Shown piece by piece: positions 1-64,000 of a stretch of 64,000 nt of DNA (its first letter is position 1; every line of letters begins with the position of its first letter). The notes beneath the pieces are model-generated. The model searched no databases and had not been told where the DNA came from. It saw only the letters and a list, made by a program, of their open reading frames with translations. The DNA is from Chryseobacterium jejuense (lineage in GTDB: Bacteria; Bacteroidota; Bacteroidia; Flavobacteriales; Weeksellaceae), in NCBI RefSeq assembly GCF_900100075.1, contig NZ_FNEG01000002.1, positions 310,001 through 374,000 of the forward strand, given 5' to 3'. The position numbers were made by a program, and so were the translations under genes.

Positions 1-236
1 TAATATTTAAAACTTTCAACAAAGTCATCCGGCTTTATATTATGAGATTTTAAAATAAACCTTGTACCGGCTTCCATATTTCTGTTCTGATACATGAAGT
101 TAACCTGATCATTCATTACAAGTTCTGCGACAACTTCTGCCATAACGTCCTGATCGACCAGATTTTTAGGCTTATCAATATAGTCACTACATGAAAACAG
201 CCCCAGAAAAACAAAAACAAGAATCAAATTTTTCAT
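1..236 (-). CDS. DUF4296-type lipoprotein, 3' part cut by window start
   Basis: Partial reading frame running off the window start. It begins MKNLILVFVFLGLFSCSDY, a lipoprotein signal peptide with the lipid-attached Cys in LFSCS, so the product should be anchored in an envelope membrane. The following residues (DQDVMAEVVAELVMNDQ, then FMYQNRN) match what I know of the small DUF4296 lipoproteins of Flavobacteriia. It lies 47 nt downstream of the polyprenol-phosphate mannose synthase gene in the same direction, an arrangement common in Chryseobacterium. Function unknown. The C-terminal part is missing only because the window ends. Confidence 0.75.
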   Translation of the reverse strand, partial: MKNLILVFVFLGLFSCSDYIDKPKNLVDQDVMAEVVAELVMNDQVNFMYQNRNMEAGTRFILKSHNIKPDDFVESFKY

Positions 237-283
237 CAGCTTATTTTTATATTTTTTATTGGAAGAATTCGTCATGTTTTATG

Positions 284-1000
284 TTATAATCTATTGATGA
301 TTGACTTCCATTTTAAGTTTAAAACACCAAAAACAGCTTCATGGATAATTCCGCCGTTCATTTTGCTTTCACCTAAAATTCTATTGGTAAATATAATAGG
401 AACTTCTACAATTCTGAACCCTTTTTTAAAAGCTCTGAATTTCATTTCTATCTGGAATCCGTATCCTTTCAATCTTACATTATCCAATCCGATTTCTTCC
501 AATACTTTTCGTGAAAAGCAGACAAAACCGGCTGTGGTATCATGAATAGGAAGTCCTAGAATAAATCTCACATATTTTGATGCAAAATAAGATAATAAAA
601 CTCTTCCCATTGGCCAGTTCACCACGTTCACTCCTTTTGAGTAACGGGAACCAATGGCCATATCTGCATTCAGACAGGCTTCAAAAAGTTTAGGAAGATC
701 CTTAGGGTTATGCGAAAAATCGGCATCCATTTCAAAAATGTAGTCGTATTTATTTTCAATTGCCCATTTAAACCCATGAATATAGGCTTTCCCTAAACCA
801 TCTTTAATATGTCTTATCGAAAGATGCAGGTAATGTGGATATTTCTTTTGTATTTCTTTTACGATATCTGCTGTTCCGTCCGGAGAAGAATCATCCACTA
901 CTAAGATATGAAAGTCATCCTCCAATGCAAAAACTGCGGAAATAATATTTTCAATATTTTCCTTTTCGTTATACGTTGGGATGATGACGAGTTTTTTCAT
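284..1000 (-). CDS. Polyprenol monophosphomannose synthase (GT2 family)
   Basis: Glycosyltransferase of the DPM1/Ppm1 type, 238 aa, transferring mannose from GDP-mannose to a polyprenyl phosphate at the cytoplasmic face of the inner membrane. Seen: the N-terminal nucleotide-binding strand VIIPTYNEKENI, then VVDDSSPDGTAD, and the metal-binding EMDADFSHNP, all signatures of this GT2 subgroup. No membrane segments, as expected for the short bacterial form. I start at Met 1000 (MKKLVIIPTYN); the longer frame to 1045 adds 15 residues not typical of the family. Followed by the DUF4296 lipoprotein gene, probably one transcript. The lipid-linked mannose may feed protein O-mannosylation or glycan assembly (inference). 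Confidence 0.88.
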   Translation of the reverse strand: MKKLVIIPTYNEKENIENIISAVFALEDDFHILVVDDSSPDGTADIVKEIQKKYPHYLHLSIRHIKDGLGKAYIHGFKWAIENKYDYIFEMDADFSHNPKDLPKLFEACLNADMAIGSRYSKGVNVVNWPMGRVLLSYFASKYVRFILGLPIHDTTAGFVCFSRKVLEEIGLDNVRLKGYGFQIEMKFRAFKKGFRIVEVPIIFTNRILGESKMNGGIIHEAVFGVLNLKWKSIINRL

Positions 1001-1056
1001 TTCAGTTTGCAAAGATAGTTTATTTAACCTTTTTATTTTATACAAAATAATCTATA

Positions 1057-1064
1057 ATTTTGCA
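1057..1064 (+). promoter_or_regulatory. Possible -7 promoter box
   Basis: TAATTTTG matches the Bacteroidota -7 consensus TAnnTTTG. It lies in the divergent gap between the mannose synthase gene and the DUF4271 gene and points toward the latter. No good -33 TTG is seen at the usual distance and the leader would be about 170 nt, so this is weak. Confidence 0.25.
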
Positions 1065-1240
1065 AAAATCTTTTTCAAAGATTCTGGGATCAGACAAAAA
1101 TTGTTTTCGTCAGTTTTGAATGCTCCATATCATCAATGAAAAATAGATTGTAAGATTAGATTTAACAGATGAAGCAATAAAGAAATTCTATGCCAAGTTG
1201 TGTTATTTATAGTTAAATAAAAAAATAAAAAACTTAAATT

Positions 1241-1909
1241 TTGCCGTCATCACCAAACTACATCAATCATGTAAGAATACCTGAGAATAACGATTGGGTA
1301 ATTTTTATACTTATAGGTTGTATCTTTTTATATGTTTTTATGATGAACATTATAGAAAGAGATGCCAGTCTTAAAGATTTTCTGCTTCAAAAGTATTTTG
1401 ATGCAAGCAATAACCTTCCGAGCTGGATTATTACATCCTGTGTCATTACGCTTACGCTATCTGTACTGATCTCTCAGTATATTCCGGTAGTTCCTAAGTT
1501 TATTGCAGATCTGCAGATTTTGGGATACCAGCTTAATAAATTCGGTTACACCTTGCTGGCGGTTTTATTTTTTTATCTGATAAAATCAACATTAGGTTAT
1601 TTATTTTATCAAAGTATAGGAGATGGAAAAAAATGGACTGTTTTTTATTTCACTGCCACCAAATTCTATTTTATCCTGTCTTTTTTGCTGATAATTTTGT
1701 GTGTTACCCATTATTACTTCCCAATAGACAGAAATAAAATGTTCCTCTATTATTTCTCCTTCTTTTCTTTTGTATTCATTTTCAAAGTTTTTTTCTACTT
1801 ATTTCACAAGAACAAGATTCTTCCTGAGAAATGGTATTATAAATTTTTGTATATTTGCACGCTCCAAATCGCACCATTATTACTGCTTTGGAAATTGTTA
1901 TTTTTTTAA
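1241..1909 (+). CDS. DUF4271 family integral membrane protein
   Basis: About 222 aa with several hydrophobic segments (near residues 18-36, 58-80, 97-120, 136-160, 165-188 and 203-220), so an inner-membrane protein. Composition, length and position directly before uroporphyrinogen-III synthase match the DUF4271 proteins of Flavobacteriia; function unknown. The start is uncertain: the frame has no ATG near the front because an in-frame TAA stands at 1235-1237, so translation probably starts at the TTG at 1241. The next Met is inside the first membrane segment. It is followed after 3 nt by hemD, suggesting coupled translation. Confidence 0.8.
   Translation: MPSSPNYINHVRIPENNDWVIFILIGCIFLYVFMMNIIERDASLKDFLLQKYFDASNNLPSWIITSCVITLTLSVLISQYIPVVPKFIADLQILGYQLNKFGYTLLAVLFFYLIKSTLGYLFYQSIGDGKKWTVFYFTATKFYFILSFLLIILCVTHYYFPIDRNKMFLYYFSFFSFVFIFKVFFYLFHKNKILPEKWYYKFLYICTLQIAPLLLLWKLLFF
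1850..1857 (+). promoter_or_regulatory. Possible internal promoter for hemD
   Basis: TATATTTG, a perfect match to TAnnTTTG, sits inside the 3' end of the DUF4271 gene, 56-65 nt before the hemD start. It could give hemD its own promoter in addition to read-through. No clear -33 element. Confidence 0.35.
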
Positions 1910-1912
1910 TAA

Positions 1913-2662
1913 ATGTCAATGATGAGAATAAAGTCCATATTGGTTTCTCAACCAGCGCCTAGTGAATCTTCTCCATATCTGGATATAGCGAAGAAGGAAA
2001 AAATAAAGATTGATTTCCGTCCATTTATCCACGTTGAAGGGGTTGACAATAAAGAGCTCAGAACTCAGAAAATAGATCTGACGCAATATACCGGTATCAT
2101 TTTTACCAGTAAAAATGCTATTGATCATTACTTCAGACTTGCAGAAGAATTACGTTTTGCAGTTCCGGATACAATGAGATATATCTGCCAGTCGGAAGCA
2201 ATTGCTAACTATCTTCAGAAGCACATTGTATACAGAAAAAGAAAGATCAGCTTTGGGGAAAAAAACTTCTCAGATCTACTTCCTCTGTTCAAGAAGTTTC
2301 CTACTGAAAAATACTTGTTACCATCTTCAGATGTTTTAAGTCCGGACACGATAAAAACCTTGGATTCTGCAAACATTGAATGGACAAGAGCAATTATGTA
2401 CCGTACTGTATGCAGTGACCTGACAGACATCAACATTAAAGACTATGATATGTTGATCTTCTTCAGCCCACAAGGAATTAAATCTCTGCAACAGAACTTC
2501 CCTGACTTCAAGCAGGAGGAAACAAAAATCGGAGTTTTCGGAAACACCACTTTGGCTGCAGCAGAAGAAGCGGGATTAAAAGTAGACCTAATGGCTCCTA
2601 CGAAGGAAACACCTTCTATGACCATGGCCCTAGAAAAATATATTAAAGCGCTACACAAATAG
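1913..2662 (+). CDS. hemD: Uroporphyrinogen-III synthase
   Basis: HemD family, about 249 aa. The cytoplasmic enzyme closes and inverts ring D of hydroxymethylbilane to make uroporphyrinogen III, a precursor of heme and siroheme. The two-lobed pattern is visible: KSILVSQPAP at the front, YTGIIFTSKNAIDHYF in the first lobe, and MLIFFSPQGIKSL and KIGVFGNTTLAAAEEAG in the second, the usual places for substrate contacts. Bacteroidota HemD diverges from the proteobacterial enzyme but keeps these blocks. The start could be ATG 1913 or ATG 1922 (MRIKSILVSQP, more family-like). Ends in a clear terminator. Confidence 0.88.
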   Translation: MSMMRIKSILVSQPAPSESSPYLDIAKKEKIKIDFRPFIHVEGVDNKELRTQKIDLTQYTGIIFTSKNAIDHYFRLAEELRFAVPDTMRYICQSEAIANYLQKHIVYRKRKISFGEKNFSDLLPLFKKFPTEKYLLPSSDVLSPDTIKTLDSANIEWTRAIMYRTVCSDLTDINIKDYDMLIFFSPQGIKSLQQNFPDFKQEETKIGVFGNTTLAAAEEAGLKVDLMAPTKETPSMTMALEKYIKALHK

Positions 2663-2685
2663 TCTTTAATACAAAAAATAAGCTC

Positions 2686-2722
2686 AACCATCTTTTCAAT
2701 ACAGGAAAGATGGTTTTTTTTT
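2686..2722 (+). terminator. Rho-independent terminator of hemD
   Basis: Stem AACCATCTTT / AAAGATGGTT with a 10-nt loop, followed by a run of nine T. Confidence 0.85.
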
Positions 2723-2804
2723 AACTACATTTGAACAAAAATTAACATTAAATAGTACGTTCTGATAAAGCATATCAGGGCCTGCAAAAAAATAAAATAT
2801 TCTG

Positions 2805-4847
2805 ATGAAAGCTCCACAGGCAAAAAAAATAGAAAAAACACTAGAAACCCACGGCGACAGAAGAATTGACAATTACTTCTGGCTTAATGAAAGGGAAAAC
2901 CCGGAAGTAATCCAATATCTTGAAGAAGAAAATGCTTACGAAGAATTCATCATGAAAGACACCGAAGAGCTACAGGAAGAACTCTTTGAAGAAATGAAAG
3001 CCCGATATAAAAAGGACGACGAATCTCTTCCTTATTTCTTTAATGAATACTGGTACATCGTACGTTATGAAGAAGGTAAAGAATACCCGATCTTCTGCAG
3101 AAAGCTTGGAAGTCTGGACAACGAAGAGGAAATAGTACTTGACGTAAATATTCTAGCAGAAGGTGAAGATTTCTTCGAAGTAGGAAGCGTTGCGGTAAGC
3201 CCTAATAATGAATTGGCTTCTTTTTCTTCAGACAATGTAGGAAGAAGAATCTATACTTTAAACTTCAAAAACTTAAAGACAGGAGAAATTCTTCCGGATA
3301 AAATCCTAAATACTACAGGAAAGGCTGTTTGGGCCAATGACAACCAACATATATTTTATATCAGAAAGGACAAAAGCCTTAGAGCATTTCAGGTTTACAG
3401 ACATAAACTGGGAACTGATGCTTCGGAGGATATTCTGATCTTCCATGAAGAGGATGACACCTTTGATGTGAATGTCTTTAAAACAAAATCCTTACAGTAT
3501 ATTTTCATCGCAAGTTCAAGTACCATTTCTGATGAACATCATTTTATTCCTGCAGACAATGTTTTTGCAGAGTGGAAAGTTATTCAGCCAAGAATAGATG
3601 ATCTTGAATATTCCGTAGAGCATTACAAAGATGAATTCTACATTATCACGAATGCTGATGATGCTACGAACTTCAAAATTGTAAAAGCAAAGATTGATAA
3701 CTGTGGTATGGAAAACTGGGTAGATGTCATTCCTCATCGTCCTGAAGTTTTATTGGAAGGCTTTGAAATCTTCCAGGATTATCTGGTTCTTGAAGAAAGA
3801 GAAAAAGGACTGCTTCAAATCAAGATTATTGATGAGAAAACTCAAGAGTCTTATTACCTTCCTTTCTCTGATCCAACTTATACTGCTTATATCGGAATCA
3901 ACCTTGAATTTGACACCGAAGTTCTACGCTATGGTTATACTTCCCTAACTCAACCGGGTTCTACGTACGAGTACAACATGAAAGATAAAACCACAAAACT
4001 TCTGAAACAACAAGAGGTCTTAGGTGGAAAATTCTTCCCGGAAAATTACATTTCTGAAAGAATATGGGCAGATTCCAGAGACGGTGAAACAAAAATCCCT
4101 ATTTCTCTTGTTTATCATAAAGACACGAAGAAATCACCAGATACTCCGCTTCTATTATATGGTTATGGTAGTTATGGACACACTGTAGATGCAAGCTTTT
4201 CAAATGTAAGGTTATCTATCCTTGATCGTGGCTTTATTTATGCCATTGCCCATATCCGTGGCGGAGAATACCTGGGAAGAGAATGGTATGAAGATGGAAA
4301 AATGCTATTCAAGAAAAATACCTTCTTTGACTTTATAGATGCAGGAAAATATCTGGTAAAAGAAAACTACACGTCTTCTAAACATATCTACGCGATGGGT
4401 GGAAGTGCCGGAGGTCTCTTAGTAGGAGCTGTTGTCAATTATGAACCTCAATTATTCAACGGTATAGTTGCACAGGTTCCTTTTGTGGATGTTGTTACTA
4501 CGATGTTAGATGATACTATTCCTTTAACAACCGGAGAATATGATGAATGGGGAAATCCTAATGATAAAGAATACTATCACTATATGAAAGATTATTCTCC
4601 TTATGACAATGTAGAAGCCAAAGACTATCCAAACATTCTTATCACAACAGGATTCCATGATTCCCAGGTACAATATTGGGAACCTGCAAAATGGACTGCA
4701 AAACTTAGAGAATTGAAGACCGATGACAATATTCTGATCTTTAAAACAGATATGAGTTCAGGTCATGGAGGCGCAAGCGGAAGATTTGAATCTCTGAAAG
4801 AAGATGCCCTTGAGTACGCGTTCTTATTGAAGATAAATAAACAATAG
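2805..4847 (+). CDS. ptrB: Oligopeptidase B (S9A serine peptidase)
   Basis: Prolyl-oligopeptidase-family serine peptidase of 680 aa, the usual length for oligopeptidase B, which cuts short peptides after basic residues in the cytoplasm or periplasm. No signal peptide is visible, so probably cytoplasmic. Seven-bladed propeller in roughly residues 70-400, alpha/beta hydrolase domain at both ends. Catalytic triad read from the sequence: Ser534 in MGGSAGGLLVG, Asp619 in TGFHDSQVQYWEPAKW, His654 in SSGHGGASGRF; these blocks are almost identical to those I know from E. coli PtrB. ATG 2805 fits the family N-terminus (DNYFWLNERENPEVIQYL). No substrate-determining residue was checked, so basic specificity is inferred from family membership. 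Confidence 0.9.
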   Translation: MKAPQAKKIEKTLETHGDRRIDNYFWLNERENPEVIQYLEEENAYEEFIMKDTEELQEELFEEMKARYKKDDESLPYFFNEYWYIVRYEEGKEYPIFCRKLGSLDNEEEIVLDVNILAEGEDFFEVGSVAVSPNNELASFSSDNVGRRIYTLNFKNLKTGEILPDKILNTTGKAVWANDNQHIFYIRKDKSLRAFQVYRHKLGTDASEDILIFHEEDDTFDVNVFKTKSLQYIFIASSSTISDEHHFIPADNVFAEWKVIQPRIDDLEYSVEHYKDEFYIITNADDATNFKIVKAKIDNCGMENWVDVIPHRPEVLLEGFEIFQDYLVLEEREKGLLQIKIIDEKTQESYYLPFSDPTYTAYIGINLEFDTEVLRYGYTSLTQPGSTYEYNMKDKTTKLLKQQEVLGGKFFPENYISERIWADSRDGETKIPISLVYHKDTKKSPDTPLLLYGYGSYGHTVDASFSNVRLSILDRGFIYAIAHIRGGEYLGREWYEDGKMLFKKNTFFDFIDAGKYLVKENYTSSKHIYAMGGSAGGLLVGAVVNYEPQLFNGIVAQVPFVDVVTTMLDDTIPLTTGEYDEWGNPNDKEYYHYMKDYSPYDNVEAKDYPNILITTGFHDSQVQYWEPAKWTAKLRELKTDDNILIFKTDMSSGHGGASGRFESLKEDALEYAFLLKINKQ

Positions 4848-4887
4848 CTTTCCCCTTCTCTCTATTAATTTTCATAATACAAGATAT

Positions 4888-5064
4888 ATGCTATTACTAG
4901 TTTTTATTTCAATTGCTATTATTTATTATTTAATACAAAAACAGAAAATTACAAGAATAGAAAAAAGAGAAGATTTTAAGGCTAGACAAGAGGAGAAGCT
5001 ACAGGATATCCTGAAAAAAGCAAAAGAGGAAGATCTTAAGAACAAAGAAAATAACAATTTATAA
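4888..5064 (+). CDS. Small single-pass membrane protein, 58 aa
   Basis: A short frame starting MLLLVFISIAIIYYLIQ: one N-terminal hydrophobic segment (residues 1-16) followed by a strongly charged, Lys/Glu-rich helical tail (KREDFKARQEEKLQDILKKA). Predicted bitopic inner-membrane protein with the charged tail in the cytoplasm. It begins 40 nt after oligopeptidase B and ends 11 nt before the next gene, so it looks like part of that operon. No family recognised. Codon use and spacing look genuine, but the length makes this less certain. Confidence 0.6.
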   Translation: MLLLVFISIAIIYYLIQKQKITRIEKREDFKARQEEKLQDILKKAKEEDLKNKENNNL

Positions 5065-5075
5065 AATACATTGTC

Positions 5076-5441
5076 ATGATAAAAAGTGACAGTTATAATC
5101 ATATGAATGAATCTGAATATTGGAAAAAAATAGAACAGTTCTTCGAAGATAATTTCGAGACTGAGAAGAATCCACCTATTGAGACTTTACTGTTTTTAAT
5201 AGGACTACAGGAACTGGGCAGCGGGCAGCAGAAATACACAAAAGAAGACAAAGTAAATCTCATCCATATTGCTGTTTGCAGATTACTTGAACCTTTTGGA
5301 TATTACAAGTTTACCCACTATGAAGATGGGTGGCCACAGTTTGAAAAACTGGAAGATCTTCCGGAATTAAAACCTAATGAGCAGACCTTGCTTATGAAAA
5401 AGGCGATTATTCAGTACTTTCAGGAAGAGGAACTGATTTAA
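5076..5441 (+). CDS. Conserved small hypothetical protein
   Basis: 121 aa, no signal peptide or membrane segment, acidic, probably cytoplasmic and mostly helical. The central block FLIGLQELGSGQQKYTKEDK and the block HIAVCRLLEPFGYY followed by DGWPQFE resemble short hypothetical proteins that I have seen across Flavobacteriia; no function is known to me. It follows the 58-aa membrane protein after 11 nt. The start could also be Met10 (5103, MNESEYW), which may be the family start. Confidence 0.75.
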   Translation: MIKSDSYNHMNESEYWKKIEQFFEDNFETEKNPPIETLLFLIGLQELGSGQQKYTKEDKVNLIHIAVCRLLEPFGYYKFTHYEDGWPQFEKLEDLPELKPNEQTLLMKKAIIQYFQEEELI

Positions 5442-5995
5442 AGTCAAAAATGCGGCTATTTAGAGATTTGATAATGAAACTATACCATCATTAGCAAAAC
5501 CAACCTAAAACACTACATACCTTATACAAATAGAGACAAGCCAAAAACTTGTCTCTATTTTTTTTAAACAAAAACAATATTAATATTTAAAAAATGTCGT
5601 ATTTTTTTAATTAGAGTTAATATTTTAAACCATTTCAACATCAGCTAATTACATACTATTTTTACGAATATTTTATTCATATTTTAGAATTTTTTAGAAT
5701 TTGATAGGCATATTCCATATTAGATTTGTAATTTAGGGACTTCCAGACCACATTCTTTTGATCTGTTACTATGATCAAAATCCCTCAGAATACCATGGTC
5801 AATTTCTTCAGGCTTGTCCTTGGCGTACAGCACTGAAAAAAAAGACACAGCAAAAATGATATCCCGACTCGTTATGAGCCGGGCAGGATAAAAATTTGAA
5901 AAAAATACACACAAAAACTAAGGACTGAAAAACTATGTATTTCAAAAGAATTACTTCTGAGTAAAACAGATTAAAATTTAAATAGAAATCAAACC
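5442..5995. other. 554-nt intergenic region
   Basis: Holds the terminator at 5531-5565, then very AT-rich sequence without credible coding potential, and near 5863-5883 an imperfect hairpin (CCCGACTC / GAGCCGGG, one mismatch) about 110 nt before the three-gene secreted-protein operon. The hairpin is a local GC peak and could be part of the operon's 5' leader. No consensus -7 box found. Confidence 0.5.
5531..5565 (+). terminator. Rho-independent terminator
   Basis: Perfect 10-bp stem TAGAGACAAG / CTTGTCTCTA with a 7-nt loop followed by eight T. Ends the ptrB operon, about 90 nt after the last stop codon. Confidence 0.85.
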
Positions 5996-6883
5996 ATGAA
6001 AAAAATTAGCACTTCTTTAATGTTGCTCATTGTCAGTATGGCCTTTTCACAAGTAGGTATTTCGAAAAACCCAACGGTTGAAATCCACAACAAGGCCATT
6101 TTACAGGTAGACGGAAAATATGAAGGAAAAAATTACGGGATGATGCTTCCTGAAGTATCTGCACCCGAAAACCTTCCATTGTATAACTCCGCCAATCCAG
6201 ACAGAGAGATGGCAGGAATGATGATGTTCGAAAAAACACATGCTACATTTTATTCCTATGACGGAGGAAAATGGAACAATGAGCCTACTGCTGCCGACTT
6301 CAAAATGAAACAATCCAGATTTTTATCCAATGCCGATGAAGAAACAAGTGTTGTATGTGTACTTCTGGGATGTGGCCGACATGTAGGACTTAGCTTTGGG
6401 GCAACTGTTGACGGAAAACAATCCTATAACAGCCTTAATATAACAAGAGAAACTGCTGTAGTAGCCGGAGGAGGAATTTATGGAGACAAAAGCTTTAACA
6501 ATGCCAAATTCGTTATAAATGAAGCCGGTGTTTATGATATCTACCTGAATGTTCCTTCCAAAACAGGAGGAGCTGTATCCCTGACAAGTGGACCTCAATA
6601 TCAGCTAAGGGCCTATTTGAAACAAAGCAACGGAAGTTACAATGAAGTAAAACTCACCACATTCTTCCCTGATTATTATGGTATTCTGGGAATTGGCGGA
6701 GATACCAACACTGCAGCCTTCACCACGACAAGGATCCGTTTGAATCCGGGAGATTATATTGTTTCGAGAATACATTCTCCATTGGCAACAGTATCTGTAG
6801 TGGTTACCCTTACTGCTGCAGCCAATACCAATATCGCCCAATACTATCCAAGAGAAATAATGTTCACCAAAGTAAGTGATTAA
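5996..6883 (+). CDS. Secreted protein, first of three tandem paralogues
   Basis: 295 aa with a Sec signal peptide (MKKISTSLMLLIVSMAFSQ, cleavage likely after the SQ region). Residues 30-100 carry a repeated family pattern: NKAILQV, then MMLPEVSAPENLPLYNSANPD, then MMMFEK and YDGGKW. This mirrors the N-terminal part of many Flavobacteriia cell-surface proteins of unknown role. The C-terminal 150 residues read as a beta-rich domain (FVINEAGVYDIYLNV, NPGDYIVSRI) resembling C1q/TNF-like jelly rolls; that fold is my inference. It shares VCVLLGCGRHV with the third paralogue (VGCILIGCGQKDV). One nucleotide separates its stop from the next ATG. No T9SS sorting domain seen. Confidence 0.75.
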   Translation: MKKISTSLMLLIVSMAFSQVGISKNPTVEIHNKAILQVDGKYEGKNYGMMLPEVSAPENLPLYNSANPDREMAGMMMFEKTHATFYSYDGGKWNNEPTAADFKMKQSRFLSNADEETSVVCVLLGCGRHVGLSFGATVDGKQSYNSLNITRETAVVAGGGIYGDKSFNNAKFVINEAGVYDIYLNVPSKTGGAVSLTSGPQYQLRAYLKQSNGSYNEVKLTTFFPDYYGILGIGGDTNTAAFTTTRIRLNPGDYIVSRIHSPLATVSVVVTLTAAANTNIAQYYPREIMFTKVSD

Positions 6884-6884
6884 A

Positions 6885-7724
6885 ATGATCAGAAAAACGA
6901 TTACGCTCCAAGTTTTTATTGTAACAGCAATAAGTACACTAGGATTTGCTCAGGTAAAAATGGGTAACAAACCCGAAACAATTCATCCAAGAGCAGCTTT
7001 GCAGGTAGAGCACAATGCGAAAGGAATTATGCTTCCCGTTGTTGAAAACCATACTGAACTTCCTAATTATAATGCAGCACACCCGGATCTGTATGAAAAC
7101 AAACCTGAAGATAATGGGTTAGTATTTTATAACAAGGAGATTAAAGATGTGGTAAAATATGATGGTTACAGGTGGATTGCTGCCACAGAGAGAAGTATCA
7201 AAAATTATAAAAACGTAAGTATTCTAGGATCCAATTCATCGGATGTGTCCGTTGCCAATGTATTAGGAATTACAGGACGCCCTACCCTTCCTTTTAATAT
7301 CTTAAATGATTTTGACAGAAATAATATAAATAATTTAGGTGTTACGGTAAATGCTAATGGAGAAATTACAATTCCGGCAGATGGCTTTTACAGAATCAAT
7401 CCGTCTATAAAAACAAGCAGTGCCGGAGGTCTTTCTGTGGGAAATGCAGCTACCATTGTTTCATTACAGACTCTATATGCTAATGCTGTTGGAGAAGGAT
7501 GGCAGAAAATTCATGAAAACAGCTTTCTGCTGTACGGATTGTTGGTAACAGCCGGCAGCTCAAACTCTGTGAACAACTTTTCCACAACAAAATATCTGCG
7601 TGCGGGAGACCAAATCCGAATAAGAGCCGGCATTCAGGCTGACACTGGATTAAATGTGGGAGCTGGTGTAAATTTTAAAATGAATGATAAAGATACTTTT
7701 ATCTATATAGAAAAACTGAACTAA
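6885..7724 (+). CDS. Secreted protein, second of three tandem paralogues
   Basis: 279 aa from ATG 6885; a GTG at 6876 would overlap the previous gene, but the signal peptide (MIRKTITLQVFIVTAISTLG) fits the ATG. Same plan as its neighbours: GIMLPVVENHTELPNYNAAHPD, GLVFYNKEIKDVVKYDGYRW, then a beta-rich C-terminal half (ITIPADGFYRINPSIK and YLRAGDQIRIRAGI). It lacks the GCG cysteine motif found in the first and third copies. Start lies 1 nt after the previous stop, so translation is probably coupled. Function unknown; likely periplasmic or surface-exposed. Confidence 0.73.
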   Translation: MIRKTITLQVFIVTAISTLGFAQVKMGNKPETIHPRAALQVEHNAKGIMLPVVENHTELPNYNAAHPDLYENKPEDNGLVFYNKEIKDVVKYDGYRWIAATERSIKNYKNVSILGSNSSDVSVANVLGITGRPTLPFNILNDFDRNNINNLGVTVNANGEITIPADGFYRINPSIKTSSAGGLSVGNAATIVSLQTLYANAVGEGWQKIHENSFLLYGLLVTAGSSNSVNNFSTTKYLRAGDQIRIRAGIQADTGLNVGAGVNFKMNDKDTFIYIEKLN

Positions 7725-7725
7725 A

Positions 7726-8553
7726 ATGAGAAAGAAAATATATATCGCCGCCTTTTTAATGACAGCCACGATGGCATTTTCTCAGGTTATCGTTGGCGGG
7801 GCATCCAATCCAAGCCCCAATTCCATGTTCAGTATTGTGAATAAAGAAGATAATTCTGCACAATCTAAAGGAATGATGATCCCAACGGTAAACAATGAAA
7901 CAGAATTACCCCTGTACAACACCAGTCAAACGAATCGTTTTGATAAAGATCCTTCTATGCAAGGAATGATTATGTACAGAAAAGATATTCAGCGTGTTGT
8001 AGTCTATGACGGAGATCAATGGAAACCAACATTTTATGAATCCGGCGGAAGAACGACCCGCGCCAGCATGAATCCGACAACCGCTGAAAGTGATTTTCCT
8101 TCTGTAGGATGTATTCTTATCGGATGTGGACAAAAAGATGTTCCTTTTGGATTCTACAGTAACACGTTAGACGGAGATAAACTTGGTATTATTGATCCTC
8201 AGGGAGCTGTGAATAGTGACTTCAGTAATTTCACATTCAAGGAATCAGGATTTTACAAGATACTGATCAGCTTAAAAGTAAAAACGTCAGGGATCCACGT
8301 GAGCCCACCTGTTATTTCGTTCAGAGCTTTAAAAAATGGAGCGATCTTAGCCAGAAATGATGTTCCTTTAAATGAAGCCATCCTGATTACAGCCGGAGCC
8401 AACAGAGTAGGAACGATGGAGTTTTTAGCCATGTTTGACAAAGGAGACAAGCTTAAAGTTCAGGTTTCCGGAGGGGTTTCTATCTTAACGGTTGCTGATA
8501 TCTACAAAATTGTTCCAACAGATGGAACTTTTATCAGTATAGAAAAATTATAA
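7726..8553 (+). CDS. Secreted protein, third of three tandem paralogues
   Basis: 275 aa, signal peptide MRKKIYIAAFLMTATMAFSQ. Contains the shared blocks GMMIPTVNNETELPLYN, GMIMYRKDIQRVVVYDGDQW and the cysteine motif VGCILIGCGQKDV, and a beta-rich C-terminal part (FTFKESGFYKILISLKV, MFDKGDKLKVQV). Closest to the first paralogue by the Cys motif. Starts 1 nt after the second gene's stop; the identical TAA-A-ATG junctions suggest tandem duplication of whole gene units. Followed by a terminator, so the three genes form one operon. No known function. Confidence 0.73.
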   Translation: MRKKIYIAAFLMTATMAFSQVIVGGASNPSPNSMFSIVNKEDNSAQSKGMMIPTVNNETELPLYNTSQTNRFDKDPSMQGMIMYRKDIQRVVVYDGDQWKPTFYESGGRTTRASMNPTTAESDFPSVGCILIGCGQKDVPFGFYSNTLDGDKLGIIDPQGAVNSDFSNFTFKESGFYKILISLKVKTSGIHVSPPVISFRALKNGAILARNDVPLNEAILITAGANRVGTMEFLAMFDKGDKLKVQVSGGVSILTVADIYKIVPTDGTFISIEKL

Positions 8554-8597
8554 GTCTGAAATAACACGAAACATTTTATATTCCATATTTCATTAAA

Positions 8598-8632
8598 TCG
8601 GGTACTTCAATTGAGGTACCCGGTTTTTATTT
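8598..8632 (+). terminator. Rho-independent terminator of the secreted-protein operon
   Basis: Self-complementary CGGGTACTTCAA / TTGAGGTACCCG (one G-U pair) followed by GGTTTTTATTTTTT. Confidence 0.8.
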
Positions 8633-8674
8633 TTTATAAAACTAACGATCCATCATCACTTCTCCATTTGCTGA

Positions 8675-9160
8675 TCATCCAATGATTTCCTTAAGCTGGC
8701 TAAGTCCCATTTTAAAACCTTCTTCAAATCCCATATCCAGCATTTTTTTCATTACTTCTTCAGATTGATAATGAATATTAACCGTTACTTTCGTTCCTTC
8801 CTCTACTCCGGTGAAACCGAGCAGCCAATTTGATCTTGGAGCATCTTCGTTCACCTCCCCATTTTCATTACGAAAAGCACTCGTCCAGTCAAAGCTTCTA
8901 TGCTCTATAATTTCTCCGTACTGGGATTGGGAATATCCTTTTTCTCCATTCGGGCCTGCCATTGCATACAGCCAGATTCCGCCTTCTTTAAAATCCTGTT
9001 TTACCGTTTCACATTTCCAGGGTCTTGGGCCCCACCACTGATCCAATAATTCGGATTGGGTAAAATAGTTCCACACTTTCGAAACATCAGCCTTGTAAAC
9101 AATCATTACATAGACACTTTTCGAATCAAAATCTTTGTTGAAAATGATATTAGATTCCAT
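8675..9160 (-). CDS. SRPBCC / AHSA1-domain protein
   Basis: 161 aa, cytoplasmic, of the START-like SRPBCC fold in the activator-of-Hsp90-ATPase-1 (AHSA1) group. Seen: DVSKVWNYFTQSELLDQWWG near residue 28 (the helix-grip start with the WW-G signature), a GGIWLYAMAGPNG strand pair, and WLLGFTGVEEGTKVTVNI with a long C-terminal helix (EEGFKMGLSQLKEIIG). Such proteins bind small hydrophobic ligands; the ligand is unknown. It is a single gene on the minus strand, convergent with the secreted-protein operon and divergent from the histidine kinase. No co-located ArsR regulator, which often accompanies this family. Confidence 0.85.
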   Translation of the reverse strand: MESNIIFNKDFDSKSVYVMIVYKADVSKVWNYFTQSELLDQWWGPRPWKCETVKQDFKEGGIWLYAMAGPNGEKGYSQSQYGEIIEHRSFDWTSAFRNENGEVNEDAPRSNWLLGFTGVEEGTKVTVNIHYQSEEVMKKMLDMGFEEGFKMGLSQLKEIIG

Positions 9161-9361
9161 AAAGTAATAATTTTTATTAAAGTTAGCTCTTTATTTACAG
9201 AAAGGACTTTTCCTATGACAAGTAAACAATAATTCATAAATAATTGTTAAAAAACAGTCTTTTAAGAAAAAAAACATAATTTTTTGGCTCGTTTTTTGTT
9301 TACGTAGTCTTAAAACAATTAATTTTAACATTCATTTTTCCAAAACATATATAATTAAATA

Positions 9362-10900
9362 ATGAATAATAAATTCATCCCAATAATTTCGGTGTTTATG
9401 ACAATCTCACTGATTGTCTTCGTTACGCTCCAATTTTATTGGTTGAAAGGCTATTACGGAGTACTGGAACAGGACTTTTCAAATAAAGTTTATTCCGTTT
9501 TGGAAAGCACATCGAAAACAATTGAAGAAATTGAAGCTGATAAATATCTGACCAAAGACAACAGAAGTACCATTCTTGCCAACAGCAAAAACCCTTCGCT
9601 TACTACCATTCAACAGGTAGAGGATTCCGGAACTCAGAGACAGATTATCTATTCCAAGAATATTATTTCGAATGCACAGCTTCCTATTTCTAAAAAAGGA
9701 GACTCTGTAAAGCTAACTACTCTATACACGGATGAAGCAGCTTACAAAATAAAAAGAGATACTACCAACCGCGAAATTCTTACCTCGGACATCAATCAGG
9801 ATATTGAAACCGGGGATTATGCTGTAAAAGAGTTCGTAAAGGTATATGGAAACAATTTACCCATTGCACAAAGGGTAAGCCCGGCTACTCTGGATTCAGT
9901 GATCACAAAAGAATTGAAAATCAGAGGAATCACGGCTAAATTCGGTTATGGAATTGTTGATAAAGACAATAAACTTACCAGTATTGCAAATAAAGCTTAT
10001 AAAGAAAAAAAAGACAGCAATACGTACAACTATCCTCTTTTTACTGATAAAAAATACAACACCTTATATAATCTGGCTTTAGTATTTCCTAAGAAAGAAT
10101 ATTCTTTGGCAATGAACAACTGGCCGATGCTGCTGGGAACTTTTCTTTCATTGCTTACGATTCTTGGGATTTATATTATTTCCATTAATTATATGATGAG
10201 ACAGAAAAAATTGGCTGAAGTGAAAACAGACTTTATCAACAATATGTCTCACGAATTCAAAACACCATTAGCAACTATTTCTGTGGCAACTGATTCTTTA
10301 GCGAATGATAAGATTGCTACCAATCCGGATAAGGTAAAGTATTATTCGGAATTGATTAAACAGGAAAACCTGAGGATGAAAAAGCAGGTAGAAAATGTTC
10401 TGAACATGTCTAAGCTTGAAAGAAATGAGGTAGAGCTATTCCTGAGAGAGACCAACGTAAGGGAATTGATTAAAAGGACAACAGAATCCTTCAATCTGAT
10501 TGTACAGCAGAGAAACGGCAGCCTGACCCAAAAATTCAATGCCACTCATTATAATTTCAAAATTGATGAGTTCCACATCTCGAATATGCTGGTGAACTTA
10601 CTGGATAATGCCAACAAATATTCTCCTGAAGCTCCGGAAATTCATGTGGAGACCAGAAATGAAGGACAATGGTATGTGATTGAGATCTCAGATAAAGGAA
10701 TGGGAATGGAAACCCAGAATAAAACAAAGATCTTCGAGAAATTCTTCAGAGAAGAAACAGGAAATATTCACAACGTAAAAGGACAGGGATTAGGCCTTTC
10801 TTACGTGAAAAAAATTGTAGAACTGCACAAAGGACAGATTATTGTAGAATCCAACAAAGGTGATGGAAGTACGTTTACAATTAAACTGCCAATGAGCTAA
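9362..10900 (+). CDS. Sensor histidine kinase (two membrane segments)
   Basis: 512 aa. Membrane segments near residues 7-27 and 252-275 enclose a periplasmic sensor of about 220 residues. The phosphoacceptor is His297 in NNMSHEFKTPLATIS (HisKA), followed by an HATPase_c domain: N box LLDNANKYSPEAP, G1 DKGMGME, F box KIFEKFFREE, G2 GQGLGLSYVKKIVELHKG. Resembles the RprX group of Bacteroidota kinases. Paired with the response regulator gene 176 nt downstream, an unusually large gap for such a pair. Signal unknown. Confidence 0.9.
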   Translation: MNNKFIPIISVFMTISLIVFVTLQFYWLKGYYGVLEQDFSNKVYSVLESTSKTIEEIEADKYLTKDNRSTILANSKNPSLTTIQQVEDSGTQRQIIYSKNIISNAQLPISKKGDSVKLTTLYTDEAAYKIKRDTTNREILTSDINQDIETGDYAVKEFVKVYGNNLPIAQRVSPATLDSVITKELKIRGITAKFGYGIVDKDNKLTSIANKAYKEKKDSNTYNYPLFTDKKYNTLYNLALVFPKKEYSLAMNNWPMLLGTFLSLLTILGIYIISINYMMRQKKLAEVKTDFINNMSHEFKTPLATISVATDSLANDKIATNPDKVKYYSELIKQENLRMKKQVENVLNMSKLERNEVELFLRETNVRELIKRTTESFNLIVQQRNGSLTQKFNATHYNFKIDEFHISNMLVNLLDNANKYSPEAPEIHVETRNEGQWYVIEISDKGMGMETQNKTKIFEKFFREETGNIHNVKGQGLGLSYVKKIVELHKGQIIVESNKGDGSTFTIKLPMS

Positions 10901-11076
10901 GATATAAATGATAAGCAATGAGTGATAAATGATAATATATTGGTGATAAAAAAATATTTCGCATCAATGATCAACCATCATTCATCAATTATAAAATAAG
11001 AAACCAAAAAACAAAATATAAGAAGAGAGAGTGAGACAGTTCATTCTTAATTGTTAATTATTAATTAGTAAAAGTT
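10901..11076. repeat. Low-complexity intergenic repeats between kinase and regulator
   Basis: Contains two ATAAATGATAA copies 20 nt apart (10905-10936) and, further on, the partly complementary words CATCAATGATC and CATTCATCAAT, so the transcript could fold. AT-rich; no gene. May hold a separate promoter for the regulator. Confidence 0.35.
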
Positions 11077-11763
11077 ATGAGCAACAGAATATTATTAGTA
11101 GAGGACGATCAGAGTTTCGGGGCGGTGCTTAAAGATTATTTAACCATCAATAATTTTGAAGTAACCCTTGCAACTGATGGAGAACAGGGATTGAAAGAAT
11201 TTACAGAAAATGAATTCGACATCTGTATATTTGACGTAATGATGCCTAAAAAAGATGGGTTTTCATTGGCTGAAGATGTAAAAAAGATTGATAAAAATAC
11301 ACCAATCATATTCCTTACCGCAAGAAATATGAGAGAAGATATTCTTAAAGGATACCAATTGGGTGCTGATGACTATATCACAAAACCATTTGATACAGAA
11401 CTTCTTTTATACAAGATCAAAGCGATTCTTCAAAGAAGCTCTACTCTTGAAAATGAAGAGCAGGAGCAGTTTAAAATCAGCAATATCTTCTTCGACTCTA
11501 TGCTGAGACAGCTGAAAGTAGGTGATAAAGAATATAAACTTTCTCCAAAAGAAAATGAGTTATTAAAGCTTCTTTGTATCCACAGAAACGATTTCATGCC
11601 TAGAGATCTTGCACTTAGAAAGATCTGGAAAAAGGAAAACTACTTTACAGCAAGAAGTATGGACGTATATATCGCCAAGCTTCGTAAACTATTGAAAGAT
11701 GACGAAGGATTGGAAATTATCAACGTTCACGGAGAAGGATTCAGACTTCTTGTGAAAAATTAA
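11077..11763 (+). CDS. OmpR/PhoB-family response regulator
   Basis: 228 aa. Receiver domain residues 1-120 with phosphoacceptor Asp53 (CIFDVMMPKKDG), acidic pair Glu9/Asp10 (LLVEDD), Thr in IFLTARN and Lys in DYITKPFD. C-terminal winged helix (residues 132-226) with LSPKENELLKLL and AKLRKLLKDD, ending in the wing sequence INVHGEGFRLLV. Resembles RprY of Bacteroides. Presumed partner of the kinase 176 nt upstream. Ends before a strong hairpin. Target genes cannot be read from this window. Confidence 0.92.
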   Translation: MSNRILLVEDDQSFGAVLKDYLTINNFEVTLATDGEQGLKEFTENEFDICIFDVMMPKKDGFSLAEDVKKIDKNTPIIFLTARNMREDILKGYQLGADDYITKPFDTELLLYKIKAILQRSSTLENEEQEQFKISNIFFDSMLRQLKVGDKEYKLSPKENELLKLLCIHRNDFMPRDLALRKIWKKENYFTARSMDVYIAKLRKLLKDDEGLEIINVHGEGFRLLVKN

Positions 11764-11786
11764 TCTAAAAATCGCATTATAAATAT

Positions 11787-11828
11787 AAAATTAGCAAAAC
11801 AATTAAAAATGTTTTGCTAATTTTGTTT
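11787..11828 (+). terminator. Terminator overlapping a -7 promoter box
   Basis: Perfect 14-bp stem AAAATTAGCAAAAC / GTTTTGCTAATTTT with a 10-nt loop. The right arm plus the next base contains TAATTTTG at 11818-11825, a match to TAnnTTTG, 21 nt before the next ATG. The same bases may end the regulator transcript and start the lipoprotein transcript. Confidence 0.6.
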
Positions 11829-11845
11829 CATACCCAATCAAGGAT

Positions 11846-12496
11846 ATGAAGAATACGTTTTTAGGTTTGATCTCTGTATCAATATTAGCTGTCTCTTGTA
11901 AGAAAGATGAGAAAGCAACTTATTTAAAAGAAGAAGCTGGTTCACAACAGCCTTCTGTAGCTCTAAACAATGCTCCCAAAGCTTCACTGATGGATCAGGC
12001 GGGAATCCAGTCCAATGCAACACCTGCTGCAATGGCCTCTGCTCCTGGAATGAATCCTGCGCACGGACAACCGGGACACCGATGTGATATTCCTGTAGGA
12101 CAGCCTTTAAACAGCCAGCCAACAGCAACTCCTGCATCCCAAAACATTAGTGTTGGTGCTAATAATACCATTCAAATTGACCCAAGTACGGCAGCTCAGG
12201 CAAAAGTAGCCATGAACAACAGTACTCAACCCGTAAAAACGGCTCCTGGAATGAATCCACCACATGGACAACCGGGACATAGATGTGATATTCCTGTAGG
12301 ACAGCCTTTGAGTAGTAAATCTATTACGACTTCTCCATCTGCACAAAACAATATACAGGTTACTCCTACCCCAACTCCGGCTCAGACTCAAGCAGCTTCT
12401 CAGAATCTGGCTATGGGAGAAAAACCTAAAGTAAACCCTGCTCATGGAGAACCTTGGCACAGCTGTTCTCTAAAAGTTGGTGATCCTTTGCCATAA
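11846..12496 (+). CDS. Lipoprotein with three His/Cys-containing repeats
   Basis: 216 aa, lipoprotein signal MKNTFLGLISVSILAVSCKK with the lipobox Cys near residue 18. The rest is low-complexity (Ala, Pro, Gln, Thr) interrupted by two near-identical repeats, APGMNPAHGQPGHRCDIPVG and the same with PPHG, and a third, diverged copy at the C-terminus (NPAHGEPWHSCSLKVGDPLP). Each repeat keeps two His and one Cys, a plausible metal site (inference). The repeat is widespread in Flavobacteriia hypothetical proteins but I know no function. It precedes a Cys-rich exported protein and a metal-type TonB receptor, which supports a metal-related role. Confidence 0.75.
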   Translation: MKNTFLGLISVSILAVSCKKDEKATYLKEEAGSQQPSVALNNAPKASLMDQAGIQSNATPAAMASAPGMNPAHGQPGHRCDIPVGQPLNSQPTATPASQNISVGANNTIQIDPSTAAQAKVAMNNSTQPVKTAPGMNPPHGQPGHRCDIPVGQPLSSKSITTSPSAQNNIQVTPTPTPAQTQAASQNLAMGEKPKVNPAHGEPWHSCSLKVGDPLP

Positions 12497-12502
12497 ATTT
12501 TG

Positions 12503-12510
12503 TATTTTTG
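12503..12510 (+). promoter_or_regulatory. -7 promoter box, possibly leaderless
   Basis: TATTTTTG matches TAnnTTTG and ends 5 nt before the ATG at 12516; a TTG at 12477-12479 lies 23 nt upstream as a possible -33. With the usual spacing transcription would start at or next to the start codon. Confidence 0.45.
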
Positions 12511-12515
12511 CAGCT

Positions 12516-12878
12516 ATGAAGCTATTTCACATACTGGCAGTAGTATTTTGTTTGGGAATCTTTCTGGTTCCTAAGGATAGCTTCTACGCTCAATCTATGC
12601 AGGAAACCTGCTGCAAGGCAGAATCCGGAAAAAAGAGCGACTGCTGTAAAAATCACTCCTCAAAAAAAGAGGGTAAAGATGATGCTACAAAGTCATGTCA
12701 TGATGATTGTTGCTCTTCATGTATTGCCTGCTTTACTTTTATTGAGACTCCTTTTTCAAAAAACCTGCGTCTGGAACTTTCTTATTACAAAGCGAATAAG
12801 AATCCTCAGTTTCAGTATTCAGACCCTTATCTTTCCGACCGTTTAAAGGAAATCTGGCAACCGCCTAAAATAGGTTAA
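12516..12878 (+). CDS. Cys-rich exported protein (HYC_CC_PP-like)
   Basis: 120 aa from ATG 12516. Signal peptide MKLFHILAVVFCLGIFLVP, then a short, strongly charged mature part with several Cys pairs (ETCCKAE, SDCCKNH, CHDDCCSSC) and a C-terminal WQPPKIG. Cys pairs followed by a late PP resemble the HYC_CC_PP family of Bacteroidota, which I know mainly from positions beside metal-type TonB receptors; this gene sits 67 nt before such a receptor. Likely a periplasmic metal-binding or sensing protein, copper being the best guess (inference). The frame is open further upstream, but the signal peptide decides the start. Confidence 0.75.
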   Translation: MKLFHILAVVFCLGIFLVPKDSFYAQSMQETCCKAESGKKSDCCKNHSSKKEGKDDATKSCHDDCCSSCIACFTFIETPFSKNLRLELSYYKANKNPQFQYSDPYLSDRLKEIWQPPKIG

Positions 12879-12945
12879 TTAAAACATTGTGAGTTTGTTA
12901 TACATTATAGCGAACCGTATTTTATTTAATCTAAACTTTAAACAA

Positions 12946-15651
12946 ATGAAATTATATATTTCCAGGTTCATACTTGGTGCATTATTCTTATTTACTCAAT
13001 TTATATCAGCTCAAAATCTTCAGAAAAACCAGTTCAAAGTAAAAGGGAACTGCGAAATGTGCAAAACAAGAATTGAAGGAGCTGCCAAAAAAGCAGGGGC
13101 AAAAACTGCTGTTTATTCTATTGATCTTCAAACACTGACTCTAGAAACGGATAAGGTTTCTGCAGACGATATTCTGAAAAAAGTAGCGGAAGCAGGTCAC
13201 GATAATGAAAAATTCAAAGCTTCGGATGATGTTTACAAAAGTCTTCCGGGATGTTGTTTGTATGACAGAGATCTACAGCCAACACACGCGGAATCTCACC
13301 ATGATCATCACACCACTGCTACAACTCCTGCTAAAAAGGATAACGAATTTTACGTAAGAGGAAACTGTGCATCATGCAAAGCCAGAATTGAAAAGGCAGC
13401 TAAAGGTGCAGGTGCAGATTCAGCAGAGTGGAATGCGGAAAAGCAAATGGTTGCTTTACATTTTGATGCCGCCAAAACCTCATCAGATAAGATCTTAAAG
13501 GCTATTGCCGATGCAGGACATGATAACGAGAAATACAAGGCTTTAGACACGACTTATAATGGTCTTCCGGGATGTTGTCTTTATGACAGAGATTTCACTT
13601 TTGGAGAAGCTAATCCAAAGGTTCATTATGAGGAAGAAACAAAGCATGATGAACACAAAGATCATGCGGCTACAACTGACAATGATTCTCACAGTAAGCA
13701 TGAGAAAAGTATTGACGGTGTTGTAGTAACAGGTTCTAAAGCGGCTACATCTTTAAGCAAGAAAGAAGCAGGACTTGTTTTTAATATTGATAAAAAAGAG
13801 CTGTTAAAAGCAGCTTGTTGTAATTTATCTGAAAGTTTTGAAACCAATGCAACCGTAGATGTATCTTTCAGCAATGCTGTAACGGGTACAAAACAACTGA
13901 AAATGCTGGGGTTGGATCAAAAGTATACAAGCTTAACAAAAGAGCAGCTGCCAGAGATCAGAGGATTGGCATCGGCTTATGGATTGAATTTTATTCCAGG
14001 AAGATGGATTGAAAGTATTCAGCTTACGAAAGGTGGAAGCACGGTAACTAACGGTTATGAAAGTATTACAGGACAGATCAATACTGAATTACTGAAGAAT
14101 GCTAAGGAGCCAGAAACTTCTCTAAACCTTTTTTCTGATTTTAACGGAAGAGCTGAAGTAAACATCACCAATGTATCTCCTATTAATGATAAATGGTCCC
14201 AAACTTTCCTGCTTCACGGAAACGGAACTTTCGGGAATACGGATATGAATGATGACGGGTTCCTTGACAGACCAAAAGGAACACAGATCAATGCAGCTTA
14301 TCTCCTGAATTATAATGACCTTGAAAAGTCTGGATTCGGGTCTCATTTTGGGATTAATTTTATCCGTGATGAAAGAACTGCAGGACAAACGGCTTTCGAC
14401 AAAAAACTGGCTCAGGATAAGCAACCGGCTTATGGTGTTGGTATTGATATTTCAAGATTTCAGGTCTGGAACAAAACAGGATATGTTTTTAAAGGAAAGC
14501 CTTATCAAAGTATCGGTTGGATGAACCAATATGTTTATCACCAGCAGGATAGTTTCTTCGGACTGAGAAATTATTCAGGACAGCAGCATACGTATTATTC
14601 AAATTTAATTTTTGAAAGTATTATCGGAAATACCAACCATAAATATAAAGCGGGAGCAAGTTTCTTATATGATGGTTATGAGGAAACGTATTTAGTGGAT
14701 AATATTAAAAGAAACGAAATTGTTCCTGGAATCTTTGCTGAATATACTTTAACAGGCTTAAAATATACTTTAGTAGCAGGAACCCGAGTGGATTTCCATA
14801 ATCTTGCAGGAACTCAGTTTACACCGAGAGTAAATTTTAAATATGACTTTACTCCACAGACTATTTTAAGACTTTCTGCAGGAAGAGGATTCAGAACAGC
14901 GAATGTATTTGCGGAGAGCCAGCAGTATTTCGCTTCTAACAGAGCGATCAATATTCTGCCTAACGGAGGAAATATCTATGGTTTAAAGCCTGAAATTGCA
15001 TGGAACTACGGAGCAAGTTTACAGCAGGAGTTTAAGCTTTTCGGAAGAAAATCTACCATTATTGCTGACTTCTTCAGAACGGACTTCCAGGATCAGGTGT
15101 TGGTGGATTTAGACAGATCTCCTCAGCAGCTTACCTTCTATAACCTGGAAGGAAAATCTTTTGCGAATTCATTCCAGACCCAATGGGATTTTACTCCTTT
15201 CAAGAACTTTGATGTAAGACTGGCTTATAAATATTATGATGTACAGGCAGATTATATTGGAGGAAGAAGAGAGGTTCCTTTTATGGCGAAACACAGAGGA
15301 TTTGTGAATCTTGCCTATGCTACCAACAAAAATGATAAAGGTGGTTTCTGGAGTTTTGATACAACCTTAAACTGGGTAGGAAAACAAAGGCTTCCTGATA
15401 TGTCTGGCAATCCTGAAGAGTTCCAGTTACCAAGATACTCTGATTCTTACGCAGTATTAAATGCACAGATCTCAAGAAATTTCAACAAAAAAATAAGAGC
15501 GTATGTAGGTGGGGAAAATCTTACTTCATATTATCAGAAAAACGCAATCATCGATTTTAGAAATCCTTTTGGAAATTATTTTGATGGCGGAATGGTATAT
15601 GCTCCAATTATGAAAGCCAATTTCTATGTGGGATTGGATGTAACATTCTAG
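12946..15651 (+). CDS. TonB-dependent receptor with two N-terminal HMA domains
   Basis: 901 aa from ATG 12946 (MKLYISRFILGALFLF signal peptide; the open frame upstream adds 19 atypical residues). After the signal come two tandem heavy-metal-associated (HMA) domains, about residues 29-93 and 130-195, each with a CxxC metal site (GNCEMCKTRIEG; GNCASCKARIEK) and each followed by LPGCCLYDRD. A His-rich linker (residues about 110-125 and 225-260) leads to the plug domain (VVVTGSKA, KAACCNLSESFETN, LPEIRG) and a 22-strand-type barrel ending in a terminal Phe (FYVGLDVTF). Outer-membrane importer, probably for a copper-type metal or its complex (inference). No carboxypeptidase-like domain. Ends before a strong terminator. 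Confidence 0.9.
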   Translation: MKLYISRFILGALFLFTQFISAQNLQKNQFKVKGNCEMCKTRIEGAAKKAGAKTAVYSIDLQTLTLETDKVSADDILKKVAEAGHDNEKFKASDDVYKSLPGCCLYDRDLQPTHAESHHDHHTTATTPAKKDNEFYVRGNCASCKARIEKAAKGAGADSAEWNAEKQMVALHFDAAKTSSDKILKAIADAGHDNEKYKALDTTYNGLPGCCLYDRDFTFGEANPKVHYEEETKHDEHKDHAATTDNDSHSKHEKSIDGVVVTGSKAATSLSKKEAGLVFNIDKKELLKAACCNLSESFETNATVDVSFSNAVTGTKQLKMLGLDQKYTSLTKEQLPEIRGLASAYGLNFIPGRWIESIQLTKGGSTVTNGYESITGQINTELLKNAKEPETSLNLFSDFNGRAEVNITNVSPINDKWSQTFLLHGNGTFGNTDMNDDGFLDRPKGTQINAAYLLNYNDLEKSGFGSHFGINFIRDERTAGQTAFDKKLAQDKQPAYGVGIDISRFQVWNKTGYVFKGKPYQSIGWMNQYVYHQQDSFFGLRNYSGQQHTYYSNLIFESIIGNTNHKYKAGASFLYDGYEETYLVDNIKRNEIVPGIFAEYTLTGLKYTLVAGTRVDFHNLAGTQFTPRVNFKYDFTPQTILRLSAGRGFRTANVFAESQQYFASNRAINILPNGGNIYGLKPEIAWNYGASLQQEFKLFGRKSTIIADFFRTDFQDQVLVDLDRSPQQLTFYNLEGKSFANSFQTQWDFTPFKNFDVRLAYKYYDVQADYIGGRREVPFMAKHRGFVNLAYATNKNDKGGFWSFDTTLNWVGKQRLPDMSGNPEEFQLPRYSDSYAVLNAQISRNFNKKIRAYVGGENLTSYYQKNAIIDFRNPFGNYFDGGMVYAPIMKANFYVGLDVTF

Positions 15652-15652
15652 G

Positions 15653-15858
15653 ATGGGAGCTGGAAGATGGAGGTTAGAAGTACTCTTTGTATACAGACAT
15701 CTTTAGCTACGATAAATGAATATAAACAAAACGTTATAAGAGTCCTATAACGTTTTGTTTTTTTATCTGGTTAATCCAGTTTGAACCATTAGATTAATAG
15801 TTGAAATAATCATTCCGGAAACCTTCAGGAACTTCCCTCTTCCAGCATCCAGCTTCCT
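15653..15858. repeat. Inverted GGAAGCTGGAAGA-type repeat pair
   Basis: GGGAGCTGGAAGATGGAGG near 15656 and, in opposite orientation near 15833-15858, the complement of GGAAGCTGGATGCTGGAAG. The two copies flank the terminator region. Looks like a short dispersed intergenic repeat of Chryseobacterium; not tested. Confidence 0.35.
15724..15764 (+). terminator. Rho-independent terminator of the TonB receptor
   Basis: Perfect 15-bp stem AAACAAAACGTTATA / TATAACGTTTTGTTT, 7-nt loop, then T run. Confidence 0.85.
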
Positions 15859-15867
15859 TACCAAAAT

Positions 15868-15901
15868 AAAAAATCAGCATCAAAATTGATGCTGATTTTT
15901 T
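15868..15901. terminator. Bidirectional terminator between convergent genes
   Basis: Stem ATCAGCATCAA / TTGATGCTGAT extended by A:T pairs, with A-rich left and T-rich right flank. It serves the minus-strand PUL transcript ending at 15906 and can back up the plus-strand receptor terminator. Confidence 0.8.
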
Positions 15902-15905
15902 TATT

Positions 15906-16403
15906 TTATCTTCCAAAGTCATCCTGCACTCTTACGATATCATCTTCATCTGAAGGATTGGAAGCATCGGTATGCTGCCATATTTCAGCTACGATTCCCC
16001 AACCTGAAAGACCTATTAATCTGTGTCTTTCTCCCTGCTGAAGTTTTACCTGATCTTTTGGGCTGTATTCTGCTACTTCTCCTTCTTCATCTGTAGTACT
16101 CCTTTTGATTCCTACGGTTCCTTCTACTACCTGCCAGATCTCGGCTCTTCTGTGGTGATATTGCCAGCTTAGTCTTGCTTCTGGAGCTACAACAAGAATT
16201 TTCGGGCTTAACTTTCCTCCTATTCTTAGGTTTTCTACATCAATTCCATCAAAGTACTGGTTAGCAAAATCCTGTGCCTGCGCCTCATCAATCACAAAAA
16301 AACCTCCCCATGGTCTGGTTTCGTCTTTTGCAGCAATGGTAAACCCTTGGCTTTGTAGAGTCTGTTCAACTCTATCGAATATTTCTTTTTTTTCCGTGCT
16401 CAT
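15906..16403 (-). CDS. Cupin protein, phosphomannose-isomerase type II-like
   Basis: 165 aa single-domain cupin, cytoplasmic. Begins with ETRPWGGFFVID, a PWG block typical of type II mannose-6-phosphate isomerase / GDP-mannose pyrophosphorylase C-terminal cupins. Metal-site candidates: Gln81, His83, His84 and Glu88 in SWQYHHRRAEIWQVVEG, and His127 in QQGERHRLIG. Last gene of the minus-strand mannose PUL, 24 nt after a GH92 gene. Converting mannose-6-phosphate to fructose-6-phosphate would complete the pathway, but free-standing cupins of this type are often misnamed and activity is inferred from context. Confidence 0.75.
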   Translation of the reverse strand: MSTEKKEIFDRVEQTLQSQGFTIAAKDETRPWGGFFVIDEAQAQDFANQYFDGIDVENLRIGGKLSPKILVVAPEARLSWQYHHRRAEIWQVVEGTVGIKRSTTDEEGEVAEYSPKDQVKLQQGERHRLIGLSGWGIVAEIWQHTDASNPSDEDDIVRVQDDFGR

Positions 16404-16427
16404 ATATCTTGTTTCTCTTAATTAAAA

Positions 16428-18710
16428 TTATTGATCTGACTTTTCTTTTGACATTGAATAAGGGAAATCTTTTTCCTGTGATCCTCTGTCTGTATTTGGC
16501 TTACTATCCATTTTAAAATCCAGAACGGCTCCATTCATTAAATTTTTATGACTTAACCAGTTTTTGGAGTATGGCTGTCCATTTACATTCAATGATTTTA
16601 CATATAAATTTTCAGTACTGTTTTCTGCTGCCTTTACTTCAATTTTCTTGCCGTTTTCAAGATGAATGGTAGCTTCCTTAAACAATGGTGCCCCCAATAC
16701 ATACTGATCTGTTGCCGGTGTTACCGGATAAAAACCTAATGCTGAGAAAATATACCATGCAGAGGTTTGCCCATTATCTTCATCACCGCAATAGCCATCC
16801 GGAGTAGCGTGATATAGTTTATTCATCACCTCCCTTGCCCAATATTGGGTTTTATAAGGTGCTCCTGCATAATTATACAGATAGATCATATGCTGTATCG
16901 GCTGATTTCCGTGGGCATACTGCCCCATGTTCATAATCTGCATTTCTCTGATCTCATGGATCACTCCACCGTAATAACTGTCATCAAAAACCGGTGGTAA
17001 TGAAAATACTTCATCCAGTTTGGCTTCAAATTTCTTTTTACCGCCCATCAATTGAGCTAAGCCATCAATATCCTGGAAAACTGACCAGGTATAATGCCAG
17101 CTGTTCCCTTCTGTAAAGGCATCACCCCATTTGAAAGGATTGAAAGGTTTCTGGAAATTACCGTCTTTATTTTTACCGCGCATCAATCCTGTTTCCTTAT
17201 CGAACAGATTTTTGTAATTATACGCTCTTTTTTTGTAAATATCAATTTCTGAAGCAGGTTTTCCTAATGCTTTTCCTAATTGATAGATGGAAAAGTCATC
17301 ATAAGCGTATTCTAATGTTCTGGCTGCATTCTCATTAATTTTTACATCGTAAGGAACGTAGCCTAATTCATTATAATATTTTACGCCAGCACGTCCGACT
17401 GCTTTTATAGGACCTTCGTTATTGGCACCATGTTTTACAGCCTGCCAAAGGGTTTCTACATCATATCCGCGAAGACCTTTGATATAAGCGTCTGCTACTA
17501 CAGAAGCGGAATTATTTCCAATCATAATATCGGAATATCCAGGGCTGCTCCATTCTGGTAAGAATCCTCCTTCTTTGTAAGCATTGGCTAATCCTTCCTG
17601 CATTTCGACATTGATACTTGGATATACCAGGTTCAGGAAAGGATACAAGGCACGGAAAGTGTCCCAGAAACCTGTTCCGGCAAACATTTTTCCGTCTGCA
17701 ATTTTTCCGTTGTATGGGCTCCAGTGTTTTATCTTATTCTGAGCATCAATTTCGTATAATTTCTGTGGAAAGAATAATGTTCTGTACAGTGAAGAATAAA
17801 AGGTTCTCATCTGCTGATCTGTTCCTCCTTTTACTTCTATTTTCCCTAAGGTCTTATTCCAGATATTTTTAGCATCGGTTTTTACCTGTTCAAAATTTTT
17901 GTTTGCGATTTCTCTTTTAAGATTGATTTCAGCCTGTTCAAAACTGATAAATGAAGAGGCTACTTTTGCATAGACTGTTTCTTTATCTTTCAGTTTAAAA
18001 CCTACGATTGCTCCGGTATGATCGCTGGTAATTTCAAGCTTATCATTAATCAGTTTATCATCTTTCCAGGTTTTTGTAAGCTCAAAGTCTTTATCAAACT
18101 GAACTACAAAATAGTTTTTAAAATTGTCATATTTCCCGGTAGAATATCTGGTGGTATAGCCCAGAATTTTTCTTTCTTTAGGCAATATTTTGATGTATGA
18201 ACCTTTATTCAGGGCATCAACCACTACATAAGCACTATCTGTTTTCGGAAAATCGAATTTGAAAAAAGAGGCTCTTTCTGTAGGGGTAAATTCAGTAGTT
18301 ACATTGATATCTGCTAAATAAACACTGTAGAAATAGGGGGTGGTAACCTCAGCTTTATGGCTGAACCAGCTCGCTCTGTCATCTTCTTTAAATTTCAACT
18401 TCCCCACTCCCGGCATAATGGAAAATGCGCCATAATCATTCATCCAGGGAGATGGCTGATGGGTTTGTTTGAATCCTTTTATTTTATCTGCATCGTAGGA
18501 ATAGGCCCATCCGTCACCCATTTTTCCGGTTTGTGCCGTCCAAATATTCATTCCCCATGGAAGTCCGACTGCCGGATAGGTGTTTCCGTTGGATAGTGAG
18601 GGTTTGGATTGGGTTCCCATCAATGGGTTTACATAGTCTACAGGAGATACATTCTGACCAAAAACCACGGCCTGTAATAAAAGAAAGCAAGTAGAAAAAA
18701 TAGACTTCAT
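16428..18710 (-). CDS. GH92 alpha-mannosidase family protein, Gln at catalytic-acid position
   Basis: 760 aa, signal peptide MKSIFSTCFLLLQAVVFGQ, periplasmic. GH92 enzymes are calcium-dependent exo-alpha-mannosidases. Family blocks seen: VNPLMGTQSKPSLSNGNTYP near residue 27, TGFWDTFRALYPFLNL, LPEWSSPGYSDIMIGNNSAS, and near the C-terminus YCGDEDNGQTSAWYIFSALG with the candidate base Asp residues. The block normally reading GN/DEP (acid Glu) is here HGNQP, with Gln603 coded by a CAG at 16902-16904 (minus strand). As I recall, GH92 enzymes that remove mannosyl-phosphate caps have Gln there, since a phosphate leaving group needs no acid. So it may cleave Man-1-phospho-6-Man, or another linkage, rather than plain alpha-mannosides. 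Gap of 22 nt to the ROK gene. Confidence 0.88.
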   Translation of the reverse strand: MKSIFSTCFLLLQAVVFGQNVSPVDYVNPLMGTQSKPSLSNGNTYPAVGLPWGMNIWTAQTGKMGDGWAYSYDADKIKGFKQTHQPSPWMNDYGAFSIMPGVGKLKFKEDDRASWFSHKAEVTTPYFYSVYLADINVTTEFTPTERASFFKFDFPKTDSAYVVVDALNKGSYIKILPKERKILGYTTRYSTGKYDNFKNYFVVQFDKDFELTKTWKDDKLINDKLEITSDHTGAIVGFKLKDKETVYAKVASSFISFEQAEINLKREIANKNFEQVKTDAKNIWNKTLGKIEVKGGTDQQMRTFYSSLYRTLFFPQKLYEIDAQNKIKHWSPYNGKIADGKMFAGTGFWDTFRALYPFLNLVYPSINVEMQEGLANAYKEGGFLPEWSSPGYSDIMIGNNSASVVADAYIKGLRGYDVETLWQAVKHGANNEGPIKAVGRAGVKYYNELGYVPYDVKINENAARTLEYAYDDFSIYQLGKALGKPASEIDIYKKRAYNYKNLFDKETGLMRGKNKDGNFQKPFNPFKWGDAFTEGNSWHYTWSVFQDIDGLAQLMGGKKKFEAKLDEVFSLPPVFDDSYYGGVIHEIREMQIMNMGQYAHGNQPIQHMIYLYNYAGAPYKTQYWAREVMNKLYHATPDGYCGDEDNGQTSAWYIFSALGFYPVTPATDQYVLGAPLFKEATIHLENGKKIEVKAAENSTENLYVKSLNVNGQPYSKNWLSHKNLMNGAVLDFKMDSKPNTDRGSQEKDFPYSMSKEKSDQ

Positions 18711-18732
18711 TGTATCGTTTCGTTTTGTTAAT

Positions 18733-19596
18733 TTATATAAGCTTTTTTAAGGCATAGCTGGCAGCTCCCAGAATGGCTGCATCTTCAAAAATGGCAGAGA
18801 TTTTAACCTGCAAGTTAATATTATTCTCTGTTAGATTCTGAATAAATCTTTGCTCAAAATGAGGATAAGCTTTTGCTATATTTCCTCCTATAACTAAAAC
18901 TTCCGGTTTGTAATGATCTACGTACTTCACCACAAATTCAGAGAAAGTATCTGCATATTCATCGAATATCTGTTTCTGTATTTCCAGAGGTTTATCCAAT
19001 AGGTCTTTGGTGCCTGAGATCTGTTCCCCTGTAAGTTCTTCATACCGCTTAACAAACCAGCGTGTGGCCAGATAATCTTCAAAGATAGATTCTTTAAAAG
19101 GTGAATCCCAAAGGTCTTCATCTGTAGCCAACTCTCCGTTATAAAATGTGGTTCCTAATCCTGTTCCGAGAGTGACTCCAAAAATCTTTCGAAAGCCCTG
19201 CACACATCCTCCGAATACTTCACCTTCCATAAAGGCTGCCGCATCATTAACAAAGTGAATCTGCTTTGTAGAAATGGACAATCTTTTAGCTAGTTCTTCT
19301 TTGATGTTGACATGAAGGATATCAATAAACTTCCCTTGCTCCATCAGTGATATTCCGTTTTCATAATCGAAAGGTCCTGGCATGGCAATTCCAATTAAAA
19401 GATCTGTTTTCACCAGATTATGGGCTCCTTTCTCTATGGCTGAAGTCCAGGTGGAGAAAATAGTTTCTCTGTCATCAAAGGAATTAACATGTTCTCTTAT
19501 GTACGTTGAAGTGAGAATTTCACGTTTTTCCGGATCTACCTGTGCGAGTGTAATGTGTGATCCTCCAATATCGATTCCTAATATATTCTGCATCAT
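18733..19596 (-). CDS. ROK-family sugar kinase
   Basis: About 287 aa (ATG 19596 or 19593, MMQNILGIDIGG), cytoplasmic. Actin-like ATPase fold: phosphate-1 loop GIDIGGSHITLAQ, GIAMPGPFDYENG, substrate-site HFVNDAAAFMEGE, GVTLGTGLGTTFYNG, and adenosine motif LVIGGNIAKAY. It lacks the CxCGxxGC zinc motif of classical ROK kinases and repressors, and has no N-terminal helix-turn-helix, so it is a kinase and not a regulator. In this PUL it would phosphorylate GlcNAc and/or mannose from the N-glycan core; the substrate cannot be told from sequence alone. Confidence 0.82.
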   Translation of the reverse strand: MMQNILGIDIGGSHITLAQVDPEKREILTSTYIREHVNSFDDRETIFSTWTSAIEKGAHNLVKTDLLIGIAMPGPFDYENGISLMEQGKFIDILHVNIKEELAKRLSISTKQIHFVNDAAAFMEGEVFGGCVQGFRKIFGVTLGTGLGTTFYNGELATDEDLWDSPFKESIFEDYLATRWFVKRYEELTGEQISGTKDLLDKPLEIQKQIFDEYADTFSEFVVKYVDHYKPEVLVIGGNIAKAYPHFEQRFIQNLTENNINLQVKISAIFEDAAILGAASYALKKLI

Positions 19597-19675
19597 TTTA
19601 TAATTTAAATTCAAGCTGTTCTATTGTATTGAAAAACAGACAAACAAGAAGATAATACTTGTCTGCCTGCTTTAC

Positions 19676-19706
19676 AATATGTTATCTGTTTTTCAGATAA
19701 CATATT
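19676..19706 (-). promoter_or_regulatory. Strong intergenic hairpin inside the PUL
   Basis: Perfect 13-bp stem AATATGTTATCTG / CAGATAACATATT with a TTTTT loop, between the stop of the first endoglycosidase gene and the ROK gene. No T run on the minus strand after it, so it is more likely an RNA stabiliser or processing site than a terminator. A second imperfect stem (CAGACAA / TTGTCTG) lies next to it near 19637-19665. Confidence 0.4.
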
Positions 19707-19719
19707 CATTCACTGAGTT

Positions 19720-22125
19720 TTATTTCACAATGATTTTACCTGATGATACTCCTTTATTTTTTGAAGATGTGATTTTGTAAATATAAGTACCTGTAGCCAA
19801 ATCCTGTGTATTTACGGTGTTATTATTTTGATTAATATTCTGTCTTTTCAAGAGTTTTCCTGAAATATCGTAAAAAGAAACCTCGCTGGAATTATCGGTG
19901 ACCGTAAAGTGAATATCACTTCCTCTTTTTACAGGATTTGGATACACTGAATTGTTGTCTTTTACATTTTCAACATCTCTTACAGATAATGAAGCGTTGC
20001 AAGGAACTTCCGTTTTCCAACTGGTATTGGTCATATTGACTAAAGTTGCAAAATGGGTATTGGTTGTAGCATCCAAAGCTCCTGTCCCACTTCCTTCATC
20101 CATCTTCCAGTTCGCCTCTAATCCTTGTGAATTGGCTGCCACATTACAGCTATTATCAAGAATCTCCTGAGCTGATAATGCTCTTTTCCATACTCTGAAT
20201 TCATCCAAAGAACCGTTTAACGCTCTGGAATTATCATAATTTCTCGCTAAATACATAATACCGTTTGCTGTAAAATTACCTGTAACGGGTGTACTTGTAT
20301 CCAGGGTTCCGTTAACATACAGCTTCATTGCTGTTCCGTCATAGGTTGCTGCCACGTGATACCATGTATTGGTATTGAATATTGTATTGGTATTAATTTT
20401 CACTTGAGAGGAACCGAAACTCAGGATAAACTGAAGTTTGTTATTGGCCAGGTTACCATCCCCGAACCTAAGCATTGCAGAGTTATTGTCTCCTACTTCA
20501 ATCCCAAGCACTGATGAAATATTAGGAAAGGCGGTTTTAAATGCATTTACTTTTACCCAACCTTCAATGGTTACTGCATTTCCGCTCAGGTTAAACTGTC
20601 CGGCATTCAGATAATTTGTACTTCCATTAAAAGAAAGTGACCTCGGGCCAGGACTTACAACCGGAGCAAAACCACTATTGAATGCTCCTTCTGCTGAATA
20701 AGTACTTACCGTTCCTCCATTACATGCTGCATGTACTTTCCATACATAACTTGTATTAGGGGAAAGATTTTGCAGTGAATAATTATTGGTGCTAATATTC
20801 TGAACTTCAGTCCATGCAGTAGCTGCTGTTGTTTTGTACTGTAGGGTGTAAGAAGACGCTGTTCCTGCATCCCACGACAATTGAGCAGAATTACCCAGGT
20901 AGCTTCCTGACACCAATCCTGAAGGTGTTGCACATCCGTTTCCTGAATTGAATCTTGGAGCAAAAAGATAGGTACTTGTTAAGGTTGAAGAGCAGTTAGA
21001 CTGTATTCTCCAATCATAATCTGTGTTCATCGTTAAATTATTGATCACCACATTGCTGCCGGAATAGTTGCTGGCAACATTAGTCCATGTTGTTGAACTG
21101 GCTGGTTTATAATCAATATTATAGGTTTGAGAGCCATTAGATACCCAGTTTAATTTGGCAGAGGTTCCTGTTACATTGGTTACGTCTAATCCTAACGGTG
21201 GATCACAGGCTTGTCCCTGGCTCCATGAATAGAGCTGTCCGCTTAATTGGGTATTTTCATTATAAAGAATATTGGAACCCGTACTCAGATAGTTGGCTAC
21301 ATCTGTTCCTGCTAAATCGTACCACATGAAAACACCATATCCGTCATTTTTGGTACTGGTTGCTGACGAGGCAACAACAGATGCTGGAGTAGACTGGGGA
21401 TTTGTATTTTGTATCCAGATTGCCGCCGGAGAAAGTTTTGTTTTATCAAGGGGCGGAACATTTGGAGCAACGTAAGTACCATACATGGCATTCCAGCTGT
21501 AATTGATATAGTTTCCTGCTGAGTCTCCATTATAACTTTGTCTTGAAGTAGCCGGGCCATAATAATAGAAAGTAATCAGTTTATCAGGCATTGCAGCTTT
21601 CAGTTCCTGTAGTAACATTACAAAAGAGCTGTTATTGGGCTGTCCTGTCCCGTTGTTGCCATATCCTGCATATTCATCATCCAGGTCTACACCATCCAAA
21701 CCATAAGTGTATACCGTATGAGCAACCTGTAGAGCAAAGTCTTTGGCTGCTTCACGATTAGGAAAATTGGAGATTCCAGCTCCCTGATGGTTTCCTAAAA
21801 GATCCAACAATACTTTAATCCCTTTTTGCTGTAAAGGCTTTACATAGGTATTTACGTCATTTAGTACTTTGGTAACATTATTATTACTTGAGATATAGGC
21901 TCTGCTTTTAGAAACATCGTAATTAATATTGGCTGCAAAGATAATGGCCACATCAAAAAGCTGTCTGTTGGTAGTCTGCAAAGTATAAGAACCAGCATTC
22001 AGCATGTTGTTGTTATTGACTTCCACGTAGCAGACCCCCAAAGGATTAAGCTGCTGTGCTTTCATTTGAGGGGCTGCCTGAAACATCAAGGCCATCAAGG
22101 GAATCAGAAAAGCGTTTTTTTTCAT
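19720..22125 (-). CDS. Endo H-like endo-beta-N-acetylglucosaminidase (GH18) with FN3, LamG and T9SS domains
   Basis: 801 aa from Met 22125; the upstream 16 residues are not signal-like. Signal peptide to about residue 23. GH18 catalytic domain to about 310 with GLDGVDLDDEYAGYGNNGT: Asp149 and Glu151 match the catalytic pair of Endo H, and QPNNSSFVMLLQELKAAMPD and LSPAAIWI also follow Endo H closely. Then two fibronectin type III domains (about 322-410 and 412-500), a LamG/concanavalin-like domain (about 510-700, EGWVKVN, NTWYHVAATYDG) and a C-terminal T9SS sorting domain (YPNPVKRG to KIIVK). Expected to be exported to the cell surface or medium and to cut between the two core GlcNAc of high-mannose N-glycans (EC 3.2.1.96). 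Adjacent paralogue has one FN3 domain fewer. Confidence 0.92.
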   Translation of the reverse strand: MKKNAFLIPLMALMFQAAPQMKAQQLNPLGVCYVEVNNNNMLNAGSYTLQTTNRQLFDVAIIFAANINYDVSKSRAYISSNNNVTKVLNDVNTYVKPLQQKGIKVLLDLLGNHQGAGISNFPNREAAKDFALQVAHTVYTYGLDGVDLDDEYAGYGNNGTGQPNNSSFVMLLQELKAAMPDKLITFYYYGPATSRQSYNGDSAGNYINYSWNAMYGTYVAPNVPPLDKTKLSPAAIWIQNTNPQSTPASVVASSATSTKNDGYGVFMWYDLAGTDVANYLSTGSNILYNENTQLSGQLYSWSQGQACDPPLGLDVTNVTGTSAKLNWVSNGSQTYNIDYKPASSTTWTNVASNYSGSNVVINNLTMNTDYDWRIQSNCSSTLTSTYLFAPRFNSGNGCATPSGLVSGSYLGNSAQLSWDAGTASSYTLQYKTTAATAWTEVQNISTNNYSLQNLSPNTSYVWKVHAACNGGTVSTYSAEGAFNSGFAPVVSPGPRSLSFNGSTNYLNAGQFNLSGNAVTIEGWVKVNAFKTAFPNISSVLGIEVGDNNSAMLRFGDGNLANNKLQFILSFGSSQVKINTNTIFNTNTWYHVAATYDGTAMKLYVNGTLDTSTPVTGNFTANGIMYLARNYDNSRALNGSLDEFRVWKRALSAQEILDNSCNVAANSQGLEANWKMDEGSGTGALDATTNTHFATLVNMTNTSWKTEVPCNASLSVRDVENVKDNNSVYPNPVKRGSDIHFTVTDNSSEVSFYDISGKLLKRQNINQNNNTVNTQDLATGTYIYKITSSKNKGVSSGKIIVK

Positions 22126-22149
22126 AGATATTAATTTTATTAGAATAGG

Positions 22150-22175
22150 AAAAGCCACTGGGCCTGAGCCCAATG
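22150..22175 (-). terminator. Attenuator-like hairpin between the two endoglycosidase genes
   Basis: On the minus strand CATTGGGC / GCCCAGTG (one G-U) with a 4-nt loop, followed by GCTTTTCC. Lies between two same-strand genes, so probably partial termination or 3'-end protection. Confidence 0.45.
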
Positions 22176-22185
22176 ACTGATTTTA

Positions 22186-24342
22186 TTATTTTATTATTAA
22201 TTTTTCGGTTTGTTTTTTACCTCCATTTTGAGATTCAAACTGAAGGATGTAGTTTCCTGTTGAAAGGTCTGATGATTCATAATGATTATCACCTGCATTC
22301 AACGATTTTGTCCCTACAACTCTTCCGTTAAAATCATAAATGGTCAATTTCCCTTTATTGTATTCATCAGGAACAGAGACTGTGAATGAAGAAGATTTAC
22401 TAACAGGATTCGGATATAATTTAATCTGAGTCTTAGTCTGAACTTTTTCTGAATTTATTCCTCTCTGGGTGGCCATCGTTTTTGATAATTTTGAACTTCC
22501 CGTTGCACATGGCAAATCTGTTCCCCAATTGGAAGCATCCACTCCTGTTAAGCTTAGACCAACACCATTTCCTGAGCTATCCTGAACGGTAGAACCACTT
22601 CCTTCATTGAATTTCCAATAAGCAGCAAGAGAAGTAGCTGGAACAGAGACATCGCACATGTTCTGACTTATTTCCGTCTGAGTTAATGCCTTTTTCCAAA
22701 CTCTAACCTCATCAATCTTACCATTGAAATTCCGGGAAGTATTATATAAATATCCTACATTAAATGCTCCATTAGAACTTACATTTCCGGTTTGAGCTTT
22801 GCTTGCGTCTAATACACCGTTGATATAAAGTTTCATAGAACTTCCATCATAAGTAGCAGCCACATGATACCATGTATTGGCACTCAAAGCTGTAGTGGAT
22901 GCCAGTTTTTGCTGTACATTATTGATGCTTACTACAAACTGAAGTTTATTATTGGCAAGACCAGCATCACCCAATCTTAATAATGCTGAATTAGTATCTC
23001 CTACTTCTGTTCCCATAATGGATGAAATGTATGGAGAAGCTGATTTGAAGGATGAAGGTTTGATCCAGCCTTCAAAAGATAATGCTGAGCCACTTAAATT
23101 CATATTTCCGGCTGCTCCAGATTCAGTGCTTCCATCCAGAGAAAGGGCATAAGAACCTGTAGGCATTGTTCCTCCTGATCCGCTGTTGAATCTTGGAGCG
23201 AACATATAAGTACTTTTTACACTGCAGTTTGTCCTGATTCTCCAATCGTATTCAGTATTAACAGTTAATCCTGAAATGGTTGCTGAAGTAGCATTAACAG
23301 CCGTAGCCACATTTGTCCAAGTTATTGAAGAAGCAGGTTTATAATCAATATCGTAAGTATTGGTACCTACGGCAGACCAGTTCAATTTCGCGCTTGTTCC
23401 CGTAAGATTGCTGGTGTATAATCCGATTGGTGCATCACAATTGGTTCCCTGTGTCCATGATTGTAGAGTACCGCTTAGCACCGTTGCTTCGCCATACAAT
23501 GTCTGAGTACCTGCTGTAAGTTGTGATGTCTGATTAGTTCCTTTAAGATCATACCAAAGATATAATCCATAGCCTCCGTTTTTCGTTTGAGTGGCCAAGC
23601 TTGTTGTTGTAGAATTGGACGTATTTCCCAACCAGACTGCTGCCGGAGAAATTTGAGCTTTAGTCAATGGAGGAACATTAGGAGCAGAGAATGTTCCGTA
23701 CATCGCATTCCAGCTGTAGTTGATATTATCTCCTACTCGGGCTCCGTTCCAGGAAAGTCTTGAAGCAGCATCTCCATAATAATAGAATGAGATGATTTTA
23801 TCCGGAAGTAATGCTCTTAATTCCTGAACTAGCATTACGAAGGAACTATCGTTAGGCTGCCCTGTTCCGTTATTTCCATATCCTGAATATTCATCATCAA
23901 AATCAATTCCATCAAGACCGTAAGTATTTACTGTATTGGCTAACTGTAATGCAAAATCTTTCGCTGCCTCACGGGTAGGGAAATTACAGATCCCCGCACC
24001 CTGGTGGTTTCCCAGAATAGTTAACACCACTTTCATTCCTTTTTGCTGCAGTGGCTTTATGTAGGTATCTGCGTTGGTAAGAACCTTAGTTACATTGTTG
24101 TTAGAATACAAATAGGCTCTTCCACGGCTGGTATCATAGTTAATATTAGCCGCAAAGATATTCACCACATTGAATAGATAGCTATTCGATGTTTGCAGTT
24201 TATACGCTCCTGCATTCAGGATGTTGTTGTTGTTCACTTCTACATAGCATATTCCTTTAGGATTAAGCTGCTGTGCGTTAAGGAAAGCACCAGACTGAAG
24301 TGCCATAGCCATCAGTGCAGTAAGGATTGATTTTTTTTTCAT
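22186..24342 (-). CDS. Endo H-like endo-beta-N-acetylglucosaminidase (GH18), second copy
   Basis: 718 aa. Signal peptide MKKKSILTALMAMALQSGAF. GH18 domain with GLDGIDFDDEYSGYGNNGT (Asp149, Glu151) and QPNDSSFVMLVQELRALLPD, even closer to Endo H than its neighbour. One FN3 domain (about 318-400), a LamG domain (about 405-590, EGWIKPS, NTWYHVAATYDG, KIDEVRVWKKAL) and a T9SS sorting domain (LYPNPVSKSSSF to EKLIIK). Function as for the neighbour: releasing high-mannose or hybrid N-glycans from glycoproteins outside the cell. The duplicated pair differs in FN3 number and loop residues around the active site, which suggests different glycan or protein targets. Sits between GH125 and the first copy. 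Confidence 0.92.
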   Translation of the reverse strand: MKKKSILTALMAMALQSGAFLNAQQLNPKGICYVEVNNNNILNAGAYKLQTSNSYLFNVVNIFAANINYDTSRGRAYLYSNNNVTKVLTNADTYIKPLQQKGMKVVLTILGNHQGAGICNFPTREAAKDFALQLANTVNTYGLDGIDFDDEYSGYGNNGTGQPNDSSFVMLVQELRALLPDKIISFYYYGDAASRLSWNGARVGDNINYSWNAMYGTFSAPNVPPLTKAQISPAAVWLGNTSNSTTTSLATQTKNGGYGLYLWYDLKGTNQTSQLTAGTQTLYGEATVLSGTLQSWTQGTNCDAPIGLYTSNLTGTSAKLNWSAVGTNTYDIDYKPASSITWTNVATAVNATSATISGLTVNTEYDWRIRTNCSVKSTYMFAPRFNSGSGGTMPTGSYALSLDGSTESGAAGNMNLSGSALSFEGWIKPSSFKSASPYISSIMGTEVGDTNSALLRLGDAGLANNKLQFVVSINNVQQKLASTTALSANTWYHVAATYDGSSMKLYINGVLDASKAQTGNVSSNGAFNVGYLYNTSRNFNGKIDEVRVWKKALTQTEISQNMCDVSVPATSLAAYWKFNEGSGSTVQDSSGNGVGLSLTGVDASNWGTDLPCATGSSKLSKTMATQRGINSEKVQTKTQIKLYPNPVSKSSSFTVSVPDEYNKGKLTIYDFNGRVVGTKSLNAGDNHYESSDLSTGNYILQFESQNGGKKQTEKLIIK

Positions 24343-24451
24343 TGTATAATTTTTTTAAGGTGTTTTGGTGTGTGAATTTGATATAGGATTCCCCTGATCC
24401 TTTCTTTTTTAGGAAAGCATCTTAAGTAAATAAGTCCTATAAATTAATGGG

Positions 24452-25879
24452 TTATGTCAGTAAATCAGGATTTTCGTTAAAGGTTTTCCAAAGCAATTCT
24501 CCAAATAAAGTATTGGCCCATGCGAACCATTCTCTGGTGAATTTTTTGTCATTGTCTTTATGGAAGGATTCATGCATAAAGCCTGTCCCGCCGTGCGTTT
24601 TTTGTAAGGTATCTATACACCATCTGATCTCACTTTTATCTTTTGTAGTGAGCGCTTTCATAATGATACTCATTGGCCAGATCATATCCAGTCCAATATG
24701 TGGACCTCCTATCCCTTCTGCCAGCTTTCCTTTGAAAAAGAACGGGTTATTTTCCGACCACACAAATTTTCTCGTATTCTGATACACAGGGTCGTCCGCT
24801 TTCACCGCATCCAAATAAGGTAATCCCAGCAAACTTGGGCAGTTCGCATCATCCATCAGGTTGTAACTTCCAAAGCCATTCACTTCAAAAGCGTATATTT
24901 TTCCAAATTCAGGATGATTATAAATTCCGTATTTTTTGATGGCTGCATCTACCTCATCAGCAAGGCTGTTCAGTTGTTGAGCCAACGTTTTTTCATTTTT
25001 AATCTGAGCCACCATTTCTGCTGCCTGTCGTAAACTTACGACTGCGAATAAGTTGGATGGAATCAGGAATCCATAGATCGTAGCATCATCACTTGGACGG
25101 AACATAGAGCTGATAAGACCTACAGGTTTTGTTGGATAACCATATCCACCCATAGGAACTCCATCGGTTGCCCATGATGTTGTACGTTCAAATTTGTATG
25201 GACCTAAGTCCTTTTTCCTTTGTTGCTCAATGAAAGTCTGCAAGGTAAGTTTAATTCCCTGTAGCCAGTTAGCATCGAAAGGTTTTGTATCTCCTGTTGT
25301 TTTCCAAAAGTGATACGCCAGACGGATAGGATAGCACAGAGAATCAATTTCCCATTTTCTTTCATGGGTTCCCGGTTTCATATCGGTATGATCATACTCT
25401 TTCCACTTGCTGATCTTTTTATCATCGTTATAGAATGCATTCGCATAAGGATCTTTAAGGATGAAAGTTGTTTGTTTATGAATCACTCCGGAAATAAGTT
25501 GATGAAGCTTCTCATCTTTCTTGGAGAACTGCAGATATGGGAAAACCTGTGCAGAACTGTCACGAAGCCACATGGCATCAATATCACCTGTAATCACATA
25601 TGTATCCGGTGTACCGTTGGTTTCACTGTAGAAAACAGTAGTATCTAATGTATTTGGAAAGCAGTTTTCAAAAAGCCAGCTTAGCTCTTTATTGTTTACT
25701 TTCTTTTTAAAGGCTGCAATAGCATTTTCTACGGATTCACTGGTAAAATGTCTTTTATCTTTAGGAACGCGGACAACAGGAAAACCTTCCGTAGCCAGGG
25801 TTTTTGCAAAAACATTCTGAGTAAACAGCAATCCGGCTCCTGCCAATGCACTTGTTTTAATAAAATCTCTCCTTTCCAT
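24452..25879 (-). CDS. GH125 exo-alpha-1,6-mannosidase
   Basis: 475 aa, metal-independent inverting (alpha/alpha)6-barrel mannosidase family. N-terminus MERRDFIKTSALAGAGLLF is a twin-arginine (Tat) signal, so the enzyme should be exported folded to the periplasm. The family block GDIDAMWLRDSSAQ spans residues 98-111, and TSWATDGVPMGGYGYPTKPVG, DDATIYGFLIPSN and GGTGFMHESFHKD also match GH125. Known members remove alpha-1,6-linked mannose, the linkage GH92 enzymes often leave. Flanked by the second GH92 gene (33 nt away) and the endoglycosidase gene, fitting stepwise trimming of Man5-9GlcNAc. Confidence 0.92.
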   Translation of the reverse strand: MERRDFIKTSALAGAGLLFTQNVFAKTLATEGFPVVRVPKDKRHFTSESVENAIAAFKKKVNNKELSWLFENCFPNTLDTTVFYSETNGTPDTYVITGDIDAMWLRDSSAQVFPYLQFSKKDEKLHQLISGVIHKQTTFILKDPYANAFYNDDKKISKWKEYDHTDMKPGTHERKWEIDSLCYPIRLAYHFWKTTGDTKPFDANWLQGIKLTLQTFIEQQRKKDLGPYKFERTTSWATDGVPMGGYGYPTKPVGLISSMFRPSDDATIYGFLIPSNLFAVVSLRQAAEMVAQIKNEKTLAQQLNSLADEVDAAIKKYGIYNHPEFGKIYAFEVNGFGSYNLMDDANCPSLLGLPYLDAVKADDPVYQNTRKFVWSENNPFFFKGKLAEGIGGPHIGLDMIWPMSIIMKALTTKDKSEIRWCIDTLQKTHGGTGFMHESFHKDNDKKFTREWFAWANTLFGELLWKTFNENPDLLT

Positions 25880-25912
25880 TGATACTTTTATTTCGTTTAT
25901 TTTTATTAGTCT

Positions 25913-28141
25913 TTATTTTACAGGCTTACTTCCCATTACAAATCTCAGTTCGCCACCGTTCATGATATCACTGTGGTTCAGCTCCCAGCTTTTGTACTCT
26001 TTCCCGTTCAGGAACATTTTCTGTACATAGATATTTTTATCTGAAATTTTATCTGCAACTACTGTGAATGTTTTCCCATTTTCCAGCTGTAATGAAGCTT
26101 TTGGGAATTGAGGAGCTCCAATGGCATAAACCGGTTTTCCTGGCGTTACAGGATAGAATCCTAATGAAGAGAAAATATACCATGCTGACATTTGTCCGCA
26201 GTCTTCGTTATTCACAATTCCATCCGGTTTGGCTGCATACATATTATCACGGATGTATTTTACCATTTTCTGAGTCTTATAAGGGCTTCCGGCATAATTG
26301 TACAGATAAGGAACATGATGTCCCGGCTCATCTCCAAATCCTAAAGATCCGATGAATCCTGAAATGTCCACATGCTGCTCTCCTTCCATCTTAAGATCTT
26401 CAGAAAATGTCTTATCCAGTTTTTCTTCAAATCCTTTCTTGCCACCATACAAATTCATCATTTCATCAATCTGATGGGGAACAAAGAAATCATAAGCCCA
26501 GATATTTCCTGAAACCCAATGTGGCTGAAGCTTTTTCCAGTCATTAAGGGTAAAGTCTGCTAAGAATTTACCATCTTTCTGCCTTGGCCAAAAGTGATTA
26601 TTTTCTTTATTAAACGTATTCAGGAAGTTCATTGAACGTTTTTTATACACTTCTGCTTCATTTTTCTTTCCTAGCTTTTCTGCCAGCTGCTGGATACACC
26701 AGTCGTCATAAGAATATTCTAAGGTTGCAGAAACAGAAGCTCCGTTTTCTGAAGGGGTGTAGCCTAATTTAATATAATCGTTAAGACCTCCGCCTCCATC
26801 GCTGCTGCTCATTTTATCAGTAAGAGAAGCATCTTTCATGGCTGCAAATGCTTTTTCAGCATCAATACCCGGAACTCCTTTTGAAATAGCATCCCAAATC
26901 ACGGACGCACTGTGATAACCTAACATACAGAAATTATCATATCCACATAGTTCCCAAATTGGCATGTGATCCTTACGATCCGTATATCTGCTGATAAGAG
27001 AGTTGGCAAATTCTTTAGTATGTTTCTGGTCCATAATGGTCAGTAACGGGTGAGTTGCTCTGAATCCGTCCCAATAAGAATAAGTACTGTAGTTGGTAAA
27101 CCATTTCGTATTCATATTTTCCTGAGCAGCTACATAGTCTCCGTTCACATCCATATAAAGGTTCGGAGCGATAAATGTATGGTAAACCCCTGTGTAGAAT
27201 ATCTTTCTCTGATTATCTGTGCCTCCGGTTACCTGAAATCTTCCAATAAGATCTCTCCAGGTCTTTTGTGCGGTTTCTTTCGCTTTTGCAAAATCCACAT
27301 TTTTTGCTTCTGTATCAAAATTTTCCTGAGCATTTTCTGTACTTACAGGAGATAAAGACACTTTCACTTCAATACTTTCCTGATCTTCAGTAGCGAATCT
27401 TACAAAGGCTTTAGCATCTTTAGCCAATGCAATTTTTTCGTTGTCTTTTATTTTCCCTTCAGCATAAACCCCATAAGATTTAAATGGTTTGGAAAACTCC
27501 ATCACGAAATAGGCAAATCTCTTCCCGCCCCAGCCATTGCTGTAGCAATATCCTTTGATTTTATTATTCCCTTCTACACTTACCAACGTGTGATAGATAT
27601 TTCCGAAGATTTTATTCGTAGGATCAATAATAATATTGGCCTCATCCGTCTTCGGGAAGGTATATTTATGGAACCCTACTCTTGGAGAAGTCGTAAGTTC
27701 TGCTTTAATTCCATAACTATCTAGCATTACAGAATAATATCCCGGTACTGCAGTCTCTTTATCATGAGTGAAAGTTGAACGGTATCCTGTTTCAGGCTTA
27801 TCTTCTGACCCCGGAACCATTTTTACCTGCCCTACTGTTGGCATTACCAGAATATCACCAAGATCTGCCCAACCTGTTCCACTAAGGTGGTTATGACTGA
27901 ATCCCATAATCGTTTTACTGCTGTAATGATATCCGGAACACCAGTCCCAGTCTCCACTTTTGGTATTCTGATCCGGGCTCAGCTGAATCATTCCGAATGG
28001 TGTAGTAGCTCCCGGAAATGTATGTCCGTGTCCCCCTGTTCCAATGAACGGATCTACCCAGGATAAAACATCGTTTTTATTTTGGGCATTCGCAATGGAA
28101 ATCAGCGAGGTAAAAAAACAGATCAGCAATTCTTTTTTCAT
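25913..28141 (-). CDS. GH92 alpha-1,2/1,3-mannosidase
   Basis: 742 aa, signal peptide MKKELLICFFTSLISIANAQ. Family blocks: VDPFIGTGGHGHTFPGATTP near residue 30, QLSPDQNTKSGDWDWCSGYH, SHNHLSGTGWADLGDILVMP, WDGFRATHPLLTI, and the catalytic-acid block GFGDEPGHHVPYLYNYAG with Glu605, then NNEDCGQMSAWYIFSSLG with the candidate base. With its Glu intact and the GDEPGHH form it resembles classical GH92 alpha-mannosidases of high-mannose loci; whether alpha-1,2 or 1,3 is preferred cannot be settled here. Periplasmic. Second gene block of the enzyme operon, between GH130 and GH125. Confidence 0.92.
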   Translation of the reverse strand: MKKELLICFFTSLISIANAQNKNDVLSWVDPFIGTGGHGHTFPGATTPFGMIQLSPDQNTKSGDWDWCSGYHYSSKTIMGFSHNHLSGTGWADLGDILVMPTVGQVKMVPGSEDKPETGYRSTFTHDKETAVPGYYSVMLDSYGIKAELTTSPRVGFHKYTFPKTDEANIIIDPTNKIFGNIYHTLVSVEGNNKIKGYCYSNGWGGKRFAYFVMEFSKPFKSYGVYAEGKIKDNEKIALAKDAKAFVRFATEDQESIEVKVSLSPVSTENAQENFDTEAKNVDFAKAKETAQKTWRDLIGRFQVTGGTDNQRKIFYTGVYHTFIAPNLYMDVNGDYVAAQENMNTKWFTNYSTYSYWDGFRATHPLLTIMDQKHTKEFANSLISRYTDRKDHMPIWELCGYDNFCMLGYHSASVIWDAISKGVPGIDAEKAFAAMKDASLTDKMSSSDGGGGLNDYIKLGYTPSENGASVSATLEYSYDDWCIQQLAEKLGKKNEAEVYKKRSMNFLNTFNKENNHFWPRQKDGKFLADFTLNDWKKLQPHWVSGNIWAYDFFVPHQIDEMMNLYGGKKGFEEKLDKTFSEDLKMEGEQHVDISGFIGSLGFGDEPGHHVPYLYNYAGSPYKTQKMVKYIRDNMYAAKPDGIVNNEDCGQMSAWYIFSSLGFYPVTPGKPVYAIGAPQFPKASLQLENGKTFTVVADKISDKNIYVQKMFLNGKEYKSWELNHSDIMNGGELRFVMGSKPVK

Positions 28142-28263
28142 GATAAGAGAGTATCAGGGATTTTTTAATTTAAAAGTTTGTTTAAAAATATGAAAACCAT
28201 TACAAAAATCCCAAAAAGGAGAGAAATTAAACTATTTATCATATTTTTTTAATCTGGGTCTAT

Positions 28264-29235
28264 CTAGATTGAATTCTTTTTCATAAAATCAATAATTTCT
28301 GAAATATATCCAAAGGCAATAGCCACTACAGTATCGGCTGCGCCATAATATACTGTTACTTTGTCTCCTTCCGTTAAGGCCGCACAAGGGAAAACGACAT
28401 TAGGAACATCTCCTGCCAGTTCATATAGCTCTGCAGGAGCCAATAAATATGGTTTTGTTCTGTACAATACTTTTGAGGGATCTTCAAGGTCAAGCAAAGC
28501 TGCTCCCATAGAATATCTAAACCCGTTACAGGTATTGATAACTCCATGATAAAAAAGCAGCCATCCTTCTTCTGTTTTAATAGGAACCGGCCCGCCACCA
28601 ATCTTCGTGCATTGCCATGCGCTGTCTGCAAAAGGAGTAACTTTCATCACGCAACGGTGCTCGCCCCAATACTTCATATCAGGACTATAGCTGATATAGA
28701 TGTCTCCGAATGGGGTATGTCCATTATCACTAGGACGGCTCAACATCGCATATTTACCATTGATTTTTTCCGGGAAAAGAACTCCGTTTCTGTTGAAAGG
28801 AAGAAATGCATTTTCACATTGGAAAAATTCTTTAAAATCAAAAGTATATCCAATTCCGATGGTTGGTCCGTTGTATCCGTTGCACCATGTGATCCAGTAA
28901 CGGTCTTCTATAAAGGTAACGCGTGGATCATATTTATAATCGGATTCAATCATATCGGTATTTCCGGCCTGCATTTCAATAGGATCATGGTTGATATCCC
29001 AATTGATTCCATCTTTACTGAACCCTGCGAAAATGTTCATCTGCACGGCTTTATTGTCGCAACGGAACACTCCGGCAAAACCATCTTTAAAAGGAATTAC
29101 GGCACTGTTGAATATACTGTTGGAGGTAGGTATTGCATATCTGTTAATGATCGGGTTTTCGGAAAACCTCCACATGATATCATTACAATCTTCCGGGCGA
29201 TCCTGCCAAGGAATCATTACTGATTGAGCTGTCAT
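28264..29235 (-). CDS. GH130 beta-1,4-mannosyl-N-acetylglucosamine phosphorylase
   Basis: 323 aa, no signal peptide, so cytoplasmic. Five-bladed propeller phosphorylase of GH130. Blocks seen: [33 protein letters not shown], the [20 protein letters not shown] block with the Asp-Pro-Arg signature, [19 protein letters not shown], and [19 protein letters not shown] with phosphate-binding candidates. GH130 members in Bacteroides N-glycan loci convert Man-beta-1,4-GlcNAc plus phosphate to mannose-1-phosphate and GlcNAc; gene context (next to an MFS carrier and endoglycosidases) supports that over mannan-oligosaccharide activity. Confidence 0.9.
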
Positions 29236-29270
29236 AAAGTATTTTTACTTTTTTATTTAAAATTTGTTTA

Positions 29271-30569
29271 TTAATTGATTGGTTCTTCTTTCTGATTTTC
29301 TGAATACGGGAAAGGAACAAACAGGGTGACAAGAAATGCAGGAATTGTAGCAATCAGCACCCAGATAAAGAACATTTTATATCCAATCCAGTCACTAATC
29401 ATCCCACTGAACATTCCCGGAATCATTACTCCCAGATTCATAATTCCTGTGGCAAAGGCATAATGGGCTGTTTTATGTTTTCCGGGAGCAATCTGTTGCA
29501 TCATATAAAGCATTAGCCCCACAAAACCGAATCCATAGCCGAAGTATTCTACCACTACAGCAACTCCTACGGGTAAAAGATCAATTGGCTGATAATAAGC
29601 TAATAATGCATATACCACAAATGGAATATTGAATGCACAGCACAGCCATATTAAAGATTTTTTTAATCCGCGGGCTGAAATAAAATATCCAGCTAAAACA
29701 GATCCCAGAATAAATGCTGCCGAACCATATGTTCCATAGATAAGCCCGATATCTGAAGTTGATAATCCTAGTCCTCCTGAAGTTCTTGGTGCTTTAAAAA
29801 ATAAAGGTGCAATTTTGATGGCAAAACCTTCTGCAAAGCGGTACAGGATAATGAACAGGATACACCACAGTATCTTCTTTTTGGTAAAGAAAGAGGTAAT
29901 GACTTCCAATAATTCTGCACGGACATTTCCTGCAGTCTTTTCATCTTTCTGAACCTCTTTATCTTCTTTAGGCAAAATCAGATAGTGATAAATGGCTAAT
30001 GCAAAGAATAATAATGCATAGATTACCATGATAATCATCCAGGCATGGGTAACACCTTTTGTTTTTTCTAAAACTCCGGCCACATACACTAAAGCTCCAC
30101 TGCTGATAATCTTAGCAAGGTTATAAAATGCGCCCTGCCAGCCAATGTATTTAGCCTGTTCCTTATTGCTAAGAAAACCAATATAAGTTCCGTCTGCTAC
30201 TACATCATGGGTAGCTCCACAAAATGCAACTACGGCAAAAAGAGCAATACTGTATTTGAAAAAGTCATGCATAGGCAGACTTAATGCAACTAGAGCAAAC
30301 AGAATTCCTATGGCAAACTGGGTAGCAACAACAAAGAATTTTTTAGTTTTATAGATTTCCAGAAAAGGGCTCCAGAGTGGCTTTAACGTCCATGAAAACA
30401 TGACAAGAGCTGTCCAGAAAGTAATCTGTGAATCCGAAACGCCCATATCTTTATACATGATTCCTGAAACCGCATTAATGGTTACAAAGGGTACACCCAT
30501 TGCAAAATATAATGTGGATATCCAGAGAATTGGCTGAATCCGACGGGTTCCGGAGTTGTTTTTTCCCAT
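29271..30569 (-). CDS. MFS sugar transporter of the N-glycan PUL
   Basis: 432 aa with about 12 hydrophobic helices and a charged central loop near residues 200-215 (LPKEDKEVQKDEKT), typical of the major facilitator superfamily. Begins LWISTLYFAMGVPFVTINAVSG, like the AmpG-like carriers located beside GH130 genes in Bacteroidota. Likely imports Man-GlcNAc from the periplasm so that the neighbouring cytoplasmic phosphorylase can use it (inference from position). Ends 35 nt before GH130 and starts after a 155-nt structured gap behind SusD. Confidence 0.85.
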   Translation of the reverse strand: MGKNNSGTRRIQPILWISTLYFAMGVPFVTINAVSGIMYKDMGVSDSQITFWTALVMFSWTLKPLWSPFLEIYKTKKFFVVATQFAIGILFALVALSLPMHDFFKYSIALFAVVAFCGATHDVVADGTYIGFLSNKEQAKYIGWQGAFYNLAKIISSGALVYVAGVLEKTKGVTHAWMIIMVIYALLFFALAIYHYLILPKEDKEVQKDEKTAGNVRAELLEVITSFFTKKKILWCILFIILYRFAEGFAIKIAPLFFKAPRTSGGLGLSTSDIGLIYGTYGSAAFILGSVLAGYFISARGLKKSLIWLCCAFNIPFVVYALLAYYQPIDLLPVGVAVVVEYFGYGFGFVGLMLYMMQQIAPGKHKTAHYAFATGIMNLGVMIPGMFSGMISDWIGYKMFFIWVLIATIPAFLVTLFVPFPYSENQKEEPIN

Positions 30570-30596
30570 ATTTAAAAATAAAATTCAAAAAGAAAA

Positions 30597-30701
30597 AGAG
30601 AACATCTCAAGGTTCATTCCAGCTAAAAACGAAACTATAAATTTTTTGAAGGTCCTACGCCTACCTCCTGCCTGAATGATTATCCTTTATGAGATGTCTC
30701 T
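30597..30701 (-). promoter_or_regulatory. Structured RNA region between SusD and MFS genes
   Basis: Long-range stem AGAGAACATCTCA (30597-30609) / TGAGATGTCTCT (30690-30701, one-base bulge) encloses about 80 nt that holds a further possible small stem (GGT...ACC around 30652-30668). On the minus strand the closing arm is followed by a T-rich tract (TCTCTTTTTCTTTTTG), so it can act as a terminator/attenuator separating susCD from the enzyme genes. Confidence 0.45.
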
Positions 30702-30724
30702 GTATTGTGTGTTTTGCCTGTTGA

Positions 30725-32362
30725 TTATTTTTTATCCCACCAAAGCTTGGTTCCTCCGTTATCTGGGCCACCTAGTTGCTGAACAGCTTGTGCGTAATTA
30801 AAAGTGGAATTTTTTGTATCATTCGTGAACGGAATTCTTCTAATCATCTGATCTGTACTGATTAATCCGCCACTATCATTTTTTCTGACTTTGAATAAAA
30901 CCGGATATCCTGTTCTTCTTTGTTCAGCCCATGCTTCAGGACCATCCGGATAAAGAGCCAGCCATTTTTGAGTGATGATTCTTTCAAGTTTCTTTTCGTT
31001 AGAATCGCTGTTGTTCCAAGCAATTGTAATGGTACTTAATTGAGAATCTCCGGAAAGGATGTTATTGGCAGCATTTTTAGGATCAATATAAGGAGCTTCT
31101 GTAGAAACAGCGTCCGCCAAATAAGCCGTTACATCAGAACTTTTACCCCATTCCCCAAAAGATTGACTGACACCCGCTTGATAATTAGCTTGTGCATCAC
31201 CTGCCCCAGAATACCCTCTCAAAGCTGCTTCAGCTTTTAAAAACCAGGTTTCAGCAGCAGTAAATAATTTGAATTTTCCATCAGTACCAGAGAAATAATC
31301 TCCACTAGCAGATCTTGCAGCAGGTTGGGAATAACCACCATAGGTTGGTTTCCCATTAATTAAATCAATTCCTTGACGTATTCCTATATATTGTGGTTTA
31401 CCACCTACAATTGTTGCCGGATCTGTTGCCGGATTAGCGTACGCAGCAAGCCTGGGATCTTTAAAGCCATTCATATAAGCCATTATTGGAGCACCTATAT
31501 AACAGTCACCCCACGAATAGATAATAAAACTTAATTCATGCTGTCCAACACTTATCAATGCATTGTCTGCATTATCAGAGATTAATCCTGCGGACGAAGC
31601 AAAGACTTCCTCTGCATATTTTTTTGATTTTGCCGGATCAGCATAGCTCATACGCAAAGCAAATCTCAGTTTAAGAGAGTTGGCTAATTTTGCCCACTTG
31701 GCGATGTCTCCACCATAAATCAAATCTGCTTTTTTCACAACAGTTTTATCTTCTACATTCTGAGTTGCGGGAGTATTTTGTACTTTTTGCAAATCAGAAA
31801 TAGCGCTAGTAAGGTCATTAATAAAATTGTTGTAAGCGTCCTGCTGAGAATCAAAATCTGTAATCCCATTTGCATTAGGAGTATCATATTTACTATATAC
31901 TACAGGCCCATGGCGATCTGAAACTCTTGCCGCTGTAAGAATTTTTAATATTTTTTTAACTGCAAAAGTTGCTGTGAAATCTATTCCGGGATAGTTGTAT
32001 TTTGCCGCGTCATCTATGACAATAGAATTATTAAAAACATCACGCTGTCTTGCAATGATTCTATTGTTCCAGCCATCCATCATTAAATAAGTAAGATTAT
32101 TCGTTCCTCCATTAAACTGTGATGCTGTACTAAACATTCCACTAAACATATCTGCGTTGAGATTGGTCGCTAATTGGTAATCTGACTGAAAACCTCTTTG
32201 GATGTCTTTCATAGGATTTACAATGGCTGTAAAATCTGCATAAAAATTTTCCGGACCTCCAACTTTCTGCTGATTAAACTCTTCAAAGTCTCCGATACAA
32301 CTGGAGGCAGAAAAAAGCACGGCTACTCCAAGTATATAAGTTTTAATATTAATTATTTTCAT
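30725..32362 (-). CDS. SusD/RagB-family glycan-binding lipoprotein
   Basis: 545 aa, lipoprotein signal ending SASSCIGDFEEFN, so anchored to the outer membrane and surface exposed. Family features: NLNADMFSGMF early, tetratricopeptide-like helices (KWAKLANSLKLRFALRMSYA), WFLKAEAALRGY, ERIITQKWLALYPDGPEAWA and RTGYPVLFKV near the end, matching the SusD-like_2 type. It caps the SusC channel and binds the glycan. Only 15 nt separate it from susC, so the two are co-translated. The ligand is inferred from the PUL: high-mannose N-glycan. Confidence 0.92.
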   Translation of the reverse strand: MKIINIKTYILGVAVLFSASSCIGDFEEFNQQKVGGPENFYADFTAIVNPMKDIQRGFQSDYQLATNLNADMFSGMFSTASQFNGGTNNLTYLMMDGWNNRIIARQRDVFNNSIVIDDAAKYNYPGIDFTATFAVKKILKILTAARVSDRHGPVVYSKYDTPNANGITDFDSQQDAYNNFINDLTSAISDLQKVQNTPATQNVEDKTVVKKADLIYGGDIAKWAKLANSLKLRFALRMSYADPAKSKKYAEEVFASSAGLISDNADNALISVGQHELSFIIYSWGDCYIGAPIMAYMNGFKDPRLAAYANPATDPATIVGGKPQYIGIRQGIDLINGKPTYGGYSQPAARSASGDYFSGTDGKFKLFTAAETWFLKAEAALRGYSGAGDAQANYQAGVSQSFGEWGKSSDVTAYLADAVSTEAPYIDPKNAANNILSGDSQLSTITIAWNNSDSNEKKLERIITQKWLALYPDGPEAWAEQRRTGYPVLFKVRKNDSGGLISTDQMIRRIPFTNDTKNSTFNYAQAVQQLGGPDNGGTKLWWDKK

Positions 32363-32377
32363 TGTTGTATTATATAT

Positions 32378-35338
32378 TTAGAAGTTAGCTTTTAATGATA
32401 ATCCGATAGATCTTGTAATAGGTATACCAAAAGAATCTACTCCTACACCACCGGGTGTGTTTCCTGAAACCTGTTCAGGATCAAATGGTGCTTTTTTATA
32501 AAAGAAAAATAGATTTGTTCCCACTATACTTACCGTTGCATTCCTTAGGTAGCTAGATTTGATATCAAAAGTATATCCTATAGATGCCTGACGCAGCCTT
32601 ACAGTGGTCGCACTATAGATATAGGCTTCATCAATTCCTGCTCCTTCCTGATTTGCTCCTACCGCTTTATAATAAGCTTGTGCATCAGTTAACCCAGTAT
32701 AGGCAGCGCCTGCATTTGGTGTTCCTGGTGCATATACCGCATTCGGAATAGAGACTCCCCCAGCATCTCTGGCAGAAGCACTGTTCTGACTTACCCCAAG
32801 CATATCATTTGCTTTTTCTGTAAGAGATAGGACTTGACCGCCAAATTTTCCATCAATCAGAAAAGAAATTCCCAGTTTTCCAATATTAAAAGAGTTATTA
32901 AATCCTAACATAAATTTAGGATTAGGATTCCCTAAATAACCAATTTGTTTATCTGCCATAGGTTTTCCATCAGCATCTACTAAAATTCGCCCCTGATCAT
33001 CTCTCAAAAATTTAACCCCATAGATGTCTCCGAAAGATCCGCCCAACTTAAGTTTTGTATAAACACCACCACCCGTAAGTGCAAGAAGCTGATTTTCAAG
33101 ACCACTAAGCCTAGAAGGGAATAATTCTACAATTTTATTTTTGTTTGCAGAACCATTTAAATTAGCCGTCCAGCCAAATTTTTCCGAATCAAATATTTTA
33201 TAGGATAGAGAAGCTTCAAAACCTGTATTTTGTATTTTTCCGGCATTTATATAATAGGAACCGGATGGTAAACCTCCTAAGTTAGAGTCAATATTAAGTG
33301 CTAAAAGCTGGTTGGAAGCATTGGAATTGTAATAGGTGATATCAAAACTTAAACGGTTTTTAAACAATCTTAGTTCAGTTCCAGCTTCAAAAGTCTTATT
33401 AAGTTCTGGTTTTACAAATAATTCCTTGTAAGCAGGATTTGTTACAAGTGAATATTTAGGTTTTACAATTTGACCAGCATCAACATTGTATCCATAAACA
33501 CTATTATATGGAATCATAGCCGTTGTTAAATTTGCGGGCAGTCCTAATCCTACTGTAGCATAGGACCCTCTTATTTTCCAAAAGCTAATGGTTTCAGGAA
33601 GTTTAAAGATTGAAGATAATACAGCGTTAGCACCCACAGATTCATAATCATATCCACTGGTTCCTGTATAAGCCAAAGTGGAATCCCAGTCATTTCTAAA
33701 AGTCATATCCACAAAGAACATATTCTTATACCCCAAGGATGCACTTGCAAAAATCGACTGTATTTGTTTTTTGGTACTGTAGCTTATATTATGAAAACCA
33801 TCTCCTACTCCTCTATCTACATTCCACTGCAGATTACTGATGGTAAATAAATTTGGGATCGCTAAATAAGCATTATCAATTTCAGTTACTGTATTTCTTG
33901 AGGTATTGATACTTCCACCCACCGTAAAATCTAATGAAATATCTTCGCTTAATTTTGGACTCCCTACTAATAAAACATCACCATAAGTAGAAGAGTTTTC
34001 GTATTTGTTTTGAAGAAATCTTCCATTTTCTCCATTGCTCGTTATCAGAATTGGATCCGAATAGGCCGAAACACCTCTTTGGCTATCTGTAATATTCCAG
34101 CTATAGTTCCCTCTTACTCTCGCTGATAGCCACGGATTGATTTGATAGGCCAATGATAAAGCACTATATGTATTTTTGTTATTAACAGCAACTTTATTTC
34201 TGTTTAATACCCAATAAGGGTTTTGTGTTGCAGGATTACCATTAAATTTTCCATCTGCTCCTATAGCCCACCAATTCTGAGCAGGTAATAATCTTTTTTT
34301 GTCTATAAAAGAATAGTTACTATTATTATATTGATCAAAATCTACTCCTCTTGGCAACCAGTATAAACTCACTAACGGTGAAAAAGAAATACCAGGAGTC
34401 TGTCTGTTGATACTATTTTGTATAGAACCAATAAAATTAGCATCCAATGTTAATTTATCATTCAGGTATTTACTGGAATTTCTAAAGGAGACATTGTACT
34501 GATCGAAATACGAAGAAGGAACAATCCCTTTATTAGTGGTATTTCCTATGGAGAAATAATTCGTTGATTTTTCGGTACCTGATTGGAAAGAAAGGCTATT
34601 AACCCATGTTGTACCAGTTTGTAAAAAATCTTTCAGATGATCCTTAGAAGCTCCTTTCGCACCCCAGCTTTCATTGGATAGACCAGGTGTTTGTCCAGAG
34701 ACTGAGGGGTCATAAGACAGATAACTATGCTGTAATTTAGGAAGACTATATGCCTGATCTACTGTAAAACTAGTATTGTAACTTATAGAGCTTTTACCTA
34801 CTTTTCCTTTTTTAGTGGTAATCAGAATAACACCATTTCCCCCAATAGAGCCATAAAGTGCGGAAGCGGAAGCTCCTTTTAAGAAGTTGATGCTTTCAAT
34901 ATCATCTGGATTGATGGAACTTAAAACATCTCCCGCATCTGGCATTGTAGAATATTGGCTGGCCTCAGCAGACTTCCCAACACTGTTAATAATGGGAATA
35001 CCATCTATTACATATAGAGGCTGACTGCTACTTGCTGATTTATTTCCTCTCATTAAAACCCTAACCGAGCTTCCTACACCGTTAGTTCTATTGATCTGTA
35101 CATTGGAAACTTTTCCACTGATGGAGTTTAAAAAATTGGGCGTTTTTACTTCCGTCAGCTCATCTCCGCCAATCTGCTGGCTGGAATAAGTAAGAGCGCG
35201 GGCCTGCCTTTTAATCCCCAAAGAGGTGACTACGACCTCCTGAATATCGGTTGTCTTAGTAGTGTCGGCCGCTTTTTTTTCCTGTGCAGTGGCAGAAAGG
35301 GAAAAAACAAATAGAACCGGTATAACTGCTTTTCTCAT
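32378..35338 (-). CDS. SusC/RagA-family TonB-dependent outer membrane transporter
   Basis: 986 aa. Short signal peptide (MRKAVIPVLFVFSLSATAQ), then after only about 15 residues the TonB-box-like DIQEVVVTSLGIKRQ and the plug: SGKVSNVQINRTNGVGSSVR, PLYVIDGIPIINS, GASASALYGSIGGNGVILIT, all SusC signatures. Barrel follows to the terminal ...SIGLSLKANF. It lacks the carboxypeptidase-like N-terminal extension that most SusC proteins have; the length fits the short type. Imports the glycan released outside, powered by TonB. First gene of the PUL transcript; upstream gap of 512 nt. Confidence 0.93.
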   Translation of the reverse strand: MRKAVIPVLFVFSLSATAQEKKAADTTKTTDIQEVVVTSLGIKRQARALTYSSQQIGGDELTEVKTPNFLNSISGKVSNVQINRTNGVGSSVRVLMRGNKSASSSQPLYVIDGIPIINSVGKSAEASQYSTMPDAGDVLSSINPDDIESINFLKGASASALYGSIGGNGVILITTKKGKVGKSSISYNTSFTVDQAYSLPKLQHSYLSYDPSVSGQTPGLSNESWGAKGASKDHLKDFLQTGTTWVNSLSFQSGTEKSTNYFSIGNTTNKGIVPSSYFDQYNVSFRNSSKYLNDKLTLDANFIGSIQNSINRQTPGISFSPLVSLYWLPRGVDFDQYNNSNYSFIDKKRLLPAQNWWAIGADGKFNGNPATQNPYWVLNRNKVAVNNKNTYSALSLAYQINPWLSARVRGNYSWNITDSQRGVSAYSDPILITSNGENGRFLQNKYENSSTYGDVLLVGSPKLSEDISLDFTVGGSINTSRNTVTEIDNAYLAIPNLFTISNLQWNVDRGVGDGFHNISYSTKKQIQSIFASASLGYKNMFFVDMTFRNDWDSTLAYTGTSGYDYESVGANAVLSSIFKLPETISFWKIRGSYATVGLGLPANLTTAMIPYNSVYGYNVDAGQIVKPKYSLVTNPAYKELFVKPELNKTFEAGTELRLFKNRLSFDITYYNSNASNQLLALNIDSNLGGLPSGSYYINAGKIQNTGFEASLSYKIFDSEKFGWTANLNGSANKNKIVELFPSRLSGLENQLLALTGGGVYTKLKLGGSFGDIYGVKFLRDDQGRILVDADGKPMADKQIGYLGNPNPKFMLGFNNSFNIGKLGISFLIDGKFGGQVLSLTEKANDMLGVSQNSASARDAGGVSIPNAVYAPGTPNAGAAYTGLTDAQAYYKAVGANQEGAGIDEAYIYSATTVRLRQASIGYTFDIKSSYLRNATVSIVGTNLFFFYKKAPFDPEQVSGNTPGGVGVDSFGIPITRSIGLSLKANF

Positions 35339-35850
35339 AAGGTTTAGATTAGTTAGATTTAATTGAGAATCAATGACATTACTTCAGATTTTAATACCCA
35401 AAAGTTTATTGTTTTTTTAGCAACCTTTTGCAGTTTATGTATTAAATTATTTAAAGTTTTGTTAAGATTTAATTCACATTAACAAATCTAAATTTTGTGA
35501 ACAGTCTGATATAATACTATTTTATCATAAAACGATATTATTTTTTCAGCCGATTAATCAAACTATAAATAACAACCTGTTTATCAACAAATTAAAACAA
35601 AATCAAAACAATCAAAAAAAGGAGAATTATTTTATGTTTTTTTATTTTGAATAAGAAAAATACAATCTAGAAATTGACCGTATTTTGAAACAGAAAAGTG
35701 AACAATAATAGAGCTGAACATCGGTTTTAACATAGGGTCTCTTCACTCCACTTCTGAATTACGTTCGCAGGCCTTCCGTCTGTATTCAGAATGACAGAAG
35801 GATTTTATGAAAAACTTTCAAGCAGTAAAAAAGAAATATCTGAAAAGAAA
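35339..35850. other. 512-nt intergenic region upstream of susC
   Basis: Very AT-rich and without credible genes. On the minus strand a TAGATTTG box (35483-35490) fits the -7 consensus for the PUL promoter, with a leader of about 145 nt; no clear -33. Toward the AraC gene there is a GC-richer patch with inverted arms TTCTGAAT (35752-35759) and ATTCAGAA (35784-35791), which looks like a dispersed intergenic repeat. Confidence 0.45.
35483..35490 (-). promoter_or_regulatory. Candidate -7 box of the PUL promoter
   Basis: TAGATTTG on the minus strand, a match to TAnnTTTG, about 145 nt upstream of susC. No recognisable -33 at the usual distance, as expected if an activator (the AraC protein) is needed. 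Confidence 0.35.
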
Positions 35851-36729
35851 TTATTCAATCTTTTTTACCCCTTTAAATTGTTCTCTAAATTCGGTTGGAG
35901 TCGTCTTTTTGATAGATTTAAAGACTTTATTGAAATTAGCAATATTGTTAAAACCGGCTTCAAAAGCAATTTCAAAAACGGTAAGATTTTTTTCCATCAA
36001 CCAGCGGGCAGCATAACTTATTCGGATCTCATTAAGGTAATTGATAAACGTTGTTCCCGTTCTTTTTTTAATGAATCTGTTGAATGTCACATTACTCATA
36101 TTCACCAATGAAGCTACATTATCCAGGGTTATTTTATTCTCAAAATTCTTATGAACAAAATCATGGATAACCTTCATTTTATCATTATCATCAAAAGTTT
36201 CAGAATCAATGCTGTAGGAAGACAAAAGTATCTTATTTTCTGCAACCGCCAATTCATTAAGAATCTTCATAATTTCTATAAAAGATTCAAAGCTATTCAT
36301 CTTGGAAAGGTTGAGAAACGAATCTTTTAGTTTTTCAGCCGTTTCTGTAGAAAATAAAATGCCTTTAATTGAATCCTTAATCAGGTTATTAATAGGTTTC
36401 AGGATGTTTTTCTGCATCAGTGCCTGATTAAAAAAGTCCTGATTAAACTGTATGGTAATTTCGTGAGTCTTTTTGTATTTGCATTTATAATTTGCCCAAC
36501 AATGTGGCAAGTTGGGGCCAATCAACACTAATTCCAGATCTCCAATTTCACCTGTATGATCTCCAATCATCCTACGATATCCTTTACCTTTGTACACAAA
36601 GTTAATTTCAATCTCCGGGTGATAATGATAGGGAAAATCAAACGACTCTTTAATCCTGTCAAATACCAGAAAACTATCTTCGGGAGATAGTGGAGTTATT
36701 TCTCTAAGAATATTTTCTAGTCCGTTCAT
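35851..36729 (-). CDS. AraC-family transcriptional regulator of the PUL
   Basis: 292 aa. N-terminal cupin-like sensor (residues about 20-110: FPYHYHPEIEINFVYKGKG, LVLIGPNLPHCW) and C-terminal AraC double helix-turn-helix (about 190-288): ITLDNVASLVNMSNVTFNRF as the first and LTVFEIAFEAGFNNIANFNK as the second. Lies directly upstream of susC in the same direction; such cupin-AraC regulators are a known alternative to SusR and HTCS regulators of PULs. A soluble sensor implies the inducer is a cytoplasmic sugar, plausibly mannose or Man-GlcNAc (inference). Confidence 0.88.
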   Translation of the reverse strand: MNGLENILREITPLSPEDSFLVFDRIKESFDFPYHYHPEIEINFVYKGKGYRRMIGDHTGEIGDLELVLIGPNLPHCWANYKCKYKKTHEITIQFNQDFFNQALMQKNILKPINNLIKDSIKGILFSTETAEKLKDSFLNLSKMNSFESFIEIMKILNELAVAENKILLSSYSIDSETFDDNDKMKVIHDFVHKNFENKITLDNVASLVNMSNVTFNRFIKKRTGTTFINYLNEIRISYAARWLMEKNLTVFEIAFEAGFNNIANFNKVFKSIKKTTPTEFREQFKGVKKIE

Positions 36730-36768
36730 GCAGGCATTTTTGAAAAAGGGTTAAAATATCGTTCGCAG

Positions 36769-36782
36769 TACAAATATTTGTA
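36769..36782. promoter_or_regulatory. Perfect palindrome upstream of the AraC gene
   Basis: TACAAATATTTGTA, 14-bp perfect palindrome about 40 nt before the regulator's start codon. Candidate operator or autoregulatory site; the AT content means chance cannot be excluded. Confidence 0.3.
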
Positions 36783-36965
36783 AATTTGATGAAATAATAT
36801 CAATGTAAAAATATATTTGCTGTTTTTTTCACTTCATTTTGGTATGCATATCAGAATAAAATCCGGCTTCTTTAATTTAATATACTTCAAGCAATGCTTT
36901 TTCGTATCTTTATACAGAACAATTTTTACATCAACATTCATTAATATTAATTAAAACCCAACAGT

Positions 36966-37382
36966 ATGAGACGTAATGCAACAGCCGTTTGGAACGGTAC
37001 CATTAAAGAAGGAAAAGGACATATCACTACGCAAAGTACAACTTTAAATCAGACTCAATATTCTTTTAACAGCCGTTTTGCAGATGGTGTGGGAACCAAT
37101 CCGGAAGAATTACTGGCCGCTGCCCATGCCGGATGTTTTACGATGAAATTAAGCGCTGAGCTTTCCCAGGCAGGTTACGCTCCTGAAGAATTAACGACCA
37201 CTTCAGTAATCACCCTCGATCCAAGCATTGGAAAAATTACAAAGTCTGAATTAACCCTTACCGCAAAGATTCCCGGAATTTCAGAAGAAGAATTTCAGAA
37301 ATATGCCAAGATCGCAGAAGAAGGATGCCCTGTAAGTGCAGCCTTCAACTTTGAGATCACTTTGAATGCCACTTTAGCTTAA
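36966..37382 (+). CDS. OsmC-family peroxiredoxin
   Basis: 138 aa, cytoplasmic thiol peroxidase of the OsmC/Ohr fold, reducing organic hydroperoxides. The two redox Cys are present: Cys57 in [15 protein letters not shown] and Cys121 in [11 protein letters not shown]. The front [18 protein letters not shown] is typical of OsmC rather than Ohr. Single gene with its own terminator, upstream of tetR in the same direction. Confidence 0.9.
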
Positions 37383-37403
37383 GAATGTCATTTATAATAC
37401 AAT

Positions 37404-37440
37404 AAGTCTGAGTTCCTTAATGTTCTCAGACTTCATTTTT
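37404..37440 (+). terminator. Terminator of the osmC-like gene
   Basis: Perfect 9-bp stem AAGTCTGAG / CTCAGACTT with a 12-nt loop, then CATTTTT. Confidence 0.7.
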
Positions 37441-37444
37441 AAAT

Positions 37445-37468
37445 AAAATATACCATTTGGTATATTTT
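37445..37468. promoter_or_regulatory. Palindromic operator at the tetR promoter
   Basis: Arms AAAATATACCA and TGGTATATTTT separated by TT: an uninterrupted 11-bp perfect inverted repeat. It ends 2 nt before the -7 box TATATTTG (37471-37478), that is, inside the promoter spacer, where a bound TetR protein would block RNA polymerase. TACCA-N2-TGGTA fits the half-site style of TetR-family operators. Confidence 0.75.
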
Positions 37469-37470
37469 TG

Positions 37471-37478
37471 TATATTTG
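37471..37478 (+). promoter_or_regulatory. -7 promoter box of tetR operon
   Basis: TATATTTG, a match to TAnnTTTG, 29 nt before the tetR start codon. Confidence 0.6.
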
Positions 37479-37499
37479 TATTACAATTAAGCATTTAAA

Positions 37500-38105
37500 A
37501 TGTCAAAGGCAGAAAAGACAAAACAATTTATTATTGAGAAAACAGCTACTTTATTCAATACTAAGGGCTATAATGCTACATCCTTGTCTGATATTACCCA
37601 AGTAACCGGACTCACCAAAGGAAGTATCTATGGAAACTTTGAGAATAAAGATCAGGTAGCTATAGAAGTCTATAAATACAATGCCGGACTGTTGAGCAAA
37701 GTAATGAACCATTCACTTGGAGATCAATATCAAACCTCAACAGAAAAACTCCATGCTTTTGTAACATTTTACAGAAAAAACTGGCGTTCAGTTTTTTCAA
37801 ACGGAGGATGCCCGCTGATGAATGCGGCTACAGAAGCTGATGATTCTTTTCCTGCACTTAAAAATTATGTTCAGAAATCATTTACATTATGGACAGAAAA
37901 AATAGCTGCTGTAATTGTTCAGGGACAGAAAAACAGTGAATTGAAAGCTTCAGTAAATGCTGATGAATACGCCTCTCTTTTTATCATGCTTATTGAAGGT
38001 GGAATTCTTCTTTCAAAAACTATGGATGATGAAAAATTTCTAAATCAAGCTCTGGATAAGGTCAAAGATATGATTGACTATGAACTAACCCTCCTTCCAT
38101 CATAA
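37500..38105 (+). CDS. TetR/AcrR-family transcriptional regulator
   Basis: 201 aa. N-terminal helix-turn-helix: FIIEKTATLFNTKGYNATSL, ITQVTGLTKGSIYGNFENKD, the canonical TetR_N pattern. The C-terminal ligand domain (residues 60-200) resembles the group with GGCPLMNAATEADDSFP. It is followed after 10 nt by an acyl-CoA thiolase and then by FabF, and preceded by a 24-bp operator at its own promoter. Likely a repressor of itself and the thiolase, responding to an acyl-CoA or similar compound (inference). Confidence 0.9.
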   Translation: MSKAEKTKQFIIEKTATLFNTKGYNATSLSDITQVTGLTKGSIYGNFENKDQVAIEVYKYNAGLLSKVMNHSLGDQYQTSTEKLHAFVTFYRKNWRSVFSNGGCPLMNAATEADDSFPALKNYVQKSFTLWTEKIAAVIVQGQKNSELKASVNADEYASLFIMLIEGGILLSKTMDDEKFLNQALDKVKDMIDYELTLLPS

Positions 38106-38115
38106 ATTGTACAAT

Positions 38116-39384
38116 ATGGAAACAAAAAAAGTGGCTATCGTGGGATACAACAGAATCCCTTTTGCCAGAATGAATACCGCCTATTCCGAAAAGGGTAATC
38201 AGGATCTTTTACTGGCTACCCTAAATGGATTAATAGACCGTTATCAATTAAAAGGGAAACTACTTGGAGAAGTGGCCGGCGGTGCAGTGATCAAACACAT
38301 CTCTGAGAGTAACCTCATCAGAGAAACCGTAATGAATACTTCTCTGGATCCTGCAACCCCTGCCTGCGATCTTCAACAGGCTTGTGATACAGGAATTGAA
38401 GCAGCTATTTATATCGGGAATAAAATTGCCCTTGGACAAATAGAAAGTGGTATTGCCTGTGGTGTAGAAGCCATGAGCAACATTCCTTTTGAGTCTTCGC
38501 CCCGCTTGAGAAAAGCTCTATTAAAAGCCAATAAAGAGAAATCTGCATTGAGGAAACTTAAACAGCTGTTAAGTCCAAAATTGAAGGACTGGATGCCTAT
38601 TCCTTACAAAGGTCAAGAGCCTAAAACTGGCCTAGTGATGGGAGAACACACCGAAATAACTGCAAAATATTATAAAATTTCAAGAGAAGAACAAGATGAA
38701 CTGGCTTTTAAGAGTCATCAGAATATGGCCAAAGCATATGATGAAGGATTTTTTGATGATATGATAACTCCCGCCTTCGGTCTTGATAGAGATAATAATC
38801 TGCGTCGTGATACCAGTATTGAAAAGTTATCTCAGCTAAAGCCTGCTTTTGATAAGCAAAACGGAACTTTAACAGCAGGCAACTCAACTCCTTTTACAGA
38901 TGGTGCTTCTTCCATTTTATTAGCCAGTGAAGAATGGGCAAAAGCCAATAATCTTCCTATTCTGGCTTATATTACCTACTCAGAACTGGCAGGGATAGAA
39001 TATGTAGAAAATCAACAAAATTTACTTCTGGCGCCAGTCTTCGCAGCCGAAAGAATGCTGAAGAAAGCAGGAGTGAATCTTGAGGATTTTGATTATTATG
39101 AAATTCATGAAGCCTTTGCAGCTCAGGTATTGGCAACCATTAAAATCTGGGAAAATAATGATCTGGCTCAACAGTTCGGATTGGAAAAAGCTCTTGGAAA
39201 AATAGACAGAAATAAATTGAATGTAAAAGGCAGCAGTCTTGCAGCAGCTCATCCCTTTGCAGCAACAGGCGGAAGAATAATAGCCACCTTAGCCAAACTT
39301 TTGAATGAAAAGGGCAGCGGAAAAGGCTTTATTTCTATCTGTGCAGCCCGTGGACAAGGCATAACCATGATCTTAGAAAAATAG
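38116..39384 (+). CDS. Acetyl-CoA C-acyltransferase (thiolase, FadI-like)
   Basis: 422 aa from ATG 38116; a TTG at 38107 would add three residues. Thiolase family: nucleophile Cys90 in LQQACDTGIEAA, His331 in YYEIHEAFAAQV, and second Cys409 in SICAARGQGITM; HPFAATGGR near the end is also typical. Length and the KHISESNLIRE block suggest the FadI/trifunctional-beta-like branch (3-ketoacyl-CoA cleavage in fatty-acid beta-oxidation) rather than biosynthetic PhaA. Cytoplasmic. Co-transcribed with tetR (10-nt gap). Confidence 0.88.
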   Translation: METKKVAIVGYNRIPFARMNTAYSEKGNQDLLLATLNGLIDRYQLKGKLLGEVAGGAVIKHISESNLIRETVMNTSLDPATPACDLQQACDTGIEAAIYIGNKIALGQIESGIACGVEAMSNIPFESSPRLRKALLKANKEKSALRKLKQLLSPKLKDWMPIPYKGQEPKTGLVMGEHTEITAKYYKISREEQDELAFKSHQNMAKAYDEGFFDDMITPAFGLDRDNNLRRDTSIEKLSQLKPAFDKQNGTLTAGNSTPFTDGASSILLASEEWAKANNLPILAYITYSELAGIEYVENQQNLLLAPVFAAERMLKKAGVNLEDFDYYEIHEAFAAQVLATIKIWENNDLAQQFGLEKALGKIDRNKLNVKGSSLAAAHPFAATGGRIIATLAKLLNEKGSGKGFISICAARGQGITMILEK

Positions 39385-39574
39385 TTTTCAGCTATTTTTG
39401 TAGAAAAAATATTCATTATGCAATAAATAATATCCCTGTTTATTCGTCTGTAGCGAAAGAAAAATGATAATATTGCAAACGGAAAACAGAATGATCAAGA
39501 AAAGCAGTAAAATGAAGCATGAGTAAAAACACTTTACCTCATGAAAATCTAATCAGTTTTAAATAATCAACTAT

Positions 39575-40816
39575 ATGAAAAGAGTTGTCATTACAGGATT
39601 GGGCGCAGTGACACCCTTGGGAAATAATGTCGAAGAATTTTGGCACAACAGTATTAACGGAGCTAGTGGAGCCGGGTTAATCACTCATTTCGATTCAGAA
39701 AAATTTAAGGTACACTTTGCTTGTGAAGTAAAAGGTTTTGATCCAAAGCTACACCTTACCCACAACGAAATCAAAAGAAGTGATCTTTTTACACAATACG
39801 CTATGTATGCTTCAGCAGAGGCAATACAGGATTCAGGTTTAGATCTTGAGAATATGGATCCATTCGACTCCGGAGTGATCTGGGGAACAGGACAAGGCGG
39901 AATGTGGACTTTTGAAAAGGAAGTAATGGATTTTGCAAACGGTGATGGTACACCCCGTTTTAATCCATTCTTTGTCCCTAAGTTCATTGCCAATATGGCT
40001 TCAGGAATGATCTCCATGAAATATGGACTTCAGGGAATCAATTATACAACAGTTTCTGCCTGTGCAACAGGAAATACAGCCTTGATGGATGCTTTCAACT
40101 ACATCCGTCTCGGAAAGGCGAAGGTTATCATCAGTGGTGGTTCTGAAGCAGCCATTACTCCGGCTTCAATAGGCGGTTTCTCTATTATGAAAGCCATGTC
40201 TACCAGAAATGATGACTTTGCAACAGCCAGCCGTCCTTATGATGCAGACAGAGATGGTTTTGTAATGGGTGAAGGTGCAGGTGCGTTAGTACTTGAAGAA
40301 TATGAACATGCAGTAGCAAGAGGGGCAACAATCTATGCAGAATTAGCAGGTGCAGCCATGACTGCAGATGCTTATCACATGACCGCACCTCATCCGGAAG
40401 GTGTGGGAGCCATCAAAGCAATGCAATTGGCAGTAAAAGAAGCGGGTGTTAACATGGAAGATATAGATTATATTAACCCACATGCTACGTCTACTCCATT
40501 GGGAGATTTAATTGAATTAAAAGCAATAAACAACGCTTTCAAGGGAAATAAAAAACTTGACATCAGTGCTACAAAATCAATGACAGGCCATTTATTAGGT
40601 GCTGCAGGTGCCGTTGAAGCTATTCTTTCTATTAAAGCTATTCAGAATGGTATTATTCCGCCAACCATCAATCTTCACAGTATTGATGAGAGCATTCCGA
40701 AGGATATTAATATTGTATTCGGTGAAGCTAAGGAAAAAGAGATCAATTTTGCATTAAGTAATGCTTTTGGATTCGGAGGGCACAATGCAACGCTTGTTTT
40801 TAAGAAGTTTTCTTAA
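39575..40816 (+). CDS. fabF: Beta-ketoacyl-ACP synthase II
   Basis: 413 aa, standard FabF length. Condensing enzyme of fatty-acid elongation: Cys163 in TVSACATGNTALM, His303 in NPHATSTPLGD and His339 in MTGHLLGAAGAVEA form the KAS I/II triad. N-terminus MKRVVITGLGAVTPLGNNVE is canonical. It sits 190 nt after a thiolase and not next to acpP, where the main fabF normally lies, so this may be a second, specialised copy (for example for branched or very long acyl chains; inference). Cytoplasmic. Confidence 0.92.
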   Translation: MKRVVITGLGAVTPLGNNVEEFWHNSINGASGAGLITHFDSEKFKVHFACEVKGFDPKLHLTHNEIKRSDLFTQYAMYASAEAIQDSGLDLENMDPFDSGVIWGTGQGGMWTFEKEVMDFANGDGTPRFNPFFVPKFIANMASGMISMKYGLQGINYTTVSACATGNTALMDAFNYIRLGKAKVIISGGSEAAITPASIGGFSIMKAMSTRNDDFATASRPYDADRDGFVMGEGAGALVLEEYEHAVARGATIYAELAGAAMTADAYHMTAPHPEGVGAIKAMQLAVKEAGVNMEDIDYINPHATSTPLGDLIELKAINNAFKGNKKLDISATKSMTGHLLGAAGAVEAILSIKAIQNGIIPPTINLHSIDESIPKDINIVFGEAKEKEINFALSNAFGFGGHNATLVFKKFS

Positions 40817-40927
40817 TTTTTAAAATGAATTTCTACCAGATTTTTATCTCTGACTATTTAAGTATAATAGACTCTTAGTTAGTTGGAAAGATAAAAATTC
40901 CGGAAGATTTTTAATGAAAATATTTAT

Positions 40928-40960
40928 AATCCCTGTGTTTTTTAAAGCACAGGGATTTTC
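40928..40960 (+). terminator. Terminator of fabF
   Basis: Perfect 10-bp stem AATCCCTGTG / CACAGGGATT with a 10-nt loop and a short TTT tail. Confidence 0.6.
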
Positions 40961-41006
40961 TATGTATCAAAGTTTTTTGTAAGTTAGTTCCACTACAAAA
41001 TATTTT

Positions 41007-42131
41007 ATGAAGAAACTTCACTATGTATTATTAATTCTCATTTCAAATTTTATTTATTCTCAGAATAATTTTGAAATTGATCTCAGTTCAGATCCGTACA
41101 TTAATGACAGTCTGCTGTTGGGAGCTCCGGAGACGAGAAAAGGATTTGGAGATCTTTATACATTTAAAATGCAAACGAATAAAAACATTTCTGATTTTGC
41201 AGAAAAGAACAAGATAGATCATTCAATTTATTATTTTAAAATTCAAAAGAAAAATATTGTCAGAGGCTTTATAGAATATCCTCAACCTGTAGCTTTTATT
41301 CATATGGGAAAGAAAGGTGAAGCAAGTCACAATACAAAGATATTTTTCCTAGAGAAAGGAAAACATAAGATTGATTTACCACAAAATATTAATAATCTGG
41401 AACTTGACATAGATTCTCCAACCAACAAAGAGTATAAGGCTTTACATAAATCATTGGAACAGTTTTATATAAAATCAAAAAGCCCCAATCAAAGTGACAG
41501 TTTGATAAACATGGACAAAAAACAGGAGTTTTTAGGAGAATATATCAGGAAAAATCCCAACTCGTATGTCGCCTTATGGGAAATTGTAAATGATTATACT
41601 CTTGAAGATTACCATCCTGCTTACTTGAAAAACATGAATTTATTTTCAGCAAAATTTAAACAAAACAAATTATACAAAGGCGTTGAAACTCGTTTAAAAG
41701 CAGAACAGTCTACCTCCATAGGACAAAAAATATCTGATATTTATTTTGACAGCCAAAATAAATTGACTTCTGAAGACTTTAAGAAATATAAATTAACCTT
41801 TATCGACTATTGGTCTACTACATGTGCTCCCTGCATAAAAAGCATGCCTGAAATTGTGAAACTATATAATGATTATAAAGATCAAAATGTAAATTTCATC
41901 ACGATTACAGACGAACAAAAACCCAATAGAATAGAGGTTGCAAAGAGTATTTTAAAGAAAAACAATGCCAATTGGATAAATTTCTTTGATGCAAATAAAG
42001 ACTTCCAAAAGAAAGTAAATGCGACAAGCTATCCGCTCCATTTTATCATCGATGAAAACGGAAAAATAATTGCCCGAATCAGCAACAGTATTGAGGAAGC
42101 CAGAACCGTTATTAAAGAATATTTGCAATAA
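41007..42131 (+). CDS. Secreted TlpA/ResA-like thioredoxin-fold protein
   Basis: 374 aa, signal peptide MKKLHYVLLILISNFIYSQ. The N-terminal 240 residues form a domain without clear family (beta-rich, then helical) as found before the thioredoxin domain of many Bacteroidota TlpA-like proteins. The C-terminal thioredoxin domain (about 245-374) has the redox motif YWSTTCAPCIKSMPEI (CAPC) and the cis-Pro region SYPLHFIIDENGKI. Probably a periplasmic disulfide reductase, perhaps for cytochrome maturation or protein repair (inference). Single gene. Confidence 0.82.
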   Translation: MKKLHYVLLILISNFIYSQNNFEIDLSSDPYINDSLLLGAPETRKGFGDLYTFKMQTNKNISDFAEKNKIDHSIYYFKIQKKNIVRGFIEYPQPVAFIHMGKKGEASHNTKIFFLEKGKHKIDLPQNINNLELDIDSPTNKEYKALHKSLEQFYIKSKSPNQSDSLINMDKKQEFLGEYIRKNPNSYVALWEIVNDYTLEDYHPAYLKNMNLFSAKFKQNKLYKGVETRLKAEQSTSIGQKISDIYFDSQNKLTSEDFKKYKLTFIDYWSTTCAPCIKSMPEIVKLYNDYKDQNVNFITITDEQKPNRIEVAKSILKKNNANWINFFDANKDFQKKVNATSYPLHFIIDENGKIIARISNSIEEARTVIKEYLQ

Positions 42132-42139
42132 TTTCTTTA

Positions 42140-42167
42140 AAATAAAAAAGCAGCCAATTGGCTGCTT
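42140..42167 (-). terminator. Terminator of the porin/Dabb/cupin operon
   Basis: Perfect AAGCAGCC-AATT-GGCTGCTT hairpin; on the minus strand it is followed by TTTTTTATTTT. Confidence 0.8.
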
Positions 42168-42215
42168 AAAACATAACGAATCTATATATACTCTATAAAA
42201 GAGTTGTATTAAAGT

Positions 42216-42695
42216 TTACTGACTGTCGCGTACGAAAAAGTCATCAGCATTTTCGGCAATGGGGATATATAATCTTTCCCATTCTTTACTTTTCACCATA
42301 TCCCAGCTATGTCCTGTCCCTTTAAGGTCTTCAGCAAGAAGTACGACCCCTGGCTTAATCATAAAAGTAGAACCATCCGTTACTTTAAATCTGATATTAC
42401 CTTTGATGGTAATTACGTATTGTCTTCTTGGCGCAGGATGAGCATTTTTCTCCCATTCTTCAGTCTTGTTACTCATCCAGAAAGTAGTTGTATTCATGTG
42501 TTTTAGCGTCGGGATCTTTCCTTTTTCAAAAGAACATGAGCCATCCGGATTATTAATTAATCTTACAGCAGGTATAAACTCTGTAGATTCTTCCGGAGTT
42601 ACACTTACATTTTTATGGTTTTTATGTTGTCCATTCATAAATCCTACGGTGCTTAATGCTACAACAAGGCTAAGGCCTTTAATAATATTTTTCAT
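42216..42695 (-). CDS. Secreted cupin-domain protein
   Basis: 159 aa, signal peptide MKNIIKGLSLVVALSTVGFM. One small beta-barrel domain: HPAPRRQYVITIKGNIRFKV and FMIKPGVVLLAEDLKGTGHS carry the two cupin-type motifs, with His, Glu/Asp and a final His as possible metal ligands. Periplasmic. Last gene of a three-gene operon with a Dabb protein and a porin, divergent from a two-component system. Substrate unknown. Confidence 0.72.
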   Translation of the reverse strand: MKNIIKGLSLVVALSTVGFMNGQHKNHKNVSVTPEESTEFIPAVRLINNPDGSCSFEKGKIPTLKHMNTTTFWMSNKTEEWEKNAHPAPRRQYVITIKGNIRFKVTDGSTFMIKPGVVLLAEDLKGTGHSWDMVKSKEWERLYIPIAENADDFFVRDSQ

Positions 42696-42715
42696 TATAA
42701 ATTTAAATTTTATTT

Positions 42716-43141
42716 TTAATTATATACAGTATCGTGAACCAACATTCTCTCAAAGAATGGTTTATACTTTTGCACCAATGCAAGATGCTCAGGAAGCTGA
42801 CCATAGGCTTCCAGTTCTTCCAGGCTGTCAAACTCCATCGAAGCATTGTAGGTAAAAGTATTATCCAAAACAGTTCTTGGACTTGAAGCAGCCGGCTTTC
42901 CGTAACGAAGATTTTTCTGATAAGGAAGTTTTTTAAGCCCTTCAAAAAAAATTTCAAATTCTTTAATCTCTGACTCCGAAAGATCTTTTCTTAACCAGAA
43001 TAATAAATAATGGAAGTACATTTTTTTCTTTTTTATAGGATTAAACATTGGTAAAGCAGAGGCAAACATATTTCCGGAAATAAGCAACAAAGCCGAAGCC
43101 TGTACCGATCGGAATAAAAATTTTCTTCTTTCCATAGTCAT
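42716..43141 (-). CDS. Tat-exported Dabb (stress-responsive A/B barrel) protein
   Basis: 141 aa (start 43141 or Met3 at 43135). Twin-arginine signal MERRKFLFRSVQASALLLIS, then a dimeric alpha/beta-barrel domain with the typical front YFHYLLFWLRKDLSESEIKE and the end MLVHDTVYN. Dabb proteins range from enzymes to stress proteins; an exported version is uncommon. The Tat signal implies export in folded form, perhaps with a cofactor (inference). 20 nt before the cupin gene and 5 nt after the porin gene. Confidence 0.75.
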   Translation of the reverse strand: MTMERRKFLFRSVQASALLLISGNMFASALPMFNPIKKKKMYFHYLLFWLRKDLSESEIKEFEIFFEGLKKLPYQKNLRYGKPAASSPRTVLDNTFTYNASMEFDSLEELEAYGQLPEHLALVQKYKPFFERMLVHDTVYN

Positions 43142-43146
43142 ATATT

Positions 43147-44475
43147 TTAATTAAAATCGATTCTGTATTTAAGAACAAACTGCCACTTTCTATCTGAAAC
43201 AACCGCATTATTCGAAGGATCATTAGCATAGATAGGTCTATTTTGGGCATCAAAGGTTAATCTCGAAGACATTCCATTCATCAACAATGATATTCCGGCA
43301 TCATAAACAATAGCATTATCATGAAGTCCTTTTAAGTCGGACAACTGTAGTCCAACAGCAGGTTGAAGCTGAAGGTTTTTCTTTTGTTTATCTAAATAAG
43401 GAAGGGTTCCTCCTAATTGTAAATAATAGGTATTTCCGGTTCCAATCACCGGCATTGCATTTCCTGCACCGTTTAGAGTAGCTTGTGTAACATCTACCGA
43501 AGTAGCAGGATTATTCGTTCCTACATAACGGATGTAATTAGGCCCATAGTCGTTATGCATTGCCATTCCATAAGCACTTACCGAGGTTCCATTCTCTTTA
43601 TTTAAAGGAGCATCATAAAATAAGTCTACCGCAAAACTCTTCATATCATCATTCACCGTATTTTTAGACGCATCCTGGTGCCATAAGGCATTATGGATAT
43701 AATCAAACCCTGCTCCTAAGCTTAACACATTCTTTTTCCCCATATAGGTTCCTGAATTAAAAGGTGTTGAAATATTTTCTTTATCTAAAAAAGCGTATCT
43801 GAAATAGCCTGAGAAGTCTTTTCCTGGAGAATTCTTACTGAAAGTAGCCACATTAAATTTAGGATCTGAAGTAGCCATGGTATAAGGATCTGCAACAACC
43901 AATCGATAATCAAATTTACCCAGCTGCCCTTTAACATAAGCACTGAGTTCACGTACAGTATAATCGGTAGCCCCTGCATTAGATGTTGCATAAGCCGGTA
44001 AATCATATAGTAGTGTATTCAAAGGACCTGTGGTAAACCTTGAAAGCCCCCTCCAGGTAGAACGTCCCGCCCCGAAAGCTATTTTATCACTGAAAGCATA
44101 TTCTGCATAAGCATCCAATAAATCAAAGTAATTACTTCCTTTTGCGTTGACATTGACATTGGTAGTTCCTCCCTGCAGTACAAACATTAATTTTTCAGTA
44201 GGTTTATACGTCATTTTTACCCGAACCCTGCGAAGAGAAAGGTCGGAGGCAGCTGATTTAGCTTCGTTATTGATAAGGCTCCCAGGATTAAGCTGGGTAT
44301 ATCTTGCCCATAATTCTGCGTAACCACTTAGAGAGATATAACGTGAATGTTCATCATTAAAATAATGAGTCAATCCCGGATTATTAAAGTCATTTTTTTT
44401 CTGAGCTTCTAATTTTCCCGTAATTCCCCACAGGACAAATAAAGCAATTCCGGTTCTGAAAGATCTTGTCTTCAT
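43147..44475 (-). CDS. Porin-like outer membrane beta-barrel protein
   Basis: 442 aa from Met 44475 (MKTRSFRTGIALFVLWG; the open frame upstream adds 11 residues). Alternating amphipathic strands throughout and a terminal aromatic-rich strand (WQFVLKYRIDFN) indicate an outer membrane barrel; LRRVRVKMTYKPTEKLMFV and AFGAGRSTWRGLSRF resemble phosphate-selective porin O/P-like and short-chain amide porin-like proteins. First gene of the operon with the Dabb and cupin genes. A -7 box and an array of 11-bp repeats lie just upstream, so expression is likely controlled by the divergent two-component system. Confidence 0.8.
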   Translation of the reverse strand: MKTRSFRTGIALFVLWGITGKLEAQKKNDFNNPGLTHYFNDEHSRYISLSGYAELWARYTQLNPGSLINNEAKSAASDLSLRRVRVKMTYKPTEKLMFVLQGGTTNVNVNAKGSNYFDLLDAYAEYAFSDKIAFGAGRSTWRGLSRFTTGPLNTLLYDLPAYATSNAGATDYTVRELSAYVKGQLGKFDYRLVVADPYTMATSDPKFNVATFSKNSPGKDFSGYFRYAFLDKENISTPFNSGTYMGKKNVLSLGAGFDYIHNALWHQDASKNTVNDDMKSFAVDLFYDAPLNKENGTSVSAYGMAMHNDYGPNYIRYVGTNNPATSVDVTQATLNGAGNAMPVIGTGNTYYLQLGGTLPYLDKQKKNLQLQPAVGLQLSDLKGLHDNAIVYDAGISLLMNGMSSRLTFDAQNRPIYANDPSNNAVVSDRKWQFVLKYRIDFN

Positions 44476-44513
44476 ATTTTTCTGTTCTAATCTTTTTGTT
44501 GATTTCAACGGGA

Positions 44514-44521
44514 CAAAATTA
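44514..44521 (-). promoter_or_regulatory. -7 promoter box of the porin operon
   Basis: TAATTTTG on the minus strand, a match to TAnnTTTG, about 39 nt before the porin start codon. No -33 TTG; an activator array lies in its place. Confidence 0.55.
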
Positions 44522-44542
44522 GATCGGGAAAGCCCGGACCGT

Positions 44543-44586
44543 TATTAGAAATCTATTAGAAACCTTTTAGAAAACTATTAAAAGAG
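44543..44586. promoter_or_regulatory. Four 11-bp direct repeats, candidate OmpR-family binding array
   Basis: TATTAGAAATC, TATTAGAAACC, TTTTAGAAAAC and TATTAAAAGAG follow each other without gap; the first three share TTAGAAA. The 11-bp period (one helical turn) is what OmpR/PhoB-type regulators bind as direct repeats. The array starts 21 nt behind the porin -7 box and lies between the porin operon and the response-regulator gene. Confidence 0.65.
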
Positions 44587-44714
44587 TTAATCTGCTATCA
44601 TAAAAAGAAAATAAGAAATACCTTTGCAAAGGGCTTGAGGCAATCTGGAAATCAATATTTTAAAAACAAAATACTGAGCTGAATATCAGCCTTCACCGCC
44701 TTTAATATTTCCTT

Positions 44715-45401
44715 ATGAGAATTTTAATAATAGAAGATAATTCACGAGTTTCAAGTCTGTTAAAGCGAGGATTAGAAAGCCAGGGCTATCAGGTATATAT
44801 TTCTGAAGATGCAGAGGATGCTATTGTGCTGCTTGGTAAATTAACTTTTGATCTGGCTATTACAGATATTATGCTTCCTAAAATGACCGGCATAGACTTG
44901 TGTAAATTCATTAAACAGAAGTATCCTGATTTACCGATTATCATGCTTACGGCATTGGGAACAATTGATGAGAAGGTAGAAGGGTTTGATGCCGGTGCTG
45001 ATGATTATATGGTAAAACCATTTGAAATAAGGGAGCTTTTTGTCAGAATAAAAGCCATTCTCCAAAGAAGCTCAAACAAAAACAGAGAAGCCTATCTTAC
45101 TGATCTGGAATATCATGATCTTAAGATTAATAAAAAAATTAATCGGGTCTTCAGAAATGGTGAAGAAATAGAACTTACCCCGAAAGAATTCAAACTGCTG
45201 GTTTTTCTTGTAAATAATGCGGAAAGAATTCTTACCCGTGAAGAAATTGCTGATAATGTCTGGGGCAATCATTTTGATACCGGAACCAACTATATTGATG
45301 TTTACATTGCCTATCTAAGAAAAAAAATAGACAAGAATTTTGATACCAAACTTATTCACACCAAACCGGGTGTAGGATTTATTTTCGCTTCACAGTTATG
45401 A
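44715..45401 (+). CDS. OmpR/PhoB-family response regulator
   Basis: 228 aa. Receiver domain with Asp51 (AITDIMLPKMTG), acidic Glu7/Asp8 (LIIEDN), Thr/Ala in IIMLTALG and Lys in DYMVKPFE; winged-helix domain residues 130-226 with LTPKEFKLLVFLVNN and ending IHTKPGVGFIF. Overlaps the kinase gene by 4 nt (ATGA), so the two are translationally coupled. Divergent from the porin operon, which it probably controls through the 11-bp repeats between them (inference). Confidence 0.92.
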   Translation: MRILIIEDNSRVSSLLKRGLESQGYQVYISEDAEDAIVLLGKLTFDLAITDIMLPKMTGIDLCKFIKQKYPDLPIIMLTALGTIDEKVEGFDAGADDYMVKPFEIRELFVRIKAILQRSSNKNREAYLTDLEYHDLKINKKINRVFRNGEEIELTPKEFKLLVFLVNNAERILTREEIADNVWGNHFDTGTNYIDVYIAYLRKKIDKNFDTKLIHTKPGVGFIFASQL

Positions 45402-46777
45402 AAATAGCAACCAGAACAGCATTAATTTACGCCATTCTTACAGCAGGCATTCTCTTTATGTTTGCTTATGTCCTATATATTGTTTCAGAGAAAAACAGGG
45501 AAGATGAGTTTAATGATCGTTTAGGATATAAAGTAATCTGGCGCTCTGAATTTATTTTTGATGTCCGAATCAGTGATGATAAGATCCGTGAATTGCATCA
45601 GAGAAATCAGAAATTATTGAATGAGGCCGATATCAGCGTTTACAACAGCAAAAAAGACCTTACATTTACTGATATTCCACCCTTGAAAAGCAATGAAAAG
45701 TATCTTGATAAAATCATTAAATCCAACAAAAACAGAATATTCTGGCAGCAGGGTGACCGTCAATATATAGCTATTAAGTTCAAATCAGCAGGAGAAGATT
45801 ATTATATCATCGGAAGTGCAGTGGATGTAACGGGAAACGCACATATCGCAGAGTTTAAGAAAGATATCATCATCATCTACATCAGTTCGATTATTTTTAT
45901 TTTCATTATCGGGTTTCTTTTTTCCTATTATACTTTGAAGCCTTTAAAAGATATCATTCTTCAAATCCGTGATATTTCAGAACATAATCTCAACAAACGC
46001 CTTGATGTTCCGAAGGCTAAAGATGAAATTTACGAACTTACGGAAACCTTTAACTCTACTTTTAACAGGCTGGAAAAGTCATTTAACAGTCATAAACAAT
46101 TTGTTACGACCATTTCCCATGAATTCCGAACGCCACTTTCTACTCTCATTGCAGAACTGGAACTTGCAAAAGAACTGAATGTGACCTTGGATGATTATAA
46201 ACTTTCCATTGACAATGCTCTGCAGGATGCCAATGATGCTTCAGAACTTTCATCAGCGCTTTTAGATTTTGCGAGGGCTAGCTACGACGTTTCACAGATC
46301 AGTTTTGCCAATATTCGTTTAGATGAAATTTTAGCAGAAGCGAAACTGGCGTTGATCAAAAAAAACATCCATTATAAAATCGGAATCAATTATATAAGTA
46401 ATGACGAAGAGGCAAGCAATTACGATTGGCATGGTAATCCTTATCTATTACAAGTGGCTTTTTCAAATCTTATGGAAAATGCCTGTAAATATTCCAAAGA
46501 TAAAAGTTGCCGTGTAGAAATTGAAGCGTACAGCCCATCTATAAAAATCCGTTTTGTAGATCATGGGGTAGGAATATCGGAGGAGGATCTCTCAAAAATA
46601 TTTGAATTGTTTTACCGAGGTTCCAATAAAAATTTTGAAAAGGGAAACGGGATTGGGCTGTCTATTGTAAAAAGAATTGTAGAAATTCATGAAGGAAACC
46701 TTTATGTATATTCAGAGGTTTCTCAAGGAAGTACATTCACCATAGAATTTTCATCTAAAAATAAAAAAGCAGTCTGA
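45398..46777 (+). CDS. Sensor histidine kinase
   Basis: 459 aa. Membrane segments near residues 8-28 and 152-174 enclose a periplasmic sensor of about 120 residues; a HAMP-like segment (YTLKPLKDIILQIRDISEHN) follows. Phosphoacceptor His241 in TTISHEFRTPLSTL, then HATPase_c with LMENACKYSKD, DHGVGISEEDL, KIFELFYRGS and GNGIGLSIVKRIVEIHEG. Partner of the overlapping response regulator. Its stop codon (46775-46777) lies inside the terminator hairpin. Confidence 0.92.
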   Translation: MKIATRTALIYAILTAGILFMFAYVLYIVSEKNREDEFNDRLGYKVIWRSEFIFDVRISDDKIRELHQRNQKLLNEADISVYNSKKDLTFTDIPPLKSNEKYLDKIIKSNKNRIFWQQGDRQYIAIKFKSAGEDYYIIGSAVDVTGNAHIAEFKKDIIIIYISSIIFIFIIGFLFSYYTLKPLKDIILQIRDISEHNLNKRLDVPKAKDEIYELTETFNSTFNRLEKSFNSHKQFVTTISHEFRTPLSTLIAELELAKELNVTLDDYKLSIDNALQDANDASELSSALLDFARASYDVSQISFANIRLDEILAEAKLALIKKNIHYKIGINYISNDEEASNYDWHGNPYLLQVAFSNLMENACKYSKDKSCRVEIEAYSPSIKIRFVDHGVGISEEDLSKIFELFYRGSNKNFEKGNGIGLSIVKRIVEIHEGNLYVYSEVSQGSTFTIEFSSKNKKAV

Positions 46778-46790
46778 TCAGACTGCTTTT
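46765..46790. terminator. Bidirectional terminator overlapping the kinase stop codon
   Basis: Perfect palindrome with 11-12-bp arms (AAAAGCAGTCTG / CAGACTGCTTTT around AT). A run of A on the left and T on the right serve both directions; the convergent gene ends at 46795, 5 nt away. Confidence 0.8.
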
Positions 46791-46794
46791 CCGT

Positions 46795-47553
46795 TTATGC
46801 TTTTAACCACTCCGAAGAGGAAAGGTAATTCTGATCGGGATAATAGATGAAAAGTAAATTTCTTCCTTTTATCGTATTAATCATGGATTGTGACAGTTCT
46901 CTAGGGACTGCAGGGCAACCCCAGCTTCTTCCGATTCTCTTATGTACTGCTGCAAATGTATCACTTACATAATCTGCTCCATGCATTACAATCGCTCTTC
47001 TATAGGCTGCATCATTGAATCCTTTATCCATTCCCAATAATCTCAATGAATACCCATTGTCTCCCTGATAGGTTGCATCCGTGATATAAAATCCCATGCT
47101 GCTCTGTCGCGAACTTTCCGTGTTAGAAAAATTCGTGGCAAATTCTTCGCCTGTATTTTTACCGTGGGCAACGAGTGAGTTGAATAATACTTTTTTATCA
47201 TTAAGATCAATTATCCAAAGTCTTTTGGTATTGGAAGACATAGAAAAATCGCAAACCGTTAATAAGTGCGACTCATCAGTAAGCAATCCTGCTTTCTTTA
47301 GGTTTTCAAATCCTGTTAATGCTTTAGTAAAAACTTCATAGTTCAGTTCGTGTTCAGGATCAAATTCAATTGATTGATATAATGCTTCTGCCGAAGATAC
47401 TGCCTTAGTAGTATTTTTCTCAGATTTCGTGTCAGTTACTCTTTCCGTTTTTGTTGTGTTGATGTTTTCATTCTTTACCACCGCTCTAGGAGAAATGTAG
47501 AATGAGGTCGTCACCATGTAAACAAGGCCTATTACGCCATAAAATCCTTTCAT
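46795..47553 (-). CDS. Murein L,D-transpeptidase-like protein (YkuD_2)
   Basis: 252 aa, N-terminal membrane anchor or signal (VIGLVYMVTTSFYI), low-complexity linker to residue 55, then a YkuD_2-type domain. Catalytic candidates His191 in AIVMHGADYVSD and Cys213 in GRSWGCPAVP, the H...SxGC order typical of L,D-transpeptidases. Acts in the periplasm on peptidoglycan peptides (cross-linking or anchoring; inference from the family). Single gene, convergent with the kinase. Confidence 0.87.
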   Translation of the reverse strand: MKGFYGVIGLVYMVTTSFYISPRAVVKNENINTTKTERVTDTKSEKNTTKAVSSAEALYQSIEFDPEHELNYEVFTKALTGFENLKKAGLLTDESHLLTVCDFSMSSNTKRLWIIDLNDKKVLFNSLVAHGKNTGEEFATNFSNTESSRQSSMGFYITDATYQGDNGYSLRLLGMDKGFNDAAYRRAIVMHGADYVSDTFAAVHKRIGRSWGCPAVPRELSQSMINTIKGRNLLFIYYPDQNYLSSSEWLKA

Positions 47554-47651
47554 TCAATAATATATTAGTACCAAATTAGTGGGGCAAAATTATAAAAACA
47601 TAGTTATCAGCCACTTATAACTCCACAAAGTTTAACTGAATTTAAGAAACT

Positions 47652-48038
47652 TTAACGGAGGGCCTCAGCATGTATCTGATTATAAACCTCTTCTATTTTT
47701 TTCCAATAACTCCTATTTATCTTATCGTAGATGGGGTAAAGACATTTGATTGCTAAAATATCCAACTTACTTCTTGTTTCCATCCATTTCATAATATTTT
47801 TAACCAATATCAACTCATCAAATCCAGCCCATTCTCCTGCCGGAATCAAAAGGTTTGAAAAGAAAACAGGAAAAACCTCATCCTGATCAATTCCTTTGAT
47901 TTCTTCAAAAGTAAAAGAACTTTCAAAAAGGGATGCTGCCATATATCTGAAATCTGAATCCTGAAGCTCTGTATCGAGATAGAGTTCTGACAAAGTGATC
48001 CAGACTCGTTTTCGGTTTTCCAGACTCAATTCTTCCAT
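47652..48038 (-). CDS. DUF7079-like hypothetical protein
   Basis: 128 aa, cytoplasmic, mostly helical and acidic. VWITLSELYLDTELQD at residue 11 and GEWAGFDELILVKNI near residue 67 resemble the small DUF7079 family as I remember it. Such proteins often sit among immunity-like genes, but no toxin is nearby. It is followed 20 nt upstream by msrB in the same direction, so the two may be co-transcribed. Confidence 0.65.
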   Translation of the reverse strand: MEELSLENRKRVWITLSELYLDTELQDSDFRYMAASLFESSFTFEEIKGIDQDEVFPVFFSNLLIPAGEWAGFDELILVKNIMKWMETRSKLDILAIKCLYPIYDKINRSYWKKIEEVYNQIHAEALR

Positions 48039-48057
48039 GGCAATGAAATAAGGTTCA

Positions 48058-48585
48058 TTATTTTTGTGAATCTCCTACAAATTCCAAGCTAATAGAATTC
48101 ATACAATACCTCAATCCTGTAGGTTTTGGACCATCATCAAAGACATGCCCCAGATGGGAGTCACATCTCTTACAAAGCACTTCTACTCTTTCCATTCCAT
48201 AGGCAGTATCTCTTTTATAGTAAACCCCTTCCTTATCCGCTTCAAAGAAACTTGGCCAGCCACAGCTGCTTGAAAATTTTGAAGTGGAACGGAATAAATG
48301 ATGACCACAAACGGCACAATAATAATCTCCTAACTCATCAAAATCATTATATTTTCCGGTAAAAGCCCTTTCTGTAGCTGCTTCTCTTGAGATTGCATAA
48401 AGATCCGGAGCCAGGATTTTCTTCCATTCATCATTGGAGATATTCAGTTTTGCAGTATCGGTTCTTGAATAATATGGATTGTTTTTTGCTTCTGTATTTT
48501 CCATAGAAGTAATTTTAATAGGTTGCTGTTTCTGCGTACATCCCTGCAGAACAATTAATATAATGAGTGAAACTAAAAATTTCAT
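48058..48585 (-). CDS. msrB: Peptide-methionine (R)-S-oxide reductase, lipoprotein form
   Basis: 175 aa. Lipoprotein signal MKFLVSLIILIVLQGCTQK, so envelope-anchored. MsrB domain: zinc site Cys90/Cys93 (YYCAVCGHHLF) and Cys138/Cys141 (LCKRCDSHLGHVF), SSSCGWPSF, and catalytic Cys161 in GLRYCMNSISLEF. Repairs methionine-R-sulfoxide in exported proteins, using a thioredoxin-like donor. No MsrA domain fused and none next door. Confidence 0.93.
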   Translation of the reverse strand: MKFLVSLIILIVLQGCTQKQQPIKITSMENTEAKNNPYYSRTDTAKLNISNDEWKKILAPDLYAISREAATERAFTGKYNDFDELGDYYCAVCGHHLFRSTSKFSSSCGWPSFFEADKEGVYYKRDTAYGMERVEVLCKRCDSHLGHVFDDGPKPTGLRYCMNSISLEFVGDSQK

Positions 48586-48667
48586 TGTAATTCTTAACTC
48601 TTAAAGGTTAATTGCAATTAAAGCAAAAGCTTTTATTAAGATTAAACAGTTTCATAACCAAATTTAG

Positions 48668-48675
48668 TAAATTTG
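48668..48675 (+). promoter_or_regulatory. -7 promoter box, possibly leaderless
   Basis: TAAATTTG, a match to TAnnTTTG, ends 5 nt before the ATG of the DUF445 gene, which would put the transcript start at the start codon. No -33 TTG at normal distance. Confidence 0.4.
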
Positions 48676-48680
48676 AGAAT

Positions 48681-49925
48681 ATGAATGACGAAGCAAAAAG
48701 AAAACAGCTTAGAAAATATAAGGCATTTGCGACAGGACTTTTTGTTCTGATGGCACTTATTTTCATTGTAACAACCATTATGCAGAAGTCCAGTTCCTCT
48801 CATTGGATTGGTTATGTTCGTGCTTTTGCTGAAGCAGCTATGGTGGGTGCTTTGGCCGACTGGTTTGCAGTTACCGCTCTGTTTCGTCATCCGCTTGGGC
48901 TTCCGATTCCTCATACCAATCTGATTGAAAACAGTAAGCAAAAGCTGGGAGATAATCTGGGAAGTTTTGTGGTCAGTAATTTTCTTTCACCTCAAAATAT
49001 ACGACCGTACATTCAGAAAATAAAAGTTTCCGGTTTTGCCGGAGAATGGCTTGCCAAGGAAAAAAATCAGGATATTCTGATCCGAAACCTTTCTGATATA
49101 GTTCTTGATATTCTCAATAAACTTGATGATTCTACGGTGAGCCAGTTCATCAGTAAAAAGGTATCAGACATGACGGATGATATCAAACTTAACAAGGTGG
49201 TAGGCAACGGAATCCATTATATTCTGGAAAAGAATGACCATCAGAGGATGATCACCAATCTTTCAAAACAGATTAAGGAATACATTATCCAAAATGATGA
49301 AATGATTAAGGACCGGGTGAAAAAAGGAAGTTATACTTTTATTCCATCTTTTGTTGATAATAAAATTGCCGATAAGATCGCAGATGGGTTGTCTGATTTT
49401 TTCAAGGAAATAGAAGAGAATCCTGAACATGAAGTCAGAGGGTTGATTACTCAAAAAATCCATGAATTTTCGGTTGATCTTAAAGAGGATCCTAAATGGG
49501 ATGAAGAATTCAAAACTATCAAAAACGGGCTTCTTAAAAATGATAAGCTTGATGAATATTCTAATGACATTTGGGTTTCCATTAAGAAAACACTAATGAA
49601 AGAACTTCAGGAAGACCATTCTGCCTTGAAAAGTTATCTTTCCAAAAATCTGAATGAGTTTTCCCAAAACTTAAAAACAGATGAAAATCTTCAGAATAAA
49701 ATCGATCATTGGGTTCGGGTAACGGCTTATAAATATATTCTGAAAAACACCCATCAATTCGGAAACCTCATCAGTACCACTGTTGGCAACTGGCAGGGAA
49801 AAGAATTAAGTGAGAAACTTGAACTGGAAGTAGGAAAAGACCTTCAGTTCATCCGTGTTAATGGAACTTTGGTTGGCGGTCTGGTAGGATTGATAATCTA
49901 TACCGTTGCTCACTTTTTTATATAA
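48681..49925 (+). CDS. DUF445 family inner-membrane protein
   Basis: 414 aa from ATG 48681 (MNDEAKRKQLRKYK, the family-like start). N-terminal hydrophobic segment (residues 15-35), the family block AFAEAAMVGALADWFAVTAL and FRHPLGLPIPHTNLI, a long helical middle, and a C-terminal membrane segment (GTLVGGLVGLIIYTVAHFF). This is the DUF445/YjiN architecture; both ends in the inner membrane with a large helical domain. Biochemical role unknown. Divergent from msrB. Confidence 0.88.
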   Translation: MNDEAKRKQLRKYKAFATGLFVLMALIFIVTTIMQKSSSSHWIGYVRAFAEAAMVGALADWFAVTALFRHPLGLPIPHTNLIENSKQKLGDNLGSFVVSNFLSPQNIRPYIQKIKVSGFAGEWLAKEKNQDILIRNLSDIVLDILNKLDDSTVSQFISKKVSDMTDDIKLNKVVGNGIHYILEKNDHQRMITNLSKQIKEYIIQNDEMIKDRVKKGSYTFIPSFVDNKIADKIADGLSDFFKEIEENPEHEVRGLITQKIHEFSVDLKEDPKWDEEFKTIKNGLLKNDKLDEYSNDIWVSIKKTLMKELQEDHSALKSYLSKNLNEFSQNLKTDENLQNKIDHWVRVTAYKYILKNTHQFGNLISTTVGNWQGKELSEKLELEVGKDLQFIRVNGTLVGGLVGLIIYTVAHFFI

Positions 49926-49946
49926 AACAGCAGCGATACTCCGACC

Positions 49947-50840
49947 ATGAAAAAAATACTCACCTTGTTACTGTCTTTAAGCCTAGCTTTTTTATTCTGT
50001 CAGAAAATTGAATTAAAGCAGGTCACAGACTCTTCCCAGATCTTTAAAGGAGAAATTGCAGGAATTCCTGTTACCATACAGCTTCATTATGATGGCATTC
50101 CGGATTGTAACTTATATCAGCATTTTGTAGATGGCTGGTATTATTACGATAAATATCAGAAGAAAATTCCACTAACCGGACTTTATGATTATGGCAAGTT
50201 GTCATTATACAATTTCGGATCTAAGCATAAACAGAGTTCCAAACAATTTAAAGAAAAAATCAACTCTCCACAGGACGTTGAAAAGGTTGTTGAGATTGCA
50301 AAAAACCTTGCACCCAAAGAAACCATCTTATTTGGACAGAACCCAACTCAGGAAAATCCTATTCCTGGAAGTTTTTATCTTGAGAATAAAGACAAAACAC
50401 AGCCAGCTAAACTATTTACCGGTAATGATATGATCTACCGTTATAATAATTATCTGATTTTACCCAATAACAAAAGAATCAACACCTTTGATATTATTAA
50501 TCTGTATGGTGGAAACGAACTTATATCTTACGCTTCTGGAGAAAAAGGGAACCGTGTTTTATTATATTTTGAACATTCCTCCAACCTTAATGCATGTGGA
50601 AGATGCGGAGCCAGCGAAGGTGAAAAAGGCTACAGAATTCTTTATTTTACCAAAGACTGGAATTATAAACGCTATGAAGAGTTTCTTACTGAAAGCTGCA
50701 TGGAAAACATCTATGATACCACGCAAACAAAATCAAAGGATGGTAAAACGATACAGTACAAAATAAGAAAATCGGATTCTTATCCTGCTCATACATTAAC
50801 AGTTGATATTAAAAATGCATCTGTAACAAAATCAAAATAA
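49947..50840 (+). CDS. Secreted hypothetical protein
   Basis: 297 aa, signal peptide MKKILTLLLSLSLAFLFCQ. Mature part is beta-rich with GEIAGIPVTIQLHYDG at the front and a CGRCGASEGEKGYRILYF motif near residue 216, whose two Cys plus a distant Cys (TESCMEN) could form disulfides or a metal site. No known family. It follows the DUF445 gene after 21 nt, perhaps in the same transcript. Ends at a terminator shared with convergent pyrD. Confidence 0.7.
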   Translation: MKKILTLLLSLSLAFLFCQKIELKQVTDSSQIFKGEIAGIPVTIQLHYDGIPDCNLYQHFVDGWYYYDKYQKKIPLTGLYDYGKLSLYNFGSKHKQSSKQFKEKINSPQDVEKVVEIAKNLAPKETILFGQNPTQENPIPGSFYLENKDKTQPAKLFTGNDMIYRYNNYLILPNNKRINTFDIINLYGGNELISYASGEKGNRVLLYFEHSSNLNACGRCGASEGEKGYRILYFTKDWNYKRYEEFLTESCMENIYDTTQTKSKDGKTIQYKIRKSDSYPAHTLTVDIKNASVTKSK

Positions 50841-50869
50841 AAGAGAGCTCATTTTCTGAACTCTCTTTT
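50839..50869. terminator. Bidirectional terminator between convergent genes
   Basis: Stem AAAAGAGAG / CTCTCTTTT with an inner mismatch and T run, between the stop codons at 50840 and 50874; starts inside the first stop codon. Confidence 0.7.
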
Positions 50870-50873
50870 TATG

Positions 50874-51911
50874 TTATCTTGGCAATCTGCTTGCTCTTTT
50901 TAAAATCTCCTTGTTGATTTCGTTAATCAATTCCGGGCCTTCATAAATAAATCCGGTATACAATTGAACCAGACTTGCTCCGGCATCTAATTTTTCAATA
51001 GCATCTTTTGCTGAGTGAATTCCCCCCACTCCAATAATCGGGAATGCTCTATTGCTCTTCTCGGAAAGATATTTAATCATTTTTGTACTTCTCTCACGAA
51101 TAGGCTTTCCGCTTAATCCACCGTTTCCTATTTCTGCTAAAACTTCAGGAGATGTTTTCAGTCCTTCTCTATTGACAGAGGTATTGGAAACAATTACTCC
51201 ATCTATTTTTGTTTCTGCAATCAGTTCTACAATTTCGTCTAACTGAGCGTTATTAAGATCCGGAGCAATTTTAAGTAAGATAGGTTTCTGTACAGATTTT
51301 GACTGATTGATTTTCTTTACTTCCGTAATCAATTCACGAAGGTATTCTACATCTTCCAGTTTAGCGTGACTTCCTACATTCGGGCAGCTTACATTGAGTA
51401 CAAAATAATCTACATGCGGATGAAGACCTTCAAAACAATCCAGATAATCCTGTGTATAGTTTTCGGGTTGTGTATCTGTATTTTTCCCGATGTTTCCACC
51501 GATGATTATTTTCCCTTTGTTGGATTTCAGTTTTTCGATTGCAGCCTGAAGACCATCGTTATTGAATCCCATTCTATTAATAATTCCCCCATCTTCAATA
51601 AGACGAAATAATCTTTTCTTAGGATTTCCTGCCTGAGCTCTTGGGGTTACTGTTCCGATTTCAACAAACCCGAAACCTAAGTCTCCCAATTCGTTGAACA
51701 AAACTGCATTTTTATCAAAACCGGCAGCCAGTCCTACAGGATTTTTAAATTTTAATCCGAAAACTTCTCTTTCCAGACGTTTGTCTTCAATAGGTTTTGG
51801 GAAAAATAATTTGGTAAGAAATCCAAAATTCTTAAGCATCGAAAAAGTAAAGTGATGTACTTCTTCAGGATCACATTTGAAAAGAATCGGACGAATGAGC
51901 GATTTGTACAT
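50874..51911 (-). CDS. pyrD: Quinone-dependent dihydroorotate dehydrogenase
   Basis: 345 aa, class 2 DHODH of pyrimidine synthesis: oxidises dihydroorotate to orotate at the inner membrane with FMN and quinone. Seen: N-terminal membrane-associated helices ([20 protein letters not shown]), [13 protein letters not shown], the FMN-site block [32 protein letters not shown] with the class 2 catalytic-Ser region, [17 protein letters not shown], and [20 protein letters not shown]. Full length and intact. Next gene on the same strand is truC, 290 nt upstream, so a separate transcript. Confidence 0.95.
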
Positions 51912-52035
51912 TGAAAAAAAGTTTTACAAAATTACTCATTTTAAAATTAACCATGGATTAACCTATGATATTTTATCAAAATGATTGATATATAGCATCT
52001 ATAAGGTAGAAAGATCCGTGTACTCTGCAAAATTA

Positions 52036-52131
52036 ATGAGATTTTTAAACGCTGCGATCGCAATAGATTGGGACAATCCTGAAAAAATTTTTGTTCGCCA
52101 AGGTGTTTCACTAAGTGAAGAAGAGCCCTGA
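52036..52131 (+). pseudogene. Short coding remnant candidate
   Basis: 31-codon frame reading MRFLNAAIAIDWDNPEK to VSLSEEEP in the pyrD-truC gap; it continues without stop back to about 51985 but has no good start. AIDW and SLSE recall the C-terminus of dTDP-4-dehydrorhamnose 3,5-epimerases, weakly. May be a decayed gene end or chance. Confidence 0.2.
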
Positions 52132-52135
52132 GAGA

Positions 52136-52168
52136 AGCCTTGCCAAGGTTTAAAACCTTGGCAAGGCT
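52136..52168. repeat. Perfect 16-bp inverted repeat
   Basis: AGCCTTGCCAAGGTTT / AAACCTTGGCAAGGCT around one A. No T run in either direction; sits downstream of truC. This CCTTGGCAAGG palindrome is a familiar dispersed intergenic repeat in Flavobacteriia. Confidence 0.6.
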
Positions 52169-52200
52169 CTATCTTAGAGATTCAAAATTTTTGGCTTACA

Positions 52201-52896
52201 TTAAGAATATGCACTCAAATCAAAATTCAGAATGTCTCCTACTCTTTTAAACTCTTCATCTACAGTAGCATTCAGTACCATTTTTTCATTGGTAATAGGA
52301 TGATTGAAAATTAATTGATGCGCATGAAGCGTCATTTTGTTGATCCCAAATGTTTGAAGCCACAACTTATTTTGTTTATTGCAGCCGTGTTTTCTACAGC
52401 CTAAAATAGGATGCAGAATATGTTTAAAATGTTTTCTCAACTGATGAAATCTTCCCGTTTCAGGAGTTGCTTCTACCAAACAATATCTCGAAGTCTGATG
52501 CTTTAAAAAGGGCAAATCTATCTCTGAAGTCTGCAAACGGCGGTAGTATGTAACTGCATTTTGTGTAACTTCATTTTCATTAACCAAGTCGTAATCAATG
52601 GTTTCTTCTTCTTTCGCCCAACCTCGCAGAATAGCAATATACTTTTTCTCTACTTCTCTGCTGGCAAAACGGTCGCTCATAATTCTAAGCGTATCTTTAT
52701 CTAAAGTGAACAACAAAACCCCGGAAGTTTTGCGGTCTAAACGATGTACAGGAAACACTTTCTGACCAATCTGGTTCCTTAGTTCCTGAATGGCATAAGT
52801 ATCTGCTTCTCCTGCATAGAAGGATTTATGAACCAATAGTCCGCTGGGTTTGTTGATAGCAATAATATACTCGTCCCGATAAAGAATTTCTAACAT
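52201..52896 (-). CDS. truC: tRNA pseudouridine synthase C-like (RluA family)
   Basis: 231 aa. RluA-family pseudouridine synthase; E. coli TruC modifies U65 of tRNAs. Front MLEILYRDEYIIAINKPSGL, catalytic Asp54 in VHRLDRKTSGVLL, TGRFHQLRKHFKH, HPILGCRKHGCNKQN and MTLHAHQLIFNHP follow TruC closely. No S4 domain. Cytoplasmic. The truC call rests on overall resemblance; a related RluA-type activity is possible. Confidence 0.85.
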   Translation of the reverse strand: MLEILYRDEYIIAINKPSGLLVHKSFYAGEADTYAIQELRNQIGQKVFPVHRLDRKTSGVLLFTLDKDTLRIMSDRFASREVEKKYIAILRGWAKEEETIDYDLVNENEVTQNAVTYYRRLQTSEIDLPFLKHQTSRYCLVEATPETGRFHQLRKHFKHILHPILGCRKHGCNKQNKLWLQTFGINKMTLHAHQLIFNHPITNEKMVLNATVDEEFKRVGDILNFDLSAYS

Positions 52897-52972
52897 GTGG
52901 CAAAAGTAGAGATTTTCTGCTGATTCTTATTTCAGATGGGAAACCTTCAACATTTAATGGTAGATTTATTCT

Positions 52973-53005
52973 AAACCTCACAGATTTTTGAAACCTGTGA
53001 GGTTT
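52973..53005. terminator. Hairpin with T tail
   Basis: AAACCTCACAG / CTGTGAGGTTT, 11-bp perfect stem, 11-nt loop, flanked by TTTTATT on the plus side. Between two divergent genes, so more likely a dispersed repeat than a functional terminator. Confidence 0.4.
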
Positions 53006-53038
53006 TATTAGCCCTGATTGAGCGGTATGTTTGAGCTC

Positions 53039-53085
53039 TTTTCTGGGTTTTGGCGGCGGCTTTGCCGCCGCCGAAACCCAGAAAA
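53039..53085. repeat. GC-rich 22-bp stem hairpin (REP-like)
   Basis: Arms TTTTCTGGGTTTTGGCGGCG+GC and GC+CGCCGCCGAAACCCAGAAAA pair over 22 bp with a single G-U and a TTT loop. It is the most GC-rich stretch of the window. Followed by GCGAGTAGCGAAAGCAGG. Confidence 0.65.
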
Positions 53086-53193
53086 AGCGAGTAGCGAAAG
53101 CAGGTTCCCGGCTTCTAAAAATAAAAACAGGACTATTTACAGTATTATTAATAGCTTTTTTTGTTGAATCTCATGATTTTGGATCCAATTTGC

Positions 53194-53201
53194 TATTTTT
53201 G
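53194..53201 (+). promoter_or_regulatory. -7 promoter box of glyS
   Basis: TATTTTTG, match to TAnnTTTG, 29 nt before the glyS start codon. Confidence 0.55.
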
Positions 53202-53222
53202 CACATCAGACGTAAAAAAATT

Positions 53223-54764
53223 ATGGCAAAGCAAGAAGATGTTTTCAAGAAAGTAATTTCTCACGCTAAAGAATATGGATTTATTTTCCCTTCCAGTGAG
53301 ATCTATGATGGTTTATCCGCTGTTTATGATTATGGACAGAACGGAGCTGAACTTAAAAATAATATCAAACAATATTGGTGGAAGGCTATGGTACAGCTTA
53401 ACGAAAATATTGTGGGTATTGATTCGGCAATCCTTATGCACCCAACAACATGGAAGGCATCAGGCCACGTAGATGCTTTCAACGATCCATTGATTGATAA
53501 TAAGGATTCTAAAAAACGTTTCAGAGCAGATGTTTTGGTGGAAGACTATTGCGCAAAAATTGAAGATAAAGAGAATAAGGAAATCGAAAAGGCTGCGAAG
53601 AGATTCGGAGAGGCTTTTGATAAAGATCAGTTTGTTGCTACGAATCCAAAAATTTTGGAATACAGAGCAAAAAGAGAGACCATTCTTTCAAGGCTGGCAA
53701 AATCTTTAGAAAATGAAGACCTTGCTGATGTAAAAGCATTAATTGAAGAGCTTGAAATTGCTGACCCGGATACAGGTTCTAAAAACTGGACGGAAGTAAG
53801 ACAGTTCAACTTAATGTTCGGAACAAAGCTTGGTGCTTCTGCAGACAGTGCAATGGATCTTTATTTAAGACCGGAAACAGCACAAGGGATTTTCGTTAAC
53901 TTCTTAAATGTTCAGAAAACTTCACGTCATAGACTTCCTTTCGGTATTGCACAGATTGGTAAAGCATTCAGAAATGAGATTGTTGCAAGACAGTTTATTT
54001 TCAGAATGCGTGAGTTCGAACAAATGGAAATGCAATTCTTTGTAGCTCCAGGTACAGAACTTGAATTCTATGAGCAGTGGAAGCAAAAACGTCTGAACTG
54101 GCACTTGGCACTAGGATTAGGTAATGATAATTACAGATTCCACGATCACGAGAAATTAGCGCACTATGCAAATGCTGCGGCTGATATTGAATTCAATTTC
54201 CCATTCGGTTTCAAAGAATTGGAAGGTATTCACTCTAGAACAGATTTCGATTTAAAAGCTCACGAAGAACATTCAGGAAGAAAACTTCAGTTCTTCGATC
54301 CTGAAAGAAATGAAAACTATGTTCCTTACGTAGTAGAGACGTCTGTAGGTTTAGACAGATTATTCCTTTCTATCTTCTCACACTGCCTAAGAGACGAAGT
54401 ATTAGAAGACGGTTCAGAAAGAACAGTTTTATCTTTACCTCCTGCATTAGCACCAATTAAAGCAGCTATCCTTCCATTGATGAAAAAAGATGGTTTAGCA
54501 GAATATGCTGAGAAGATTTTTAACGATCTGAAATACGATTTCAATTTATTCTATGAGGAAAAAGATGCGATCGGAAAACGTTACAGAAGACAAGATGCAA
54601 TTGGTACTCCTTACTGTATTACTGTAGATCACGATTCATTGACGGATCATACGGTAACCATAAGAGACAGAGACACCATGCAACAGGAAAGAGTTCCGGT
54701 TTCAGAATTGAGAAGAATCATTGATGAGAAAACCAACTTCCGAAATCTACTTTCTAAAATATAA
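53223..54764 (+). CDS. glyS: Glycyl-tRNA synthetase (dimeric, class II)
   Basis: 513 aa from ATG 53223 (MAKQEDVFKKVISHAKEYGF). Single-chain alpha2-type GlyRS, charging tRNA-Gly. Class II motifs: LRPETAQGIFVNFLNV, motif 2 region RHRLPFGIAQIGKAFRNE followed by RMREFEQMEMQFF, and motif 3 with ETSVGLDRLFLSIF; anticodon-binding domain from about residue 410 (LPPALAPIKAAILPL, DAIGKRYRRQDAIGTPYCIT). The frame is open back to 53031 but that segment is a GC-rich repeat. Single gene ending in a terminator. Confidence 0.95.
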   Translation: MAKQEDVFKKVISHAKEYGFIFPSSEIYDGLSAVYDYGQNGAELKNNIKQYWWKAMVQLNENIVGIDSAILMHPTTWKASGHVDAFNDPLIDNKDSKKRFRADVLVEDYCAKIEDKENKEIEKAAKRFGEAFDKDQFVATNPKILEYRAKRETILSRLAKSLENEDLADVKALIEELEIADPDTGSKNWTEVRQFNLMFGTKLGASADSAMDLYLRPETAQGIFVNFLNVQKTSRHRLPFGIAQIGKAFRNEIVARQFIFRMREFEQMEMQFFVAPGTELEFYEQWKQKRLNWHLALGLGNDNYRFHDHEKLAHYANAAADIEFNFPFGFKELEGIHSRTDFDLKAHEEHSGRKLQFFDPERNENYVPYVVETSVGLDRLFLSIFSHCLRDEVLEDGSERTVLSLPPALAPIKAAILPLMKKDGLAEYAEKIFNDLKYDFNLFYEEKDAIGKRYRRQDAIGTPYCITVDHDSLTDHTVTIRDRDTMQQERVPVSELRRIIDEKTNFRNLLSKI

Positions 54765-54767
54765 TAT

Positions 54768-54800
54768 AAAAGCCCTGAAAAATTCAGGGCTTTTGTTATT
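54768..54800 (+). terminator. Terminator of glyS
   Basis: Perfect 12-bp stem AAAAGCCCTGAA / TTCAGGGCTTTT with a 3-nt loop, then TTTTGTTATTTT. Confidence 0.85.
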
Positions 54801-54871
54801 TTTATAAACAACGCCAAACATATTCAATAAATTATTATTTTAGCCAAAATTTAAACATTAAAATAATAATC

Positions 54872-55705
54872 ATGAAGAAATTAATTATTTCGTCACTTGC
54901 AATGGCAGTGATCGCAAGCTGCAGCTCATCAAATGATGATGATGCCTCAGGCAACAACAATAACAACAATAATAATAACACTCCTTATCTTCTAAAAAAA
55001 TCTACTGAGATTACTCAGGATAACCAGTCTTATACTATAGAATATAAATATAACGGAACCAAAATAACTGAATCATTTGATGTTGCGGATAATGAAAAGA
55101 CAATATATACTTATGATGGTGATAATATCACAAAAACTGAAGTATATACTCAGAATGGAACTCTAAAAATTATGAGAGAGTTTTCTTATATTAACGGAAA
55201 ACTGGTTTCTGAAAAAGTAACTGATAAGCATCAACTAGGTACATTGATTTACACATCTAACTTTCAGTATCTGAGCGATAGCCATATAAAGCACAATGCT
55301 TTTCACACGGTTACCTATAATCCAACCACTGGAGTTTATACAGACATAAAATACCTCGATCAAGATATTTATTTAGATGCCCAGGGAAACTTGCTTTCAG
55401 TAACTTACTCAAATAACGGAACAACATATAGCACTACATTTTCTTATGACGGCAACAATCATCCTATGAAAAATGTAAAAGGGTATATAAAAATGGATAT
55501 GCTCTCTCTTAAAGATGGAGAAGTAGGCTACAACAATCTGGTAAAAGCAGACGGAAATTATGCAGGTGCTTTGAACGGAACCACTAAAACCAATGCAGTT
55601 CATACCCTCAATGTGGGTAACTATCCTACAAAATCGGTAATGACGTATACAGGAGGATCTTCCGGAACTAACACTCACACTTATAATTACGAGTATAACA
55701 AGTAA
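54872..55705 (+). CDS. Lipoprotein with poly-Asn linker
   Basis: 277 aa, lipoprotein signal MKKLIISSLAMAVIASCSSS. After the lipid-attached Cys follow acidic residues (SNDDDAS) and a run of nine Asn encoded by an AAC/AAT triplet repeat. The remainder is made of short beta hairpins of the YD-repeat style (YEYKYNGTKITESF-like, TIYTYDGDNITK, FSYDGNNHP), as in many Bacteroidota surface lipoproteins. Function unknown. Shares a promoter-region block with the next gene, but has its own terminator. Confidence 0.72.
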   Translation: MKKLIISSLAMAVIASCSSSNDDDASGNNNNNNNNNTPYLLKKSTEITQDNQSYTIEYKYNGTKITESFDVADNEKTIYTYDGDNITKTEVYTQNGTLKIMREFSYINGKLVSEKVTDKHQLGTLIYTSNFQYLSDSHIKHNAFHTVTYNPTTGVYTDIKYLDQDIYLDAQGNLLSVTYSNNGTTYSTTFSYDGNNHPMKNVKGYIKMDMLSLKDGEVGYNNLVKADGNYAGALNGTTKTNAVHTLNVGNYPTKSVMTYTGGSSGTNTHTYNYEYNK

Positions 55706-55716
55706 TATTCAACTAC

Positions 55717-55745
55717 AAAGCCCTGGTTTTTCAGGGCTTTTTTAT
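55717..55745 (+). terminator. Terminator
   Basis: Perfect 9-bp stem AAAGCCCTG / CAGGGCTTT, 6-nt loop, T run. Confidence 0.85.
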
Positions 55746-55794
55746 TTTTCTCCAACGTATTCCATAATTTATTATTTTAGCCCAAAATTCGACC

Positions 55795-57324
55795 ATGAAA
55801 AAAATCACTTTATTGGTGTTTGGGCTCATCCAGACATTTGCACTTTCCCAAACCCAGGATTTAACAACATTAGCGGCAGGAGACCATGTAGGAATGAACG
55901 CGCTGTTTGATGATAAAGACAATCTTTATGGCTATGTTTCCATCTATTCTTACGGAAAATCTGGGGATAAAACCAAGAAATTTGAATACGTTATATTGGA
56001 TAAGAACCTCAATCCTGTTGCCAATAAGGAATTTGAAGGCGATATCACCGCCACCTCTTATTGGGGATATGTGGACTTCAAAGGACAAATTATTCTAAAG
56101 CCCTCCATGATGGATTATTCTCTGGTTAAAAGCAGGGAAATATTCACTCCTGTTTCTATGGTCATCAATCCGAAGACCAATACCATTACCCGAAAAGTAT
56201 ATTATGATTATCTCGAAGATGGAAGCTTCAAAGAAATCAACGAACCTAAAAGTTGGAAGGAACAGCGTAAGGAAAACCGTGATGAGAAAAAAGATAAAGG
56301 GTACAACTACGTTTCTGCCGTAGGTGAGCTAAAAGAAGGCGGTTATTTTGCTGTAGAGTACAAAGATTATGGAAAGTATGAAAATAACAACAGCCTTATG
56401 AAGTTTGATGAAAATAAAAAGGAGGTCTGGAGATATAAATACAATACTGACGGAACCAAGAAAATTTACACCACCTTATCTGTTCTGGAAAGAGATGATA
56501 ATTACATGTACTGCATCATGAAAAAAGTAAATGAAAAGCAGAAAACATTTACTCTCTTGGTTCTTGATATGAAAACCGGAAAAGAAACTTCCAACAAACC
56601 AGTTACCGGACTGTCTGATGATACAACAGCCAATATTGATTCTTTCTACTCTGATTACAGAAAAATAGATAATGACAAAACTTTCGATGATAAAGTAGTT
56701 CTTGTGGGAAGAAATTATGATGACTCTCAGTCAGTAGGATTTGCAAGAATGATGGTAGACAAAAAAGATTTTACTGCAGATACTAAAACAATCAATTATG
56801 AACCTAATATCGCAGCATTCCTTCCAAAAGTGAATAAAAACGGAATGGTGGAAAACGGTTATATCCTTCAGACCAAGGATATGTATTTTATGAATGATGG
56901 AAGTGTGGGAATTTTATCTGAAAAATATAAACCTGCAGGACAATATAACGCTCCCAAAACAACAGACCTCGTTTACATCTATACAGATAAAGATTTCAAG
57001 GTGAAAAATGTTCAGGTTTTTGAAAAAGAAAAATCAAAATGGGTAAACAGTGATTATCTGTTCTCACAATACCTCAACGGTGGAAAAGATGTGGTTTTCT
57101 TTTACCGCGATTACCAGAAAGATGAAGTAACAAGACAAAAAAATTGGAATCTATTCATCAATACGGTTATTGATGGAAAATTCAAACAGGAGATTATTCC
57201 TATTTCTGAAAAAGATAATTATCAGGTAACACCTTATGTGGCCAAAGAAGGTTATATTCTTCTTCGTGAATACAATACAAAAGATAAATTCAATAAGATC
57301 CGTTTAGAAAAACTAAACTACTAA
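55795..57324 (+). CDS. Secreted hypothetical protein, likely beta-propeller
   Basis: 509 aa, signal peptide MKKITLLVFGLIQTFALSQ. The mature chain has repeated four-strand-like units with hydrophobic-aromatic strands separated by polar turns (YVILDKNLNPVANKEF, LLVLDMKTGKETSNK, VYIYTDKDFKVKNVQVFEKE), suggesting a propeller or similar repeat fold (inference). Related proteins occur in Chryseobacterium, function unknown to me. No T9SS domain. Its upstream block repeats that of the previous gene. Confidence 0.72.
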   Translation: MKKITLLVFGLIQTFALSQTQDLTTLAAGDHVGMNALFDDKDNLYGYVSIYSYGKSGDKTKKFEYVILDKNLNPVANKEFEGDITATSYWGYVDFKGQIILKPSMMDYSLVKSREIFTPVSMVINPKTNTITRKVYYDYLEDGSFKEINEPKSWKEQRKENRDEKKDKGYNYVSAVGELKEGGYFAVEYKDYGKYENNNSLMKFDENKKEVWRYKYNTDGTKKIYTTLSVLERDDNYMYCIMKKVNEKQKTFTLLVLDMKTGKETSNKPVTGLSDDTTANIDSFYSDYRKIDNDKTFDDKVVLVGRNYDDSQSVGFARMMVDKKDFTADTKTINYEPNIAAFLPKVNKNGMVENGYILQTKDMYFMNDGSVGILSEKYKPAGQYNAPKTTDLVYIYTDKDFKVKNVQVFEKEKSKWVNSDYLFSQYLNGGKDVVFFYRDYQKDEVTRQKNWNLFINTVIDGKFKQEIIPISEKDNYQVTPYVAKEGYILLREYNTKDKFNKIRLEKLNY

Positions 57325-57354
57325 TTAACAGTGTTTTATATTAGTAAACAAACC

Positions 57355-57386
57355 AAAAGCTATCTCACATTTGAGATAGCTTTTTA
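57355..57386 (+). terminator. Terminator
   Basis: Perfect 13-bp stem AAAAGCTATCTCA / TGAGATAGCTTTT, 4-nt loop, T-rich tail. Confidence 0.85.
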
Positions 57387-57470
57387 TTTCTAAAAATTCG
57401 CTGCTGGTTTAATGGTCTTGCAGATCAAGAAGATCATTCAGATTTTTGGGAGTATTATTCGCCTTTATTA

Positions 57471-58811
57471 TCATTTTGATGTTGTGGCAATTCCCGTGGT
57501 CTGATAATACTCTGAAATATTTTTAATTTCATCCAGGCTTAGATTCCACATAAAATTCAGGAACTGCTGATAGCTTTCACTTTGATTTTTAGGCTCTATT
57601 CTGTCCAAATAGCGGTTCAGATTATAGTTTTTTCTGGCTTCATAAATTTTAGAAAAACATTTTCCTAACCAATTTTTATAGTATTTATCTTCTTCACCAT
57701 CCTGAAGGAATTGCATCGCGACATAAATTCCCAATCCATAATCCTCAGAGTGGAAATAGTTTGGAAGAATCTCCATTCTTGCAGTCTTTTTCAGAGCAAG
57801 ATAAGCCTCTGATGGTTTTTCCGGTTCTTCGGAAATATTCAGCTCGGGAAAAGCTTTCTTGAGACTCTCTATTCTTTTTACCATTTCGGGATGAGAAGCT
57901 AAAGAGTCTTTGTTCAGTTTTTCTTTATAAAAATTATAATTGTAGAGTGAAAAATCTTCTTTCTTCATCCACTTCTCTTTGAAAGCCTGCTTTGGAAGAT
58001 CAAAAAGTTTTTTATAGGTCTCTATCTTAAGTTCTCTTGGAGAGATTGTATCAAATGTCTGAAGCTTTTGTAATCCGTTGATAAATTCACTCTTCTTAAA
58101 ATCACTGTTTTTAAAAATAACATATCCCAAATTATCTGCCTGTATTTCAAGCTTTCTCTTCTCTACACTTTTTTTGTAAATCCTGTTTTTAAGAATATCA
58201 AATGCCTTTTCATTACGCTCCAGGCTCCGTCCACCTGTTGTTTCTTTGATATTTTGTACTGTAGATTTATCCAATGTATTCTGTTCAACAATATTCAGGA
58301 CTGATTTCAGCGTATGATCTTCTATTTTATGCCCTAGTTCATGGGAAATTACACCCGCTACCTGAGCTTCATTATCCATCCAGTTATACAGTCCCATATT
58401 GATAACAAAAGTTCCATCTGCCAGGCAATAAGCATTAGGAGTATTATCTCTTGCAATCAGAATTTTAAGATCCTGAGGAACTTTGGGATTATTTTTTCTG
58501 AGACGCTCTACCAAGGATTTAATGACCACATCAAATTCAGACTTGAACACAAAGTCTTTGTTTTTCACCTGTTTTTCAAAATCAGTTCCAAATTCTTTAT
58601 AAATTTTAGATATTTCAGAACCTCCACTCCCTGAATATTGTGACCTCAGCCCTTTTATCAAACTTTCGTTATGAGCTGTAAAATTTTTCAAGAATTCTTT
58701 CCGCTGAAGGTAATCTGCGGTATCTATCGCTTTATAGGTCTGAGAAATCCCTGCTACTGAGAGCAGGAAGCACATCAATACAATAAGTTTTCTGGTCATG
58801 TTTTTCATCAA
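57471..58811 (-). CDS. M48-family zinc metalloprotease, secreted
   Basis: 446 aa; start could be Met 58811 or Met5 (58799). Signal peptide ending in SVAGISQ. Zinc site H157ELGH161 in VISHELGHKIEDH, with NAYCLADGTFVINMGLYNWM before it, the usual M48 layout; the third zinc ligand should be a Glu in the AKRKLEIQADNLGYVIF-like segment (ELEIQADNLGY type), read here as KLEIQADNLGYVIF. Periplasmic protease or chaperone-like protease of the BepA/LoiP kind (inference). The C-terminal 150 residues lack TPR pattern. Confidence 0.85.
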   Translation of the reverse strand: MMKNMTRKLIVLMCFLLSVAGISQTYKAIDTADYLQRKEFLKNFTAHNESLIKGLRSQYSGSGGSEISKIYKEFGTDFEKQVKNKDFVFKSEFDVVIKSLVERLRKNNPKVPQDLKILIARDNTPNAYCLADGTFVINMGLYNWMDNEAQVAGVISHELGHKIEDHTLKSVLNIVEQNTLDKSTVQNIKETTGGRSLERNEKAFDILKNRIYKKSVEKRKLEIQADNLGYVIFKNSDFKKSEFINGLQKLQTFDTISPRELKIETYKKLFDLPKQAFKEKWMKKEDFSLYNYNFYKEKLNKDSLASHPEMVKRIESLKKAFPELNISEEPEKPSEAYLALKKTARMEILPNYFHSEDYGLGIYVAMQFLQDGEEDKYYKNWLGKCFSKIYEARKNYNLNRYLDRIEPKNQSESYQQFLNFMWNLSLDEIKNISEYYQTTGIATTSK

Positions 58812-58867
58812 TTAAACAAAAATAATGTATTTGATGATTCATTTTTATTTTTTCACCCAAATTATTT

Positions 58868-58875
58868 TAAATTTG
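58868..58875 (+). promoter_or_regulatory. -7 promoter box
   Basis: TAAATTTG, match to TAnnTTTG, 29 nt before the serine-hydrolase start codon. Confidence 0.5.
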
Positions 58876-58896
58876 TTAAAGACCGATTAACAAAAA

Positions 58897-60030
58897 ATGA
58901 GAATACTAAAATACATGATAGGTGGAGCTGTAGCCGGAGCTGCTGCAGCTTACTTTTTCGGATATGATTATTTATTCAGTGGTATTTCCAAAACCTACCT
59001 TAAAGGGAGATCAAGTGCCCATATTGATGATGGAAATCTGTTTCCCAGTAATCCTATTGCTGCAAAATCTCCCAAGCGATGGGAAGAAGATCCTGAGTAC
59101 AATAAAAAACAATTACCTAAAATTTTAGTTGATAACTTAAAACGGTCTAAAACAGCATCTTTTGTAGTGATAAAGAATGGTAAAATTCTTCACGAACAAT
59201 ATTGGGACGGCTACAATCAGCTCTCACAAACCAATTCATTTTCCATGGCAAAAGCTGTAACTGTTATGCTTTTGGGAAAAGCGCTGGAAGAAGGACTCAT
59301 CAACAACATTGATGAAAAGCTGTCTGATTTTTATACTGAATTTAAAGAGAAAACTTTCGGAAATGACGTTACTCTTAAAAATCTGGCTCAGATGGAATCT
59401 GGTCTCGATTGGGATGAAAACTATAATAATCCTTTTCTTCCTAATGCCAAAGCTTATTATGGAAAGAGTCTTGTAAAAGCTGTATTTCCAAGATCATTCA
59501 AAGAAAAACCGGGAACAAGATTTGAATATCAAAGCGGAACCACACAACTTCTTGGTTTTGCCTTAAAAAAAGCACTGAAACAACCCTTAGCCAGCTACCT
59601 TTCTGAAAAATTCTGGACTCCTCTGGGAATGGAACAAAATGCAAAATGGAGTACAGATGACTATGGAATGGAAAAAACGTATTGCTGTATCCACTCAAAT
59701 ACAAGAGATTTTGCCAAACTGGGGCTTCTCTTCCTGAATGACGGTAAAGCTGGAGATCAGCAGATCCTTAATACAGATTTTATTGAGCAGATGAGAACTC
59801 CGACAGAAAAGTCAGAAAACATTTATGGAATGGGACTTTGGATTAATCATGACAATCCTATCAAACATTATTATTTTCTGGGACTGCAAGGTCAATATAT
59901 CATTATGGTTCCGGAGCATAATATGGTAATCGTGAAAACAGGAAGCTATGCCAACAGCCCTAAAAATGATAGAGGAAGACCGGATCAGGTGAAATTCCTA
60001 GTGAATGAAACCGCACAATTATTCCAGTAA
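58897..60030 (+). CDS. Serine hydrolase of the beta-lactamase class C fold
   Basis: 377 aa, N-terminal signal/anchor MRILKYMIGGAVAGAAAAYF. Active-site SxxK: Ser116-Met-Ala-Lys119 in SFSMAKAV; second motif FEYQSGTTQLLGFAL, where class C enzymes have YxN, here YQS; a late GLQGQYIIMVPEHN stands where KTG/HxG is expected. This is the pattern of beta-lactamase-family esterases and peptidases rather than a true beta-lactamase. Envelope-located. The next gene starts 6 nt later, so the two are an operon. Confidence 0.87.
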   Translation: MRILKYMIGGAVAGAAAAYFFGYDYLFSGISKTYLKGRSSAHIDDGNLFPSNPIAAKSPKRWEEDPEYNKKQLPKILVDNLKRSKTASFVVIKNGKILHEQYWDGYNQLSQTNSFSMAKAVTVMLLGKALEEGLINNIDEKLSDFYTEFKEKTFGNDVTLKNLAQMESGLDWDENYNNPFLPNAKAYYGKSLVKAVFPRSFKEKPGTRFEYQSGTTQLLGFALKKALKQPLASYLSEKFWTPLGMEQNAKWSTDDYGMEKTYCCIHSNTRDFAKLGLLFLNDGKAGDQQILNTDFIEQMRTPTEKSENIYGMGLWINHDNPIKHYYFLGLQGQYIIMVPEHNMVIVKTGSYANSPKNDRGRPDQVKFLVNETAQLFQ

Positions 60031-60036
60031 AAAAAT

Positions 60037-60648
60037 ATGGAGAAATACAGTTCAAAGATAGACAGCTATATTGAAAAGTCTCAGGATTTCGCTAAACCTA
60101 TCCTTCACTATATTCGGGAAACCGTTCATGAATACTGCCCTGATGCAGAAGAAACCATGAAATGGAGTTTTCCACATTTTATCTACAAGGGTAAAAACCT
60201 TTGTGCTATGGCGTCTTTCAAGCAGCACTGCACATTCGGGTTCTGGCTGGAAAAGGAGATGAAAACCATGCAGGAAATTACTCAGGATATTGAGAAGAAT
60301 TCTATGTTTAGCCTGGGAAAAATTACAAAGATTGAAGACCTGCCTTCAAAACCTCAACTAAAAAAAGCCATTAAAGAAGCCATGGAACTTACGGATATGG
60401 GTGTTACCATGAAAAAAGCGGCACCATCCAAAACAGAAATAGAAATTCCAGATTATTTTTTATCCGCATTACAGGCACAATCAAAAACATTAGAAATTTT
60501 TGAAAAAGCCTCGCCATCCTTCAGAAAAGAATATATCACATGGATTACAGAAGCCAAGACAGAAGCTACTCGAAATAAAAGAATGGAACAGGCTTTAGAA
60601 TGGGTTGCAGAAGGAAAAGGAAGGAATTGGAAGTATGAGAAAAAGTAA
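60037..60648 (+). CDS. YdeI/OmdA-family protein with DUF1801 domain
   Basis: 203 aa, cytoplasmic. N-terminal DUF1801-like domain (residues 12-115: ILHYIRETVHEYCPDAEETM, KWSFPHFIYKG) and C-terminal YdeI/OmpD-associated segment (IEIPDYFLSALQAQ, FRKEYITWITEAKTEATRNK). The C-terminal part is known as a bacteriocin-protection domain in some annotations; no direct function is established. Follows the serine hydrolase gene after 6 nt. Confidence 0.85.
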   Translation: MEKYSSKIDSYIEKSQDFAKPILHYIRETVHEYCPDAEETMKWSFPHFIYKGKNLCAMASFKQHCTFGFWLEKEMKTMQEITQDIEKNSMFSLGKITKIEDLPSKPQLKKAIKEAMELTDMGVTMKKAAPSKTEIEIPDYFLSALQAQSKTLEIFEKASPSFRKEYITWITEAKTEATRNKRMEQALEWVAEGKGRNWKYEKK

Positions 60649-60670
60649 TTAAAAGCAAGATACTTCAAAC

Positions 60671-60686
60671 TAATGAAACCTAAAAT
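60671..60686. repeat. 16-bp direct repeat, left copy
   Basis: TAATGAAACCTAAAAT, identical to 61525-61540. The right copy is the last codons of the UmuC gene. Marks the left edge of an AT-rich island. Confidence 0.7.
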
Positions 60687-60743
60687 ATCTCATAATTACA
60701 AGTTATATTCACAATCTTTGTAAAAAGAATTCAATACTAAAAA

Positions 60744-60772
60744 ACAAACCTTTCACCGCTGTGAAGATTTGT
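60744..60772 (-). terminator. Possible terminator of the island gene
   Basis: Imperfect stem ACAAACCTTTCAC / GTGAAGATTTGT around CGCT; on the minus strand it is followed by a T-rich tract (TTTTTTAGTATTG, opposite 60731-60743). Confidence 0.45.
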
Positions 60773-60799
60773 CTTGTATTTTGAACATGAATGATACAT

Positions 60800-61411
60800 T
60801 TATACTGGCAAAGAATGATCCTTATCAAATCTGATAAGCGATAACTTTTTATAAAGTTCCTCTATAGATATAGTTTTTTTGAAATTATTATCATTTTGAA
60901 ATTTCAGCCGTATCTTTTCTAGTTGTTCCATATTTACTCCAAATAAATTCTCCTTGAAATCAATATAATCAAATTCATTCATATATAGAGTTGCTATAAT
61001 ATTGTGTAAATACCTAGCACAGTCTTTTTTGAATTTTAAGTCTACATTTTCATTATAAAATATTTCATCCATTAAATCAATCTCTAGATATCTGTGTGTA
61101 AATTCTACCAAAGCATAGAAAGAAAAAGAATTAGTAAAATTTTCAATCAAAAAAATAATATCCTCATAAGCAACATTTTCCCATAACTCTGGTAAACAGA
61201 CCAGTAACTGAACAGTATAACTTTCATTTACCATTTCTAAATTATAAAAAAGAAATTCTAAATAATTTAATGATACTATTTTTCCTAAATAATTATTATC
61301 TATTAAATAAAATCTATCCATAGGAAAATATCTCAGTTTTTCTATTTCTCTGTCACTAAATAAAGAATCTGATAATTCTTTTGTATAAGGGGTAATATTA
61401 ATTTTATTCAT
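60800..61411 (-). CDS. AT-rich orphan protein, possible immunity protein
   Basis: 203 aa, no signal peptide or membrane segment, acidic, predicted all-helical, rich in Phe, Tyr, Asn, Ile (EFLFYNLEMVNESYTVQLLV, SFSFYALVEFTHRYLE, ARYLHNIIATLYMNEFDYID). Its base composition is far more AT-rich than the flanking genes, so it is probably acquired. No family recognised. Features shared with immunity proteins of polymorphic toxins: small, soluble, acidic, AT-rich, alone behind a short coding remnant whose stop overlaps its start (TAATG). Flanked by 16-bp direct repeats. Immunity function is a guess. Confidence 0.6.
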   Translation of the reverse strand: MNKINITPYTKELSDSLFSDREIEKLRYFPMDRFYLIDNNYLGKIVSLNYLEFLFYNLEMVNESYTVQLLVCLPELWENVAYEDIIFLIENFTNSFSFYALVEFTHRYLEIDLMDEIFYNENVDLKFKKDCARYLHNIIATLYMNEFDYIDFKENLFGVNMEQLEKIRLKFQNDNNFKKTISIEELYKKLSLIRFDKDHSLPV

Positions 61412-61497
61412 TATTCTACAACAAATGTTCTTAGTTCAGCATTACTTGTATTTATTTCTACAACCTGACTAATATTCGCTCTGCGGTTTACACATAC
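61411..61497 (-). pseudogene. Truncated gene end in front of the orphan gene
   Basis: 28 codons open between stops, without any start codon, reading NRRANISQVVEINTSNAELR then TFVVE and a stop. The stop TAA overlaps the ATG of the next gene by one base, the arrangement of a translationally coupled gene pair. Looks like the last codons of a lost partner gene, for example a toxin. Short, so chance is possible. Confidence 0.35.
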
Positions 61498-61523
61498 TCA
61501 CCTTAGTTACAACAACTCAAAAC

Positions 61524-62795
61524 TTAATGAAACCTAAAATTAGCTTCAGGCAGTGTGTTTTTTTTCAGGAAGGCTTCATATTCGGGAGATAATTGTGCCC
61601 GGCCAAAGGTATTTTCACCGCTCATGCTTCCCAAACGGACTTTATCTTTTCCGAATTTCCTGTTCATGGCATCCATGGCCTTCATCACAGGGAGATGTTG
61701 GTTTTGTGTATCTTCTTCAAAAAGACTGATCTGTCTCTGATCTTCCGGCACAAAGTCATTCACCATCACTCCTGCCCTTTTATAATGAAATCCATCTCTG
61801 TAAACAGCTTCAAAAAGTTCATTCACTACTCTTCCGATCAATATAGACGAATTGGTTGGATTGGGAAGAATTTGAGTCATTGCATTTCTATATTCAGGAA
61901 GATCTTTTCTGAATCGGTTAGTCTGTACAAAAACTGTGATTATTTTACAGCAGGTATTCTGCTTTCGTAATCTTTCTGAACAATACATTCCAAAAGTTTC
62001 TACCCGTTCCCGGACCGCTTCTTTATCCGTAAGCATTTCCATAAAGCTTCGGGTAACGGCAATTGATTTTTTAGGAGATGGTGCATCCAGTTCCAGCTGG
62101 CGAATTCCCTTTAGTTCATGAATCATTCTCACCCCATGAATTCCCATTACTTTCCGAACCCATATTTCAGGTTTCTGAAGAAGATCCCAGGCTTTATAAA
62201 CCCCACTGTCATTCATTTTGGCGGCCAACTTTCTTCCTATTCCCCAAACGTCTCCTATATTCAGCCATTTCAATGCTTTTTCTATTTTTTCTGGAGTGTC
62301 CATAATATAAACCCCATTAAATTGTTCCGGAAAATCCTTTACAATTCTGTTCGCCACTTTGCATAAGGTTTTACTGGGTGCAATGCCTATACTTACAGGA
62401 ATATTTTCTTTTTCCTGAATTTCGTTTTTGATGTTAGAACAATATTCGTGGATATCGATGTATTTAAAGCCTGTTAAATCAAGAAAAAGCTCATCAATAC
62501 TGTATACTTCATAATCCACCACATAAGACTTAGCGATATTGATGACCTGCTGACTCTTGTAATTATAAAGTTCAAATTTTGCAGAAAAGCTTTTTACATC
62601 ATGCTCTTTGAAAAGATCTTTGTATTTAAAGGCCGGAGCAGCCATAGGAATACCCAGATCTTTAGCTTCCTTACTTCGGGATACAACACATCCGTCGTTG
62701 TTGGAAAGTACCACAACGGGCTTGCCTTCAAGGTCAGGATCCAGAGTCCTTTCACAGGAAACAAAAAAGTTATTACAATCTACCAGAGCATACAT
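61524..62795 (-). CDS. umuC: UmuC-like Y-family DNA polymerase
   Basis: 423 aa. Translesion DNA polymerase V catalytic subunit type. Metal ligands Asp6 in MYALVDCNNFFVSCE and Asp101-Glu102 in VYSIDELFLDLTG; fingers region VVLSNNDGCVVSRSKEAK; helix-hairpin-helix WGIGRKLAAKMNDSGV; little-finger domain about 240-350; C-terminal DUF4113 (MKAMDAMNRKFGKDKVRLG, FGRAQLSPEYEAFL). UmuC rather than DinB by the NNDGCV block and DUF4113. No umuD gene precedes it here. A -7 box and a palindrome lie upstream. The last codons form one copy of a 16-bp repeat. Confidence 0.9.
   Translation of the reverse strand: MYALVDCNNFFVSCERTLDPDLEGKPVVVLSNNDGCVVSRSKEAKDLGIPMAAPAFKYKDLFKEHDVKSFSAKFELYNYKSQQVINIAKSYVVDYEVYSIDELFLDLTGFKYIDIHEYCSNIKNEIQEKENIPVSIGIAPSKTLCKVANRIVKDFPEQFNGVYIMDTPEKIEKALKWLNIGDVWGIGRKLAAKMNDSGVYKAWDLLQKPEIWVRKVMGIHGVRMIHELKGIRQLELDAPSPKKSIAVTRSFMEMLTDKEAVRERVETFGMYCSERLRKQNTCCKIITVFVQTNRFRKDLPEYRNAMTQILPNPTNSSILIGRVVNELFEAVYRDGFHYKRAGVMVNDFVPEDQRQISLFEEDTQNQHLPVMKAMDAMNRKFGKDKVRLGSMSGENTFGRAQLSPEYEAFLKKNTLPEANFRFH
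61525..61540. repeat. 16-bp direct repeat, right copy
   Basis: TAATGAAACCTAAAAT; on the minus strand it codes for the C-terminal NFRFH and stop of the UmuC-like protein. The partner copy is at 60671-60686, 854 bp away. Confidence 0.7.
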
Positions 62796-62815
62796 GATGA
62801 TCGTGAATTATCCTA

Positions 62816-62823
62816 CAAAATTA
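62816..62823 (-). promoter_or_regulatory. -7 promoter box of umuC
   Basis: TAATTTTG on the minus strand, match to TAnnTTTG, 28 nt before the start codon. Confidence 0.5.
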
Positions 62824-62910
62824 TTATTTTTCAGGAATAAAATCACTTTTTAATCCTGAATTAACATCATATTTAACACATTGAAAAACAAATAAATATT
62901 ATTTTCAAAC

Positions 62911-62927
62911 ACGACATGTTTTGTCGT
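62911..62927. promoter_or_regulatory. Palindrome upstream of umuC
   Basis: ACGACA-N5-TGTCGT, perfect 6-bp arms, about 90 bp upstream of the umuC -7 box in otherwise AT-only sequence. Candidate operator (damage-response or other regulator). Confidence 0.35.
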
Positions 62928-62984
62928 ATTACCACTTTAATTTTGTATTCAAAAACATTATTTTATTTAACGTAATACTATAGA

Positions 62985-64000
62985 TTAAATCATTTTCAAA
63001 CGCTCTTCTTCCAAATCAAGCTGGAAAAGCTGATGACGAATGATCTCTTCATCAATTGATACATCCTTATTAAGTTCTGTGAGAAACTGTCTCTGGCTTT
63101 CAAGCATTTCGATAAAAACAGCTTTGGATTTTTCATTCATCCAATCTGCATCATTGGCTTTATTTTTTTCTTCCCAATGTCTCAACAACCGTTCTATTCC
63201 TGCATCACTATGAAGTTCACTTTCATGTTTGTTCTTAAGAAAATGATAAACGTGTTGTCTTAATTTTTGTTTGATTTCCTTACGGGCCAGTTCTTCTTTT
63301 TCTTCATCTATAAAGTCATCAAATACTTTTCCATACTTTATAAAATAAGGTAATGTGAGCCCTTGTACCAAAAGGGTAAGCAGTATTACTACAAAGGTGA
63401 TGAATAATATAAGGTTCCTGTTTGGAAAAGGAGTCCCATTTTCAAGAGTTATAGGAATAGCCAGCGCCGCTGCCAGAGATACCACTCCTCGCATTCCCGT
63501 CCATCCAAGTAAAATAGGCATCATCAGACGTCTTCTCATGGAAGATGCTCTGGGAGCTACAGAAGGACGAAAAATAATCGTGGCAATCATTGCAGCATAG
63601 GAGCTTATTATTCTGGCTACAATAAGAATAACAGTCACTAATATGCCATAATTAATGGCCGTTTTTAAAGCTATTCCTTCAGAACGCAACCCACCTACAA
63701 TTTCGGGAAGCTCCAATCCAATAATTAAAAATACAATCCCATTCAGAATAAAGACAAAGCTTTCCCATACACTATATCCTCTGATGCGGCTGGTGCTGTT
63801 TAAAAATATCAATCGTTTTCCCGACATATACAATCCACCACATACTACAGCCAATACTCCAGAGCTATGAAACTGTTCAGCCACCCAATACATTAAGTAA
63901 GGTTCAATTAATGTTAGTGCAATATCAGAAGAAGCCTCTGTAGGAAGGTGTTTATGGGCTTGTACAAAAATCCAGGCCAGTAATAATCCAATTCCAGATC
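62985..64000 (-). CDS. CPA1-family Na+/H+ antiporter, N-terminal part cut by window end
   Basis: At least 338 residues, open to the window end. Multi-pass inner-membrane protein with the CPA1 blocks ASSDIALTLIEPYLMYWVAE, GVLAVVCGGLYMSG, ESFVFILNGIVFLIIGLELP and LLGWTGMRGVVSLAAALAIP, the last containing the conserved Arg region. The cytoplasmic tail (residues after about LPYFIKYGKVFDDF) is a charged helical domain of about 100 residues ending EERLKMI, as in NhaK/YjcE-type antiporters. Role: sodium and pH balance. The Met at 63893 is internal, not the true start. Confidence 0.9.
   Translation of the reverse strand, partial: SGIGLLLAWIFVQAHKHLPTEASSDIALTLIEPYLMYWVAEQFHSSGVLAVVCGGLYMSGKRLIFLNSTSRIRGYSVWESFVFILNGIVFLIIGLELPEIVGGLRSEGIALKTAINYGILVTVILIVARIISSYAAMIATIIFRPSVAPRASSMRRRLMMPILLGWTGMRGVVSLAAALAIPITLENGTPFPNRNLILFITFVVILLTLLVQGLTLPYFIKYGKVFDDFIDEEKEELARKEIKQKLRQHVYHFLKNKHESELHSDAGIERLLRHWEEKNKANDADWMNEKSKAVFIEMLESQRQFLTELNKDVSIDEEIIRHQLFQLDLEEERLKMI

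Follow-up and report, generated by a model that had tools for sequence, protein, structure and literature searches.

Introduction

Loci for the use of N-glycans are already known. PUL72 of Bacteroides thetaiotaomicron (the BT3987 locus) has a surface GH18 endoglycosidase, SusCD and GH92 α-mannosidases; its GH18 is of the BT3987 type, control is by an ECF sigma factor and degradation stops at Man-α1,6-Man-β1,4-GlcNAc (PMC11180146). The Gpd complex (PUL5) of Capnocytophaga canimorsus pairs a SusC-like importer with an endo-β-N-acetylglucosaminidase acting on glycoproteins, and its surface proteins are lipoproteins that work with a sialidase on IgG (PMC3128124). Within the flavobacteria, the carrageenan utilisation cluster of Zobellia contains an AraC-family positive regulator, cgrA, and is described without a susCD-like pair (PMC5698469). 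UhgbMP has been named a β-1,4-mannosyl-N-glycan phosphorylase, with Asp104 as its catalytic residue (PMC10619541).

The locus from Chryseobacterium jejuense described here differs from PUL72 in carrying two Endo H-type enzymes with export signals for the type IX secretion system (T9SS), an AraC regulator, and GH125 and GH130 together. Since these last two lie in the same locus, the glycan core could be taken further than by PUL72. In contrast to the Gpd complex, it combines predicted T9SS export with mannosidases and a phosphorylase, and there is no sialidase among its twelve genes; the Zobellia cluster serves another substrate. A first-pass annotation of the sequence had set the locus apart from the Bacteroides loci. 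That is fair with respect to PUL72, but cgrA shows that control by an AraC-type protein already has a precedent in Flavobacteriia. Searches of the open-access literature yielded no publication describing a locus of this kind in Chryseobacterium, and in its layout and enzyme types it seems to be a variant not yet described.

The locus very probably serves the utilisation of high-mannose N-glycans under an AraC activator of its own. Gene families, export signals, gene order, a conserved operator-like block and nearest solved relatives were observed directly, and from these we predict activities, bond specificities, localisation, induction and DNA binding. As a candidate system for the use of high-mannose N-glycans beyond the gut, it is compact and can be tested. 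Endo H-type enzymes are useful tools in glycoprotein analysis, and the locus also offers a candidate Man-GlcNAc phosphorylase, a small candidate pair of phosphomannose isomerase (PMI) and mannokinase and, for the regulator, a precisely placed predicted operator.

Gene content and conservation

The window, that is, the whole stretch of DNA analysed, is 64,000 nucleotides long. The first-pass annotation had listed eleven same-strand genes of named families plus an AraC gene; the ORFs and their stated outer ends were confirmed, as were the families by profile searches. All 12 ORFs, araC included, lie on the minus strand, with outer ends at 15906 and 36729; eleven genes occupy 15906 to 35338 and araC occupies 35851 to 36729.

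15906 to 16403, minus strand: cupin, likely PMI, predicted to convert Man-6-P to Fru-6-P (PF01050, 40.9 bits; cut-off 23.6)
16428 to 18710, minus strand: GH92b α-mannosidase, signal peptide read from the sequence, predicted periplasmic (PF07971, 588 bits; nearest solved protein 2wvx)
18733 to 19614, minus strand: ROK sugar kinase, probably a mannokinase judging from neighbourhoods, true start probably about 19593 and thus inside the mechanical ORF (PF00480, 56.7 bits)
19720 to 22173, minus strand: GH18a, Endo H-type endo-β-N-acetylglucosaminidase with fn3, LamG and T9SS C-terminal domain (NF045482, 372.6 bits; TIGR04183; Endo H, 7e-80)
22186 to 24342, minus strand: GH18b, Endo H-type endo-β-N-acetylglucosaminidase with the same added domains (NF045482, 396.5 bits)
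24452 to 25879, minus strand: GH125 exo-α-1,6-mannosidase with Tat signal (PF06824, 574 bits; TIGR01409; nearest 3p2c, 3on6 and BT3781)
25913 to 28141, minus strand: GH92a α-mannosidase, signal peptide read from the sequence, predicted periplasmic (PF07971, 528 bits; nearest 6f8z, 580 bits)
28264 to 29235, minus strand: GH130 phosphorylase, likely for Man-β1,4-GlcNAc, no signal peptide (244 bits; nearest UhgbMP, 5.8e-150)
29271 to 30569, minus strand: MFS inner-membrane transporter related to AmpG, predicted as a likely Man-GlcNAc or mannose importer (PF07690; TIGR00901, 141 bits)
30725 to 32362, minus strand: SusD-like surface lipoprotein (PF12741, 477 bits)
32378 to 35338, minus strand: SusC-like TonB-dependent importer (TIGR04056, 488.8 bits; cut-off 368)
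35851 to 36729, minus strand: AraC-family regulator with N-terminal cupin-like sensor (HTH_18, 71.8 bits; AraC_binding, 21.6 bits, cut-off 21.1)

With susC and susD adjacent and accompanied by carbohydrate enzymes, this is a Bacteroidota polysaccharide utilisation locus, and the AraC gene adjoining susC supplies a co-localised predicted regulator. Of 24 genomes of the same genus that were searched, its own counted, 15 contain the locus. Gene order was uniform across these 15, and two genes were absent in one of them. The locus was also present in 10 of 80 named GH125 loci that were kept, all 10 from Chryseobacterium. Since order and content are kept in relatives, the arrangement is not due to chance.

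Endoglycosidases and mannosidases

Both GH18 proteins exceed the cut-off of 300 bits for NF045482, the Endo H equivalog, and retain the catalytic motif DGxDxDDE, which places them in the Endo H group and gives the locus predicted endoglycosidases of the high-mannose type. Streptomyces Endo H is the nearest relative of both by a wide margin (GH18b matches it at about 1e-91 and Endo F1 at 1.8e-38), and an Endo F1/BT3987 type was rejected for the pair. The two differ from Streptomyces Endo H in that the shared GH18 domain is fused to fn3, a LamG/ConA-like domain and a C-terminal T9SS type A sorting domain (TIGR04183, 48.3 and 44.8 bits; cut-off 23), which marks them as predicted type A cargo. They are two old paralogues, and with the motif kept in both there is no sign that either is dead. 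The true start of GH18a is probably downstream of the mechanical ORF start, at an internal ATG at 22125.

Among the mannosidases, GH92b matches 2wvx at 1106 bits, the next distinct protein being 2wvy at 815. The Tat signal of GH125 scores 20.5 bits with TIGR01409 (cut-off 16.7), its twin arginines are invariant in all seven aligned GH125 proteins, and a TatC gene was found in the genome, so GH125 has the features of a Tat substrate.

Phosphorylase and transporter

Of the Man-GlcNAc phosphorylases UhgbMP and BT1033, the locus GH130 was compared in sequence with UhgbMP, its best solved match (502 bits). The β-1,4-mannooligosaccharide phosphorylase 5ayd came next (453 bits; 3.8e-135), followed by Lin0857 (157), 7fip (134) and 5ay9 (88). 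GH130 thus likely belongs to the UhgbMP group, being nearer to it than to the β-1,2-mannoside or mannosylglucose phosphorylases, and is a predicted Man-GlcNAc phosphorylase; because its solved relatives include 5ayd, mannooligosaccharides are also possible substrates by sequence. A β-1,2-mannoside or other mannobiose phosphorylase was rejected (NF052550, 166 bits against 450; NF050092, 200 against 550), as UhgbMP fits far better. Asp104 of UhgbMP probably corresponds to the Asp of a YDPR stretch common to both proteins. For the MFS protein, the only solved matches at 0.01 were two entries for the muropeptide transporter AmpG. It is a relative only, as its TIGR00901 score of 141 bits lies below the cut-off of 350 for AmpG proper.

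A conserved block between araC and susC

The regulator gene adjoins susC in all 25 loci, 10 of which, the named ones, show only the last part of araC, the stretch ending there. Between the two genes lies a conserved block with the following candidate elements.

35439 to 35547, minus strand: candidate operator-promoter block upstream of susC, 109 bp
35535 to 35548, minus strand: candidate operator half-site 1 of a direct repeat, from repeat analysis
35514 to 35527, minus strand: candidate operator half-site 2, spaced 21 bp from the first, from repeat analysis
35483 to 35490, minus strand: TAGATTTG, which fits the flavobacterial -7 box consensus TAnnTTTG (PMC9723704)

Among 23 aligned loci, 84 of the 109 block columns are invariant, compared with 40 of 409 outside, where about 120 columns are an insertion peculiar to the window sequence. 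Mean pairwise identity is 0.929 in the block, 0.39 to 0.56 at the fourfold sites in five genes of the locus and 0.44 to 0.75 in nine other gaps; flanks and silent sites are 39 to 70% identical versus 93% for the block. The direct repeat at 21 bp occurs without gaps in 23 of 23 loci. A 21-bp half-site spacing is the rule for AraC-type sites. At this spacing 2 of 2000 shuffles did as well, and at any spacing from 15 to 32 bp 125 of 2000 did, so the repeat stands out only at the preset spacing.

The core 24-mer of the block was matched exactly in 15 of 39 genomes, all of those with the locus and no others, and was absent from the remaining 24 at up to 3 mismatches. Three extra 3-mismatch sites, one each in genomes G000, G003 and G009, were read as chance, although the reversed-pattern control gave none in the 39: in G003 and G009 the site falls within a gene of no relation, and the one in the genome studied here lies between two genes with no evident link to glycans. 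The position of araC and the tie between block and locus bear out the earlier claim that the locus has its own regulator. A direct-repeat site beside a promoter, conserved with its regulator, is the pattern of an AraC-type activator at a dedicated operator. The block is likely the AraC operator, with binding and activation predicted. A sigma-70 scan performed at chance (58 found, 62 expected), its model being unsuited to this phylum.

Sugar phosphate steps

The cupin is above the cut-off of PF01050, the type II PMI family, and is the only such match in the genome. No type I PMI match was found there (controls were detected in 7 of 14), making the cupin the sole PMI candidate in the two families searched. 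Its model is nearest to archaeal PMI (Z 13.4 and 12.9), but the unrelated cupin CENP-C reaches 12.6, within 1 Z, so fold alone does not settle function. It matches only the C-terminal part of the bifunctional GMP-PMI model TIGR01479 (36 bits against a cut-off of 373) and is therefore named a PMI-like cupin only.

No GlcN-6-P deaminase or other enzyme taking GlcNAc-6-P to glycolysis was found in the genome, either with PF01182 or with the deaminase-like protein of relatives as query, which had no counterpart in a search run without a positive control. The sole PF01182 match was rejected as a deaminase; it is a 6-phosphogluconolactonase (TIGR01198, 184 bits against 124; nagB, 50 against 237). 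Four relatives whose ORF was read (G016, G004, G003 and G007) have a GlcN-6-P-deaminase-like gene within the locus, which fits GlcNAc as a product. The G016 protein scores 185 bits with PRK02122, under the cut-off of 384, and a Pfam search of the relatives' protein gave nothing at 0.001.

These results make the earlier wording of a complete set covering every step too strong. No phosphomannomutase gene is present among the twelve, and, as the genome yielded no deaminase, the glycan may not be used in full. In addition, the one MFS protein must perform import or a second importer must exist, and the protein-linked GlcNAc would be left behind.

Proposed pathway and alternatives

Outside the cell, the two GH18 enzymes would cut between both core GlcNAc residues of glycoproteins, and Man(5-9)GlcNAc would enter through SusCD. 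In the periplasm, the two GH92 enzymes and GH125 would strip α-1,2/1,3 and α-1,6 mannose to leave Man-β1,4-GlcNAc, which (and/or mannose) the MFS protein may import. GH130 would then phosphorolyse Man-GlcNAc to Man-1-P and GlcNAc, while free mannose would be phosphorylated by the ROK kinase and Man-6-P converted to Fru-6-P by the cupin. GlcNAc may feed amino-sugar synthesis rather than glycolysis in this species. AraC, with its inducer sugar, would bind the two direct repeats at 35514 to 35548 beside the TAnnTTTG promoter and activate susC and the genes behind it.

The N-glycan reading of the first-pass annotation is well supported by the Endo H-type pair and a GH130 nearest UhgbMP, and the twelve genes include no endo-mannanase. 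The absence of GH76 and GH99 endo-mannanases from the twelve also speaks against a fungal (yeast-type) mannoprotein as natural substrate, in which the Endo H pair would cut hypermannosylated N-glycans and the diet would be fungal debris rather than animal or plant glycoprotein. We consider this possible, though the balance is somewhat against it: the nearest relatives of GH125 include BT3781, which has a role in yeast mannan use, Endo H accepts large mannans, and the species names in some record titles of the named GH125 loci point to soil or plants (panacisoli, elymi), but in either case the N-glycan core is where the Endo H pair and GH130 would act. Such a diet differs from the preferred explanation in source, not chemistry. 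A mixed α/β-mannan locus, with GH130 and the MFS protein serving β-mannan oligosaccharides and the rest N-glycans, seems improbable. It would agree with 5ayd as the second solved match of GH130, but UhgbMP is nearer and no β-mannanase or 2-epimerase is found among the twelve genes.

Two assignments within the N-glycan pathway have competitors of their own. The ROK protein could be a GlcNAc kinase acting on GlcNAc freed by GH130, a predicted product of the locus, and the deaminase-like gene that joins the locus in some relatives agrees with this; a fold search ranked GlcNAc, ManNAc and glucose kinases alike and so does not separate the substrates. However, in 9 of the 14 regions that were read a ROK homologue neighbours GH92, and none of them has a GH18 match; moreover, of the 17 genomes that encode a full-length ROK homologue 12 also encode the full-length cupin, compared with 29 of 395 overall (about 1.2 expected if independent; the genomes are related). 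Together with the failure to find a deaminase in the genome, these neighbourhoods in related, non-independent genomes suggest that the protein is probably a mannokinase, and a GlcNAc kinase is rather doubtful. It is slightly less probable still that the block before susC is a constitutive promoter, another regulator's site or a leader RNA element instead of the AraC operator. The block does continue past the TAnnTTTG box on its downstream side, a region in which an activator needs no site, but its tie to the locus, its place between araC and susC and the repeats beside the promoter point to AraC. A leader RNA element in particular was unsupported: the predicted folding of the window's leader RNA was at chance level (z -1.25; equalled by 22 of 200 shuffles), and no Rfam family reached threshold within the window.

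Exchange of SusCD

SusCD has been exchanged between loci at least once. We tentatively suggest, as something short of an even chance, that enzymes, regulator and operator stay fixed while recombination between Chryseobacterium species replaces SusCD again and again. The specificity of import (or the evasion of phage or toxin binding) would then evolve apart from catabolism, with one AraC and its only operator in the genome controlling the whole. The exchange can be treated as a natural experiment on the selection that acts on SusCD.

Gene content and export signals

All twelve ORFs lie where the first-pass annotation had placed them (eleven genes at 15906-35338 and araC at 35851-36729), every one on the minus strand, and profile matches agreed with the gene families it had named. 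The proposed export routes also held. GH125 matched the Tat signal profile TIGR01409 (20.5 bits, cut-off 16.7) in a genome that encodes TatC, and the two GH18 proteins matched the T9SS profile TIGR04183 at 48.3 and 44.8 bits (cut-off 23). As read from the sequence, GH92a and GH92b have predicted signal peptides and SusD a predicted lipobox. A long inverted repeat (AATATGTTATCTG and its complement) occupies 19675-19709 in the gap between GH18a and the ROK gene, which is perhaps a break between two transcripts. A third GH92 is encoded off the locus (G000:C20:29713-31110; L194, about 8.7 kb). At 12889-15651 on the plus strand is a TonB-dependent receptor with a heavy-metal-associated domain in its N-terminal part, and a second, HMA-like copy was noticed by eye; this receptor perhaps takes part in metal uptake.

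Distribution among relatives

GH125 was present in 21 of 39 genomes, counting the 5.17-Mb genome that holds the window. The gene-order comparison proposed earlier showed that 15 of these 21 (C. jejuense and 14 others) keep the same order, araC included, so the locus occurs in 15 of the 24 genomes of this genus that were examined. The exception in content is G003, which has no GH18a or ROK gene, a SusC match split in two pieces and two ORFs for the MFS transporter. The six remaining genomes, with GH125 at 57-63%, do not have the locus. Among the best 80 of at least 588 GH125 relatives in named genomes, 10 loci, all from Chryseobacterium, contain the set in the part of the contig covered; two (L070 and L072) have a single GH18 each, and for L073 the cupin falls outside the covered part but is present in the same locus of G004. 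The set was not seen in the 70 others, some of which sit on short contigs. The nearest of these in content is L136, from a Sphingobacteriales MAG, a partial, diverged counterpart that carries SusD, GH92, GH125 and a pair of GH18 matches (42% to GH18b). Since L071 is the G011 locus and L073 that of G004, the 25 loci reduce to 23 different ones.

Both GH18 domains are of the Endo H type, being far closer to Streptomyces Endo H (about 1e-91 for GH18b and 7e-80 for GH18a) than to Endo F1 (1.8e-38 and 1e-39) or 3poh (3.9e-33 and 3.2e-35). Across 395 sampled genomes from the class, some match occurred in 73, and only five were above the Endo H cut-off, namely C. jejuense and four from one other family. 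The GH18 proteins of those four (L195-L198 in G399, G267, G380 and G316) are 57-63% identical to GH18b, and SusCD matches adjoin the one in L197 only. Both copies occur in 22 of the 25 loci; G003 has GH18b alone, and L070 and L072 have GH18a alone. In a tree of 51 domains, whose bootstrap had not settled and whose root is only drawn, a branch sets off all GH18a rows (22; support 98/99) and another all GH18b rows (21; 96/96), and therefore the pair split earlier than these species. The G014 locus (L029 and L030, joined and turned) has an additional EndoS-type GH18 between GH130 and GH92a at 10597-11574 (PF23916, 277 bits), probably a lipoprotein.

One clear exchange of SusCD between loci was seen, in C. 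shigense:

L074, 0.5-5.1 kb: swapped SusC/SusD in otherwise near-identical loci

Its GH130 is 100% (rounded) identical to that of G011, whereas its SusC shares 69% identity with that of G011 and 91% with the window's own copy, and its SusD 64% and 90%. Nucleotide identity flips early in susC and again where susD ends. In G004, GH130 is 99% like G011 and SusC 70%, with no close donor of that SusC among the 16 loci compared. Such exchanges may have been repeated.

A conserved block upstream of susC

The alignment of the 23 distinct loci revealed one conserved stretch in the spacer:

35439-35547: conserved block between araC and susC

Over these loci, 84 of its 109 columns are invariant, compared to 40 of 409 in the remaining spacer, about 120 of which are an insertion peculiar to the window. 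Mean pairwise identity is 0.929 in the block, 0.507 in the 120 columns upstream and 0.703 between the block and the ATG. Fourfold-site identity is 0.39-0.56 for AraC (15 sequences) and for GH130, GH125, GH92b and SusC (23 each), and identity in nine other intergenic gaps of the locus is 0.44-0.75. The 24-mer at 35518-35541 is found exactly, in single copy, in each of the 15 locus genomes, which hold three additional sites with 3 mismatches; at up to 3 mismatches it is absent from all 24 genomes without the locus. The named locus L069 has it with one change.

Two 14-bp direct repeats 21 bp apart, with 10-13 of 14 letters alike, are gap-free in 23/23 loci. Shuffles reached 12/14 in 2 of 2000 cases at 21 bp; when every spacing from 15 to 32 was allowed, 125 of 2000 did so. 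Repeats at 21 bp next to the promoter are typical of AraC activator sites. After the repeats comes TAGATTTG (35490-35483), which fits the TAnnTTTG -7 box reported for F. psychrophilum in an excerpt of PMC9723704. AraC is conserved in both its N-terminal domain (0.914) and its HTH (0.928; 15 sequences), suggesting one ligand across all loci.

The first-pass annotation had set the locus apart from those of Bacteroides. Compared to B. thetaiotaomicron PUL72, as excerpted in PMC11180146, this stands for enzyme type, export route and regulator class, and the window's locus, unlike PUL72 there, carries later core steps in one locus. AraC control of another flavobacterial cluster has been described before (Zobellia cgrA).

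Predicted fate of mannose and GlcNAc

The nearest solved proteins are 2wvx for GH92b, 6f8z for GH92a, 3p2c, 3on6 and BT3781 for GH125, and UhgbMP for GH130; the bond specificities of these enzymes are predicted from general knowledge of their families. No type I phosphomannose isomerase was matched in C. jejuense by a search in which controls matched in 7 of 14. The locus cupin is the sole PF01050 match above cut-off in the genome (three others score 15-16 bits against 23.6). Its model (pLDDT 88.9) is nearest to archaeal phosphomannose isomerases (Z 13.4, rmsd 2.5, 111 aligned; Z 12.9, rmsd 2.1, 103 aligned), and further cupins, lyxose isomerases included, follow at Z 12.6 and below.

The ROK kinase could act on mannose or on GlcNAc. 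In the 395 genomes, full-length ROK homologues (E < 1e-30) occur in 17, full-length cupins (E < 1e-50) in 29 and both in 12; in the two other same-genus genomes there (G008 and G330) ROK was not matched and the cupin only weakly (39 bits). Neighbourhoods of the best copy were read in 16 genomes besides C. jejuense. GH92 lies within 20 kb in nine of 14 regions (L291-L304), none of which has a GH18 match; one (L302) has a GH130 match at 24%. In L286 (G025) ROK adjoins the cupin, with GH92b about 12 kb further, and L289 has SusCD without GH92. Five Pedobacter loci (L078, L094, L107, L109 and L110) have ROK together with GH125 and GH92. Because ROK homologues co-occur with the cupin and often neighbour GH92 without GH18, ROK is probably a mannokinase.

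For GlcNAc, some relatives have an insert between GH125 and GH18b:

L041:11676-14000, minus strand: 774-aa protein with a glucosamine-6-phosphate-deaminase-like part; equivalents in G004, G003, G007 and L073

The protein is 774/775 aa in G016, G004, G003 and G007, and G021 has an insert of the same size. The G016 protein scores 185 bits with PRK02122, below the cut-off of 384, and matches solved deaminases at up to 6e-17. The 774-aa protein has no Pfam match at 0.001 and shows a PHHDD motif reminiscent of PIG-L deacetylases; it is possibly a fused GlcNAc-6-P deacetylase-deaminase. This protein was not found in C. jejuense, whose sole PF01182 match (L204, G000:C19) was ruled out as a GlcN-6-P deaminase, being a 6-phosphogluconolactonase. 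With no deaminase found there, the searches revealed no path in this genome that would take GlcNAc-6-P into glycolysis. A further match in the genome is N-glycanase-like (PF09112, 44.7 bits against a cut-off of 22.4).
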